NCBI GenBank assembly: GCA_014843695.1
Contig: CM026390.1
Coordinates: 56,532,156-56,596,155, forward strand
Direction: 5' to 3'
DNA length: 64,000 bases
Origin: Archivesica marissinica
Taxonomy: Eukaryota > Mollusca > Bivalvia > Venerida > Vesicomyidae
The notes beneath the pieces were generated by a model that was given only the letters and a program-made list of their open reading frames with translations, did no database searches and was not told where the DNA came from. The translations under genes were made by a program, and so were the position numbers. The stretch's first letter is position 1. Every line of letters starts with the position of its first letter. Below are positions 1 to 64,000 of the stretch, one piece after another.

Positions 1-386
1 TGTAAATAGGGTCAACATCTATGCATAATACAACTCGTGTATCTCGAATAACACGATTTATGATACAGATTTACCGCTGTGTCTCAGCCTATGCATATTT
101 ATTTATTGACTAATCTGATTTCAATTATCTCACAACGACAGTATCACACTTGTTAATATGGACGCCAATAATAAACAAACGTCAATTCAGGAATGTGGCT
201 GACCACTATATGAAATCATACTTTCACTTTTTCGAGTACGTAGACCGAAAAACGCTGTTTATTGATTGAAAGTTAGTGATCGAATATTCGGAAGAATTTA
301 TAGTAGCAATGCTAATTACATTTGTATAGGTAAAATGTTTTGGCTTTCTGTGATGTAATGTCACTTTAAATATTACAAAAAAAATT

Positions 387-606
387 GTTTAAACTTTATT
401 TATTTTACAACGATTGCGAAGCAAGTTTTAACAACTTGTATATGTGGTCATTCGTGTGGGAGGAAACCGGAGTACCCGGAGAAAACCCACCTGTCCGATC
501 TGGTGACCACCGTACCATCGCACATACTTCCCTGTCCGAGGATCGAACCTGGGTTGCATTGGTGAGAAGTGAGCACGCTAACTAACCATTGCGCTAATTG
601 GACAGC
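387..606 (-). mobile_element. tRNA-headed SINE, family A
   Basis: Read on the minus strand, a Pol III head (A box around TAGCGCAATGGTTAG, B box GGTTCGATCC) is followed by a central domain containing the complement of GGGAGGAAACCGGAGTACCC and a tail ending in GTTTAAACT-like sequence. Nearly full length. Confidence 0.8.
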
Positions 607-900
607 CAAATATTATAAATAGGTAGTGTTATGTTATGTATGACTAATCCATTGATGGAACATCAGTAGATAACATGCAACAGACCAATTAGTGATCAAT
701 TAATTCAGTACTGTTAGCTAAGTTGAAAGAACTAATGAAATACAGTTTGTTTGGTTCTACACATCTTATACAGCTCACCTGTACAGCAAAGAGATAACCT
801 CACCTACTTGTTTTTCGTCGGGTATCAGGTCACAAAATAATGTATCGTCAATGGTCCATTTTTATGTAGCGTATAGTTAACTTGAGAAAATGGTCTTTAG
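607..900. other. No feature seen
   Basis: AT-rich sequence in the ASH2L intron. No open frame, repeat or RNA gene recognised. Confidence 0.5.
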
Positions 901-1075
901 TGGGCCTGATTTTATTACTTTCTTCCACAGTGCCTGATTATAATTTTATTATAATTGGGCCTGATTTTATTACTTTCTTCCACAGTGCCTGATTATAATT
1001 TTATGATAATTGGGCCTGATTTTATTACTTTCTTCCACAGTGCCTGATTATAATTTTATTATATTGGGCCTGATT
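901..1075 (+). repeat. 55-bp tandem repeat, three copies
   Basis: TGGGCCTGATTTTATTACTT... starts at 901, 956 and 1011, with a partial fourth at 1065. Isolated GGGCCTGATT or GGGCCTAATT words recur to 3200, so this may be the tip of an older repeat. Confidence 0.85.
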
Positions 1076-1130
1076 CAATCATTTTATTCTTGAAAATGAT
1101 CCATCAAACTTCGTTGTCTGGAATTCTGTT

Positions 1131-1366
1131 AACTAGAACAACCTCGAATATGTCGCCTTATCTGGGCAATAATGTTTATATAATGCATATTGTTCTACCC
1201 CTTCGATAATTTGAACACGTCTAACTGGAACTCTCCTGATCACTGGTCCCACAAGATCAACTACTACTTCAATTAAAACCTTAAAGGCTTTGGCTCTAAC
1301 ACAATCAGCCGAGTGCCCACCGGGGCCACATGTCACAGAAAATGTTGACAAATGTTTTCTCACCAT
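1131..1366 (-). CDS. Unrecognised open frame inside the ASH2L intron
   Basis: 77 codons beginning MVRKHLSTFSVTCGPGG and ending KATYSRLF before TAG. Composition looks protein-like (balanced residues, two Cys near the N-terminus, a Val/Ile-rich centre), but I recognise no family and see no convincing acceptor. It could be a terminal exon of a nested gene, a mobile-element remnant, or chance. It is not one of the missing ASH2L exons. Confidence 0.2.
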
Positions 1367-1671
1367 TGACGACTTTGATTGACATCAGTACACACATGTA
1401 TTTTATACATTGTGAAATTGACATTCAATATTCCATCAGCATGTATTAATTAATGATTTTCGCTCAAAGTGGCTTTTTTTATCCATATCTTAAATTGGTA
1501 TCGAACGTAATTATGCAAAAAACAAACATAATATTATTACACACTTATTGAGTTATGTACGGTATCTCAATGTAAACCACCAATTCTGTCTTCTCTTTAT
1601 ACATTCTTCATGAAGCATCATGTTACAACCAAATCATATTGATCTTACCAACTAGCAAGTTAGCAGTGGAA

Positions 1672-1906
1672 GTCGTGATAGTGCAGTGGATGCGCGTTCG
1701 CTTCAGGTGCAAAAGGTCCGGAGTTCGAGCCCCGCTGGAGCCGTTACGATTGTGCCCTTAGGCAAGGCATTTAAATTCCACATTGCCTCTTCTCTCCTTC
1801 ATGGCAATGGATTCCATCAGAAATGAGGTCTCGAGAGTGATTAATATAAGTTGTAAGAACTTGTTTTGCAATCAAGCTAAAATTAGAATAAATTTGTATA
1901 AACTAG
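1672..1906 (+). mobile_element. tRNA-headed SINE, family B
   Basis: Head with A box TAGTGCAGTGGATGCG and B box GTTCGAGCCCC, then a body starting GTTACGATTGTGCCCTTAGG. The 3' tail is GATTAATATAAGTTGTAAGA...AAATTTGTATAAACT. Full length, about 235 bp. Confidence 0.82.
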
Positions 1907-2002
1907 CAAGTAAGCAAAGGACCCGGCAATGGTAGGATACCTAAAAGGAAAGTGACCAATCCATGATATGCTCCTTGTACAAGTAGTTGCTCAAATCTGA
2001 CA

Positions 2003-2235
2003 TTAACCCATTCAACCCCAAGTAACTGACATGGACTGGTCCATGATATTTTTAGACCAATAAATTAATAAGAAAATTGCCGTTTATCAAAATGGGTAAT
2101 TTTATCTTAAAATAGTAATAATTATTACTGGCAAAAAAGTGCAGATCCTGATGAGACGGCTCATTCCGAGCCGGCTCATCTGGATCTACACTTTTCATAA
2201 GCCTATTTAGAGGCCTGTGGTGTTGAAAGGGCTAA
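2003..2235 (+). mobile_element. TTAA-flanked MITE (piggyBac-like), family F
   Basis: Begins TTAACCCATTCAACCCCA and ends TGGTGTTGAAAGGGCTAA. Terminal inverted repeats with CCC..GGG ends at TTAA are the piggyBac signature. The interior hairpin GTGCAGATCCTGATGAGACG / CATCTGGATCTACAC is shared by all copies. Confidence 0.8.
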
Positions 2236-3319
2236 TAAAGCATAATACGGGTAAGCAGTCGACAATCATGGTGACATCTTTAAGAAGTAAGCATTAATTA
2301 TCATGCCCGTTAACTGTTAAATCGTACATTAGTAACATTACCTACTAGATGCAGGCAGACCTGCTGACATGTACCGATTAAAAGTGTCTATATTTAGAAT
2401 GCATAACTGTACATGACATAATGTGTATATTTAAATCATTCATCATTGCATAACATGTTTACAAAAGTAAATATAAAAAACTTATAGCGTCCTCGATATT
2501 CTAATAATTAGTTCGGATTATAATATCAATTTAAGAAACATGATAATGAAACGCAGTCGTATAAACACGAGAGAAGGATATAGGTGTATTGTATAAACCA
2601 GTATACAACAGTAAGCTATTATATGTTTAGGTCAGTTCTAAATAGCATGGGTTACTCCAGACCGACTATCCTTCACTCGAACCACACATGACTCGAATCA
2701 CTATTCACAGGCCCTAGAGTTTGGAGCAACAACGTTTTACTGTATTTAAGTCCTATTGGGCCTGATTACATGATTTTATTCCCATTACTAATAAGTGTTA
2801 ATTGGGCCTAATTTGAATATTTTATCATATTGGGACTAATTTTAACATTATATTATCATTTAATATTATTCAGTCTGATTATGTATACCGGTAGGTAATA
2901 AGCCGAAAACGATCCAATATGTAAAATATTGGACTGTGTGAGATGCGTAGCGCCGTAAACAGTACCAATATTTTACATATTGGATCTGTTTGAAGCTTAT
3001 ATCTTACTTAAAACACACACTTATATAACAAGATCCTACTAATTAAAATTGTTAATTTCGTACATTTACGCGTAGGATTTAATATAATACTCTTGACGGC
3101 CTTTTGACACCAGTCCAATATTAATAATAATGGACTGCAAGTTCAAAGGTATGTTGTCACGATAATGTGTTATGTATTGTTATTGTATTGGGCCTTATTG
3201 TATAATTGTTTATTATGTCTAACTTGGCCATTCTCCATTGCTTTTTGTACAAAACTGTATGTTTTATACAGTACAATAAAATAGTCACAAACAAATAATA
3301 TTCTTATGTTCTTGTTGTA
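2236..3319. other. AT-rich intronic sequence
   Basis: Apart from the 22-bp inverted repeat at 2911-2986 and scattered GGGCCTGATT words, nothing recognised. The ASH2L C-terminal exons were looked for here and not found. Confidence 0.5.
2911..2986. repeat. Perfect 22-bp inverted repeat
   Basis: GATCCAATATGTAAAATATT + GG at 2911-2932 is exactly complementary to 2965-2986, with a 32-base spacer. Confidence 0.9.
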
Positions 3320-3510
3320 GTTTATACAAATTTATTTTAGCTCGATTGCAACTTATATTAATCACTCTCAAAACCTCATTCCTGATGTAATCCATCGCCA
3401 CAAGGGAGAGAGAAGACAACATGGAATTTAAATGCCTTGCCTAAGGGCACAATCATAACGGCTCCAGCGGGGCTCGAACTCCGGACCTTTCGCACCTGAA
3501 GCGATGAAGG
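3320..3510 (-). mobile_element. SINE family B, partial head
   Basis: Minus-strand copy with tail, body and B box (complement GGCTCGAACTCCGG). The A-box end is lost at about 3510. Confidence 0.78.
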
Positions 3511-4424
3511 ATCTGGCTCACATTGTCATGTATGGTAATCACTTGTAACAGATTATATCAAAATTCCCTGTTGTATGACAAAGTTATTTTGCAAACACCG
3601 TTCTTCTATTTTTAGTAACAACCTACTTGGCCTTGAAGCGACAGACCTGGGTGTTAATACCAGAATAAATTGCTAAGTCATACTTACAGACATGTGTCAA
3701 AGAAGTTATTTTAAAATTCCCTATGTGTATCTGTTGTCCCAACCTCCATGTAGAACTGTTGGAGTAGTTTATGTCATAAGTTTCAAAGGAAAAGGAACGG
3801 ACAGACAGCCGACCGCCACAGTGACTCACACCAACACCCAAAACTATATCTGGACTCTGGAGGCAATCCTTCCACAGAGTTTCCATCCCCAATTACAATG
3901 CATTAACAGAATGCAGAGCAATGGATATCCCCTACCAGTTTATGATCACTCAAATAGTGTAACCCCCTGATATATGCTCCAGACCATAAGACAACGACAG
4001 ATGTGATTATTTTGCCAACATCCAAAGCCATTCTGTTAGTCTCTGCTAATCTTCACTATCGTTGATGCAAAATTTATTTGTTCCTTTGAAACATTACTAA
4101 ATTATGAGTAGAATTGTAGTTTTGTAGACAAAAGACTAATGTGGTGAAACTAGGTGCAGTTGTTTTAATGTCAAAGGGGATTATGTCTGTCATAAATAAT
4201 GACAGATTTATGGTTGCTTCATTTCCTCTTACATCCCTGTGTCATTGTCCCTGTGTCATTGTTTTGTGCCACTTCAGACAAGAACATTCCAGAGGCGTAT
4301 CCAGGAACAAATTAAGGGGGTGCTAAGTTAGTAACACCAGCCCCAGGCAGCAAAGCTGGCAAATGATTTGAAGCTAATGAATGAATTTATTTCTTGGGCC
4401 TGGCGTGTATATACTTGTACATAC
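3511..4424. other. Intron after ASH2L exon 12
   Basis: Overlapping open frames of about 90 codons on both strands at 3623-3970. The minus strand also has a GTAAGTAT donor-like site at 3681-3688. Neither frame resembles ASH2L. Probably unannotated interspersed repeat. Confidence 0.4.
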
Positions 4425-4618
4425 CTTATCTTTGAATGTGACAGGGAGAAGGTAGTTGGGGTCTGACGGTTCTGGTAGGTAAATATGGAATCCGATAACA
4501 TCACCCTGCTTGTATGACTTGCTGTACAGTTTAACATTGCTCTGGTGACACTTTGAACCCTTCCGAGACCTCCAGGCGTAACTAAACTTGTCATAGCCAC
4601 ACGGTGCTTGTAAGTTTC
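4425..4618 (-). CDS. ASH2L: ASH2L exon 12: SPRY domain (last exon in window)
   Basis: 194 bases from acceptor GTTATTTCAG to donor GTATGTAC. It begins [20 protein letters not shown], then [21 protein letters not shown] and finally FKDK. The first half follows the family closely. The second half ([12 protein letters not shown], and [10 protein letters not shown]) departs from the vertebrate HQSIGKHYSSGY/LPDTYKDK pattern more than other exons do. Frame and splice sites are intact. The next exon is not found in 1-4424. Confidence 0.95.
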
Positions 4619-7600
4619 CTGAAATAACATTCCACTCAATATGTCTAACTAAAATTTATTCAAAGTCACACGCTTGGGGCCCGAGTACTGGTTGGAATTC
4701 TACAGTGGTTGTCAAATTCTCTCATGTGAGGAAGCTATCCATCTAGCTTGTGGAAGGTCGGTGGTTCTACCTGGGTACACATCCATGCCTGAAACACTGC
4801 TTGGATGGGGCACACAAGATCTTCTTTCACACTGCTCGGATGGGGCAGACAAGATCTTCTTTCACACTGCTCGGACGGGGCACACAAGATCTCTTTCACA
4901 CTGCTCGGATGGGGCAGACAAGATCTTCTTTCACACTGCTCAGATGGGGCAGACAAGATCTTCTTTCACACTGCTCAGACGGGGCAGACAAGATCTTCTT
5001 TCACACTGCTCGGATGGGGCAGACAAGATCTTCTTTCACACTGCTCAGACGGGGCAGACAAGATCTTCTTTCAATGCTCGGATGGGGCAGACAAGATCTT
5101 CTTTCACACTGCTCGGACGGGGCACACAAGATCTCTTTCACACTGCTCGGATGGGGCAGACAAGATCTTCTTTCACACTGCTCAGACGGGGCAGACAAGA
5201 TCTTCTTTCACACTGCTCGGATGGGGCAGACAAGATCTTCTTTCACACTGCTCAGACGGGGCAGACAAGATCTTCTTTCAATGCTCGGATGGGGCAGACA
5301 AGATCTTCTTTCACACTGCTCGGATGGGGCAGTCAAGATCTTCTTTCACAAAGAACAGCTGGAGTCACTGTATCACATAAACTGTCAGTGCGACATTAAC
5401 CAAACAAAAATTTAACATCAACCGCTTGTGAATTTCTTTCTTTTGGGGGGGGGGGGGGGGGGGAGGAGGTGGGGCACATGTCTGTAACCATACATTAATT
5501 TTATTGCAAGTGCTTGTTTAACCTGTTATAAAAATCACATATTCTACTAAAAGAGCTGTTGGTAGACAATGTAGCTGACATTGCTTGTTCATGGTATTCC
5601 CATAAAATGTTTAGCATAATCTATATATATATACAGTATGTATATATATATAGTAACAAGTCGGCCATCTTGGATCCCGTAAAATTATTTCCAAAATGTG
5701 CACCTCAATCATATAGGATAGATTTCATAGGTAACTAATAGCAGTTTGTTTCACACACAAAATAATAGAACAGCTGTGTCAAAACCTGCCAACATTGACA
5801 GTGTGCGTCATTACACCAGTTCTCTGGACATTCTAGTCAAGGCGAGCTCAAATAATTTCAAGAATTGTTTGCTTCAGTGTTAGCCAACTCAGGGTTGTCT
5901 GCGCCACTCCTGTGTGGAAAAAATTGGAATCAATCGCCAATTGGAAAAAAAACTGGAGCCAATTTGAAAAACTTGGAGCCAACTAAGATAGCTGTATAGT
6001 TCACAGATAAATATTTGATAAACAAAGAGTATTGCCTGTAATCACAGGCAGGTGCAACAGTTCTTTGATAGTATAATGGGTGCTGAGCAAAAATTAAAAA
6101 AAGGTTTTTATAGACAGTGGGAACCTTGCACACTAGTAACATACCCAGTTGTTGGGACCAGCCAATCCTAGCAGCGGTGTTATCTGGCATTTCATCAATC
6201 TTTACCTCAAAATACCATGACCCTCTCCGAACACCTGTAAATAAAATACGGTTGCTTGTACATGTACATTAACCGTTTCAACACCACAGACCTCTAAATA
6301 GGCTTACAAAAAGTGTAGATCCAGATGAGCCGGCTCGTGACAGGCCGTCTCATCAGAATCTGCACTTTTTGCAAGTAGTATTACTAATTTTAGAAAAAAA
6401 ATTACCCATTTTGATAAATGCATTGATCCGAATGTAATTTTCTTATTCATTTATTGGTCTAAGAATATCATGGACCAGTCCATGTGAGTTACTTGGTGTT
6501 GAATGGGTTAACACAGCCAACTACAAACATAATAAAACAGGATAATTATGTTCAGATGTTCATGTTATGAAACAGATATTCCCCCTTAATGCTGTTATAG
6601 CATTCAATTCATCAGTGCTTTCATTAACAGCAATTGGACGTAAATTATTTATATTCCCACCGTGAAAATGCTGAAAATGGTATATGTATAAAAAATTAAA
6701 AATAATTCCCAGAAATATTGACAAGAATAAACTGTGTTTTACGTTTTATTTATTGTCGCTACCGGTTGCCCATATGAGCGACGCCTCCTGAAGAGATTAG
6801 TCATTTTAGATTTTTGGAGGATAGTGCAATGATACAGACAGAGACCCATTCCAGAGTCTCCTCTGGTTCTTTTACGTGCATGGTGTATAGCACCGACACG
6901 AGACCTCGGTTTAAAGTCCCAAGAATAAACAATAATTTCAGAAGTATTTGTACTAACAAAATCACTGCTTCATCGAGATCTGCTGATAAGAATTGAAAAT
7001 ACTGCCTATTAGTCAAGATCTTAACCAATCAATTTAGCGGTTAAAAGTGGTTCAGAATATTATTGCCAGCAATCTTTGCGACATGCATTATGACTTAGAC
7101 TGGTTCCGCTAATCATCTAAATTGTAATACTGGTACAGCCTACAAACAATGCTGAGAGCCTGAGACTGGTTCCACGCATCAAGTACATTATACTTGTCCT
7201 TGTCTAGTTACAAATAACTAGGACAGGTAATGCTGGGTTTATTATCTGATCTTAAACAAGAGGGCCATGATTGTCCTATATCGCTCACCTGACTCCATTT
7301 TTTACCTGAGGATCACCATTTTAACAACTTTAAAAGAGCATGGTACACTCATGTTTCAATTAACTTTATTAATGTAGGTAAAACAAAATGAATGAAACAC
7401 ACAACCCACTTCACACAACACTGGACACTTCACAATGTCTCCTAAATGTTCCATATCCATGTAGCTTCACACAACACTGGACACTTCACAATGTCTCCTA
7501 AATGTTCCATATCCATGTAGCTTCACACAACCCACTTCACACAACACTGGACACTTCACAATGTCTCCTACATGTTCCATATCCATGTAGCTTCACACAA

Positions 7601-10600
7601 CCCACTTCACACAACACTGGACACTTCACAATGTCTCCTAAATGTTCCATATCTATGTAGCTTCACACAACCCACTTCACACAACACTGGACACTTCACA
7701 ATGTCTCCTACATGTTCCATATCCATGTACCTTAACACAACCCACTTCACATAACATTGGACACTTCACAATGTCTTCTACATGTTCCATATCCATGTAG
7801 CTTCACACAACCCACTTCACACAACACTCGACACTTCACAATGTCTTCTATATGTTCCATATCCATGTAGCTTCACACAACACTGGACACTTCACAATGT
7901 CTCCTAAATGTTCCATATCCATGTAGCTTCACACAACCCACTTCACACAACACTGGACACTTCACAATGTCTCCTACATGTTCCATATCCATGTAGCTTC
8001 ACACAACCCACTTCACACAACACTGGACACTTCACAATGTCTTCTACATGTTCCATATCCATGTAGCTTCAAAGAGCAACATACGCAAACTATATATTCT
8101 GACAGTGGTTGTATTTGGTGTGACTAGAAACACTTAAACAGGTGCACAATATTATAATCAAACTTGAGAAGGGATATAGGCTGGAGGCATGGTACTGTAT
8201 TTATAGCAAAGGGATAATAGCTCCATTTTGTCTACAAGACACACTAAAAACATCTACACAAGATGATGTGGTGGGCAAGTCTGATTTTAATAGCAAAGCT
8301 CCCTCAAGCGACAGCGGTTAGGGAGCAGCAGCACAAGGTCATCTCATTTTCATCTAAGCAACACTATGGACTATTAGAAACAATCGTGTCCATCACAAGC
8401 AACACTATGGACTATTAGAAACAATTGTGTCCATCACAAGCAACACTATGGACTATTAGAAACAATCGTGTCCATCACAAGCAACACTATGGACTATTAG
8501 AAACAATTGTGTCCATCACAAGCAACACTATGGACTATTAGAAACAATTGTGTCCATCACAAGCAACACTATGGACTATTAGAAACAATTGTGTCCATCA
8601 CAAGCAACACTATGGACTATTAGAAACAATTGTGTCCATCACAAGCAACACTATGGACTATTAGAAACAATTGTGTCCATCACAAGCAACACTATGGACT
8701 ATTAGAAACAATCGTGTCCATCACAAGCAACACTATGGACTATTAGAAACAATCGTGTCCATCACAAGCAACACTATGGACTATTAGAAACAATTGTGTC
8801 CATCACAAGCAACACTATGGACTATTAGAAACAATCGTGTCCATCACAAGCAACACTATGGACTATTAGAAACAATCGTGTCCATCACAAGCAACACTAT
8901 GGACTATTAGAAACAATCGTGTCCATCACAAGCAACACTATGGACTATTAGAAACAATCGTGTCCATCACAAGCAACACTATGGACTATTAGAAACAATC
9001 GTGTCCATCACAAGCAACACTATGGACTATTAGAAACAATCGTGTCCATCACAAGCAACACTATGGACTATTAGAAACAATCGTGTCCATCACAAGCAAC
9101 ACTATGGACTATTAGAAACAATCGTGTCCATCACAAGCAACACTATGGACTATTAGAAACAATTGTGTCCATCACAAGCAACACTATGGACTATTAGAAA
9201 CAATTGTGTCCATCACAAGCAACACTATGGACTATTAGAAACAATTGTGTCCATCACAAGCAACACTATGGACTATTAGAAACAATTGTGTCCATCACAA
9301 GCAACACTACACAACAACACATGGACTATTAGAAACAATTGTGTCCATCACAAGCAACACTATGGACTATTAGAAACAATCGTGTCCATCACAAGCAACA
9401 CTATGGACTATTAGAAACAATCGTGTCCATCACAAGCAACACTATGGACTATTAGAAACAATCGTGTCCATCACAAGCAACACTATGGACTATTAGAAAC
9501 AATCGTGTCCATCACAAGCAACACTATGGACTATTAGAAACAATCGTGTCCATCACAAGCAACACTATGGACTATTAGAAACAATTGTGTCCATCACAAG
9601 CAACACTATGGACTATTAGAAACAATCGTGTCCATCACAATTATATTGCTGCTGTCAGATCATCACGTTAAATACGGTAGACGCTTATATTTAACACTCC
9701 CCTGCATCAATTTTAATTTCCAAGCATCTGACTTTCGCTAACGTACCTAAACAAGGTAATAGGTATGTAAAAGGCGAATTGAGACTTAAAAAGAATTTAA
9801 AATAACACATCTCATTTTTCCCCATAAAGTTTTTGGGAATGGCACAAATTGCTCGGGTCAGACGGCAACGGCGAACATTTAATCTTCTACTTTAACCCTT
9901 TCCTTTATAGAGATTTAGGTTAATGTACTATTATATCTCCATACAAACGACAGCCATTTAGCTATCATGTAGTGGATAAGTAGTTTCCATATCTATCCCA
10001 CCTCCATAGATATTACTGGGACTACATGAGATTCTGGCCTTTATTATGAACATTGGTTTGGCTACTACATTGTCAATGTATGTCGTATTGGTAATGGCGT
10101 CAAGAGGTGCTTCTATGAGGGAAAGGGTTTATGAACATTGGTTTGGCTACTACATTGTCAATGTATGTGGTATTGGTAATGGCGTCAAGAGGTGCTTCTA
10201 TGGGGAAAGGGTTTATGAACATTGGTTTGGCTACTACATGTACATTGTCAATGTATGTGGTATTGGTAATGGTGTCAAGAGGTGCTTCTATGGGGGAAAG
10301 GGTTTATGAACATTGGTTTGGCTACTACATGTACATTGTCAATGTATGTGGTATTGGTAATGGTGTCAAGAGGTGCTGTGCTCTATGGGGGAAAGGGTTT
10401 ATGAACATTGGTTTGGCTACTACATGTACATTGTCAATGTATGTGGTAATGGTGTCAAGAGGTGCTGTGCTCTAAGGGGGAAAGGGTTTATGAACATTGG
10501 TTTGGCTACTACATGTACATTGTCAATGTATGTGGTATTGGTAATGGTGTCAAGAGGTGCTGTGCTCTATGGGGGAAAGGGTTTATGAACATTGGTTTGG

Positions 10601-13600
10601 CTACTACATGTACATTTTCAATGTATGTGGTATTGGTAATGGTGTCAAGAGGCGCTCTATGGGGGAAAGGGTTTATGAACATTGGTTTGGCTACTACATG
10701 TACATTGTCAATGTATGTGGTATTGGTAATGGTGTCAAGAGGCGCTCTATGGGGGAAAGGGTTTATGAACATTGGTTTGGCTACTACATGTACATTGTCA
10801 ATGTATGTGGTATTGATAATGGTGTCAAGAGGTGCTGTATGGGGGAAAGGGTTTATGAACATTGGTTTGGCTACTACATGTACATTGTCAATGTATGTGG
10901 TATTGGTAATGGCGTCAAGAGGTGCTTCTATGGGGAAAGGGTTTATGAACATTGGTTTGGCTACTACATGTACATTGTCAATGTATGTGGTATTGGTAAT
11001 GGTGTCAAGAGGTGCTTCTATGGGGGAAAGGGTTTATGAACATTGGTTTGGCTACTACATGTACATTGTCAATGTATGTGGTATTGGTAATGGTGTCAAG
11101 AGGTGCTGTGCTCTATGGGGGAAAGGGTTTATGAACATTGGTTTGGCTACTACATGTACATTGTCAATGTATGTCGTATTGGTAATGGTGTCAAGAGGCG
11201 CTCTATGGGGGAAAGGGTTTATGAACATTGGTTTGGCTACTACATGTACATTGTCAATGTATGTGCTATTGGTAATGGTGTCAAGAGGTGCTCTATGGGG
11301 GAAAGGGTTTATGAACATTGGTTTGGCTACTACATGTACATTGTCAATGTATGTGGTATTGGTAATGGTGTCAAGGGGTGCTCTATGGGGAAAGGGTTTA
11401 TGAACATTGGTTTGGCTACTACATGTACATTGTCAATGTATGTGGCATTGGTAATGGTGTCAAGAGGTGCTCTATGGGGGAAAGGGTTTATGAACATTGG
11501 TTTGGCTACTACATGTACATTGTCAATGTATGTCGTATTGGTAATGGTGTCAAGAGGCGCTCTATGGGGGAAAGGGTTTATGAACATTGGTTTGGCTACT
11601 ACATGTACATTGTCAATGTATGTGGTATTGGTAATGGTGTCAAGAGCGTGCTCTATGGGGGAAAGGGTTAATCAACATTGGTTTGGCTACTACATGTACA
11701 TTGTCAATGTATGTGGTATTGGTAATGGTGTCAAGAGGTGCTCTATGGGGGAAAGGGTTTATGAACATTGGTTTGGCTACTACATGTACATTGTCAATGT
11801 ATGTGGTATTGGTAATGATGTCAAGAGGCGCTCTATGGGGGAAAGGGTTTATGAACATTGGTTTGGCTACTACATGTACATTGTCAATGTATGTGGTATT
11901 GGTAATGGTGTCAAGAGGCGCTCTATGGGGGAAAGGGTTTATGAACATTGGTTTGGCTACTACATGTACATTGTCAATGTATGTGGTATTGGTAATGGTG
12001 TCAAGAGGTGCTGTATGGGGGAAAGGGTTTATGAACATTGGTTTGGCTACTACATGTACATTGTCAATGTATGTGGTATTGGTAATGATGTCAAGAGGCG
12101 CTCTATGGGGGAAAGGGTTTATGAACATTGGTTTGGCTACTACATGTACATTGTCAATGTATGTGGTATTGGTAATGGTGTCAAGAGGCGCTCTATGGGG
12201 GAAAGGGTTTATGAACATTGGTTTGGCTACTACATGTACATTGTCAATGTATGTGGTATTGGTAATGGTGTCAAGAGGTGCTGTATGGGGGAAAGGGTTT
12301 ATGAACATTGGTTTGGCTACTACATGTACATTGTCAATGTATGTGGTATTGGTAATGATGTCAAGAGGCGCTCTATGGGGGAAAGGGTTTATGAACATTG
12401 GTTTGGCTACTACATGTACATTTTCAATGTATGTGGTATTGGTAATGGTGTCAAGAGGCGCTCTATGGGGGAAAGGGTTTATGAACATTGGTTTGGCTAC
12501 TACATGTACATTGTCAATGTATGTGGTATTGGTAATGGTGTCAAGAGGCGCTCTATGGGGGAAAGGGTTTATGAACATTGGTTTGGCTACTACATGTACA
12601 TTGTCAATGTATGTGGTATTGATAATGGTGTCAAGAGGTGCTGTATGGGGGAAAGGGTTTATGAACATTGGTTTGGCTACTACATGTACATTGTCAATGT
12701 ATGTGGTATTGGTAATGGCGTCAAGAGGTGCTTCTATGGGGAAAGGGTTTATGAACATTGGTTTGGCTACTACATGTACATTGTCAATGTATGTGGTATT
12801 GGTAATGGTGTCAAGAGGTGCTTCTATGGGGGAAAGGGTTTATGAACATTGGTTTGGCTACTACATGTACATTGTCAATGTATGTGGTATTGGTAATGGT
12901 GTCAAGAGGTGCTGTGCTCTATGGGGGAAAGGGTTTATGAACATTGGTTTGGCTACTACATTGTCTATGTATGTGGTATTGGTAATGGTGTCAAGAGGTG
13001 CTCTATGGAGGAAAGGGTTTATGAACATTGGTTTGGCTACTACATGTACATTGTCAATGTATGTGGTATTGGTAATGGTGTCAAGAGGTGCTCTATGGGG
13101 GAAAGGGTTTATGAACATTGGTTTGGCTACTACATGTACATTGTCAATGTATGTGGTATTGGTAATGGTGTCAAGAGGTGCTCTATGGGGGAGTGTTTAT
13201 GAACATTGGTTTGGCTACTACATGTACATTGTCAATGTATGTGGTATTGGTAATGGTGTCAAGAGGTGCTCTATGGGGGAAAGTGTTTATGAACATTGGT
13301 TTGGCTACTACATGTACATTGTCAATGTATGTGGTATTGGTAATGGTGTCAAGAGGTGCTCTATGGTGGAAAGGGTTTATGAACATTGGTTTGGCTACTA
13401 CATGTACATTGTCAATGTATGTGGCATTGGTAATGGTGTCAAGAGGCGCTCTATGGGGGAAAGGGTTTATGAACATTGGTTTGGCTACTACATGTACATT
13501 GTCAATGTATGTGGTATTGGTAATGGTGTCAAGAGGCGCTCTATGGGGGAAAGGGTTACCGTTTGCTGCTCTGATCATGCTGTATCCCTTCTCTCCAGTC

Positions 13601-16600
13601 ACAGACAGTCTTTCATCAGAGATCTTCAACTGGGGAGCTACAAACAAGATAGAAAACAAACCAGGTAAATATCTAAAACAAGAGATCATGGTCCTGTATC
13701 GCTCACCTGACTCCAGTTATTACCCCTGGGTCAGCATTTTAACAACTTTGAAAGATCATTGTACATCGATCATTCCTAACATTTGGCAATTTTTTTTAGA
13801 TGGTGGTCATCTATTATTCGTGACAACCTCCATTTTAACAAATCTGAAAAGGCATGTCATACATTTTGTGTTAAATGCTTTGTGTATATGGAACAAATAC
13901 AATATAATACTAAATTTATAACTAATTGTAGGCAAGAATTGTGAAACACAAGCGTTCTTCCCTTTGTCCCCACCCCCGCCTCCCAGTGGAAATGCAAGGA
14001 ATAGTGGAATTGAAGGGCTGTGCAAAATCCCACCACTTGAAATATAGAGTAGGACAAAAATAAACCAAAAGGGAAATGGAACCATCTATTCTTGGTGTGT
14101 GTGGTGTGTGGTGGTGTGTGGTGTGGTGGTGTGGTGTGGTGTGGTGTGGTGGGGTGTGTGGTGTGGTGTGGTATGATGTGGTGTGGTGTGAAGTCTGAAA
14201 GACTGTTAATTTTATTATGGTAAGACGGGGGATCGCACCTGCAATCCGATATATTGAGTGTTTGGCTTGACAGCTTATATATAATTGGATTCACACTCGA
14301 ATGACTGGAATAATTTACATGAGCTTTGAATTTCTACGATAAGTATGTATCAGGAAAAATATTCAACAATGGTGGTATGGTAATAATATCGTCAATCGCC
14401 CCGTTTTGGATTTGTTTGCAAATAACGTGACCGCTGTCAGTAACAGGTGCTTGATTTATATGGCACACGCTAGAACTGTCAAACAGGAAAATGAGCACAA
14501 ACAGATAAATATTCACATTATATTTCGAATATTACATTGGTTGTAAATGTTAATGTTTTCATTAACTCATTCATGTGTAGATCTCCCCTAAAACACACGT
14601 AAGCAGTGTATATATAGAGTGGTGGAATCTATGCTCGGCGTAAATCCCATTATTATTTTCTTAAGTCGTGAAAACAACTTTCAAGACACTCTTGTTGACA
14701 GTTTTATGCATCAGTCCCACTGGGCTCCTGGTACGGGGTGCACCCGGGAGTTGAACCGTAGTGCCACTGATGGACCGGGATGATGCCTGATGGACCTGGA
14801 TGAACCGGGGGTCTTCCCGGTGTTTTTTGACATGTCAAAAACCACCGTGGTGAACCTTGGAGGACCGGAAAGGGGAGCCCGACCTGGGTGAACCGTGTTG
14901 AACCGTGTTGACACCGTAGGTCCACCGGGAAGGACCGTGAAGGATCGTGGCTCTGCCGGCGTGGACCTGGGAGGACCGGGATGGAAAAAACCGAGCTATC
15001 GACGCCCGGTGGACAATGGTTCACCCCGGTCCTCCCGGTCCCCCATGGTTAGTTTAAACATATTTATTTTCTGTCAATACATGATTATTTACAACAACTG
15101 ATATAAGGAATTGGACAGAAAGCTGTATAGCTTATGATTGTCCTCTCCTTTCTAAATAATATACACAAACATTTCATGGCATAATAGTTTACAATTTCAT
15201 AAATCAATGATTTTTCTTTAGGTTAGCCCCTGTTGTAACAAATAAAAAATAATCAGCGTTCAGCGATGTGCTGCCTTCAAAAAACTTCTGCTGGAATGAA
15301 ATTAGGCTACAAGTCAGTCCTATTTATACTGCATTTTCACCTCGCCGGGATGAACCGTGGTGAACCGGGAAGGACCGTAGCTCCGCCGTGGAGAACCGGG
15401 ACGAACCGTAGCGTCACCGGGGTTCTGCCGGCATGGACCTGGGTGAACCGTGGAAAACCGGGGTCGAACCGGGCTGAGAACCGGGGTGAACCATGTAAGC
15501 GCCGGGATGAACCGTGGCCCTGCCAGGGCTCTACCTGGATGAACCAGGGTGCTCCCGGGTCTTGAGGGCCTCGACGGTCGACCATCGAGATTTTTCGGCA
15601 AATGAACGTCATTTTCACCCAGTACACCCCGGTCCATGAACCGGGATGACCCGGGAGGCTCCAGGATAAACCGTAGTACCGCCGGCCTCAGTGGGACTGA
15701 TGCATTAGATTCATCACGTAACCTTGCTGCTCAATACAGCTATCGCAACGCTGTCGATCGGCACCCGTTTATATGGGGGGGAACTGAAGACTTCAGGGCA
15801 CCAATGCACGGCGTATTGTTATTTTTTTATTTATCCACCATAATTTGTTGAATATCTTATTTTGATATAGTACATCATTGAATAAAAACACTTATTGGTC
15901 TTAATCAGAAATGGTATAGAAACTATTTTTCGGGTTAGTAGATTTTTAAAATTCGGATAGCTACATGAATTGCACATACACCGTATTAGTTTCGGTGGAA
16001 ATGATTTGTTTGTTTATATTCGTCTGCTGGATAAGTCACGTGAGAGTTGCATCAACCTACCGATACACTCAACGGAATGCTATTGAACCATGCTTCAGCG
16101 CTGTCAGTGAATTTAGCCTAGAACTATAGCAATATTTCTTCTTCGTGTATACAGCACTCCTTCACTTATGAAGATTAGGTATTTTAAATATGGATGGAAA
16201 TGGAAAATACGCCGAGCATAGGAATACGCCGAGCATAGGTTCCACCAATCTAAAGAAATATTTGTTTGTTTTGTAATGGGTGAACAATCATGATTTATTT
16301 TGCAACGTTGCGTGCCAGTCATGCGAATATGCCGGAAAACACATTTCTGTTACCGTAATTGAAATTTGATTGGCGAACTGGCAACAGGTGCTATGTTGAA
16401 TTCACATGTGAGTGAAATTGTAGTTTTATTTTAAAAGATGTCATGCAATCTCAGTTTTGTCAAGCGCATTAAATACAAGAATGGTCACTTTACATAGTAA
16501 TATTATTTTATCTGCTATAAAAGTGAAAAGGTACTGACCGACAATTCTTAGAGGACCGAAACAGGTATGCCATTGATAATAGTTTGCATAAAATGTTATA

Positions 16601-19600
16601 AATTTTAGTTATGGGGTTTGTGCCCCTACTCTACCTGCGATCTGTGTGTGAGTGGAGTTGGGCTTTGTCTGACCTTATATTTCAGTGGGGGGGGGGTGAT
16701 ATTACTTGGGAGGGTGTTGTTATGACCCAGGCTGGTTGCTATGACCCAGGCTGGTTCTGTAACCTTTTTGTTTGATGTTTTTACATTTCTTTTTATGACC
16801 CGACGGGATTTATCGGCTAGTACATGCACTTCGCATTTATCAGAATTGAATTACATGGGCCAATCTTTTTCCAAGGTTTCAAGTGACTAGTGTAGATCTT
16901 TCTACAGGGTTTGTACATCCGTAGCTGATTTGATTGCTAATGTCTTACTCGATCTGTTTCAAAATCCGATGCTCTACCAAGGATGCCACTAATAGCACTG
17001 CAATAGTATTATTAGTATATGAGGGGTATGTGGGTCTTGACATTGTTCCATGTATCTGTGGGCAATGCATACTAAAGATGTGTTTTTCAGAACATACTAT
17101 TTCTATTAATAGAATGTGGGTAAATCCATTTACTATTCTAAATTTAGAAATATACCCCCCCATCAGATTAATTTACTTATAATAGAAGTCCATTTTCATA
17201 ATTATTAATTCACCCAAAGCAGTTATTCAAATAAATATTAATGAGTATTATTACCAACCCAAAAGTGTATAAAATTCTCTTCTTAAATCAATATTTCTTG
17301 CGTTTCCCTACACAGAAACTGATAGTTTGTAGTACACCATATATTAAAGTATCAATGCTGTCACAAAGATCCCAGTACTTGGTTCGTGTATATATAACAT
17401 ATTATTACTAAACAATCCTGTAATGGACCGGAGGAAGTTGGTTACCTATCAATTACTTATATCACCCAGCCTCTAAAATTAGCCCATCACACTTTTTGTC
17501 ACCCTGACATTTTTATTACCTAATAGTCATCAAACATTTCGACGCATAACATGCCCTGCAGACAGGACATATCACCATTAGTCCATTACATATTTAACTA
17601 GTGTTATAGCTATGCAAATGAGCACTGTATAAATATTCATGACTCCATTTACAGAATTGACATAATAACTTACATGTAGAACGTACACTGTTGCCGACAT
17701 GTTTTTCATGCTGTAACCGGAAACAAACCCTGTTTTTAAACTTTAATAGTTATCGCACCATCTAATTAAAACTCAATAGTCCTACACAATCTGTTTTGCA
17801 GACAGGAAATATCACCATTAGTCCATTACATATTTTTCATATTTCACTAGTGTTTTATAACTATGCAAATGAGCACTGTATAAATAGTCATGCCTCCATT
17901 TACAGAATTGACATAATAACATACATGTAGAACGTACACTGTTGCCGACATGTTTTTCATGCTGTAACCGGAAACAAACCCTGTTTTTAAACTTTAATAT
18001 TTATCGCACCATCTAATTAAAACTCAATAGTCCTACACAATATGTTTTGCAGGTGTAAACTTCCAACATGTTTAGGTAGGGAAGGGTTGAATGTTGTTCT
18101 TTAGGAAATACATTAATAATACAATGTGAAGGATCCATTGAAGAATTTCCGTGAAAAATAGCTAAAGGGCATTTGGATACAACAGTTTAATCTGTACGAT
18201 TCTGAGAAAGAAATACAAGAGGGCCAATCTCACATGACTCACTTTTTACCATGGGGCCATCATTCTAACAACTTTGAAAGAGCATTGTACATCGATAATC
18301 CTGCACCTACCCAAGCATCATGACCAGAAATGGTGGCAATAGACCCAATGGTTAAAGACGGTCAGACACATTGCGGTAACAATACCTACTTTGCTCAGGT
18401 GAACAAACGAGATATACAACAAACCAGGTAAATGTAAACAAACAACATTTACAACAAACCAGGTAAATGTAAACAAACGAGATATACAACAAACCAGTTA
18501 AATGTAAACAAACAAGATATACAACAAACCAGGTAAATGTAAACAAACGAGATATACAACAAACCAGGTAAATGTAAACAAACGAGATATACAACAAACC
18601 AGGTAAATGTAAACAAACGAGATATACAACAAACCAGGTAAATGTAAACAAACGAGATATACAACAAACCAGGTAAATGTAAACAAACGAGATATACAAC
18701 AAACCAGGTAAATGTAAACAAACGAGATATACAACAAACCAGTTAAATGTAAACAAACGAGATATACAACAAACCAGGTAAATGTAAACAAACAACATAT
18801 ACAACAAACCAGGTAAATGTAAACAAACGAGATATACAACAAACCAGGTAAATGTAAACAAACGAGATATACAACAAACCAGGTAAATGTAAACAAACGA
18901 GATATACAACAAACCAGGTAAATGTAAACAAACAAGATATACAACAAACCAGGTAAATGTAAACAAGGTATGCCATTGATAATAGTTTGCATATAATGTT
19001 ATAAATTTTAGTTATGGGGTGTGTGCCCCTACTCTACCTGCGATCTGTGTGCGAGGGGAGTTGGGCTATGTCTGACCTTATATTTCAGTGGGGGGGGGTA
19101 ATCTTACTTGGGAGGGTGTTGCTATGACCCAGGCTGGTTCTTTAACCTGATTTGTTTGATGTTTTTACATATCTTTTTATGACCCGACAGGAGTTATCGG
19201 CTAGTACATGCACTTCGCATTTATCAGAATTGAATTACATGGGCCAATCTTTATCCCAGGTTTCAAGTGACTGTAGATCTTTCTACAGGGTTTGTACATC
19301 CGTAGCTGATTTGATTGCTAATGTCGTTGAACCGTACTCGATCTGTTTCCAAATCCGATGCTCTACCAAGGGTGCCACTAATAGCAATGCAATAGTATTA
19401 TTAGTATATGAGGGGTCTGTGGGTCTTGACATTGTATCATGTACATGGGGCCAATGCATACTAAAGATGTGTTTTTCAGAACATACTATTTCTATTAATA
19501 GAATATGGGTAAATCCATTTACTATTTTAAATTTATAAATATACGCCATCAGATTAATTTACTTATAATAGAAGTCCATTTTCATAATTATTAATTCACC

Positions 19601-22600
19601 CAAAGGAGTTATTCAAATAAATATTAATGAGTATTACTACCAACCCAAATGTGTATACAATTCTTTTCTTAAATCAATATTTCTTGCGTTTCCCTACACA
19701 GAAACTGATAGTTTGTAGTGCACCATATATTAAAGTATCAATGCTGTCACAAAGATCCCAGTACTTGGTTCGTGTATATATAACATATTATTACTAAACA
19801 ATCCTGTAATGGACCGGAGGAAGTTGGTTACCTATGAATTACTTATACCACCCAGCCTCTAAAATTAGTCCATCACACTTTTTATCACCCTGACATTTTT
19901 ATTACCTAATAGTCATCAAACATTTCGACTCATAACATGCCCTGCAGACAGGACATATCACCATTAGTCCATTACATATTTTTCATATTTCACTAGTGTT
20001 TTATAACTATGCAAATGAGCACTGTATAAATAGTCATGCCTCCATTTACAGAATTGACAGAATAACATACATGTAGAACGTACACTGTTGCCGACATGTT
20101 TTTCATGCTGTAACCGGAAACAAACCCTGTTTTTAAACTTTAATATTTATCGCACCATCTAATTAAAACTCAATAGTCCTACACAATCTGTTTTGCAGGT
20201 GTAAACTTCCAACATGTTTAGGTAGGGAAGGGTTGAATGTTGTTCTTTAGGAAATACATTAATAATACAATGTGAAGGATCCATTGAAGAATTTCCGTGA
20301 AAAATAGCTAATGGGCATTTGGATACAACAGTTTAATCTGTACGATTCTGAGAAAGAAATACAAGAGGGCCAATCTCACCTGACTCAATTTTTACCCTGG
20401 GGCCATCACTCTAACAACTTTGAAAGAGCATTATACATCGATAATCCTGCACATACCCAAGCATCATGACCAGAAATGGTGGCAATAGACCCAATGGTTA
20501 AAGACGGTCAGACACATTGCGGTAACAATACCTACTTTGCTCAGGTGAACAAACGAGATATACAACAAACCAGGTAAATGTAAACAAACGAGATATACAA
20601 CAAACCAGTTAAATGTAAACAAACGAGATATACAACAAACCAGGTAAATGTAAACAAAAGAGATATACAACAAACCAGGTAAATGTAAACAAACGAGATA
20701 TACAACAAACCAGGTAAATGTAAACAAACGAGATATACAACAAACCAGGTAAATGTAAACAAACGAGATATACAACAAACCAGGTAAATGTAAACAAACG
20801 AGATATACAACAAACCAGGTAAATGTAAACAAACGAGATATACAACAAACCAGGTAAATGTAAACAAACGAGATATACAACAAACCAGTTAAATGTAAAC
20901 AAACGAGATATACAACAAACCAGGTAAATGTAAACAAACGAGATATACAACAAACCAGGTAAATGTAAACAAACGAGATATACAACAAACCAGGTAAATG
21001 TAAACAAACAAGATATACAACAAACCCGGTAAATGTAAACAAACGAGATATACAACAAACCAGGTAAATGTAAACAAACGAGATATACAACAAACCAGGT
21101 ATATGTAAACACACAAGATATACAACAAACCAGGTAAATGTAAACAAGGTATGCCATTGATAATAGTTTGCATATAATGTTATAAATTTTAGTTATGGGG
21201 TGTGTGCCCCTACTCTACCTGCGATCTGTGTGCGAGGGGAGTTGGGCTATGTCTGACCTTATATTTCAGTGGGGGGGGGGTAATCTTACTTGGGAGGGTG
21301 TTGCTATGACCCAGGCTGGTTCTTTAACCTGATTTGTTTGATGTTTTTACATTTCTTTTTATGACCCGACAGGAGTTATCGGCTAGTACATGCACTTCGC
21401 ATTTATCAGAATTGAATTACATGGGCCAATCTTTTTCCCAGGTTTCAAGTGACTGTAGATCTTTCTACAGGGTTTGTACATCCGTAGCTGATTTGATTGC
21501 TAATGTCGTTGAACCGTACTCGATCTGTTTCCAAATCCGATGCTCTACTAATAGCAATGCAATAGTATTATTAGTATATGAGGGGTATGTGGGTCTTGAC
21601 ATTGTATCATGTACATGGGGCCAATGCATACTAAAGATGTGTTTTTCAGAACATACTATTTCTATTAATAGAATATGGGTAAATCCATTTACTATTTTAA
21701 ATTTATAAATATACGCCATCAGATTAATTTACTTATAATAGAAGTCCATTTTCATAATTATTAATTCACCCAAAGCAGTTATTCAAATAAATATTAATGA
21801 GTATTACTACCAACCCAAATGTGTATACAATTCTTTTCTTAAATCAATATTTCTTGCGTTTCCCTACACAGAAACTGATAGTTTGTAGTGCACCATATAT
21901 TAAAGTATCAATGCTGTCACAAAGATCCCAGTACTTGGTTCGTGTATATATAACATATTATTACTAAACAATCCTGTAATGGACCGGAGGAAGTTGGTTA
22001 CCTATGAATTACTTATACCACCCAGCCTCTAAAATTAGTCCATCACACTTTTTATCACCCTGAAATTTTTATTACCTAATAGTCATCAAACATTTCGACT
22101 CATAACATGCCCTGCAGACAGGACATATCACCATTAGTCCATTACATATTTTTCATATTTCACTAGTGTTTTATAACTATGCAAATGAGCACTGTATAAA
22201 TAGTCATGCCTCCATTTACAGAATTGACAGAATAACATACATGTAGAACGTACACTGTTGCCGACATGTTTTTCATGCTGTAACCGGAAACAAACCCTGT
22301 TTTTAAACTTTAATATTTATCGCACCATCTAATTAAAACTCAATAGTCCTACACAATCTGTTTTGCAGGTGTAAACTTCCAACATGTTTAGGTAGGGAAG
22401 GGTTGAATGTTGTTCTTTAGGAAATACATTAATAATACAATGTGAAGGATCCATTGAAGAATTTCCGTGAAAAATAGCTAAAGGGCATTTGGATACAACA
22501 GTTTAATCTGTACGATTCTGAGAAAGAAATACAAGAGGGCCAATCTCACCTGACTCAATTTTTACCCTGGGGCCATCACTCTAACAACTTTGAAAGAGCA

Positions 22601-25600
22601 TTATACATCGATAATCCTGCACATACCCAAGCATCATGACCAGAAATGGTGGCAATAGACCCAATGGTTAAAGACGGTCAGACACATTGCGGTAACAATA
22701 CCTACTTTGCTCAGGTGAACAAACGAGATATACAACAAACCAGGTAAATGTAAACAAACAACATTTACAACAAACCAGGTAAATGTAAACAAACGAGATA
22801 TACAACAAACCAGTTAAATGTAAACAAACGAGATATACAACAAACCAGGTAAATGTAAACAAACGAGATATACAACAAACCAGGTAAATGTAAACAAACG
22901 AGATATACAACAAACCAGGTAAATGTAAACAAACGAGATATACAACAAACCAGGTAAATGTAAACAAACGAGATATACAACAAACCAGGTAAATGTAAAC
23001 AAACGAGATATACAACAAACCAGGTAAATGTAAACAAACGAGATATACAACAAACCAGTTAAATGTAAACAAACGAGATATACAACAAACCAGGTAAATG
23101 TAAACAAACAACATTTACAACAAACCAGGTAAATGTAAACAAACGAGATATACAACAAACCCGGTAAATGTAAACAAACGAGATATACAACAAACCAGGT
23201 AAATGTAAACAAACGAGATATACAACAAACCAGGTAAATGTAAACAAACGAGATATACAACAAACCAGGTAAATGTAAACAAAGTATGCCATTGATAATA
23301 GTTTGCATATAATGTTATAAATTTTAGTTATGGGGTGTGTGCCCCTACTCTACCTGCGATCTGTGTGCGAGGGGAGTTGGGCTATGTCTGACCTTATATT
23401 TCAGTGGGGGGGGGTAATCTTACTTGGGAGGGTGTTGCTATGACCCAGGCTGGTTCTTTAACCTGATTTGTTTGATGTTTTTACATATCTTTTTATGACC
23501 CGACAGGAGTTATCGGCTAGTACATGCACTTCGCATTTATCAGAATTGAATTACATGGGCCAATCTTTATCCCAGGTTTCAAGTGACTGTAGATCTTTCT
23601 ACAGGGTTTGTACATCCGTAGCTGATTTGATTGCTAATGTCGTTGAACCGTACTCGATCTGTTTCCAAATCCGATGCTCTACCAAGGGTGCCACTAATAG
23701 CAATGCAATAGTATTATTAGTATATGAGGGGTCTGTGGGTCTTGACATTGTATCATGTACATGGGGCCAATGCATACTAAAGATGTGTTTTTCAGAACAT
23801 ACTATTTCTATTAATAGAATATGGGTAAATCCATTTACTATTTTAAATTTATAAATATACGCCATCAGATTAATTTACTTATAATAGAAGTCCATTTTCA
23901 TAATTATTAATTCACCCAAAGGAGTTATTCAAATAAATATTAATGAGTATTACTACCAACCCAAATGTGTATACAATTCTTTTCTTAAATCAATATTTCT
24001 TGCGTTTCCCTACACAGAAACTGATAGTTTGTAGTGCACCATATATTAAAGTATCAATGCTGTCACAAAGATCCCAGTACTTGGTTCGTGTATATATAAC
24101 ATATTATTACTAAACAATCCTGTAATGGACCGGAGGAAGTTGGTTACCTATGAATTACTTATACCACCCAGCCTCTAAAATTAGTCCATCACACTTTTTA
24201 TCACCCTGACATTTTTATTACCTAATAGTCATCAAACATTTCGACTCATAACATGCCCTGCAGACAGGACATATCACCATTAGTCCATTACATATTTTTC
24301 ATATTTCACTAGTGTTTTATAACTATGCAAATGAGCACTGTATAAATAGTCATGCCTCCATTTACAGAATTGACAGAATAACATACATGTAGAACGTACA
24401 CTGTTGCCGACATGTTTTTCATGCTGTAACCGGAAACAAACCCTGTTTTTAAACTTTAATATTTATCGCACCATCTAATTAAAACTCAATAGTCCTACAC
24501 AATCTGTTTTGCAGGTGTAAACTTCCAACATGTTTAGGTAGGGAAGGGTTGAATGTTGTTCTTTAGGAAATACATTAATAATACAATGTGAAGGATCCAT
24601 TGAAGAATTTCCGTGAAAAATAGCTAAAGGGCATTTGGATACAACAGTTTAATCTGTACGATTCTGAGAAAGAAATACAAGAGGGCCAATCTCACCTGAC
24701 TCAATTTTTACCCTGGGGCCATCACTCTAACAACTTTGAAAGAGCATTATACATCGATAATCCTGCACATACCCAAGCATCATGACCAGAAATGGTGGCA
24801 ATAGACCCAATGGTTAAAGACGGTCAGACACATTGCGGTAACAATACCTACTTTGCTCAGGTGAACAAACGAGATATACAACAAACCAGGTAAATGTAAA
24901 CAAACAACATTTACAACAAACCAGGTAAATGTAAACAAACAACATTTACAACAAACCAGGTAAATGTAAACAAACAAGTTATACAACAAACCAGGTAAAT
25001 GTAAACAAACGAGATATACAACAAACCAGTTAAATGTAAACAAACGAGATATACAACAAACCAGGTAAATGTAAACAAACGAGATATACAACAAACCAGG
25101 TAAATGTAAACAAACGAGATATACAACAAACCAGGTAAATGTAAACAAACGAGATATACAACAAACCAGGTAAATGTAAACAAACGAGATATACAACAAA
25201 CCAGGTAAATGTAAACAAACGAGATATACAACAAACCAGGTAAATGTAAACAAACGAGATATACAACAAACCAGGTAAATGTAAACAAACGAGATATACA
25301 ACAAACCAGGTAAATGTAAACAAACGAGATATACAACAAACCAGGTAAATGTAAACAAACGAGATATACAACAAACCAGGTAAATGTAAACAAACGAGAT
25401 ATACAACAAACCAGGTATATGTAAACACACAAGATATACAACAAACCAGGAAATGTAAACAAGGTATGCCATTGATAATAGTTTGCATATAATGTTATAA
25501 ATTTTAGTTATGGGGTGTGTGCCCCTACTCTACCTGCGATCTGTGTGCGAGGGGAGTTGGGCTATGTCTGACCTTATATTTCAGGGGGGGGGGTAATCTT

Positions 25601-28600
25601 ACTTGGGAGGGTGTTGCTATGACCCAGGCTGGTTCTTTAACCTGATTTGTTTGATGTTTTTACATATCTTTTTATGACCCGACAGGAGTTATCGGCTAGT
25701 ACATGCACTTCGCATTTATCAGAATTGAATTACATGGGCCAATCTTTATCCCAGGTTTCAAGTGACTGTAGATCTTTCTACAGGGTTTGTACATCCGTAG
25801 CTGATTTGATTGCTAATGTCGTTGAACCGTACTCGATCTGTTTCCAAATCCGATGCTCTACTAATAGCAATGCAATAGTATTATTAGTATATGAGGGGTA
25901 TGTGGGTCTTGACATTGTATCATGTACATGGGGCCAATGCATACTAAAGATGTGTTTTTCAGAACATACTATTAATAGAATATGGGTAAATCCATTTACT
26001 ATTTTAAATTTATAAATATACGCCATCAGATTAATTTACTTATAATAGAAGTCCATTTTCATAATTATTAATTCACCCAAAGGAGTTATTCAAATAAATA
26101 TTAATGAGTATTACTACCAACCCAAAAGTGTATACAATTCTTTTCTTAAATCATATTTCTTGCGTTTCCCTACACAGAAACTGATGTTTGTAGTGCACCA
26201 TATATTAAAGTATCAATGCTGTCACAAAGATCCCAGTACTTGGTTCGTGTATATATAACATATTATTACTAAACAATCCTGTAATGGACCGGAGGAAGTT
26301 GGTTACCTATGAATTACTTATACCACCCAGCCTCTAAAATTAGTCCATCACACTTTTTATCACCCTGACATTTTTATTACCTAATAGTCATCAAACATTT
26401 CGACTCATAACATGCCCTGCAGACAGGAAATATCACCATTAGTCCATTACATATTTTTCATATTTCACTAGTGTTTTATAACTATGCAAATGAGCACTGT
26501 ATAAATAGTCATGCCTCCATTTACAGAATTGACATAATAACATACATGTAGAACGTACACTGTTGCCGACATGTTTTTCATGCTGTAACCGGAAACAAAC
26601 CCTGTTTTTAAACTTTAATATTTATCGCACCATCTAATTAAAACTCAATAGTCCTACACAATATGTTTTGCAGGTGTAAACTTCCCCAACATGTTTAGGT
26701 AGGGAAGGGTTGAATGTTGTTCTTTAGGAAATACATTAATAATACAATGTGAAGGATCCATTGAAGAATTTCCGTGAAAAATAGCTAAAGGGCATTTGGA
26801 TACAACAGTTTAATCTGTACGATTCTGAGAAAGAAATACAAGAGGGCCAATCTCACATGACTCACTTTTTACCATGGGGCCATCATTCTAACAACTTTGA
26901 AAGAGCATTGTACATCGATAATCCTGCACCTACCCAAGCATCATGACCAGAAATGGTGGCAATAGACCAAATGGTTAAAGACGGTCAGACACATTGCGGT
27001 AACAATACCTACTTTGCTCAGGTGAACAAACGAGATATACAACAAACCAGGTAAATGTAAACAAACGAGATATACAACAAACCAGGTAAATGTAAACAAA
27101 CGAGATATACAACAAACCAGTTAACTGTAAACAAACAAGATATACAACAAACCAGGTAAATGTAAACAAACAACATTTACAACAAACCAGGTAAATGTAA
27201 ACAAACGAGATATACAACAAACCAGTTAAATGTAAACAAACGAGATATACAACAAACCAGGTAAATGTAAACAAACGAGATATACAACCAACCAGGTAAA
27301 TGTAAACAAACGAGATATACAACAAACCAGGTAAATGTAAACAAACGAGATATACAACAAACCAGTTAAATGTAAACAAACGAGATATACAACAAACCAG
27401 GTAAATGTAAACAAACAACATATACAACAAACCAGGTAAATGTAAACAAACGAGATATACAACAAACCAGGTAAATGTAAACAAACGAGATATACAACAA
27501 ACCAGGTAAATGTAAACAAACGAGATATACAACAAACCAGGTATATGTAAACACACAAGATATACAACAAACCAGGTAAATGTAAACAAGGTATGCCATT
27601 GATAATAGTTTGCATATAATGTTATAAATTTTAGTTATGGGGTGTGTGCCCCTACTCTACCTGCGATCTGTGTGCGAGGGGAGTTGGGCTATGTCTGACC
27701 TTATATTTCAGTGGGGGGGTAATCTTACTTGGGAGGGTGTTGCTATGACCCAGGCTGGTTCTTTAACCTGATTTGTTTGATGTTTTTACATATCTTTTTA
27801 TGACCCGACAGGAGTTATCGGCTAGTACATGCACTTCGCATTTATCAGAATTGAATTACATGGGCCAATCTTTATCCCAGGTTTCAAGTGACTGTAGATC
27901 TTTCTACAGGGTTTGTACATCCATAGCTGATTTGATTGCTAATGTCCTTGAACCGTACTCGATCTGTTTCCAAATCCGATGCTCTACCAAGGGTGCCACT
28001 AATAGCAATGCAATAGTATTATTAGTATATGAGGGGTCTGTGGGTCTTGACATTGTATCATGTACATGGGGCCAATGCATACTAAAGATGTGTTTTTCAG
28101 AACATACTATTTCTATTAATAGAATATGGGTAAATCCATTTACTATTTTAAATTTATAAATATACGCCATCAGATTAATTTACTTATAATAGAAATCCAT
28201 TTTCATAATTATTAATTCACCCAAAGGAGTTATTCAAATAAATATTAATGAGTATTACTACCAACCCAAAAGTGTATACAATTCTTTTCTTAAATCAATA
28301 TTTCTTGCGTTTCCCTACACAGAAACTGATGTTTTGTAGTGCACCATATATTAAAGTATCAATGCTGTCACAAAGATCCCAGTACTTGGTTCGTGTATAT
28401 ATAACATATTATTACTAAACAATCCTGTAATGGACCGGAGGAAGTTGGTTACCTATGAATTACTTATACCACCCAGCCTCTAAAATTAGTCCATCACACT
28501 TTTTATCACCCTGACATTTTTATTACCTAATAGTCATCAAACATTTCGACTCATAACATGCCCTGCAGACAGGACATATCACCATTAGTCCATTACATAT

Positions 28601-31600
28601 TTTTCATATTTCACTAGTGTTTTATAACTATGCAAATGAGCACTGTATAAATAGTCATGCCTCCATTTACAGAATTGACAGAATAACATACATGTAGAAC
28701 GTACACTGTTGCCGACATGTTGTTCATGCTGTAACCGGAAACAAACCCTGTTTTTAAACTTTAATATTTATCGCACCATCTAATTAAAACTCAATAGTCC
28801 TACACAATATGTTTTGCAGGTGTAAACTTCCAACATGTTTAGGTAGGGAAGGGTTGAATGTTGTTCTTTAGGAAATACATTAATAATACAATGTGAAGGA
28901 TCCATTGAAGAATTTCCGTGAAAAATAGCTAAAGGGCATTTGGATACAACAGTTTAATCTGTACGATTCTGAGAAAGAAATACAAGAGGGCCAATCTCAC
29001 ATGACTCACTTTTTACCATGGGGTCATCATTCTAACAACTTTGAAAGAGCATTGTACATCGATAATCCTGCACCTATCCAAGCATCATGACCAGAAATGG
29101 TGGCAATAGACCCAATGGTTAAAGACGGCCAGACACATTGCGGTAACAATACCTACTTTGCTCAGGTGAACAAACGAGATATACAACAAACCAGGTAAAT
29201 GTAAACAAACGAGATATACAACAAACCAGGTATATGTAAACACACAAGATATACAACAAACCAGGTAAATGTAAACAAGGTATGCCATTGATAATAGTTT
29301 GCATATAATGTTATAAATTTTAGTTATGGGGTGTGTGCCCCTACTCTACCTGCGATCTGTGTGCGAGGGGAGTTGGGCTATGTCTGACCTTATATTTCAG
29401 TGGGGGGGGGTAATCTTACTTGGGAGGGTGTTGCTATGACCCAGGCTGGTTCTTTAACCTGATTTGTTTGATGTTTTTACATATCTTTTTATGACCCGAC
29501 AGGAGTTATCGGCTAGTACATGCACTTCGCATTTATCAGAATTGAATTACATGGGCCAATCTTTATCCCAGGTTTCAAGTGACTGTAGATCTTTCTACAG
29601 GGTTTGTACATCCATAGCTGATTTGATTGCTAATGTCCTTGAACCGTACTCGATCTGTTTCCAAATCCGATGCTCTACCAAGGGTGCCACTAATAGCAAT
29701 GCAATAGTATTATTAGTATATGAGGGGTCTGTGGGTCTTGACATTGTATCATGTACATGGGGCCAATGCATACTAAAGATGTGTTTTTCAGAACATACTA
29801 TTTCTATTAATAGAATATGGGTAAATCCATTTACTATTTTAAATTTATAAATATACGCCATCAGATTAATTTACTTATAATAGAAATCCATTTTCATAAT
29901 TATTAATTCACCCAAAGGAGTTATTCAAATAAATATTAATGAGTATTACTACCAACCCAAAAGTGTATACAATTCTTTTCTTAAATCAATATTTCTTGCG
30001 TTTCCCTACACAGAAACTGATGTTTTGTAGTGCACCATATATTAAAGTATCAATGCTGTCACAAAGATCCCAGTACTTGGTTCGTGTATATATAACATAT
30101 TATTACTAAACAATCCTGTAATGGACCGGAGGAAGTTGGTTACCTATGAATTACTTATACCACCCAGCCTCTAAAATTAGTCCATCACACTTTTTATCAC
30201 CCTGACATTTTTATTACCTAATAGTCATCAAACATTTCGACTCATAACATGCCCTGCAGACAGGACATATCACCATTAGTCCATTACATATTTTTCATAT
30301 TTCACTAGTGTTTTATAACTATGCAAATGAGCACTGTATAAATAGTCATGCCTCCATTTACAGAATTGACAGAATAACATACATGTAGAACGTACACTGT
30401 TGCCGACATGTTGTTCATGCTGTAACCGGAAACAAACCCTGTTTTTAAACTTTAATATTTATCGCACCATCTAATTAAAACTCAATAGTCCTACACAATA
30501 TGTTTTGCAGGTGTAAACTTCCAACATGTTTAGGTAGGGAAGGGTTGAATGTTGTTCTTTAGGAAATACATTAATAATACAATGTGAAGGATCCATTGAA
30601 GAATTTCCGTGAAAAATAGCTAAAGGGCATTTGGATACAACAGTTTAATCTGTACGATTCTGAGAAAGAAATACAAGAGGGCCAATCTCACATGACTCAC
30701 TTTTTACCATGGGGTCATCATTCTAACAACTTTGAAAGAGCATTGTACATCGATAATCCTGCACCTATCCAAGCATCATGACCAGAAATGGTGGCAATAG
30801 ACCCAATGGTTAAAGACGGCCAGACACATTGCGGTAACAATACCTACTTTGCTCAGGTGAACAAACGAGATATACAACAAACCAGGTAAATGTAAACAAA
30901 CAACATTTACAACAAACCAGGTAAATGTAAACAAACAACATTTACAACAAACCAGGTAAATGTAAACAAACAAGTTATACAACAAACCAGGTAAATGTAA
31001 ACAAACGAGATATACAACAAACCAGTTAAATGTAAACAAACAAGATATACAACAAACCAGGTAAATGTAAACAAACAACATTTACAACAAACCAGGTAAA
31101 TGTAAACAAACGAGATATACAACAAACCAGTTAAATGTAAACAAACGAGATATACAACAAACCAGGTAAATGTAAACAAACGAGATATACAACAAACCAG
31201 GTAAATGTAAACAAACGAGATATACAACAAACCAGGTAAATGTAAACAAACGAGATATACAACAAACCAGGTAAATGTAAACAAACGAGATATACAACAA
31301 ACCAGGTAAATGTAAACAAACGAGATATACAACAAACCAGGTAAATGTAAACAAACGAGATATACAACAAACCAGTTAAATGTAAACAAACGAGATATAC
31401 AACAAACCAGGTAAATGTAAACAAACGAGATATACAACAAACCAGTTAAATGTAAACAAACGAGATATACAACAAACCAGGTAAATGTAAACAAACAACA
31501 TTTACAACAAACCAGGTAAATGTAAACAAACGAGATATACAACAAACCAGGTAAATTTAAACAAACAAGATATACAACAAACCCGGTAAATGTAAACAAA

Positions 31601-34600
31601 CGAGATATACAACAAACCAGGTAAATGTAAACAAACGAGATATACAACAAACCAGGGATATGTAAACAAACGAGATATACAACAAACCAGGTAAATGTAA
31701 ACAAAGTATGCCATTGATAATAGTTTGCATATAATGTTATAAATTTTAGTTATGGGGTGTGTGCCCCTACTCTACCTGCGATCTGTGTGCGAGGGGAGTT
31801 GGGCTATGTCTGACCTTATATTTCAGTGGGGGGGGGTAATCTTACTTGGGAGGGTGTTGCTATGACCCAGGCTGGTTCTTTAACCTGATTTGTTTGATGT
31901 TTTTACATTTCTTTTTATGACCCGACAGCAGGAGTTATCGGCTAGTACATGCACTTCGCATTTATCAGAATTGAATTACATGGGCCAATCTTTATCCCAG
32001 GTTTCAAGTGACTGTAGATCTTTCTACAGGGTTTGTACATCCGTAGCTGATTTGATTGCTAATGTCGTTGAACCGTACTCGATCTGTTTCCAAATCCGAT
32101 GCTCTACCAAGGGTGCCACTAATAGCAATGCAATAGTATTATTAGTATATGAGGGGTATGTGGGTCTTGACATTGTATCATGTACATGGGGCCAATGCAT
32201 ACTAAAGATGTGTTTTTCAGAACATACTATTTCTATTAATAGAATATGGGTAAATCCATTTACTATTTTAAATTTATAAATATACGCCATCAGATTAATT
32301 TACTTATAATAGAAGTTCATTTTCATAATTATTAATTCACCCAAAGGAGTTATTCAAATAAATATTAATGAGTATTACTACCAACCCAAATGTGTATACA
32401 ATTCTTTTCTTAAATCAATATTTCTTGCGTTTCCCTACACAGAAACTGATAGTTTGTAGTGCACCATATATTAAAGTATCAATGCTGTCACAAAGATCCC
32501 AGTACTTGGTTCGTGTATATATAACATATTATTACTAAACAATCCTGTAATGGACCGGAGGAAGTTGGTTACCTATGAATTACTTATACCACCCAGCCTC
32601 TAAAATTAGTCCATCACACTTTTTATCACCCTGACATTTTTATTACCTAATAGTCATCAAACATTTCGACTCATAACATGCCCTGCAGACAGGACATATC
32701 ACCATTAGTCCATTACATATTTTTCGTATTTCACTAGTGTTTTATAACTATGCAAATGAGCACTGTATAAATAGTCATGCCTCCATTTACAGAATTGACA
32801 GAATAACATACATGTAGAACGTACACTGTTGCCGACATGTTTTTCATGCTGTAACCGGAAACAAACCCTGTTTTTAAACTTTAATATTTATCGCACCATC
32901 TAATTAAAACTCAATAGTCCTACACAATCTGTTTTGCAGGTGTAAACTTCCAACATGTTTAGGTAGGGAAGGGTTGAATGTTGTTCTTTAGGAAATACAT
33001 TAATAATACAATGTGAAGGATCCATTGAAAAATTTCCGTGAAAAATAGCTAAAGGGCATTTGGATACAACAGTTTAATCTGTACGATTCTGAGAAAGAAA
33101 TACAAGAGGGCCAATCTCACCTGACTCAATTTTTACCCTGGGGCCATCACTCTAACAACTTTGAAAGAGCATTGTACATCGATAATCCTGCACCTACCCA
33201 AGCATCATGACCAGAAATGGTGGCAATAGACCCAATGGTTAAAGACGGTCAGACACATTGCGGTAACAATACCTACTTTGCTCAGGTGAACAAACGAGAT
33301 ATACAACAAACCAGGTAAATGTAAACAAACAACATTTACAACAAACCAGGTAAATGTAAACAAACGAGATATACAACAAACCAGTTAAATGTAAACAAAC
33401 GAGATATACAACAAACCAGGTAAATGTAAACAAACGAGATATACAACAAACCAGGTAAATGTAAACAAACGAGATATACAACAAACCAGGTAAATGTAAA
33501 CAAACGAGATATACAACAAACCAGGTAAATGTAAACAAACAATATACACAACAAACCAGGTAAATGTAAACAAACGAGATATACAACAAACCAGGTAAAT
33601 GTAAACGAACAAGATATACAACAAACCAGGTAAAGGTAAACAAACGAGATATACAACAAACCAGGTATATGTAAACAAACAAGATATACAACCAGGTAAA
33701 TGTAAACAAACAAGATATACAACCAGGTAAATGTAAACAAACGAGATGTGTAGCCATAGATACAATAGAGCACTCCAGAAAATACACATTCTATGTGTAG
33801 CCATAGATACAATAGAGCACTCCAGAAAATACACATTCTATGTGTAGCCATAGATACAATAGAGCACTCCAGAAAATACACATTCTATGTGTAGCCATAG
33901 ATACAATAGAGCACTCCAGAAAATACACATTCTATGTGTAGCCATAGATACAATAGAGCACTCCAGAAAATACACATTCTATGTGTAGCCATAGATACAA
34001 TAGAGCACTCCAGAAAATACACATTCTATGTGTAGCCATAGATACAATAGAGCACTCCAGAAAATACACATTCTATGTGTAGCCATAGATACAATAGAGC
34101 ACTCCAGAAAATACACATTCTATGTGTAGCCATAGATACAATAGAGCACTCCAGAAAATACACATTCTATGTGTAGCCATAGATACAATAGAGCACTCCA
34201 GAAAATACACATTCTATGTGTAGCCATAGATACAATAGAGCACTCCAGAAAATACACATTCTATGTGTAGCCATAGATACAATAGAGCACTCCAGAAAAT
34301 ACACATTCTATGTGTAGCCATAGATACAATAGAGCACTCCAGAAAATACACATTCTATGTGTAGCCACAGATACAATAGAGCACTCCAGAAAAAAAAACA
34401 ATAGGGATCTAATTTTCCTACCTTCATGCGCAATAATGGTCAAAAACGCAATAATGGTCAAAAAACGGCCTGCCTGCATAAAAAACTTTGCTTTATTAGT
34501 TAGTGCCTAATAAACATTTTGTGATGTCATAATGTTGAGCAATATGACGTGCGTATGACGTCATATGTTCACAGATGGTATGATAAATATCAAGTCATGG

Positions 34601-37600
34601 ATATGAGGTCATATTTTCCTCTCTAAAACCCTTTTTTTATCAGAAGATAGGATCAAATTAATATTATGTTATTATGTTATCGTCTCGTTTCCGAATAAAT
34701 ACAAGGCTCAACTGTTTTTTGCTACACATTGTTTTGTGAAACAATTAACGCAGAGAATAAAAGCATTATGAAATGAGACCCTGTATTGTTGGATTCTACC
34801 TTGCTTAACGTATTTAAAGGGACATAACTTACAGCAAACTATTGATTATGCTTTTACTTGAAATCTTTATAATATTGAATTAAGCATTACTTGAAATATT
34901 AACTCGCCTCATGTCTGCTGCTTACAGACACCATGTTTCTACACTTTGACAGGTGTGTGGGACATGTCATGTAACATTTTTTTTGACATGGACGCCAGAA
35001 GTTTCTGTTCAGAATTGTTACATTTAAACTGTTTATTACCAGTACAATATTGTGGAAAGAGGGCATATGTGTAATAAGAAAATATGTAAATATATTTAGG
35101 TATGTTTACTTTACTTTCGACTTTTGAACGACTTTAGTTTCAACTTAACATTGTTTTCATTAGACAATAACCATGCAACTTTCCAAAAATAGTCTGTCCA
35201 ATACTTCACTGCGATTGTTAGACAACAGAAATAAGAATTCAAAGTAGATACGCCATTCTGGATACTGCGCCACAACAGATGCCACCATGATACAGTTATG
35301 TAGATGATAGCTAAATATAAGTTACCTCGATCATGCAGGGCTAGCAAGACCTCAGAACCCAGGAATGTTCGGTACAAGTAGCCCGGAATAGGTTTGCCCG
35401 CCCATTCTATACTATCATCATATGCCTGTCGGTTTGGGGCGTGTGGATCTGGCTCAGCCAAGATGTACCGGTAACCATCCTTGTTGAACGGATGTTCCGT
35501 GGGGTATCCGTGGGGTGCAAGGCGTGCAATATTCACAACCTCTCTGCAATATATATTAAAAATAGCTCTATACAAACAGAAACTGCACATAATGTGAATA
35601 CTTATATAACTCATTAATTAACTGCGCGATACTGTCATGATGTAATGGGCAAATCACTACTAAAAATGAAAAAATATTGAAAATTCTGGATTACATAATA
35701 AAGATTACCGCATAAGACTATTGGGCCATAGAAATATCTAACAACCAGATGATGTGCAGGGCTGCAGATATTATACTGCCCAAAATTGTTAAAAGGTCAC
35801 ATAAAAATAGATATTTTCTACTGTCAACAAAAAAATATGACTCATCACTGTAGTCTTCCAAATAAAATGTTATGCAGTTTAAACAACAGATTTCACCCCA
35901 AACAAGATCAATTGCAATAGTATTTATGACACAATTATTGAAATCGTTGCCTTGCCCTTTCTTTACTTTAGTAATGGTTCCCAGCCTTACCCTTTATTTA
36001 CTTTAGTACTGGTTCCCAGCCTTACCGTTTCTTTATTTTAGTATTGGTACACAGCCTTATTTAGCCTTTAGTTGCTTTAGTACTGGTTCCCAGCCTTACC
36101 CTTTCTTTATTTTAGTATTGGTACCCAGCCGTAGTTAGCCTGTAGTTGCTTTAGTACTGGTTCCCAGCCTTACTGTTTCTTTATTTTAGTATTGGTACCC
36201 AGCCGTAGTTAGCCTGTAGTTGCTTTAGTACTGGTTCCCAGCCTTACTGTTTCTTTATTTTAGTATTGGTACCCAGCCTTAGCCTTTAGTTGCTTTAGTA
36301 CTGGTTCCCAGCCTTACTCTTTCTTTATTTTAGTATTGGTACCCAGCCTTAGCCTTTAGTTGCTTTAGTAGTGGTATGCAACCTTACCCTTTCTTTACTT
36401 TAGTATTGGCACCCAGCTGTAGAAATTCCTGATTTGCCTTCCTCTTCTGACCTCGCAAACCCTCTGTAAATACAAGACAGAGCTGTAGTAAGCACAATAA
36501 GACTCAACTGTGTGGTGCTTTACAATAGACAATATCTATGAAACATATACCCACAATATATGAACCAATCCTATGGTTCTTCTATTTAAACGCTTTTATT
36601 TCTTAAGTTCATGGTCATTGTGTGGCATGGAATATTTGAAAGCATTACTTTCCGACTGATTTCAACCTATAATAGCTCATGCTGCCAGCACAGCCAGCGC
36701 AAGTGCAAAACTGTCACTTTCAGCTAGCGCCAGTGCAAAACTGTCACCTTCAGCCGGCACAAATCTGTCACTTTCAGCCGGCGCCAGAACAAAACTCACT
36801 TTCCACTAATATGTGCAAGACAAAAAGTGCAAGTACAATACAGCTAACTCCTGAGTTTATTAAAGGTCAATCTATTATTGATAAATGAAGGCTAAGATTT
36901 TCAGGAAATTTGAGGTTATTTACTTACTATCTACAGGAACACCTGGTTTCTGACTGGTTATTTACTTACTATCTACAGGAACTCCTGGTTTCTGACTGGT
37001 TATTTACTTACTATCTACAGGAACTCCTGGTTTCTGACTGGTTATTTACTTACTATCTACTGGAACTCCTGACTGGTTATTTACTTACTATCTACAGGAA
37101 CTCCTGGTTTCTGACTGGTTATTTACTTACTATCTACAGGAACACCAGGTTTCTGACTGGTTATTTACTTACTATCTACTGGAACTCCTGACTGGTTATT
37201 TACTTACTATCTACTGGAACTCCTGACTGGTTATTTACTTACTATCTACAGGAACACCAGGTTTCTGACTGGTTATTTACTTACTATCTACTGGAACTCC
37301 TGACTGGTTATTTACTTACTATCTACAGGAACTCCTGGTTTCTGACTGGTTATTTACTTACTATCTACTGGAACTCCTGACTGGTTATTTACTTACTATC
37401 TACAGGAACTCCTGGTTTCTGACTGGTTATTTACTTACTATCTACAGGAACACCAGGTTTCTGACTGGTTATTTACTTACTATCTACTGGAACTCCTGAC
37501 TGGTTATTTACTTACTATCTACTGGAACTCCAGGTCTCTGACTGGTTATTTACTTACTATCTACAGGAACTCCAGGTCTCTGACTGGTTATTTACTTACT

Positions 37601-40600
37601 ATCTACAGGAACTCCAGGTCTCTGACTGGTTATTTACTTACTATCTACAGGAACTCCAGGTCTCTGACTGGTTATTTACTTACTATCTACTGGAACTCCT
37701 GGTTTCTGACTGGTTATTTACTTACTATCTACAGGAACTCCAGGTCTCTGACTGGTTATTTACTTACTATCTACTGGAACTCCAGGTTTCTGACTGGTTA
37801 TTTACTTACTATCTACAGGAACTCCAGGTCTCTGACTGGTTATTTACTTACTATCTACTGGAACTCCTGGTTTCTGACTGGTTATTTACTTACTATCTAC
37901 AGGAACTCCAGGTTTCTGACTGGTTATTTACTTACTATCTACAGGAACTCCTGGTTTCTGACTGGTTATTTACTTACTATCTACAGGAACTCCTGGTTTC
38001 TGACTGGTTATTTACTTACTATCTACAGGAACTCCAGGTTTCTGACTGGTTATTTACTTACTATCTACAGGAACTCCAGGTCTCTGACTGGTTATTTACT
38101 TACTATCTACAGGAACTCCTGGTTTCTGACTGGTTATTTACTTACTATCTACAGGAACTCCTGGTTTCTGACTGGTTATTTACTTACTATCTACAGGAAC
38201 TCTTGGTTTTTGACTGGTTATTTACTTACTATCTACAGGAACTCCTGGTTTCTGACTGGCCTGTATCTGTGTAGTCCCCTTTGTTAAAATCTCAAATGCT
38301 GGTGTTACTTTATACAAATCCTGCAAATCAAACCAACATTACTATAAAGGAACAATACACAACAGGGTTCCATCTGTCTGAATGTTTGTCTGCACCACTT
38401 CTGTCGCCAATTGAAAAACACCGGAGCCAATTAAAAAAACTTGGAGCCAACTAAGAGCCATATAGTTCACAAATAAATATTTGAAGCCATATATTTGACA
38501 AAACATGCGCCAAAAAAAAACATTTTTAAAAAATGTTGCGCCAAATATTTTCGCCAATTCACAAAATTTAGCGCCAATATTTTTTTGGGTCGCAATTGGC
38601 GCCATTGGCGACCGACAGCGGGAACCCTGACACAGTTATAAGCTACATACTATTTCAACTCGAGAATTGCTAGCCTCTATTTTCTCCATTATGTGTTTGT
38701 GATTTTCTGGCTTAAAGACACACCAACAGTTCAGGTCATATTGGTGGAGGAAGACCCTGGATGCCCATTCAAGCAGTATTCAGGCACAGACGAATGCCCG
38801 GGTACAACCACCAACCTGTATATACCGTATCTGTATTATGCATAGCTATGACGTGTGGCTTTGACACCATATCAACATCAGGAGAGAGATATATGACAGT
38901 ATAAGTACGGTTAGAGAGCACCCTTTAAAGCTCTCGACTGATGTGGTTCACGTTTGTATATCATCCAGATGGTTCCCATCTATAATAATAGTTCTCAGAA
39001 CAAATAACGTGTTCAACTTTGCATGCTTATAACATGACTGTCAACAATGTTCACTGATACACAATCACTAGAGACTAGCTTCGACTCTACGTCTTTGTCT
39101 TATAGAGGAGCATGAACATCACGTGGTGGAAAAGCGTGACCTTGAATCTAATGACATACAGAAGCTGCAACGATAGCATTTACATCGTACAGATAATACC
39201 GCATCAAACAGTTCTCAACATCTTGGTTTCAAATCTCATTTATATGAAAATTGAAATATGAGGAGTGGAACTTACTGAGTTGAGCAATCCAAACTGTATG
39301 TCACCGGCAGCTGTCTCATTACCAAAGAAAATGTCTGTCTCCTTTGCCTGAAATATTTGTTAAATGGGTTAGTTGCAGGGTATATCCTGATTTATTAATT
39401 GACAATAGAATATTGTCTGCAACATGACGTTAGTGCAATACGAGCTCGTAAGTATCGATGCTTAACTCGGCCAATATGGAGCTAGCACGGCCAACATGAG
39501 ATTTACGCGGCCTGTATGAAAATGTCGAAATCTGATTGGTTGTTGGACCTCGGCCTGTATGAAATTGCCTGACGAAATTCTTTTGCAGTCGCCATCTTGG
39601 AAAAAAGCAAAAAACTTGTTATTAATATTTGTTACTTTATTAGTTAGAATCTTTAAATAAAAGAGTGTAATAGCGATCTTTGTTTGGTCACGGCAATTTA
39701 GAATTGATTAAATTTTAGTTGTGATATGCCTAGCGTTTGCAATACGCACAGTTCAGAACTTCTCACGTTGACCGTGAAAACTGTCTTCTGGCTGTGTTTA
39801 CAAACACTAAACAGAAAGTAGAAATACCAGGTAGTGATGAGTGACGATGGAGTGACGACGATGAAGGTGAGCTGATGCTCAAACTGTTAGCCGATGATAT
39901 AGTGCATCTTGTTATATTCTAGTCAATTAATAAAATTGTCATTAATTAAATGATTTCATATTGGCCTTGTTATTGGGATGAAGCCAGTCATATTCGGCCT
40001 CGGTCCAATTACGCCTGTATGTGTCATGTAGAACCAAGCTGAAGATAAGAAGCTAACTAACACCTACACTGCGGCAATACTGGCACAAAAACATGTTTTG
40101 CTTAAGACGGTAATAAATTGCTTAAACTGTTTACAACAAAGAATATCTGAAAATTACAAATACATGTATTTCATTACGTCCGCGGTGTGAGTGGCCGTCC
40201 TTGGAGAGAAACTTTCTGACCGCAGAAATCGCACCCGCGGCGTCTTGCAGATTTTGAAATGGCTGAGGGAACTTGCACTATATGTTTAAGATTCCCTGAT
40301 GTGAACATCATATTGCCATGATTCAAAACAACGACATCCTATACCAATATTGCAAACTTTATAGTAAATATAAAGTTTTGCAAAAAACACCGATAATCAA
40401 ATTTTGACAAAAACATGACATACTTTCCACTTAGGCTGATTTATTTGGAATCCGTATTCTAATCTTGCGCAATTCAGAAGAGAAACTTTTTAATCAATGG
40501 AAGGTTTCGGTTACAATTTTGATATGCACTCGATAAAATCAGGGGTAATTTCAAAAGTAAAACCACAATGCAAAACAACCGGTATGTCGCTTGACTGATT

Positions 40601-43600
40601 GTTTATTGGATTTAGGGTAAACCAACAGCCATATACATGTAGTGACTGTTTAACTTCATTGTGTGGATAAAGACACACAGTCCAAGCAGTATTCCAGTGT
40701 AGAGTGACTGACCCAAACAAACAGTGTAATGTTTTGTACCAGAGTTTTGTGTACTGTATTATGCCATGTGAGTTTGATCCTGCGTGGCATCGTGGTCATG
40801 TTTTCCCAGTGCTTCTCTATGAATGGAATAATCTCCTGAAATACAGAATAATCTCCTGAAATACAGAATAATCTCCTGAAATACAAAATAATCTCCCGAA
40901 ATATAGAATAATCCCCCTAAATACAGAAAAATCTCCTGAAATACAGCGAAATACAGAATAATCTCCCGAAATACAGTTCTAATAATCCCCCGTAATACAG
41001 AATAATCTCCTGAAATACAGAATCTCCAGAAATACCGTATAGAACAATCTCCCAAAATATAGAACAATCTCCCGAAATACAGAATAATCTCCTGAAATAC
41101 AGAATCCGAAATACAGAATTATCTCCCGAAATACAGAATAATCTCCCAAAATACAGAACAATCTCCCAAAATACAGAATAATCTCCCGAAATACAGAATA
41201 ATCTCCTGAAATATAGAACAAACTCCCAAAATACAGAATAACCTCCCGAAATATAGAATAAACTCCCAAAATACAGAATAATCTAGAAATACAGAATAAT
41301 CTACCGAAATACACAGCACAACTCCCGAAATACAGAATAATCTCCCAAAATACCAAATAATCTCCTGAAATACAGAATAATCTCCCGAAATACAGAATGA
41401 GCTCCTGAAATATGTACAATAAACTACTGATCCAAGCGTGTACAAAATACCAAGTTTCTGTGAGGAAACGATCATCCCATTACCTTTCTTTACATCACTT
41501 ATGATCAATATATCCATGTTCGATTAGCGCAGCTCTATCTTCTCACCAATGCAACCCGAGTTCGATCCTTGGACCGGGAAGTATGTGAGATGGTACGATG
41601 GTTGCCAGATCGGACATGTGGGTTTTCTCCGGGTGCTCCGGTTTCCTCCCACACGAATGACCACATTTACGCTTTCATCCGCACCAATGAGAGCGATTAA
41701 TATAAGTTGTTAATGCTTGTTTCGCAATCATTATAAAATAAATAAAGTTTAAACTAAAATATCCATTTTATGTACATATACATGTATCAGAACGTTTTAT
41801 ATATAGTTTTAAATAACATCCCAACCCATATACAAAATAGCTGGAAAAAGCCAAGCGAATCACAGAAAGTGGCTGTTTAGCACAGGTGGCTTCTAAATAC
41901 AGGTCAAATGTATAATAAAACAACATTTTGGGAATCTGGAAACTGGCTGCTTAACACAGGTTGGCTGCTTAATAGAGGTGACCACTAACACAGGTTTGAC
42001 TGTACATATAATATACACATTTTTATTCACAACACATTCTGTGGAAACTGTTGGCACAATTGTCATTTCATGAACTTATTACTAGATGCTACCTATGGAG
42101 CACGTCAGCAGGCCCATGGTTAACACATTGGATTGAAAATGCCTGTGATGCCACATTTCATAATAACAATACTGATAGCATTTCAGATGTGACTATTGTT
42201 TTGTTTTGATTTTAGGGTTTAACGTCGTACCAACAGCGTATGTTATATGGTGATTCTCCAGCTAATATTGGTGGAGGAAGACCTTGGGTGACCCTAAGAT
42301 CAGCATTGCATGCAAGGACGGGCACCCTGGTAGAACCATTTACCTACCACAAGTCAGCTGGATAGCTTCGATTTTCGACACCCCCAGTCGAACCTACAGC
42401 AGTGAGGGGAAAGTGATTTGAAGTCAACAACTGTAACCACTTGTGACTATCAACCAAGGTATTTAACAGTTACAAATTTAACACACACAATTCAGAGAGA
42501 TGAACACCTTACCTTATCCCTGGAAAACATCACTCTATTTTCATCGCGCACTTTTGATATGTATGTTAAGTTGGCTAATGTAGTGTAGCATATCTGCTGG
42601 AAACCTACAATGGACGTGCAAAACATTTCATTCCAAGACACTGTCTATGTACGGCTCTCGTAGCTCGCAAAATGGACAACAGTCAATGAGAGACATCACT
42701 AATTTCTAATACATCCCTTGGCAGGTAATATCTGATTGATCCCAAAATGTAAATAGGTCCTTTTAGTTGGAATCCTTTGTTTTTACTGCTGTTCCCTAAC
42801 CAGATGTTGCGGTATGATAAATGTGATTTTATCAAAATCAAAATCGTGTTTTACAAATAAGTACCGATTGCATATACTGTGGGATATCTGTTGAGATATA
42901 GCAACTTAGTAATCATAAGAAATGAACATGGAATATGATTGCTAGCATGTTGTGCAAAGGAAACAACGATAAAAACAGAGGAAAACACTTAATAGGACCT
43001 ATCTACTTTTAGGGAGTATTCAGGGGCAGTAACTGACCGATGTCTCTCATTGTATATACAAATGTATAATAGTAGAGAATTCAATGGAGATGTTATCCAT
43101 GTTATTTAACATTTTTTAACATTTCTCCATGGGAGTATTTTTGCTTAGTCATATACATTGTCATTTATAATATACAGTGTGTCAACAGGATTGATAAGAA
43201 AGCATAAGATAATCATATAGATCCCTTTCCTGTAAATAAGTATACTTTTTACATGTACATAGAACACGAAGTAAAACCTGATATCTTAAAGTCATACATG
43301 TAGCCCTGTTCAAAATAACAAAATTACAAGTTATTCCAGATTACAAGTTATTCCAGATTACAAGTTATTCCAGTGTCCCATTTTCTATGCCAGCAATTTT
43401 AATAAAACATGCTAAACGTGATGTTTGGAGTTCGAGCCACACTGGAGCCGTTACGATTGTGCTCTTAGGCAAGGCTTTTAAATTCCATGTTGCCTCTTCT
43501 CTCTCCCTCGTGGCGATGGATTCCATCAGGAATGAGGTCTCGAGAGTGATTAATATAAGTTATAAGAACTTGTTTCGCAATCGAGCTAAAATATATTTGT

Positions 43601-46600
43601 ATAAAAAAACGTGATGTATGCATATTAAATTAATTGCCAGGGTTCGCGCTGTCGGTCGTCAATGGCACCAACTGCGACAAAATACAAATACTTGTGAATT
43701 GGCGAAAATATTTGGTGCAAAATGTTTTGTCCAATACATGACTTCAAATATTTACAAGCGAACTATATAGCTCTTAGTTGACTCCAAGTCTTTCAAATTG
43801 CTCCAGTTTGTTACAATTGGCAACAGTAATGGTACAGACAAACATTCAGACAGTAGGGAACCCTGATTGCTATTATCATATGATTTGTGACGGAGAAATG
43901 GAGCTATGAAGAGCCGAACGATCTACGAACTATCCAAGTCAAAATAAGATTATATATTTTCCAACAGTGTACAAGTACATCACAAAAGTTAAAACGGATG
44001 GAATTCATTACCACAAAACTTGAGTAATAATGGTGTGTGTGTTTTACGTTAATAATAATAATAAAGTCTTTATTTAACGAGAGAACTCATTTGAATATAA
44101 ACCTATTATTATACATATTGTATGCATAGGACAAATAAACATGAGACAATTATAAAAACATAAATAGTTACACACAACATGTTGATAACAATCATGATTT
44201 GACATAAGAAACATGCAATTTGAAGTTTAGACATACACAGTTTCAAAATATAATAATAATAAAGACTTTATTTAACGAGAGAACTCATTTGAACAATTAA
44301 GTCAATCTACCATGAGGCCCTCAACAAATTATGCAGGTTCTATGGCATAATGTCTTAGAATATACATGGAAATGTTTCGTTGCTCAATCCCTGAAGAGGT
44401 TATACCGGTATGTACATATAATAACATTGCTCGATACTTTAAGCCCATTATGCCATTTTACTTCTTTTCATTATTACTGCAAAATTGTCCTTTATTAAAT
44501 AGATATAGATAATATCAATACTATAGTTTTTCATAACACAAATATGTAAATACAGATAATTCACAAACAATATTGTGTGTGTTTTACGTTTATTTATCGT
44601 CGCTACAGGTTGCCCATATGAGCGATGCCTCCTGAAGAGATTAGTCATTTTAGATTTTTGGAGGATAGTGATAGGCAATGATACAGACAGAGATCCATTC
44701 CAGAGTCTCCTCTGGTTCTTTTACGTGCACGGTGTACAACACCCACACGAGACCTCGGTTTAAAGTCCCATCTGAAAGACTGTTAATTTTATTAGGGTCA
44801 GATGGGGGGATCGAACCTGCGATCCCTGGATTACCATTCCAGCGTATTACCACTGGACTACAGATCCGTCTGTGAGTAATAATGGTGTTGTAGCTAACAC
44901 ATTTATATAATAGCAACTATTTTGAGGTTTGTGACCGTCAGCTTGAGCAGGAATATGACTTTAATTCTACGTAAATGTAATAGAGGGATACTGACAGACT
45001 AGCGGTAATCAACTCCAGTTGTCAGTGGCTACTTAATGTAATTTAACCCTTTCAACACCAAGTAACTCACATGGACTGGTCCATGATATTCATAAACCAA
45101 TAAATGAATCAGAAAATCACATTTCGACAAGTTCATTTATCAAAATGGGTAATTATGTCTAAAAATAGTCATATCACTGGCAAAAAGTGCAGATCCTGAT
45201 GAGACGGCTCGTCACGAGCCGGCTCATCTGGATCTACACTTTTTGTAAGCCTATTTAGAGGTCTGTGGTATTGAAAGGGTTAACAGTTGGTACATTCTTC
45301 ACAGGAAAATAACTGAAAAGCTCATACTAGCTTGTTTCTTCTGGAAACTTTCTAAATCGTTTGTGTTACACAGCTTGCACTGGTAGATGTAGTTACACAT
45401 GAATGGAATACACGTCCTGCAAACATATACAGTAACATATAATTAACAAGAGGCTTGCTCCTGGCTGCTACACTCAGTGTCAGTGAACATGATTCTGGAA
45501 AAAACAAGATGACCACACAATTTTGGATGAGATATATCTCAGTGAGGTTGGGTTAAATCACACAACAAAGGAATTTCTGAAATGTCAACAATATGCATCA
45601 ACCTAAATCTTGATTAGAGAGATGAAACTAGATTTTCAAGATTTCAGTTCAGAATAACCAGTGGTTCTCGCGTACATGTAGTTCGAACTCGCAACTTTCG
45701 AACTCGCAACTTTCGAACTCGCAACTTCTAGATGCTACTCGACGGCCACCATATCCTTTATACCATGGAGGCTCCACATATAATTTTATCTGTTCGACAA
45801 GGGTTACAAGCACAGTGGTAGCACGTTCGCATAAGGAGCGAAAATCCGGAGTTCGAATCCCACTGGAGCCATTATGATTATGCCCTTTAGACAAGGCATT
45901 TAAATTCCACATGCCTCTTCTCTCTCCCTCGTGGCCATAGATTCCATCAGAAATGAGGTCTCGAAAGTGATTAATATAAGTTGTAAGAACTTGTTTCACA
46001 ATCGAGCTAAAATAAATTTGTATAAACTAAGTGTCACAAGCTTTGCTAAATTAGGTATCCCCTCTATTATGTTCATTGTTCTTAGAAAGCACCCATTTCC
46101 ATCATCAGCATTCTAATGCTTCATTTCATATTAGCAAACTTCAAAAAGAGTTTGGAAGAGAAAGGTTTTAACATGCCTCAGTTTTAGCCGATATAACAGC
46201 ATGTACTCAGTCTTACCCGATATAACAGCATGTACTCAGTCTTACCCGATATAACAGCTTGTACTCAGTCTTACCCGATATAACAGCATGTACTCAGTCT
46301 TACCCGATATAACAGCTTGTACTCAGTCTTACCCGATATAACAGCATGTACTCAGTCTTACCCGATATAACAGCTTGTACTCAGTCTTACCCGATATAAC
46401 AGCATGTACTCAGTCTTACCCGATATAACAGCTTGTACTCAGTCTTACCCGATATAACAGCATGTACTCAGTCTTACCCGATATAACAGCTTGTACTCAG
46501 TCTTACCCGATATAACAGCATGTACTCAGTCTTACCCGATATAACAGCTTGTACTCAGTCTTACCCGATATAACAGCATGTACTCAGTCTTACCCGATAT

Positions 46601-47341
46601 AACAGCTTGTACTCAGTCTTACCCGATATAACAGCTTGTACTCAGTCTTACCCGATATAACAGCTTGTACTCAGTCTTACCCGATATAACAGCTTGTACA
46701 GTCAGCATGGTACCACTTAGAACAGGCCTGGCACTGGAGTTCAACCGAACCCAAATTACGACCTTTCCCACTGAAACAAAAATGTTATATTTATGTTCTA
46801 GAGAAGTAAATCTGTAAAGATCGAGTACTTGGAAGTGATCATTTGATTATTGGCTAGATGTATAATGCATTAAAGCCTTTAATGCATTATACATCTAGCT
46901 CTCTAACCCTTTAAGGGATCGTTGATTTACTTGAATTTAAGATATTTGGAGTATTTCGGATGAGTCATGTCCGAATACGGATGTTAGTATATCTGAATGT
47001 TTGACTAAAACACAGTAGTGTAATGATGTTAACCCTGGGATGAGACAAAATAACCAATTTCTAGAAATATAATTACGGATTTTGTGGCAGTTGTGACAGC
47101 GCAGTGGTAGCGCGTTCGCTTCAGGTACAAAATGTCTTGCTAACTAGAATCTGTGTGGGCATGTGTGGGCTTGAAATACCAATTAAAAACTTATTGTTTG
47201 ATTGGTGCAGGTTCCATTCATTTGCATTATACCCCAATACTACAATGGAAGTACTAACCAGTAACATAGCTCTTCATCCTGTACAAGTCCAAGGCCCGGG
47301 GGTCCTGGCAGTCCATATCCCGGAGGTCCAGGTCTATCCAT
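4425..47341 (-). CDS. ASH2L: ASH2L orthologue (COMPASS/MLL complex subunit), 12 coding exons, 3' end outside the window
   Basis: ASH2L is the Ash2 subunit of the nuclear WDR5-RBBP5-ASH2L-DPY30 module, which activates SET1/MLL histone H3K4 methyltransferases. Twelve exons on the minus strand join in phase to 432 codons without a stop. Residues 26-74 form a PHD finger, about 75-190 the winged-helix region, and 214-238 a basic linker (QKRKAN). The stretch [20 protein letters not shown] falls near 260-280. The SPRY domain starts near 312 ([30 protein letters not shown]). Order and spacing match the animal family. Vertebrate proteins have roughly another 125 residues after the FKDK that ends the last exon here, so the 3' exons are off the left edge. 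Every intron is GT..AG. Minisatellites and mobile elements stretch this part of the gene to 43 kb. The exon calls are read directly; the orthology rests on remembered family sequence. Confidence 0.94.
4712..5395 (-). mobile_element. SINE-like repeat E expanded internally by a minisatellite
   Basis: Both flanks of the 35-bp array match one interspersed repeat also seen at 42200, 49845 and 38720. The left flank is its TAGAACCACCGACCTTCC...GATGGATAGCTTCC end (in complement), and the right flank its GTGACTCCAGCT...GGAAGAC part. The array replaces the segment between them. Confidence 0.7.
4799..5350 (+). repeat. 35-bp minisatellite, 16 copies
   Basis: Unit GCTCGGATGGGGCAGACAAG + ATCTTCTTTCACACT, with 34- and 33-bp variants (CTCTTTC deletion; CAATG deletion). 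Units 10-15 repeat the variant order of units 3, 4, 6-9, showing an internal block duplication. All three plus frames are open by accident. Confidence 0.95.
5445..5463 (+). repeat. Run of 19 G
   Basis: Uninterrupted G19 followed by GAGGAGGTGGGG-type sequence, with G-quadruplex potential. It may be miscounted in assembly. Confidence 0.85.
5889..6023 (+). mobile_element. CAGGGTT MITE fragment, family G
   Basis: Shares the left end and the CTTGGAGCCAACTAAGA / ATAAATATTTGATAAA segment with 38363-38629; the right half is missing. It ends about 120 bases from ASH2L exon 11. Confidence 0.55.
6145..6234 (-). CDS. ASH2L: ASH2L exon 11: SPRY domain
   Basis: Acceptor TATTTTATTTACAG, donor GTATGTTA. 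It reads [20 protein letters not shown] then ARIGWSQQL, matching VRKGAWYFE...TAARLGWSQ of vertebrates. Split glycine codons at both ends fit exons 10 and 12. Confidence 0.97.
6269..6511 (-). mobile_element. TTAA-flanked MITE, family F
   Basis: TTAACCGTTTCAACACCACA at one end and GTGTTGAATGGGTTAA at the other, opposite orientation to the other three copies. No coding capacity. Confidence 0.82.
6735..6922 (-). mobile_element. SINE family C, head missing
   Basis: Closely similar to the body of the copy at 44576-44873 (shared GAAGAGATTAGTCATTTTAG), ending at TTTAAAGTCCCA before the head would start. Confidence 0.75.
7258..7355 (+). repeat. AAGAGGGCC-type interspersed repeat
   Basis: CAAGAGGGCCATGATTGTCC ... 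CGCTCACCTGACTCC ... TTTTAACAACTTTAAAAGAG. The same module recurs at 13678-13775 beside ASH2L exon 10 and once in each macrosatellite unit (for example 18218-18320). Recalled as common in molluscs; not checked. Confidence 0.6.
7395..8070 (+). repeat. 56/70-bp minisatellite, about 10 copies
   Basis: Unit CTTCACACAACCCACTTCAC...ATGTTCCATATCCATGTAG (70 bp). Two or more copies lack the first 14 bases (56 bp). CTCCTA/CTTCTA and AAATG/CATG variants distinguish copies. Confidence 0.92.
8356..9641 (+). repeat. 41-bp minisatellite, 31 copies
   Basis: Unit AACACTATGGACTATTAGAA + ACAATYGTGTCCATCACAAGC. The copies are essentially identical except for one C/T position, and one disrupted copy at about 9300 (CACTACACAACAACACATGG). 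Confidence 0.97.
9642..10044. other. Spacer between the 41-bp and 90-bp arrays
   Basis: Unique-looking intronic sequence. No feature recognised. Confidence 0.5.
10045..13556 (+). repeat. 90-bp minisatellite, about 39 copies, with higher-order structure
   Basis: Unit GGGTTTATGAACATTGGTTT...GTCAAGAGGYGCTCTATGGGGGAAA. The first two copies lack ATGTAC. A 270-bp three-unit pattern repeats between 11818 and 12400. A block at 10590-11150 recurs at an offset of exactly 1806 bp. It fills the start of the intron after ASH2L exon 10 (minus strand). Ninety bases being a multiple of three keeps two plus frames and one minus frame open. Confidence 0.97.
13560..13637 (-). CDS. ASH2L: ASH2L exon 10: start of SPRY domain
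   Basis: 78 bases reading [20 protein letters not shown] and IRAAN, matching the vertebrate SPRY start. The acceptor is TCTTGTTTGTAG. The donor GTAACC at 13559 is followed within a few bases by the first unit of the 90-bp array, so the exon directly abuts 3.5 kb of tandem repeat. The polypyrimidine side of its acceptor resembles the 35-bp repeat of the macrosatellite. Confidence 0.96.
13678..13775 (+). repeat. AAGAGGGCC-type interspersed repeat
   Basis: AACAAGAGATCATGGTCCTG ... CGCTCACCTGACTCC ... CAACTTTGAAAGATCATTGT, the same module as at 7258 and in the macrosatellite. It lies 40 bases upstream (in transcript sense) of the exon 10 acceptor. Confidence 0.6.
14093..14189 (+). repeat. GTGTG/GGTGT microsatellite
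   Basis: Imperfect (GGTGT)n and (GTGTGGTGTG)n. Confidence 0.9.
14190..14262 (-). mobile_element. SINE family C fragment
   Basis: Shares the junction segment GTCTGAAAGACTGTTAATTT and a degraded head with the 44.6-kb copy. It directly follows a GT microsatellite. Confidence 0.55.
14621..16246. mobile_element. Outer inverted-repeat pair enclosing the 1-kb element
   Basis: GGTGGAATCTATGCTCGGCG at 14621 and its complement at 16225-16246 match 21 of 22 bases (TIR through GTA). A second copy of TACGCCGAGCATAGG lies just inside the right end. No target duplication is visible. It may be an older transposon into which the GC-rich element inserted. Confidence 0.4.
14707..15704. mobile_element. 1-kb inverted-repeat element with GC-rich arms (PIF/Harbinger-like target site)
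   Basis: Perfect 16-bp terminal repeats TGCATCAGTCCCACTG (14707-14722; complement at 15689-15704) are flanked by TTA on each side (14704-14706, 15705-15707), a 3-bp duplication typical of Harbinger. Each arm (14720-15050, 15345-15690) is a GC-rich run of degenerate GGACCGGGA / TGAACCGTGG words; the 300-bp centre is AT-rich. Proline-rich frames in the arms are by-products. No transposase. Confidence 0.65.
15708..16563. other. Remainder of the outer inverted-repeat element and spacer
   Basis: Non-coding. Contains the right outer terminal repeat at 16225-16246. No frame resembling a transposase. Confidence 0.45.
16564..18966 (+). repeat. Macrosatellite unit 1 (most diverged)
   Basis: Core differs most from the others. 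It contains an extra tandem copy of a ~245-bp segment (about 17560-17804 and 17805-18050), which explains its 2403-bp length. Nested array 18402-18966, about 16 copies. The plus-strand frame open in other units is broken here. Confidence 0.92.
17612..17635 (+). promoter_or_regulatory. Octamer plus TATA-like motif in macrosatellite core (speculative)
   Basis: ATGCAAAT followed eight bases later by TATAAATA. Present once in every macrosatellite unit and twice in unit 1 (also 17863-17886). The octamer/TATA pairing occurs in some Pol II promoters, but nothing here shows transcription. Confidence 0.2.
18967..21147 (+). repeat. Macrosatellite unit 2 (type A)
   Basis: Core nearly identical to unit 4. 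Nested array 20547-21147, about 17 copies, ending with the variant TATATGTAAACACACAAG. Confidence 0.93.
21148..23282 (+). repeat. Macrosatellite unit 3 (type B)
   Basis: Shares with unit 5 a 12-bp deletion (GCTCTACTAATAGCAATG). Nested array 22717-23282, about 16 copies. Confidence 0.93.
23283..25462 (+). repeat. Macrosatellite unit 4 (type A)
   Basis: Core as in unit 2, but the nested array (24862-25462, about 17 copies) opens with two ACATTTACAACA variants as in unit 7, so core and array have different histories. Confidence 0.93.
25463..27589 (+). repeat. Macrosatellite unit 5 (type B)
   Basis: Has the 12-bp deletion of unit 3 and a private 6-bp deletion at about 25972. Nested array 27023-27589, about 16 copies. 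Confidence 0.93.
27590..29278 (+). repeat. Macrosatellite unit 6 (short array)
   Basis: Shares private substitutions with unit 7 (ACATCCATAGC, TGTCCTTGAACC). Nested array reduced to three copies (29168-29278) but keeping both terminal variants. Confidence 0.93.
29279..31704 (+). repeat. Macrosatellite unit 7 (long array)
   Basis: Core essentially identical to unit 6. Nested array 30859-31704, about 24 copies, the longest. Confidence 0.93.
31705..33746 (+). repeat. Macrosatellite unit 8 (last)
   Basis: Core mixes A- and B-type variants and has a 3-bp insertion (GACAGCAGGAG). Nested array 33288-33746, about 13 copies, decaying at its right end (ACAACCAGGTAAATG short units) where it passes directly into the 47-bp array. 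Confidence 0.92.
33747..34395 (+). repeat. 47-bp minisatellite, about 14 copies
   Basis: Unit TGTGTAGCCATAGATACAAT + AGAGCACTCCAGAAAATACACATTCTA. Copies are almost identical; the last one runs into A9. Confidence 0.95.
34396..35325. other. Unique intronic sequence before ASH2L exon 9 donor
   Basis: AT-rich. A TGACGTCATA-like CRE word occurs at about 34557. No gene recognised. Confidence 0.45.
35326..35543 (-). CDS. ASH2L: ASH2L exon 9: conserved pre-SPRY segment
   Basis: 218 bases from acceptor TATATATTGCAG to donor GTAACTTA. It contains [28 protein letters not shown] and LLALHDR, the most conserved stretch of the family, and is the strongest single identification in the window. It ends with one base (G) that completes an alanine codon with exon 10. 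The following intron is 21.7 kb. Confidence 0.97.
35957..36420 (+). repeat. ~70-bp composite minisatellite built from the exon 8 donor junction
   Basis: Half-units CTTTCTTTATTTTAGTATTGGTACCCAGCC and a shorter CTTTAGTACTGGTTCCCAGCC alternate about 6-7 times. In complement each main unit carries CTGGGTNCCAATACTAAA (exon end) and a GTAAGG donor. It overlaps exon 8 from 36388. Confidence 0.88.
36388..36463 (-). CDS. ASH2L: ASH2L exon 8: basic linker, possible nuclear localisation signal
   Basis: Acceptor TTGTATTTACAG, donor GTAAGG. It reads [20 protein letters not shown] and KVKK, corresponding to the GRGAKRKQQ linker of vertebrates. The lysine/arginine cluster is a plausible nuclear localisation signal (inference). 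The last ~32 bases plus donor recur in the intron as a composite ~70-bp minisatellite. Confidence 0.88.
36673..36803 (+). repeat. ~30-bp tandem repeat, four copies
   Basis: CAGCCGGCGCCAGTGCAAAA + CTGTCACTTT with indels. No link to a splice site seen. Confidence 0.8.
36914..38260 (+). repeat. 42-bp minisatellite built from the exon 7 donor junction, about 33 copies
   Basis: Unit GGTTATTTACTTACTATCTA + CAGGAACTCCTGGTTTCTGACT, with 33-36-bp variants lacking the CTGGTTT part. In complement every unit carries the exon 7 end (CAGAAACCAGGAGTTCCTGT) and donor GTAAGTAAATAACC. It overlaps exon 7 from 38230. Confidence 0.94.
38230..38320 (-). CDS. ASH2L: ASH2L exon 7: linker
   Basis: Acceptor TTTGATTTGCAG; it reads [20 protein letters not shown] then [10 protein letters not shown] plus one base. 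The donor GTAAGTAA is chosen over an earlier GT because only it gives correct phase into exon 8. The last 31 bases of the exon and the donor are part of the first unit of the 42-bp array that runs to 36914. Reading past this donor meets an in-frame TAA at once. Confidence 0.88.
38363..38629 (+). mobile_element. CAGGGTTCC-ended MITE, family G
   Basis: Ends CAGGGTTCC...GGAACCCTG. The inner sequence GTCGCCAATTG...ACTTGGAGCCAACTAAGAGC is shared with 5889-6023 and 43639-43866. ACACA-like repeats flank it imperfectly. CAGGG ends recall hAT, but the class is uncertain. Confidence 0.62.
38705..38825 (+). mobile_element. Interspersed repeat E fragment
   Basis: Contains ACACCAACAGTTCAGGTCAT, GGTGGAGGAAGACCCTGG and GGGTACAACCACCAACCTGT, the landmarks of repeat E. 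Confidence 0.6.
39276..39347 (-). CDS. ASH2L: ASH2L exon 6: end of winged-helix region
   Basis: 72 bases, phase 0 to 0, between acceptor AAATATTTCAG and donor GTAAGTTC. It reads [20 protein letters not shown] followed by LLNS. The FGLL motif and the following Asp-Leu across the junction match the vertebrate protein. No tandem array touches this exon. Confidence 0.9.
39348..40712. other. ASH2L intron between exons 6 and 5
   Basis: Contains GGCC-AATATG / GGCCTGTATGAA words near 39470-39560 and 39955-40020 in partly inverted arrangement, possibly an old mobile element. Exons 5 and 6 join in phase without needing anything here. Confidence 0.4.
40713..40835 (-). CDS. ASH2L: ASH2L exon 5: winged-helix region, helix-rich core
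   Basis: 123 bases, phase 0 at both ends, reading [20 protein letters not shown] then [20 protein letters not shown] and a final Trp. This matches IIPFIDKYWECMTT...MTWPNN in the vertebrate protein. The donor is GTCAGT after TGG, a weaker site chosen because it aligns LFVW-AKE with the family sequence. The acceptor TCTGTATTTCAG is repeated nearly thirty times upstream as a 20-bp minisatellite. Confidence 0.9.
40831..41410 (+). repeat. 20-bp minisatellite built from the exon 5 acceptor junction, about 28 copies
   Basis: Unit CTGAAATACAGAATAATCTC, degenerate. In complement each unit is GAGATTATTCTGTATTTCAG, the acceptor of exon 5 preceded by a copy of the exon's own first bases (GAGATTATTC). 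Confidence 0.9.
41519..41755 (+). mobile_element. tRNA-headed SINE, family A
   Basis: Plus-strand copy with head GATTAGCGCAG, B box GTTCGATCC, the conserved GGTTTCCTCCCACACGAATG core and the tail GATTAATATAAGTTGTTAAT...AAAGTTTAAACT. It lies in the intron between ASH2L exons 4 and 5. Confidence 0.8.
42205..42370 (+). mobile_element. Interspersed repeat E
   Basis: TAGGGTTTAACGTCGTACCA, GGTGGAGGAAGACC, GGTAGAACCATTTACC and CAGCTGGATAGC occur in the same order as at 49845-50015. Confidence 0.65.
42513..42604 (-). CDS. ASH2L: ASH2L exon 4: winged-helix region
   Basis: It reads [18 protein letters not shown] and ends VMFSRDK before donor GTAAGGTG, matching ALANLTWQSR...MFSKDK in the vertebrate protein. 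The acceptor is chosen at CCATTGTAG because it restores phase after exon 3. The CAG triplets just downstream (CCAGCAG) could serve as alternative acceptors but would break the frame. Confidence 0.92.
42605..43321. other. Intronic sequence, nothing recognised
   Basis: No repeat, frame or RNA gene recognised. Confidence 0.45.
43322..43372 (+). repeat. 17-bp tandem repeat, three copies
   Basis: ATTACAAGTTATTCCAG three times without change. Confidence 0.9.
43423..43604 (+). mobile_element. SINE family B, 5' truncated
   Basis: Starts within the head just before the B box (GTTCGAGCCACACTGG) and runs to a TTTGTATAAA tail. 5' truncation is usual for LINE-mobilised copies. Confidence 0.78.
43639..43866 (-). 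mobile_element. CAGGGTTCC-ended MITE, family G
   Basis: Inverted relative to 38363. Left end CAGGGTTCGCGCTGTCGGTC, right end GTAGGGAACCCTG, flanked by ATTGC on both sides (possible 5-bp duplication). Confidence 0.62.
44104..44565 (+). repeat. Duplicated ~450-bp segment, copy 1
   Basis: Shares with 58755-59185 the order TACATATTGTATGCATAGGA, GTTGATAACAATCATGATTT, AATAATAATAAAGACTTTAT and TTTAACGAGAGAACTCATTT. The AATAATAA/TTTATTTAACG piece occurs once more at 44047-44100, so it is an interspersed element rather than a simple segmental duplication. Confidence 0.7.
44576..44873 (-). mobile_element. tRNA-headed SINE, family C
   Basis: On the minus strand the head (ATCTGTAGTCCAGTGGTAAT, B box GGTTCGATCCCC) is followed by a ~190-bp body ending at the complement of GTTTTACGTTTATTTATCGT. 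The head alone resembles a tRNA, but the attached body shared with other copies makes it a SINE. Confidence 0.8.
45043..45283 (+). mobile_element. TTAA-flanked MITE, family F
   Basis: Cleanest copy: TTAACCCTTTCAACACCA ... TGGTATTGAAAGGGTTAA, with the GGCTCGTCACGAGCCGGCTC hairpin centre. It ends 45 bases from ASH2L exon 3. Confidence 0.85.
45328..45416 (-). CDS. ASH2L: ASH2L exon 3: end of PHD finger, start of winged-helix region
   Basis: Acceptor TATGTTTGCAG, donor GTATGAG. It reads [16 protein letters not shown], then [13 protein letters not shown]. This corresponds to the CLPFMTNY...C..C...FLRKQA region of vertebrate ASH2L. C71 and C74 complete a C4HC3 set. Phase is 1 base in and 1 base out, matching both neighbours. 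Confidence 0.93.
45681..45728 (+). repeat. 15-bp tandem repeat, three copies
   Basis: GAACTCGCAACTTTC three times. Confidence 0.88.
45800..46029 (+). mobile_element. SINE family B, full length
   Basis: A box AGCACAGTGGTAGCACG, B box GTTCGAATCCC, body and tail complete. It lies in the intron between ASH2L exons 2 and 3. Confidence 0.82.
46181..46696 (+). repeat. 29-bp minisatellite built from the exon 2 donor junction, 18 copies
   Basis: Unit CGATATAACAGCATGTACTC + AGTCTTACC. In complement each carries the exon 2 end CTGTTATATCGG and donor GTAAGACT. Position 13 alternates A/T: A A T A T A T A T A T A T A T T T T. It overlaps exon 2 from 46681. Confidence 0.95.
46681..46770 (-). CDS. ASH2L: ASH2L exon 2: core of the PHD finger
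   Basis: Ninety bases between acceptor TTTGTTTCAG and donor GTAAGACT. It reads [20 protein letters not shown] and then HADCTSCYI, supplying PHD ligands C41, C44, H49 and C52. The Glu-Leu-Gln-Cys stretch matches the vertebrate ASH2L sequence. The last 16 bases of the exon, together with the donor, are the founder of the 29-bp minisatellite that follows in the intron, so the array begins inside this exon. Confidence 0.93.
46853..46899. repeat. Perfect 23-bp palindrome with a one-base centre
   Basis: Arms 46853-46875 (GCTAGATGTATAATGCATTA...) and 46877-46899 are exactly complementary around a single C. It lies in the ASH2L intron between exons 1 and 2. Confidence 0.92.
47089..47136 (+). mobile_element. 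SINE family B, head only
   Basis: Only the A-box half of the head (GACAGCGCAGTGGTAGCGCG, then TTCGCTTCAGGT) is left, about 120 bases beyond the donor of ASH2L exon 1. Confidence 0.6.
47259..47341 (-). CDS. ASH2L: ASH2L exon 1 (coding part): start codon, Pro/Gly N-terminus, first PHD cysteines
   Basis: The ATG at 47341-47339 sits in a favourable context (A at -3, G at +4). It is the first ATG after an in-frame TAG about 50 bases upstream, which is why I chose it. The 27 complete codons read [10 protein letters not shown], then a second Pro/Gly segment, then an acidic stretch ending LCY. C26 and the split codon for C28 are the first two PHD ligands. The donor is GTTAGTAC at 47258. A possible acceptor (ACATTTTGCAG) lies about 35 bases upstream of the ATG, so a separate 5' UTR exon is likely but was not located. 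The exon ends with two bases of a codon. Confidence 0.82.
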
Positions 47342-48467
47342 TTTTAGTACAACAATACAAACTGCAAAATGTTGAACCTGAAACCATATTTTCTAAATCA
47401 AACATGGGCATTACATTTATAAATGGAAGAGTTATCTACCTTACATATACACAATGTATACAGATTTATGCTCAATTTTCATTGACTTGATACATGTAGT
47501 TCTCGTGATCTTGACATGCAGTTGTATATCCTAACTGTAAAGGAATCAGCTCTCCTATGAAGATTTACATGCATAGTAGTGTCGAAGATTGTCATACATG
47601 TCAGAAAGCAATTATATATATATAAATACAGGTATTATAGGGTTAATTGTAGAGGGCGACTTCAGCGAAATATTCGCCCTAGTCCCTTACTTCCTACCCT
47701 GGGGTGACAACTTCTCGCTAAAATGTTTTTTAGTTTTCATACAAAACGTTGTACAATAATATACACTGGCCCATTAAAAATCACTCCTATTCAATTGTTA
47801 TATTTAATGGTCATACTGTATATTTTAACACTATTTTGTTGAAATTTAAAGCAAATACAATGCATTTTTTCACGTATTAATGCATTGCTACTACAAATTC
47901 TTCCGAATACATTCGAACACTAAACATTGAATCAATAAACAGTGTTTTTGTGGTAGACCTATAAACTTTCAAAACTGACAGTAGGATTTCAAATAACGGT
48001 TATCAATGCTCCTGAATTGCCATTTGTTTGTCATCAGAGTCAATACTAAACGCGAGATAATGACATTTAGAGATAATTTAACTAAGATTAGTCTACAAAT
48101 AAATATGCACAGGCACAAATTTGAGATATAACGGGAAATCTGTACCATAAATCATGTTATTCAGGATACACAAGTTTCATTACACATGGATATCGACCAT
48201 ATTTACATCATTGTGTTATGTCAACAAATCGCGTATACGACTTTTGTTTATCAGTTGAAATACTCAGTTTCTGAGGCAATTGTTTCGAACAAAATTATAC
48301 CATATAATAGGAAAATACATTCTGTAGAAATTTGCATTTTCACTGATGTAGTGTCACTTTAAGGATGCAATCACGTGTTTCTCACTAATCCCAAAAATTC
48401 TGACCTAGAATGAGCCCTGGTATTATTTTTAATTTTATGAATAGTTATGAGCAATATGACTGACATA
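47342..48467. other. ASH2L 5' UTR and upstream region
   Basis: Must contain the transcription start or a 5' UTR intron. No TATA box or CpG-rich promoter stands out. TATATATATA at about 47616-47625 is a simple repeat. Confidence 0.4.
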
Positions 48468-48475
48468 GTATTTAA

Positions 48476-49345
48476 TAGTGATAAACCGATTATCGCTAAG
48501 TCGCCGACAATCGTTCGCCGGCATGGACATCGGCGATAATCGGTTGTGAAAATGTGTAATCGATTATAATCAACGAGTCATTTTTTTTTTTTGAACCACG
48601 TTTAAGGCCCGTTTATTTTTATTTCCTCGTCATAGGTGACGCGTAGAATAAACAAACGGCATGAATAATAGTGTATATAAATATATCAAGTCATTATCAT
48701 GTTGGCCTTAAAGTGGTGAAAAAATGTTCAGTTACACTTAGAAAAAAAAAGAAGAGAAAAGTGGTCTGCAGCCTACATTCTACCAAGTATGACAATTATT
48801 TTCAATATAATTTTAAATTATAACTTTTTAGCATATTGCTTCCATATTTCGTCAAATTCAAATAATTTGTTCTGTATTGAAGCTGTCTCAAGTTCAGTAT
48901 CATATAATAGTTTTAATTGACACATCAGATGTTGAACGGATGGTTTTATGTCTTTATTTAAAACTACGATTTACTATTGGCTGTATTTTATTAGCATTGC
49001 ACGTTTGCAACAACAATTCTAACTGTATCTAGTACTAGACTTTTCACTAGTATGTCACTAAGTGTTCTGTCCTCTATTAACTTAAAAGCTAATTTTATAT
49101 CAGGTGGCAGTCCGGTAACTTAAAGTCTAGTACTCAGATGTAACTGAGTAACTAATTTGTCGAAGCTAGTAACTTGTAAGTAATTTATTAGTACTAAATA
49201 GATTGTTAAACTCACAAATTAGATGGAATGATTTTGATTTATAACTATATCAATTGCCCGATTAATAATCAATTATCAAATCGGTTTACCCGTCCGATTA
49301 TTCCGATTAATCGATTATGGATTTTGAAACCGATGCACATCACTA
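48476..49345. mobile_element. hAT-type non-autonomous transposon with intact 8-bp target duplication
   Basis: 870 bp. It starts TAGTGATAAACCGATTATCG and ends with the complement of TAGTGATGTGCATCGGTTT. The flanks are a perfect 8-bp direct duplication, GTATTTAA at 48468-48475 and 49346-49353, as expected for hAT. A subterminal inverted repeat AACCGATTATCGC / GCGATAATCGGTT lies near the left end. No transposase frame was seen. Confidence 0.8.
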
Positions 49346-49368
49346 GTATTTAAAGCCTAGAAACTTGT

Positions 49369-49565
49369 TTAACCTTTAAAATGCTGAATAAAATGGAGGG
49401 AATGTGCAAACAACATAGATCCAGATCAGCCATGTCTGATCAGTAGCCATGTCTGATCAGTATCTATGTTGTTTGCAATTCAGCCAAGTGTTTTAGCTCC
49501 ACTATCCGAATAGCAAACAGCGTAGAGCCTGATCTGGTTCTGGTTTCCAGAACAGTAAGTGTTAA
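49369..49565. mobile_element. Possible TTAA MITE of another family
   Basis: Bounded by TTAACCTTTAAAATGCTG and a weakly matching CAGTAAGTGTTAA. Inside is a perfect 15-bp inverted repeat GCAAACAACATAGAT / ATCTATGTTGTTTGC around a duplicated CATGTCTGATCAG. It lies 23 bases from the hAT element. Confidence 0.5.
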
Positions 49566-49844
49566 TATGACATGATACATGCATTAGTACCGTATTTAAG
49601 AAAATGTTCTAAATTTAAATGCCAGAACAAATATACATGTACAAAGAGAGTAGCATCTTTGTTGTGAGGTACATAAAGATGTCTACATTGGGTTAAATAA
49701 TACATACCACAAGAATTGAGTCAATGAGACAGTTTGTGCAAGTCACAGATTGACATGGTCGTCACTTTTTTTATATCCATCTTTCCGATGTTGTTAAATT
49801 TTCTTTCAAGAATGGACATCAAGTATGTTTACTTACAATATGTT

Positions 49845-50015
49845 TGTTTTTGGGGTTTAGAGTCGCACCAACAGCTTAGATTATGATAGAATATGGCGAC
49901 TCTCCAGCTATCATTGTGGAGGAAGACACTGGGTGCCCCTCCGAGAAGTGGTGCAGTGAATGGGATGGCACCCAGGAAGAACCATCAACCTACCGCAAGC
50001 CAGCTGGATAGCAAG
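49845..50015 (+). mobile_element. Interspersed repeat E
   Basis: Best preserved copy: GGGGTTTAGAGTCGCACCAA, GGCGACTCTCCAGCTATCAT, TGTGGAGGAAGACACTGGGT, AGAACCATCAACCTACCGCA. Similar repeats are widespread in bivalves from memory; no database was consulted. Confidence 0.68.
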
Positions 50016-50200
50016 CGAGTGGCAATAGATTTTAATTCAATGACCGTATCCACTTGGCCACCTTACAATAATTGAATATGCATGCCACTGAATAGATCAG
50101 TAATGCTGTGCATGTTTATTTGTCTGGCGACCAAAGGACATACTGGATGTGCAGTGCTGTAAGTTCTTTATCAGATTTAGAGAAAACATTGACTAAGTTT

Positions 50201-50231
50201 GCTGCGCTTTGCTGCGCTTTGCTGCGCTTTG
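50201..50231 (+). repeat. 10-bp tandem repeat, three copies
   Basis: GCTGCGCTTT three times. Confidence 0.85.
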
Positions 50232-50561
50232 CATCTGGGCTTACATGTAGGACCGTACAAGTAAGTTTTATGTTACTTGTAAGTCTTGTACATATATAGC
50301 CTATATAGGTGCAAAGGTCACCAAATGATCATGAGTAGTTGATTTCAATATCTGAGCCTTCTGGGGTCTTGCACCCAGATCAGCCTTGAAAAACCAACAG
50401 AAATTACGATTATACACAAACTAAATTTTATTACATTTGCACACAATCAGTACAAAACAGAGTGCAGTTCCACGATTTTGTAAAGCTATTAATTTGCATG
50501 CATTTCTTATACAAGTTTATTTTACAAATGTTTACAAATTACAGTGCAGCGACTGATCGGC

Positions 50562-50809
50562 TTAACCCATTCAACCACAAGTAACTGACATGATCTGGTG
50601 CATGATATTTTCAGACCAATAAATGAATTTATATAAGAAAATTACATTTGGACCAGTTAATTTATCAAAATGGTAATTTTTTGTCTAAAAATAGTAATAT
50701 TACTGGCAAAAAGTGCAGATCCTGATGAGATGGCTCGTCACGAGCCGGCTCATCTGGATCTACACTTTTTGAAAGCCTATCGAGAGGCCTGTGGTGTTGA
50801 AATGGTTAA
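50562..50809 (+). mobile_element. TTAA-flanked MITE, family F
   Basis: TTAACCCATTCAACCACAAG ... GTGTTGAAATGGTTAA with the same internal hairpin. Intergenic. Confidence 0.82.
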
Positions 50810-51689
50810 TCAAGGCAGGGCCACACCATCAAGTAACAAAAATATCAATATCAAAAGAACACCAAAGTTTGATAGACAAGACAAAGACTAAATAACAACA
50901 ACTAAAATGTGAGTTTGTAGATTCCTGGATTACGCCGTTTCCATGGGTGCAATCAGGTGATCCTGATATACACAGTACCCATAATTAACAGACAAAACAT
51001 CCAGTTTATATGCCGGCAAGAAAGTTGAAAGGGAGACATATTTATAGCGCATCAAATGTCTGCCAAACACATTCTGTGTATGTCAGAGCCTAAATCAAAG
51101 AGTAAATCGACTGGAAGTTTGGTCTTACTTTTGGTGACAAGTAGGATTCGGTGAATGACAAGTAAATTTTTGCTGTCTACTTGTCCACGAACAAGTGAAC
51201 AATTTGGAGATTTTCACACCCTGTTTTCCTCGTTATAAAGCAGTGTTATCAATCAACGGCATCCGATAATTTGTGATCGCCACATTCAAAATGGACGTGC
51301 ATAGATTTACACCTGGACTGGAGTCACCGATTTCAAAACAAAATGTGGGTAACTTAAAGTTTGTTCCGAAAAATTATTTTGGTATTAACATTAAGATAAA
51401 AGCTTCAATTTTTAATATAAATTTGGCTCCAACTTTACTGGATTATATCTAGGCTCATGGATGACGGCAAATTTAACAGACATCTTCATTCATTGGTCGT
51501 GTCAGGTGGAGTTACAGTGTATATTTTAGATGGACTCCGCCCCTCTGATCATACTTGACAAGCAGATTAGGATAATTACCCCGATGAGAAAATGTTTGAT
51601 GATGCTTGGTATTTTTACAAAGAGTCAACCAAGCACTTATACTTTTATAGTGAATTTAAGCACTTATATATATAGAGAATATCAAGCTA
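50810..51689. other. Intergenic, nothing recognised
   Basis: No coherent frame or repeat seen. Confidence 0.45.
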
Positions 51690-51900
51690 CAAAGCCCAGG
51701 TCAAATGAATTGCCTGGAGTCCCGGGTTCGATACTCGGTCACGGCATGTGTGTAATGTCCGTGAGCATGGCACCTCACACACATTGTTAGCTGGTTAGCC
51801 ACTTAGCCTGCCCAAGAGTATATTGTTTAGTATGTATGTATGTTCCATTAATGTCAAACCCCTCGCGGGGACTTAGACATGTTTTCCTGGGCAGGCTTGA
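51690..51900 (+). mobile_element. Possible SINE remnant with a B-box-like motif
   Basis: CCCGGGTTCGATACTCGGTC resembles a tRNA T-arm, and a GCCTGCCCAAG...CTGGGCAGGC inverted pair follows. No clear A box and no second copy in the window. Confidence 0.3.
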
Positions 51901-52096
51901 TTTAGGTTGTTTGATATATTTATAAATCATCAATAGAACATAGCAAATGAATGTGATGCAAATGAAAGCACTGAACACATACATTCGACGTATGCATGAA
52001 TTTAATTATTGATCCAACAGCACTGTTCTGTCTGTATTGCAATGCATTATCTACAATAATACGCGATATGGTGTTTGGATAATTATAAAGGTATCC

Positions 52097-52450
52097 GGTG
52101 ATTTCGGCCCTCGGTGTTTTCGGCCTAGTGATTTCGGCCCAGTGATTTTTTGCATGCATACTACATGTCTACTGTTGAAATAGAATAAAACCGAACGAGT
52201 CTGCATTACGTTACATCTATTTTTATTTTTACACAAATGTACACAATTATATAGGCCTACAATGATCTCAGTATTAATAAACAGCAATTTCAAGTCATAG
52301 AGTGAACACATAGATAATACAACAGATCTATAGCAATTTACAGTTAGTCCTCCCCACCATTCTCCACCACCACTCGCAACCTCCTCCCCCCCCCCACGAC
52401 CTTACTACAGAATAAACACTGGGCCGAATTTACCGAGGGCCGAAATTACC
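52097..52450. mobile_element. MITE with GGCCGAAAT-type terminal inverted repeats
   Basis: The left end GGTGATTTCGGCCCTCGGTG and the complement of the right end (GGTAATTTCGGCCCTCGGTA) match over about 34 bases. The interior is 270 bp of AT-rich non-coding sequence. No clear target duplication. Confidence 0.6.
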
Positions 52451-52852
52451 TGTATTCATTATAAACACTGTCGCGAAAACTAATGAAAAACACGAATTCA
52501 AATATATATCTCTTGTGAATCAAATTTGGAATATTGCAACATAATTTAATTATAAAATTCATTAAATACCTTTCGATCTGGTGATAGAATATATAACAAA
52601 ACTTGAAATATTCGTTAAAATGAATATTTTGTTACTTTTTTTAATTTCACGGTGACGTGATAAATGTGATAAGTGTGATAAATGAATGCATGTTTAAGAC
52701 CACTAATTATCTTCTACTTTTTCTTGTCAGAAAGACTATCTCTATTTATGTCCCAATCATGGGTTTGATAGAATTGGAAGATATATATTCTTTCTCCCAC
52801 CACATTAGGTGCTTACTCAAGTTGTGAAGTGTACTTGGAAGAAGCTGGATAG

Positions 52853-53009
52853 GTTACGATTGTGCCCTTAGGCAAGGCATTTAAATTCCATGTTGCCTCT
52901 TCTCTCTCCTTCGTGGTGATGGATTCGATCAGGAATGAGGTTTCGATTATGATTAATAGAAGTTGTAAGAACTTGTTTCGCAATCAAGCTAAAATAAATT
53001 TGTATAAAC
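52853..53009 (+). mobile_element. SINE family B, body and tail
   Basis: Begins at GTTACGATTGTGCCCTTAGG and ends TTTGTATAAACT; the head is missing. An isolated head-like scrap (CGTAGTGCATTCGCTTCAGG) lies at 53087-53106, immediately before the LINE. Confidence 0.75.
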
Positions 53010-53129
53010 TATTATTTTATTATTTCTATTACTGCCCATCAATCATTTTCTGATTATTATTAGGAGGTCAGTCTGTTGTGGAAATCAGTCGTAGTGCATT
53101 CGCTTCAGGTCAAGTAACTGAATCAACAG

Positions 53130-54618
53130 AAGAGATCATTTGCTATTGCAAAAAAATCAATGAAGCCAAAAGACATAATTAAAAAGAAACCTAACGATGC
53201 TTGTAAGGGAGCCTACAATGGCTATATCACCAATATCATCAGCCCAGATTCAACCTCCAATCCAAATCACTTTATATGTGGCTTCATCAAAAGCAAGAAA
53301 AATATAACAATGGAGTAGCACCACACAAAGCAAAGATCGGCATTACACATTCAGACAGTGCAACCAAAGCAAAGATCCTGAGTGAGCAGTTATCCTCTGT
53401 TTTCAACAAGACTGAAGATGCCAACACTATCATTGCCATGGGATCGAACCCTCTTCCATCAGTGAACAACATCAATGTCAACAAGGAGGGTGTCCATAAA
53501 CTTCTGGCTGATCCACACAAAGCTTCAGGCCCTGACCAACTACCTGCAAGACTGTTGAAGAAACTTGCATCGGAGCTTGCTCCAATATACAAATTGTTCT
53601 TGCAGGCTTCGCTGGACCAAGGGATCAGACCTGATGATTAGAAAGGCGCCAACACAGCCTCTATCTTCTAAAAAGGTGACAGAAGCAAAGCAGAAAATTA
53701 CAGACCTGACAGCCATAACTTGTAAGATGCTAGAGCACATTGTCTGCAGCTCAATCATGCAGCACATGGACCATCATTCCAATCATGCAGCACATGGACC
53801 ATCATTCCAATCATGCAGCACATGGACCATCATTCCAATCATGCAGCACATGGACCATCATTCCAATCATGCAGCACATGGACCATCATTCCAATCATGC
53901 AGCACATGGACCATCATTCCAATAATGCAGCACATGGACCATCAGTCCGTGCTCACTGATGCTCAACACGGCTTTCAAAAAAGGAAAGGCCTCAACATCC
54001 ACAAAACTCTCAACTGGAACCCTCACATTAACATCAGCAAGAAAACGAACAACACTCAACCATTCCTACAACGCAACATCCATCAGTGCCCCAGGAAGAC
54101 CAAAGAGCTATGCTACACAACCTTGGTGAAACCTCTGATGGAATACGCCACTGTCATCTGGGATCATTTCACCGAAGCCAATATCAGGAAGCTTAGATCT
54201 ACAAGAGGACTAGCAGTGTGACGACCATGCTACACCAACTCAAGTGGCCACCACTACAAGAATGCAGAGCACAGACCAAGGTTACCATGATGTACCATAT
54301 TGTATACCACCTGGTAGATGTCCCTACCATATACCTCACATTGATCACATCTGTTAGAGGCCATGGAATGTCATACCTAGTACATTTTACCAGGACTCTC
54401 TGCTATCAGAAGTCAATCTTCCCTGACATCATCAGACTTTGGAATAGCCTACCTCAAACAGTCGCAAGCAGCCAGTTACTCTCTGATAGACTCAAACTTG
54501 AAATGTTTAACCGCACTATACATATACACCTTTAAACCACTTGTAAATAGACGTTAATGCATCGCCATCGCGCCAGTACGAGTATTGACCAGATTGGTGT
54601 CGGTACTATATCAGAAGA
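53130..54618 (+). pseudogene. Non-LTR retrotransposon (LINE, Jockey/CR1-like) remnant
   Basis: Broken reverse-transcriptase frames. The frame at 53276-53641 ends in the conserved SGPDQLPARLLKKLA...LDQGIRPDD region, with TAG replacing the expected Trp. The next frame gives SKAEN.RPD-type sequence, TDAQHGFQKR, then jumps to the C-terminal region with WNPHINISKKTNN and YTTLVKPLMEYATVIWD. The last part, 54218-54535, has RLWNSLPQTV. Stops, frameshifts and a deletion of the catalytic palm make it inactive. A 28-bp minisatellite sits inside. The 3' UTR ends near 54618. Confidence 0.88.
53759..53950 (+). repeat. 28-bp minisatellite inside the LINE, seven copies
   Basis: Unit CAGCACATGGACCATCATTC + CAATCATG. 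It begins in reverse-transcriptase coding sequence (CTCAATCATGCAGCACATGG) and returns to LINE sequence after the last copy (CATCAGTCCGTGCTCACTGA). 28 is not a multiple of three, so the expansion shifts the frame. Confidence 0.93.
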
Positions 54619-54747
54619 AGGTTATGTTATGTTATATTTCGGGTTTTACGCCTGCATCAGCACCATTTTGGGCTATATCGCCGGCGGACAGTTTACCTAA
54701 CAACACCTCCTTTCCTGGGCAGGCTCCAGCGGTTAACCAGTACTCAG
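54618..54747 (-). mobile_element. SINE family D, inverted 3' fragment
   Basis: Complement of the body and TATGTTATGTTAT tail of the copy at 55471-55737. It sits between the LINE 3' end and a family B SINE. Confidence 0.72.
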
Positions 54748-54916
54748 AAGGTGCAAAAGGCACGGAGGTCGAGCCCGCTGGAGCTGCTATGATTGTGCCC
54801 TTAGGCAAAGCATTAAAATTCCACATTGCATCTTCTCTCTCCCTTATGGCGATGGATTCCATCAGGAATTAGGTCTCGAGAGTGATTGATATATGTTGTA
54901 AGAACTTGTTTAAACT
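54748..54916 (+). mobile_element. SINE family B, partial head, joined to a family D fragment
   Basis: Starts at AGGTGCAAAAGGCACGGAGG and ends TTGTTTAAACT. Its 5' edge meets an inverted SINE D fragment with no intervening sequence, suggesting one inserted at or recombined with the other. Confidence 0.7.
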
Positions 54917-55470
54917 AAAACCATGATGACAAATTGGGTCAAGGTCATAACATGATTGAGCATCTGTTGTGTGAGGTTAAAGGTCATGGTGATATGGAAC
55001 ACCAGAATAATTTCTACTCAGTATGGTTGCATTGGATTCTTGGAACATTTTAGGCAGGTTTGTGATGACCAGTACATGTAGATGACATCAATTGATGTGA
55101 ATTCAGGTGAGTTAGGTCAAGGTCACATCAACACTGAGCATCAAACACATGTTAGCTGAAGCTTGGTTACATTCAATAATAGGCTATTTCTGTAAAACAA
55201 CAAGTACACAATGAATTCAAGTACATTTGTATTTTGGTAGTAGAAATAATAATACACAAACATACACAATATCATTATCAGAGATGTTGTAGAAAACAGA
55301 TTCTTTAATTTGAAATCATTTGATATTACCGGTACATATTAACCACATTTGAAAAAAAGTGCTGAATTCCAAAACTGTTCTAAGATGTTATTTCACATGT
55401 GTCTCTTATTAGCCTAGTTTTTATGGATTGACCTGCTAGTTCAATACCATCATACGTAACACTAAGTCAG
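54917..55470. other. Intergenic, AGGTCAAGGTCA-rich sequence
   Basis: Several GGTCAAGGTCA words (about 54938-55125), common in molluscan interspersed repeats and resembling nuclear-receptor half-sites by chance. No gene seen. Confidence 0.4.
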
Positions 55471-55737
55471 TCCGCCTCCGTGGTCGAGTGGTTAAGGTCG
55501 CTGACTTGTATACCACTGTAACCTATCATCACTGATGGTCACGGGTTCGAGCCCCGCTCAGGCCGTGTCTCATTTATATGAAAAAGTTGGCAGTTTCTTA
55601 CGGAGGTTGGTGCACCCAAGTACTGGTTAACCGCTGGAGCCTGCCCAGGAAAGGTGTTGTTAAGTAAACTGCCCGCCGGCGATATAGCCCAAAATGGTGC
55701 TGATGCAGGCGTAAAACCCGAAATATAACATAACATA
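55471..55737 (+). mobile_element. tRNA-Ser-like SINE, family D
   Basis: Head CTCCGTGGTCGAGTGGTTAA with B box GGGTTCGAGCCCC, then a body shared with 54618-54747 and an ATAACATAACATA tail. The antisense of the body stays open for more than 60 codons, which I regard as chance. Confidence 0.75.
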
Positions 55738-55878
55738 ACTAAGTCATATCAAATTCTGCTTCGGAATTTCAGAGATGTTGTGTTTCTTTAATTTGATGAG
55801 GTGACCTAGGCGTTACATAATTTGACATGATTGAAAATAAATGGTGTACGATCAAAGCCAGGATTGCTTTACATAAGA

Positions 55879-55977
55879 TTAAAGGAGGTAAACATACAAT
55901 GTACTTTCATAGATGCCATTAACAAATGTTGAACAAAAAGACAGTCCACAACTGGCTAATTCGAATAAACAGCTACC
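55879..55977 (-). CDS. Candidate terminal exon of the unidentified gene
   Basis: A strong acceptor (CCTAATTTTCAG) opens a phase-0 frame of 32 codons (GSCLFELASC..., ending VYLL) closed by TAA. It would follow the candidate exon at 56200-56243. No canonical AATAAA signal was confirmed on this strand. It could equally be chance open sequence. Confidence 0.22.
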   Translation of the reverse strand, partial: GSCLFELASCGLSFCSTFVNGIYESTLYVYLL

Positions 55978-56199
55978 CTGAAAATTAGGGTAAGCTAACA
56001 ATGTACAGTAGAATGAAATACACAATGAAACCTGCCAAATGGTTCAGTAAGCACTGCAAGTAAACCTTTATCAAATTTATATAAAAATAAATTTTATGTA
56101 GATATACAATATATAAAAAATACAAATAAATTACAATCACTAAAACCTTACTGAGCATTACATGCTCTATAATACAACATAATGATTGCCAAAACTCAC

Positions 56200-56243
56200 A
56201 TAATCTACGGAAACATGAACAAAAGATCTGCCAGAATCCACAT
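56200..56243 (-). CDS. Candidate small exon of the unidentified gene
   Basis: 44 bases with acceptor CCCATTCAACATCAG and donor GTGAGTTT. Read with two leading bases it gives VDSGRSFVHVSVDY, in phase with the exon ending at 63013 (ENIL-Y-VDSG). The match of phase and beta-strand character is suggestive, but the exon is short and the intron would be 6.8 kb. Confidence 0.35.
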
Positions 56244-56647
56244 CTGATGTTGAATGGGCAAAAATGTACCTTGAACATGAACAGTACTTACACATACCGT
56301 ATATTTAAATATAATATACATGTATTAAAATATAGCATTTGCAATTTCTATAACATGGTTCATTAATGGTAGGTGATTAAATGTATATCGTACTCAAAAT
56401 AGCTTGCACATTTGTTCTGAATAAATCAATAATTACTGAATAGGTTTTCCAAGATTGAGTTCTAAACCTCATTTCTGTAACCATGGCAATGGCTATTGTA
56501 TGTTGTATGTTATATGGCTCATGTTCATTGCAAGCAAAACACACACAGCAATAGGGCTAAAATGTCACATTTATACATGTACAGTGAAACTGTTCTAAAC
56601 CATACAGCCTCCGATCATTGGAGGTCAGATTTTTTTAATTATTATAT

Positions 56648-56828
56648 ACTTTATTTATTTTACAACGATTGCGAAGCAAGTTTTAACAACTTATTAATCA
56701 CTCTCGTTGGCGCAAATGAAAGCGTAAATGTGGTCATTCGTGTGGGAGGAAACCGGAGTACCCAGAGAAATCCCACCTGTCTGATCTGGCGACCATCGTA
56801 CCATCTCACATACTTCCCGGTCCGAGGG
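56648..56828 (-). mobile_element. SINE family A, head truncated
   Basis: Tail and core domain as in the copy at 387-606. It stops at the position where the tRNA-like head should begin, so the Pol III promoter is missing. Confidence 0.75.
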
Positions 56829-57385
56829 TTTGGAGCAGAAAGTACATGAATAAATGACTTCGCTGGAAGTAATGCGATGTTCTAACATTGTGAACATACA
56901 TGGTAGTGTACTTATAGTGGCCATAATAAAGTGAATACCATGCTATAACAAAAACTGCACTAACATTCTGCAGACACAAGTTTAATATAATTGTAAACAA
57001 TTATTCCTTAGTCATATCAAGAAATATTTTATATAATGATTTATTATTTCTAATAATTATTATTATTAATTACTAAACACATGTCCTCATAAACTTAATG
57101 ACCATAATTATACTAGAGTCAATGTTTAATAACAGTACCGGTATGTAGTATATGTATTTTGTACTAATGTAAACTATACGAGGTCCTCCAAAATAAAGTC
57201 ATTGGGGTTTGAAAAAAAAGAGTATTTGATTGATTACTTAAAGGCAATATTCCTTAAAAGAAAAGCATAACATATATTGAGTGGACGTTAATTTTACGGA
57301 ATGTTAATGGTAGCCTTTACACGGTCAAAAGTAACAGTGATAAGAATAAACAGCTTGATAACCTAAATATGTATTGGATTATATT
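56829..57385. other. Probable intron of the unidentified gene
   Basis: AT-rich, no feature recognised. Confidence 0.4.
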
Positions 57386-57940
57386 GGTTAATTCCCAGTT
57401 TAGCATCTTATTTCATGAACATCTAATGGACTACAATGGTTATATCCCAGTTTAGTGTCTTATTTCATGAACATCTAATGGACTACGTACAATGGTTATA
57501 TCCAGTTTAGTGTCTTATTTCATGAACATCTAATGGACTACAATGGTTATATCCCAGTTTAGCATCATATTTCATGAACATCTAATGGACTACAATGGTT
57601 ATATCCCAGTTTAGCATCTATTTCATGAACATCTAATGGACTACAATGGTTATATCCCAGCTTAGCGTCATATTACATGAACATCTAATGGACTACAATG
57701 GTTATATCCCAGTTTAGTGTCTTATTTCATGAACATCTAATGGACTACAATGGTTATATCCCAGTTTAGCATCATATTTCATGAACATCTAATGGACTAC
57801 AATGGTTATATCCCAGTTTAGTGTCTTATTTCATGAACATCTAATGGACGTACAATGGTTATATCCCAGTTTAGTGTCTTATTTCATGAACATCTAATGG
57901 ACTACAATGGTTAATTCCCAGTTTAGCATATTATTTCCAT
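57386..57940 (+). repeat. 52-bp minisatellite, about 11 copies
   Basis: Unit GGTTATATCCCAGTTTAGTG + TCTTATTTCATGAACATCTAATGGACTACAAT, with variants such as GACTACGTACAAT. Confidence 0.92.
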
Positions 57941-58523
57941 GATAATGAACATGGGAGGCTACCGTCAATATTCTATTTACAAACATCAGTACCGTTATTA
58001 GTATAAGGAAATGAAAAAGGAGCCATACCCCCACATAGTTATCCAAGCAGAACATCCCAACAATATGCAAAAGCAAACTTCATAGTAATACACAAGTGTA
58101 AGTCTGGTCAAAATCTGTTACAAACTGTAGGACATAGCATGACAAGATCATCAGACAGACGTATGGACGGACAACAACAAAGTAATGTACCTCCGCTTTT
58201 CGCAGGGGGACAACAACAAAAATATATATGTTCACAAAATAAGCAAAATAAGATATGGAAAACAACACCGGTAGCAAAAGAAATAGTTACATCATACATC
58301 ATATTAACATTTGACCCATTAAACTTTCTAATTATTTTACTCAAAGACATAATTGTTTTAAGTTCTTTAGTAAATAAGTAAGTAAATATTTTATTATTGC
58401 AACATATGCATTTAGACATATAAACAATTTTACATAAATTTACAGAGTTACAAACAAGCATCCAGCCAATTGGGCCTATATGTCACCAGGAATTAGTTAT
58501 GGTAACGAGAGCAATGTTTACAA

Positions 58524-58750
58524 TTGTATAGCGCAGTGGATGCGCGTTCGCTTCAGGTGTGACAGGTCCAGATTTTCAGCCCCGCTGGAGCCGTTACGTT
58601 TGTGCCCTTAGGCAAGGCATTTAAATACCACGTTGCCTCTTCTCTCTTCCTCGTTGGCGATGGATTCCATCAGGAATGAGGTCTCGAGAGTGATTAATAT
58701 AAGCTGAAATAACTTGTTTCGCAATCGAACTAAAATAAATTTGTATAAAC
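58524..58750 (+). mobile_element. SINE family B, full length
   Basis: A box TAGCGCAGTGGATGCG, degraded B box (ATTTTCAGCCCC), complete body and TTTGTATAAACC tail. The ~450-bp duplicated segment begins right after it. Confidence 0.8.
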
Positions 58751-58754
58751 CTAC

Positions 58755-59185
58755 AATTATACATATTGTATGCATAGGACAAATAAGCATGCGACAATTA
58801 TAAAAACATTAATAGTTACACACAAGATGTTGATAACAATCATGATTTGACATAAGAAACATGCAATTTGAAGTTTAGATATACACAGTTTCAAAATATA
58901 ATAATAATAATAATAAAGACTTTATTTAACGAGAGAACTCATTTGAACAATAAAGTCAATATACCATGAGGTCCTCAACAAATTAAGCAGGGTTTATGGC
59001 ATAATGTCTTAGAATATACATGGAAATGATTTGTTGCTCAAGAGGTTATATGTACATATAATAACATTGCTCGATACTTTAAGCCCATTATTATGCCATT
59101 TTACTTTTCATTATTACTGCAAAATTGTCCTTTATTAAATAGATATAGATTATATCAACACTATAGTCTTTCATAACACCAATAT
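58755..59185 (+). repeat. Duplicated ~450-bp segment, copy 2
   Basis: Second copy of the segment at 44104-44565, with small indels (for example a shortened AAGAGGTTATATG part). It is preceded by a family B SINE and followed by a 17-bp minisatellite. Confidence 0.7.
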
Positions 59186-59196
59186 GTAAATAAATA

Positions 59197-59376
59197 TGTG
59201 TGCAGTGTGGAAATGTGTAGTGTGGAAATGGGTGCAGTGTGGATGTGTGTGCAGCATGGAAATGAGTGCAGTGTGGAAATGTGTACAGTGTGGATATGTG
59301 TGCAGCATGGAAATGAGTGCAGTGTGGAAATGAGTGCAGTGTGGAAATGAGTGCAGTGTGGAAATGTGTGCAATGT
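59197..59376 (+). repeat. 17-bp minisatellite, about 10 copies
   Basis: Unit GTGTGCAGTGTGGAAAT with GTGTACAG, GAGTGCAG and GTGCAGCATGG variants. Confidence 0.88.
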
Positions 59377-59667
59377 TAAGGAATAAATCGTGGGTTAATA
59401 GTTTCCATCGGAGTTTGAACTACATTGGGCGTGGTTAAAGTGTGTGTCTACTGTGAAGTCACAACGGCTGGAGCATACAGGTAGAGCATCCTTTTGAACT
59501 CAAACAGACTGGAATCTGCACATACAGGTAACACATACATGTCTACTTTGAATCAACAAGCAACACAATCAATTGAAATCAGACTTGATGGAACTTTTGC
59601 AGGTAGAGTCATGTTTAAATCCTATGTATATTCCAACTGTAAAAGGCTGTATTCCAGTAAATCACAA

Positions 59668-60200
59668 TGGCTGGAATTCTTGTATACAGAGAATCTGGTG
59701 TCGATTGGCACTTAAAAGTTACTGAGGATTCAACAAATCCAGTTAAACATGATATCATAATGGCTAGAATTCTTGCATATAGCTCCAGCAATGGCTGAAT
59801 CTCGTGTCGATTGGCTTCAACAAATCCAGTTAAACTTGAAATCATAATGGCTAGAATTCTTGCATATAGCTCCAGCAATGGCTGAATCTTGTGTTGATTG
59901 GATTCAACAAATCCAGTTAAACTTGAAATTATAATGGCTGGAATTATTGCATATAGCTCCAGCAATGGCTGAATCTCGTGTTGATTGGATTCAACAAATC
60001 CAGTTAAACTTGAAATCACAATGGCTAGAATTCTTGCATATAGCTCCAGCAATGGCTGAATCTTGTGTTGATTGGCTTCAACAAATCCAGTTAAACGTGA
60101 AATCATAATGGCTAGAATTCTTGCATATAGCTCCAGCAATGGCTTAATCTTGTGTCGATTGGATTCAACAAATCCAGTTAAACTTGAAATCACAATGGTT
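59668..60200 (+). repeat. 87-bp minisatellite, about six copies
   Basis: Unit GATTCAACAAATCCAGTTAA...GGCTAGAATTCTTGCATATA...GAATCTCGTGTTGATTG, first copy degenerate. 87 bp is 29 codons, so a minus-strand frame of 192 codons stays open; there is no other sign of coding. Confidence 0.9.
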
Positions 60201-60626
60201 GGAAACCAGGTAAACTTGAAAATGCTTCACTCGCTGAAAGAAATACACATTTGTATCTGTATATATATATATATCTAGTTTAAACCTACATATTTGTAGA
60301 CAGCAGGACGACCACCAAGCATTGACTCAGGCAAGGTGGGTACCTGGGTACAACCTGCAACTACCTCAAGCCGGATGTACAGCAGATCTTAAAGCAAATA
60401 TTATTCTACATGAGTTTATAAAGCATTAAAAATGATGCCCTAACGAAAGATATGTCATAATGATAATACAAGAGTTTGTACTTGTGACAAGTTTGTATAT
60501 GAAGTACAAACTTCATTATTTCTATAAGTGGAAACTAACATGGGTTATTGTAGACCCTTCAAAATAAAATTATGAATGGAACAAAATTTTCATGATTGCA
60601 ACTTCTGAACATAACTCATACTTCTA

Positions 60627-63022
60627 GAGAATATAGATCATACTTACAAAGGATATAGATCATACTTACAGAGGATATAGATCATACTTACAGATGATAT
60701 AGATCATACTTACAGAGGATATAGATCATACTTACAGAGGATATAGATCATACTTACAGAGAATATAGATCATACTTACAGAGGATATAGATCATACTTA
60801 CAGAGAATATAGATCATACTTACAAAGGATATAGATCATACTTACAGAGGATATAGATCATACTTACAGAGGATATAGATCATACTTACAGAGGATATAG
60901 ATCATACTTACAGAGGATATAGATCATACTTACAGAGGATATAGATCATACTTACAGAGGATATAGATCATACTTACAGAGGATATAGATCATACTTACA
61001 GAGGATATAGATCATACTTACAGAGGATATAGATCATACTTACAGAGGATATAGATCATACTTACAGAGAATATAGATCATACTTACAGAGGATATAGAT
61101 CATACTTACAGAGGATATAGATCATACTTACAGAGGATATAGATCATACTTACAGAGGATATAGATCATACTTACAGAGGATATAGATCATACTTACAGA
61201 GGATATAGATCATACTTACAGAGGATATAGATCATACTTACAGAGGATATAGATCATACTTACAGAGGATATAGATCATACTTACAGAGGATATAGATCA
61301 TACTTACAGAGGATATAGATCATACTTACAGAGGATATAGATCATACTTACAGAGGATATAGATCATACTTACAGAGGATATAGATCATACTTACAGAGG
61401 ATATAGATCATACTTACAGAGGATATAGATCATACTTACAGAGGATATAGATCATACTTACAGAGGATATAGATCATACTTACAGAGGATATAGATCATA
61501 CTTACAGAGGATATAGATCATACTTACAGAGGATATAGATCATACTTACAGAGGATATAGATCATACTTACAGAGAACATAGATCATACTTACAGAGGAT
61601 ATAGATCATACTTACAGCGAATATAGATCATACTTAGAGAAGATATAGATCATACTTACAGAGGATATATATCATACTTACAGAGAACATAGATCATACT
61701 TACAGAGGATATAGATCATACTTACAGAGAACATAGATCATACTTACAGAGGATATAGATCATACTTACAGAGAACATAGATCATACTTACAGAGGATAT
61801 AGATCATACTTACAGAGAATATAGATCATACTTACAGAGGATATAGATCATACTTACAGAGGATATAGATCATACTTACATAGGATATAGATCATACTTA
61901 CAAAGGATATAGATCATACTTACAGAGAATATAGATCATACTTACAGAGGATATAGATCATACTTACAGAGGATATAGATCATACTTACAGAGGATATAT
62001 ATCATACTTACAAAGGATATAGATCATACTTACAGAGGATATATATCATACTTACAGAGGATATATATCATACTTACAGAGGATATAGATCATACTTACA
62101 GAGGATATAGATCATACTTACAGAGAATATAGATCATACTTACAGAGGATATAGATCATACTTACAGAGGATATAGATCATACTTACAGAGAATATAGAT
62201 CATACTTACAAAGGATATAGATCATACTTACAGAGGATATAGATCATACTTACAGAGGATATAGATCATACTTACAGAGGATATAGATCATACTTACAGA
62301 GAATATAGATCATACTTACAGAGAATATAGATCATACTTACAAAGGATATAGATCATACTTACAGAGGATATAGATCATACTTACAGAGGATATAGATCA
62401 TACTTACAGAGGATATAGATCATACTTACAGAGGATATAGATCATACTTACAAAGGATATAGATCATACTTACAGAGAACATAGATCATACTTACAGAGA
62501 ATATAGATCATACTTACAGAGAATATAGATCATACTTACAGAGGATATAGATCATACTTACAGAGGATATAGATCATACTTACAGAGGATATAGATCATA
62601 CTTACAGAGAATATAGATCATACTTACAAAGGATATAGATCATACTTACAGAGGATATAGATCATACTTACAGAGGATATAGATCATACTTACAGAGGAT
62701 ATAGATCATACTTACAGAGAATATAGATCATACTTACAGAGGATATAGATCATACTTACAGAGGATATAGATCATACTTACAGAGGATATAGATCATACT
62801 TACAGAGAATATAGATCATACTTACAGAGAATATAGATCATACTTACAAAGGATATAGATCATACTTACAGAGGATATAGATCATACTTACAGAGAATAT
62901 AGATCATACTTACAGAGGACTTACAGAGGATATAGATCATACTTACAGAGGATATAGATCATACTTACAGAGAACATAGATCATACTTACAGAGGATATA
63001 GATCATACTTACAGAGAATATT
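60627..63022 (+). repeat. 22-bp minisatellite built from a donor junction, about 109 copies
   Basis: Unit ATATAGATCATACTTACAGA + GG (GG, GA or AA variants). In complement every unit contains TCTGTAAGTATGATC, that is, a full GTAAGTAT donor. It ends at the donor of the exon at 63013-63106. Confidence 0.96.
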
Positions 63023-63106
63023 TTCTGGCACTCGTAAGACATTGTTTCTACTGGATATATTTGGCATGTCATTGGTTACCCAAGTAGGAGCCTTCCATAT
63101 ACCCCA
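63013..63106 (-). CDS. Next exon of the same unidentified gene
   Basis: 94 bases, acceptor TCCTGTTTACAG, perfect donor GTAAGTAT. It reads WGIWKAPTWV, TNDMPNISSR and NNVLRVPENIL plus one base, in phase with the exon at 63251-63349. About 109 tandem copies of its donor follow in the intron. Function unknown. Confidence 0.7.
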
Positions 63107-63250
63107 CTGTAAACAGGAAATAAACAACAGTTATACACCACTATGCTCACATATTCCCAAATACCTCTCCTTATCCTTTCTCTTACACAGAACTTTATTA
63201 TTTCCTTTTCTTTTACACAGAAGAACTTTATTATTTCATACAAAACTCAC

Positions 63251-63349
63251 CTGTTTATTCTTTTCAGCAATTATTGCAGAGATGGGAACTTTCAGTTCAA
63301 ATGAATCACTGTTTGTCAACATCACAGTCAGCAAAACTGTATACTCACA
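63251..63349 (-). CDS. Internal exon of an unidentified gene
   Basis: 99 bases, phase 0, bounded by acceptor GCGTATATTTCAG and donor GTGAGTTT. It reads CEYTVLLTVMLTNSDSFELK, VPISAIIAEK and NKQ, with alternating hydrophobic residues that suggest beta strands. I do not recognise the family. The acceptor is the founder of the 25-bp array that runs off the right edge. Confidence 0.7.
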
Positions 63350-64000
63350 CTGAAATATACGCAATAACCTTAATCAAACAATTATAACAGTTTTGCTGAA
63401 ATATATGCAACATTCTCTCACTGAAATGTATGCAACATTCTCTCACTGAAATATATGCAACAACCTCTCACTGAAATATATACAACATTCTCTCACTGAA
63501 ATGTATGCAATATTCTCTCACTGAAATATATGCAACATTCTCTCACTGAAATATATGCAACATTCTCTCACTGAAATGTATGCAACAACCTCTCACTGAA
63601 ATATATGCAACATTCTCTCACTGAAATGTTTGCAATATTCTCTCACTGAAATATTTGCAACATTTTCTCACTAAAATATATGCAACATTCTCTCACTGAA
63701 ATAATTATATGCAACATTCTCTCACTGAAATATATGCAACATTTTCTCACTGAAATATATGCAACAATCTCTCACTGAAATATATGCAATATTCTCTCAC
63801 TGAAATATATGCAATATTCTCTCACTGAAATATATGCAACATTCTCCCACTGAAATATATGCAACAATCTCTCACTGAAATATATGCAACATTCTCCCAC
63901 TGAAATATATGCAACATTCTCTCACTGAAATATATGCAACAATCTCTCACTGAAATATATGCAACATTCTCTCACTGAAATATATGCAACAATCTCTCAC
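63350..64000 (+). repeat. 25-bp minisatellite built from an acceptor junction, about 25 copies, running off the edge
   Basis: Unit CTCTCACTGAAATATATGCA + ACATT. In complement TGCATATATTTCAG|TGAGAG, a copy of the acceptor and first bases of the exon at 63251-63349 (TATATTTCAG|TGTGAG). Confidence 0.92.

What the first reader, a model, noticed from the sequence alone, without database searches (positions are those of the whole stretch)
35957..64000. Six minisatellites are tandem copies of exon-intron junctions
In six introns the array unit contains the end or start of the adjoining exon plus its splice site: donors at 46681 (29 bp x18), 38230 (42 bp x~33), 36388 (~70 bp x~7) and 63013 (22 bp x~109), and acceptors at 40835 (20 bp x~28) and 63349 (25 bp x~25). 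Four are in ASH2L and two in the neighbouring gene. The exon calls were fixed by codon phase and homology, independently of the arrays. Known background: AGGT-containing tandem duplications have been proposed as a route to new introns. Repeated expansion of splice junctions in one locus into long decoy-site arrays is, to my knowledge, not described. Possible causes are duplications that stay neutral because one intact site is always kept, or a mechanism tied to splice sites or R-loops. A functional role (U1 or U2AF sink, intron protection) is speculation.
Basis: partly seen in the sequence, partly recalled or inferred. Interest (0 to 1): 0.93.

Follow-up and report, generated by a model that had tools for sequence, protein, structure and literature searches.

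The report
Splice-junction minisatellites ("mirages") in bivalve ASH2L
In the ASH2L gene of what is likely a clam-like mollusc, four exon-intron borders are each repeated in tandem, about 7 to 33 times, inside the neighbouring intron, the kind of array already described in amphioxus as a "mirage"; splicing is predicted to use only the copy that touches the exon.

Summary
Twelve exons join into an open 1269-nt coding stretch. At four borders the exon edge and its splice site form the unit of a minisatellite on the intron side: donors at 46681 (29 bp x18), 38230 (42 bp x33) and 36388 (70 bp x7), acceptor at 40835 (20 bp x29). Exonic letters in the units match the exon 18/18, 28/28, 27/29 and 10/10. 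The two arrays at 60616-64000 look alike, but their "neighbouring gene" is unproven: no homologue or family found. A 90-bp array touches the exon 10 donor but holds no exon.

Array ends lie near exon edges more often than chance in this window (all 40 arrays: 7 against 1.0; the four verified ASH2L cases alone: 4 against 0.84, weaker).

"Not described" is wrong. Amphioxus genes (Adh3, globins, TnC, PGBD5) carry such "mirages", and human CBS has a 31-bp VNTR across an exon end. This is a new member of that kind; my searches showed none in molluscs. Best explanation: tandem growth tolerated because the exon-touching copy keeps working; inner donors would meet stops within 4-8 nt. Decoy motifs show no overall protection. 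Genome-wide enrichment and RNA could not be tested.

The parts
46177..46699 (-). Donor array, ASH2L intron 2: 29-bp unit x18 (18 exon + 11 intron letters)
   Evidence: 18/18 exon letters; donor GT kept in 17 of 18 copies
46681..46770 (-). ASH2L exon 2 (ASH2-type PHD finger), authentic donor CGG|GTAAGA
40826..41412 (-). Acceptor array, ASH2L intron 4: 20-bp unit x29 (10 intron + 10 exon letters)
   Evidence: 10/10 exon letters; CAG in 9 of 29 copies, including the authentic one and the next two
40740..40835 (-). ASH2L exon 5 ([10 protein letters not shown]...), authentic acceptor TATTTCAG|GAG
36914..38259 (-). Donor array, ASH2L intron 7: 42-bp unit x33 (28 exon + 14 intron letters)
   Evidence: 28/28 exon letters; donor 9-mer identical in all 33 copies
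38230..38320 (-). ASH2L exon 7, authentic donor ATA|GTAAGT
35949..36417 (-). Donor array, ASH2L intron 8: ~70-bp unit x7 (29 exon + 41 intron letters)
   Evidence: 27/29 exon letters; GT kept in 6 of 7
36388..36463 (-). ASH2L exon 8, authentic donor AGG|GTAAGG
10044..13557 (-). 90-bp array x39 beginning at intron +3 of ASH2L exon 10; touches the donor, holds no exon sequence
   Evidence: 0 of 8 letters
13560..13637 (-). ASH2L exon 10, donor ACG|GTAACC
60616..63021 (-). Donor-like array: 22-bp unit x110 (9 exon-like + 13 intron letters) at a predicted, unverified exon end (63013)
   Evidence: 8/9; GT in 108 of 110; exon unverified
63013..63106 (-). Predicted exon of an unidentified gene (unverified)
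   Evidence: open frame and splice signals only
63341..64000 (-). Acceptor-like array: 25-bp unit, 26 copies counted, running off the window end, at a predicted, unverified acceptor (63349)
   Evidence: 7/9; CAG in 24 and TAG in 1 of 26
63251..63349 (-). Predicted exon of an unidentified gene (unverified)
   Evidence: open frame and splice signals only

Best explanation
By their anatomy these are 'mirage' minisatellites: short stretches across four exon-intron borders of ASH2L stand in tandem arrays on the intron side, and they likely arose as local duplications that grew and stayed because the copy touching the exon would still be the one spliced. Shown: unit content, order, orientation, the intact exon-touching site and the open reading frame. 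Inferred: the exon edge came first, because its coding letters are conserved in other bivalves in three of the four cases and because, in three arrays, copies drift from the exon-touching copy with distance. Inferred: growth was by replication slippage or unequal exchange. Predicted, untested: the other copies stay intronic, and a transcript using an inner donor would meet a stop codon within 4 to 8 nt and be degraded.
For: Exon letters in units 18/18, 28/28, 27/29, 10/10. Each of the four lies on the intron side with one copy flush to the exon. 1269-nt open CDS through the exon-touching sites; aligned to eight homologues it shows no insertion at these borders against P0001, and one extra residue inside the end of exon 8 against P0002 and P0003. 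Exonic parts of the units encode conserved residues: EIIP in 7 of the 7 homologues that cover it; TSCYIG exactly in 3 of 7 and near forms in the other 4; PGVPVD in 4 of 8. Identity to the exon-touching copy falls by thirds in i2 (0.989, 0.983, 0.966), i7 (0.976, 0.935, 0.912) and i4 (0.917, 0.883, 0.855). Stops 4, 8 and 4 nt past the donors of exons 2, 7 and 8. No overall protection of decoys: 11 substitution types in 36 donor-core positions against 26 in 127 others. Same anatomy in amphioxus, where PMC3087553 says Adh3 data and globin RT-PCR suggest undisturbed splicing (passages).
Against: No RNA from this species was available. Neutrality alone does not explain why array ends gather near exon edges, since purely intronic duplications are just as tolerable; a mutational bias or a benefit may be missing. 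Inner donors in i2 and i7 are identical to the real one over 9 letters in 16 of 17 and 32 of 32 other copies, so sequence strength alone does not tell the spliceosome which to use. The exonic part of the i8 unit (end of exon 8) is poorly conserved beyond P0001. Identity does not fall steadily in i8 (0.871, 0.879, 0.636) or in the 22-bp array (0.947, 0.947, 0.950); for the 25-bp array the reference copy is degenerate.
Confidence: 0.83

Rival explanations
1. The decoy arrays are functional: they bind U1 or U2AF and regulate splicing or protect the introns.
For: GT kept in 164 of 168 donor copies over four arrays, one of them at an unverified exon; in i7 all six substitution types fall in the 28 exon-derived positions and none in the 14 intron-derived ones.
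Against: Over the four donor arrays the core motif varies no less than the rest by number of substitution types (11 in 36 positions against 26 in 127). The acceptor array of intron 4 has no CAG in 20 of 29 copies. Few changes are expected for young, homogenised arrays.
Confidence: 0.06
2. Array first: a minisatellite already in the intron happened to hold splice-like letters and the exon end slid into it.
For: Not excluded for the two arrays at 60616-64000, whose exons are unverified, nor firmly for intron 8, whose exonic part is little conserved.
Against: In exons 2, 5 and 7 the exonic letters of the units encode residues shared with other bivalves, and copies drift away from the exon-touching one in i2, i7 and i4.
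Confidence: 0.05
3. The gathering at exon edges is a coincidence of a repeat-rich locus: arrays are everywhere and a few hit edges.
For: The window holds many arrays away from exon edges, for example 4794-5350, 8356-9640, and one inside a decayed reverse-transcriptase-like frame at 53752-53948. The locus was chosen after the fact. For the four verified ASH2L mirages alone, among 39 arrays, the excess is modest: 4 against 0.84, 455 of 63,799 shifts.
Against: 7 of 40 arrays against 1.02 with all edges, 10 of 63,799 shifts. The units hold exon letters, not just proximity.
Confidence: 0.15

Closest known systems
'Mirage' minisatellites of amphioxus (Adh3, globins BflGb6/BflGb9, TnC, PGBD5)
   Same: Minisatellite-like tandem copies spanning an exon-intron border; 5' and 3' borders; many copies keep AG/GT signals; authentic border kept (PMC3087553 and PMC3902484, passages read).
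   Different: Another phylum; four in one gene; up to 33 copies in ASH2L against 3 and 6 units quoted for BflGb6. Undisturbed splicing and length instability are reported there and untested here.
Human CBS 31-bp VNTR, c.1444_1467+7(16_21)
   Same: The name in PMC2630376 (passages) places the unit across an exon end and its donor, with 16-21 copies: the anatomy of the 29-bp array here.
   Different: A single, polymorphic site in a vertebrate; a functional association is claimed in the title of Lievers 2001 (seen only in a reference list).
Intron gain by tandem duplication holding AG/GT (Rogers; cited in PMC3087553)
   Same: Tandem duplication with splice signals; mirages were proposed as its raw material (passages).
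   Different: No sign of a new intron here: exon ends and protein length agree with the homologues.
Human internal tandem repeats in segmental duplications (PMC2812944, passages)
   Same: Minisatellite units of about 30 bp, some at exon-intron borders.
   Different: There they change exons and are linked to new introns in recent paralogues.

Membership tests
Mirage minisatellite (amphioxus) | Tandem unit spans an exon-intron border | tested here: met
   Exon letters 18/18, 28/28, 27/29, 10/10 at four homology-fixed borders
Mirage minisatellite (amphioxus) | Both 5' and 3' borders can be affected | tested here: met
   Three donors and one acceptor in ASH2L
Mirage minisatellite (amphioxus) | Authentic border kept next to the exon, extra copies on the intron side | tested here: met
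   By sequence only: open 1269-nt CDS through the exon-touching sites
Mirage minisatellite (amphioxus) | Regular splicing is not disturbed | not testable with these tools
   No RNA of this species
Mirage minisatellite (amphioxus) | Length (also somatic) instability | not testable with these tools
   One haplotype only
Mirage minisatellite (amphioxus) | Border copies escape homogenisation | tested here: inconclusive
   Diverged end copies in i2 (distal) and i8 (both ends), not in i7
Intron gain by tandem duplication | A new intron position inside a former exon | tested here: inconclusive
   Protein agrees with homologues at these borders; intron positions in relatives were not available
Introner or transposon-borne minisatellite | Same unit at several unrelated loci | tested here: inconclusive
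   Within the window the four ASH2L units differ and each matches its own exon; other loci could not be searched

The most novel reading that the evidence does not exclude
Exon-intron junctions are birthplaces of minisatellites across Bilateria: tandem duplication starts there more often than elsewhere in genes, through something tied to the junction (co-transcriptional splicing or chromatin), and amphioxus and bivalves are two lineages in which this runs freely, seeding introns with dozens of ready-made splice sites.
Probability: 0.27. Interest if true: 0.75.

Novelty: new member of a known kind. Interest (0 to 1): 0.5.

Why it matters
In the papers I saw, mirages are described from amphioxus, with a like-built repeat in human CBS. 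Four in one molluscan gene suggest a wider process. They supply long rows of intact splice sites, raw material for new exons and introns, and a natural experiment on how the spliceosome picks one of up to 33 identical donors.

Tried and rejected
Functional decoys: tested by per-position variation; no overall protection of donor motifs. R-loop link: unit GC skew positive in 5 of 6 units, few letters, left open. An exon-bearing unit in the 90-bp array of intron 10: rejected, 0 of 8 letters. Neighbouring gene: Pfam, PDB and protein searches negative; ORF list 47350-60610 (40 aa and up) read by eye without a recognisable exon of it; codon score not distinctive. Rfam: no match at gathering scores.

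Enrichment. My first statistic (an array contains an edge or ends near it) gave 6-7 against 0.85-1.67 by independent placement (0 to 53 of 20,000), but 6-7 against 3.1-4.5 by rotation (297 to 4380 of 20,000), because rotation drops edges inside long arrays. I replaced it with array ends near edges on the intron side. That depends on the limit: 1 against 0.135 at 5 nt (2538 of 20,000); 3 against 0.236 at 10 nt (105 of 63,999); 6 against 0.68 at 30 nt; 7 against 1.12 at 50 nt (44 of 63,999, near-zero shifts not taken out). Searches used 27 of the 40 arrays left after I merged the TRF rows by eye; the 13 dropped are 61 nt or shorter, and one of them (63177-63237) ends 14 nt from the unverified donor at 63251. 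One search uses all 40. The 27 include eight 35-bp arrays of one macro-repeat; counted once (20 arrays): 6 against 0.50 at 30 nt. The same-interval placement treats 47344-63012 as one interval, since its gene structure is unknown.

Full report
What the window is. The minus strand carries ASH2L. A joined translation of part of its exons hits solved structures named Set1/Ash2 histone methyltransferase complex subunit ASH2 (best E 4.4e-84), and the PHD part hits Pfam PHD_ash2p_like (5.8e-19). The best homologues of the 423-residue translation are an unnamed protein, P0001 (93% identity, longest contig 2267 nt, so likely a transcript), Mya arenaria (84%) and Dreissena polymorpha (81%) (836 proteins, best 120 listed). 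The source is therefore likely a heterodont bivalve; the species is not given. The window holds 12 coding exons; the last 117 residues of P0001 have no tblastn match in it, so the gene most likely runs off its low end.

Exon borders. Twelve exons with canonical sites join to 1269 nt without a stop. tblastn with P0001 and P0002 hits 11 of 12 exons (not exon 1); P0006 hits 9 (not 1, 6, 8); matches often run a few residues over the border, which phase and splice sites then fix. This sets the ASH2L borders independently of the arrays.

The arrays. Copies were parsed by wrap-around alignment. i2: 29 bp x18, 18 exon and 11 intron letters. i7: 42 bp x33, 28 and 14. i8: 70 bp x7, 29 and 41. i4: 20 bp x29, 10 intron and 10 exon (one further piece with more than half gaps was left out of the count). 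Exon letters match 18/18, 28/28, 27/29 and 10/10. All four lie on the intron side. Two similar arrays at 60616-63021 (22 bp x110) and 63341-64000 (25 bp, 26 copies counted) sit at predicted exons with 8/9 and 7/9 matching letters. A further array, 90 bp x39, starts at intron +3 of exon 10 and holds no exon sequence.

The neighbouring gene. Its 64-residue peptide finds no Pfam family, no PDB chain and no homologue (14 word-sharing candidates, none with E up to 10; may have been misaimed). Its codon score is reached by 324 of 1083 open windows of the same length in unmasked minus-strand sequence; these windows overlap. One frame is open over both exons, the other two hold 6 and 7 stops.

More than chance? 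Counted were arrays with an end within 30 nt of an exon edge on the intron side. With 27 longer arrays: 6 (four ASH2L mirages, the 90-bp array, the 22-bp array). Expected 0.68 under rotation of all edges, 0 of 63,799 shifts above 100 nt reaching 6; 0.72 under random placement, 2 of 20,000; 1.90 under placement within the same interval, 73 of 50,000. With ASH2L edges only: 5 against 0.58, 11 of 63,799; with the 21 arrays below 47300: 5 against 0.46, 0 of 63,799. With all 40 arrays: 7 against 1.02, 10 of 63,799 (the seventh is a 61-nt array at the unverified donor 63251); ASH2L edges only 5 against 0.87, 53 of 63,799; without the 90-bp array 4 against 0.84, 455 of 63,799. At a limit of 10 nt the excess is 3 against 0.24, at 5 nt 1 against 0.135. 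The limit and the locus were chosen after the fact, so no genome-wide claim follows.

Direction. The exonic parts of three units encode residues shared with other bivalves: EIIP in 7 of 7 covering homologues; TSCYIG in P0001, P0002 and P0005, near forms in the other four; PGVPVD in P0001-P0004 but not in P0005, P0006, P0011 or P0036. The end of exon 8 is little conserved beyond P0001. Copies drift from the exon-touching copy with distance in i2, i7 and i4, not steadily in i8 or the 22-bp array. Hence the exon edge most likely came first, best supported for exons 2, 5 and 7.

Decoy sites. Donor GT is intact in 17/18, 33/33, 6/7 and 108/110 copies. CAG is present in 9/29 copies of the i4 acceptor array; CAG or TAG in 25/26 of the last array. 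Over the four donor arrays the nine-letter core shows 11 substitution types in 36 positions against 26 in 127 others (gaps set aside), so there is no overall sign that decoys are kept by selection. One array, i7, looks different: all six substitution types are in exon-derived positions. Use of an inner donor would run into a stop 4 nt (exon 2), 8 nt (exon 7) or 4 nt (exon 8) past the real donor. At exon 5, a one- or two-unit shift of the acceptor breaks the frame with stops; a three-unit shift would insert 20 residues in frame, but that copy has CGG instead of CAG.

Comparison with the literature. [quoted passage not shown] PMC3902484 (passages) adds PGBD5 and TnC. The original Adh3 paper (PMC117041) is not held. 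PMC2630376 (passages) gives the CBS VNTR as c.1444_1467+7(16_21), which by its name spans an exon end and its donor. PMC2812944 (passages) treats internal repeats at human exon-intron borders. Searches joining minisatellite or tandem repeat with bivalve or mollusc and splice or exon-intron terms showed no such report in molluscs (none; 40 papers, 10 listed, judged by title and start of abstract only). The library lacks most subscription papers, so 'first in a mollusc' is tentative.

Verdict. A real feature, correctly read in anatomy for ASH2L, and a new member of a known kind. The open question worth pursuing is why array ends gather near exon edges, which neutrality alone does not explain.

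Noticed in passing
window 17557-33747: Intron 9 of ASH2L holds tandem macro-repeats of roughly 2.1-2.2 kb (about 97-99% alike in the matches printed), each with its own 35-bp minisatellite.
   Followed up: partly
window 53752-53948: A 28-bp x7 array inside a decayed reverse-transcriptase-like reading frame on the plus strand (recognised by eye): minisatellite growth within former coding sequence.
   Followed up: no
window 63328-63399: A perfect 13-nt inverted repeat (46 nt apart) links the start of the predicted exon at 63349 with the intron upstream of its acceptor.
   Followed up: no
window 10044-13557: The 90-bp array of intron 10 reads open for hundreds of codons on both strands (up to 677 plus, 399 minus), since 90 is a multiple of 3; its open frames are no sign of a gene.
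   Followed up: no
window 46177-46699: The 29-bp array shows a 58-bp higher-order period (A and T alternate at unit position 5) in its distal part.
   Followed up: no
window 43430-43600, 45813-46030, 52840-53010, 58530-58750: Several dispersed copies of one SINE-like element (judged by eye from the sequence).
   Followed up: no
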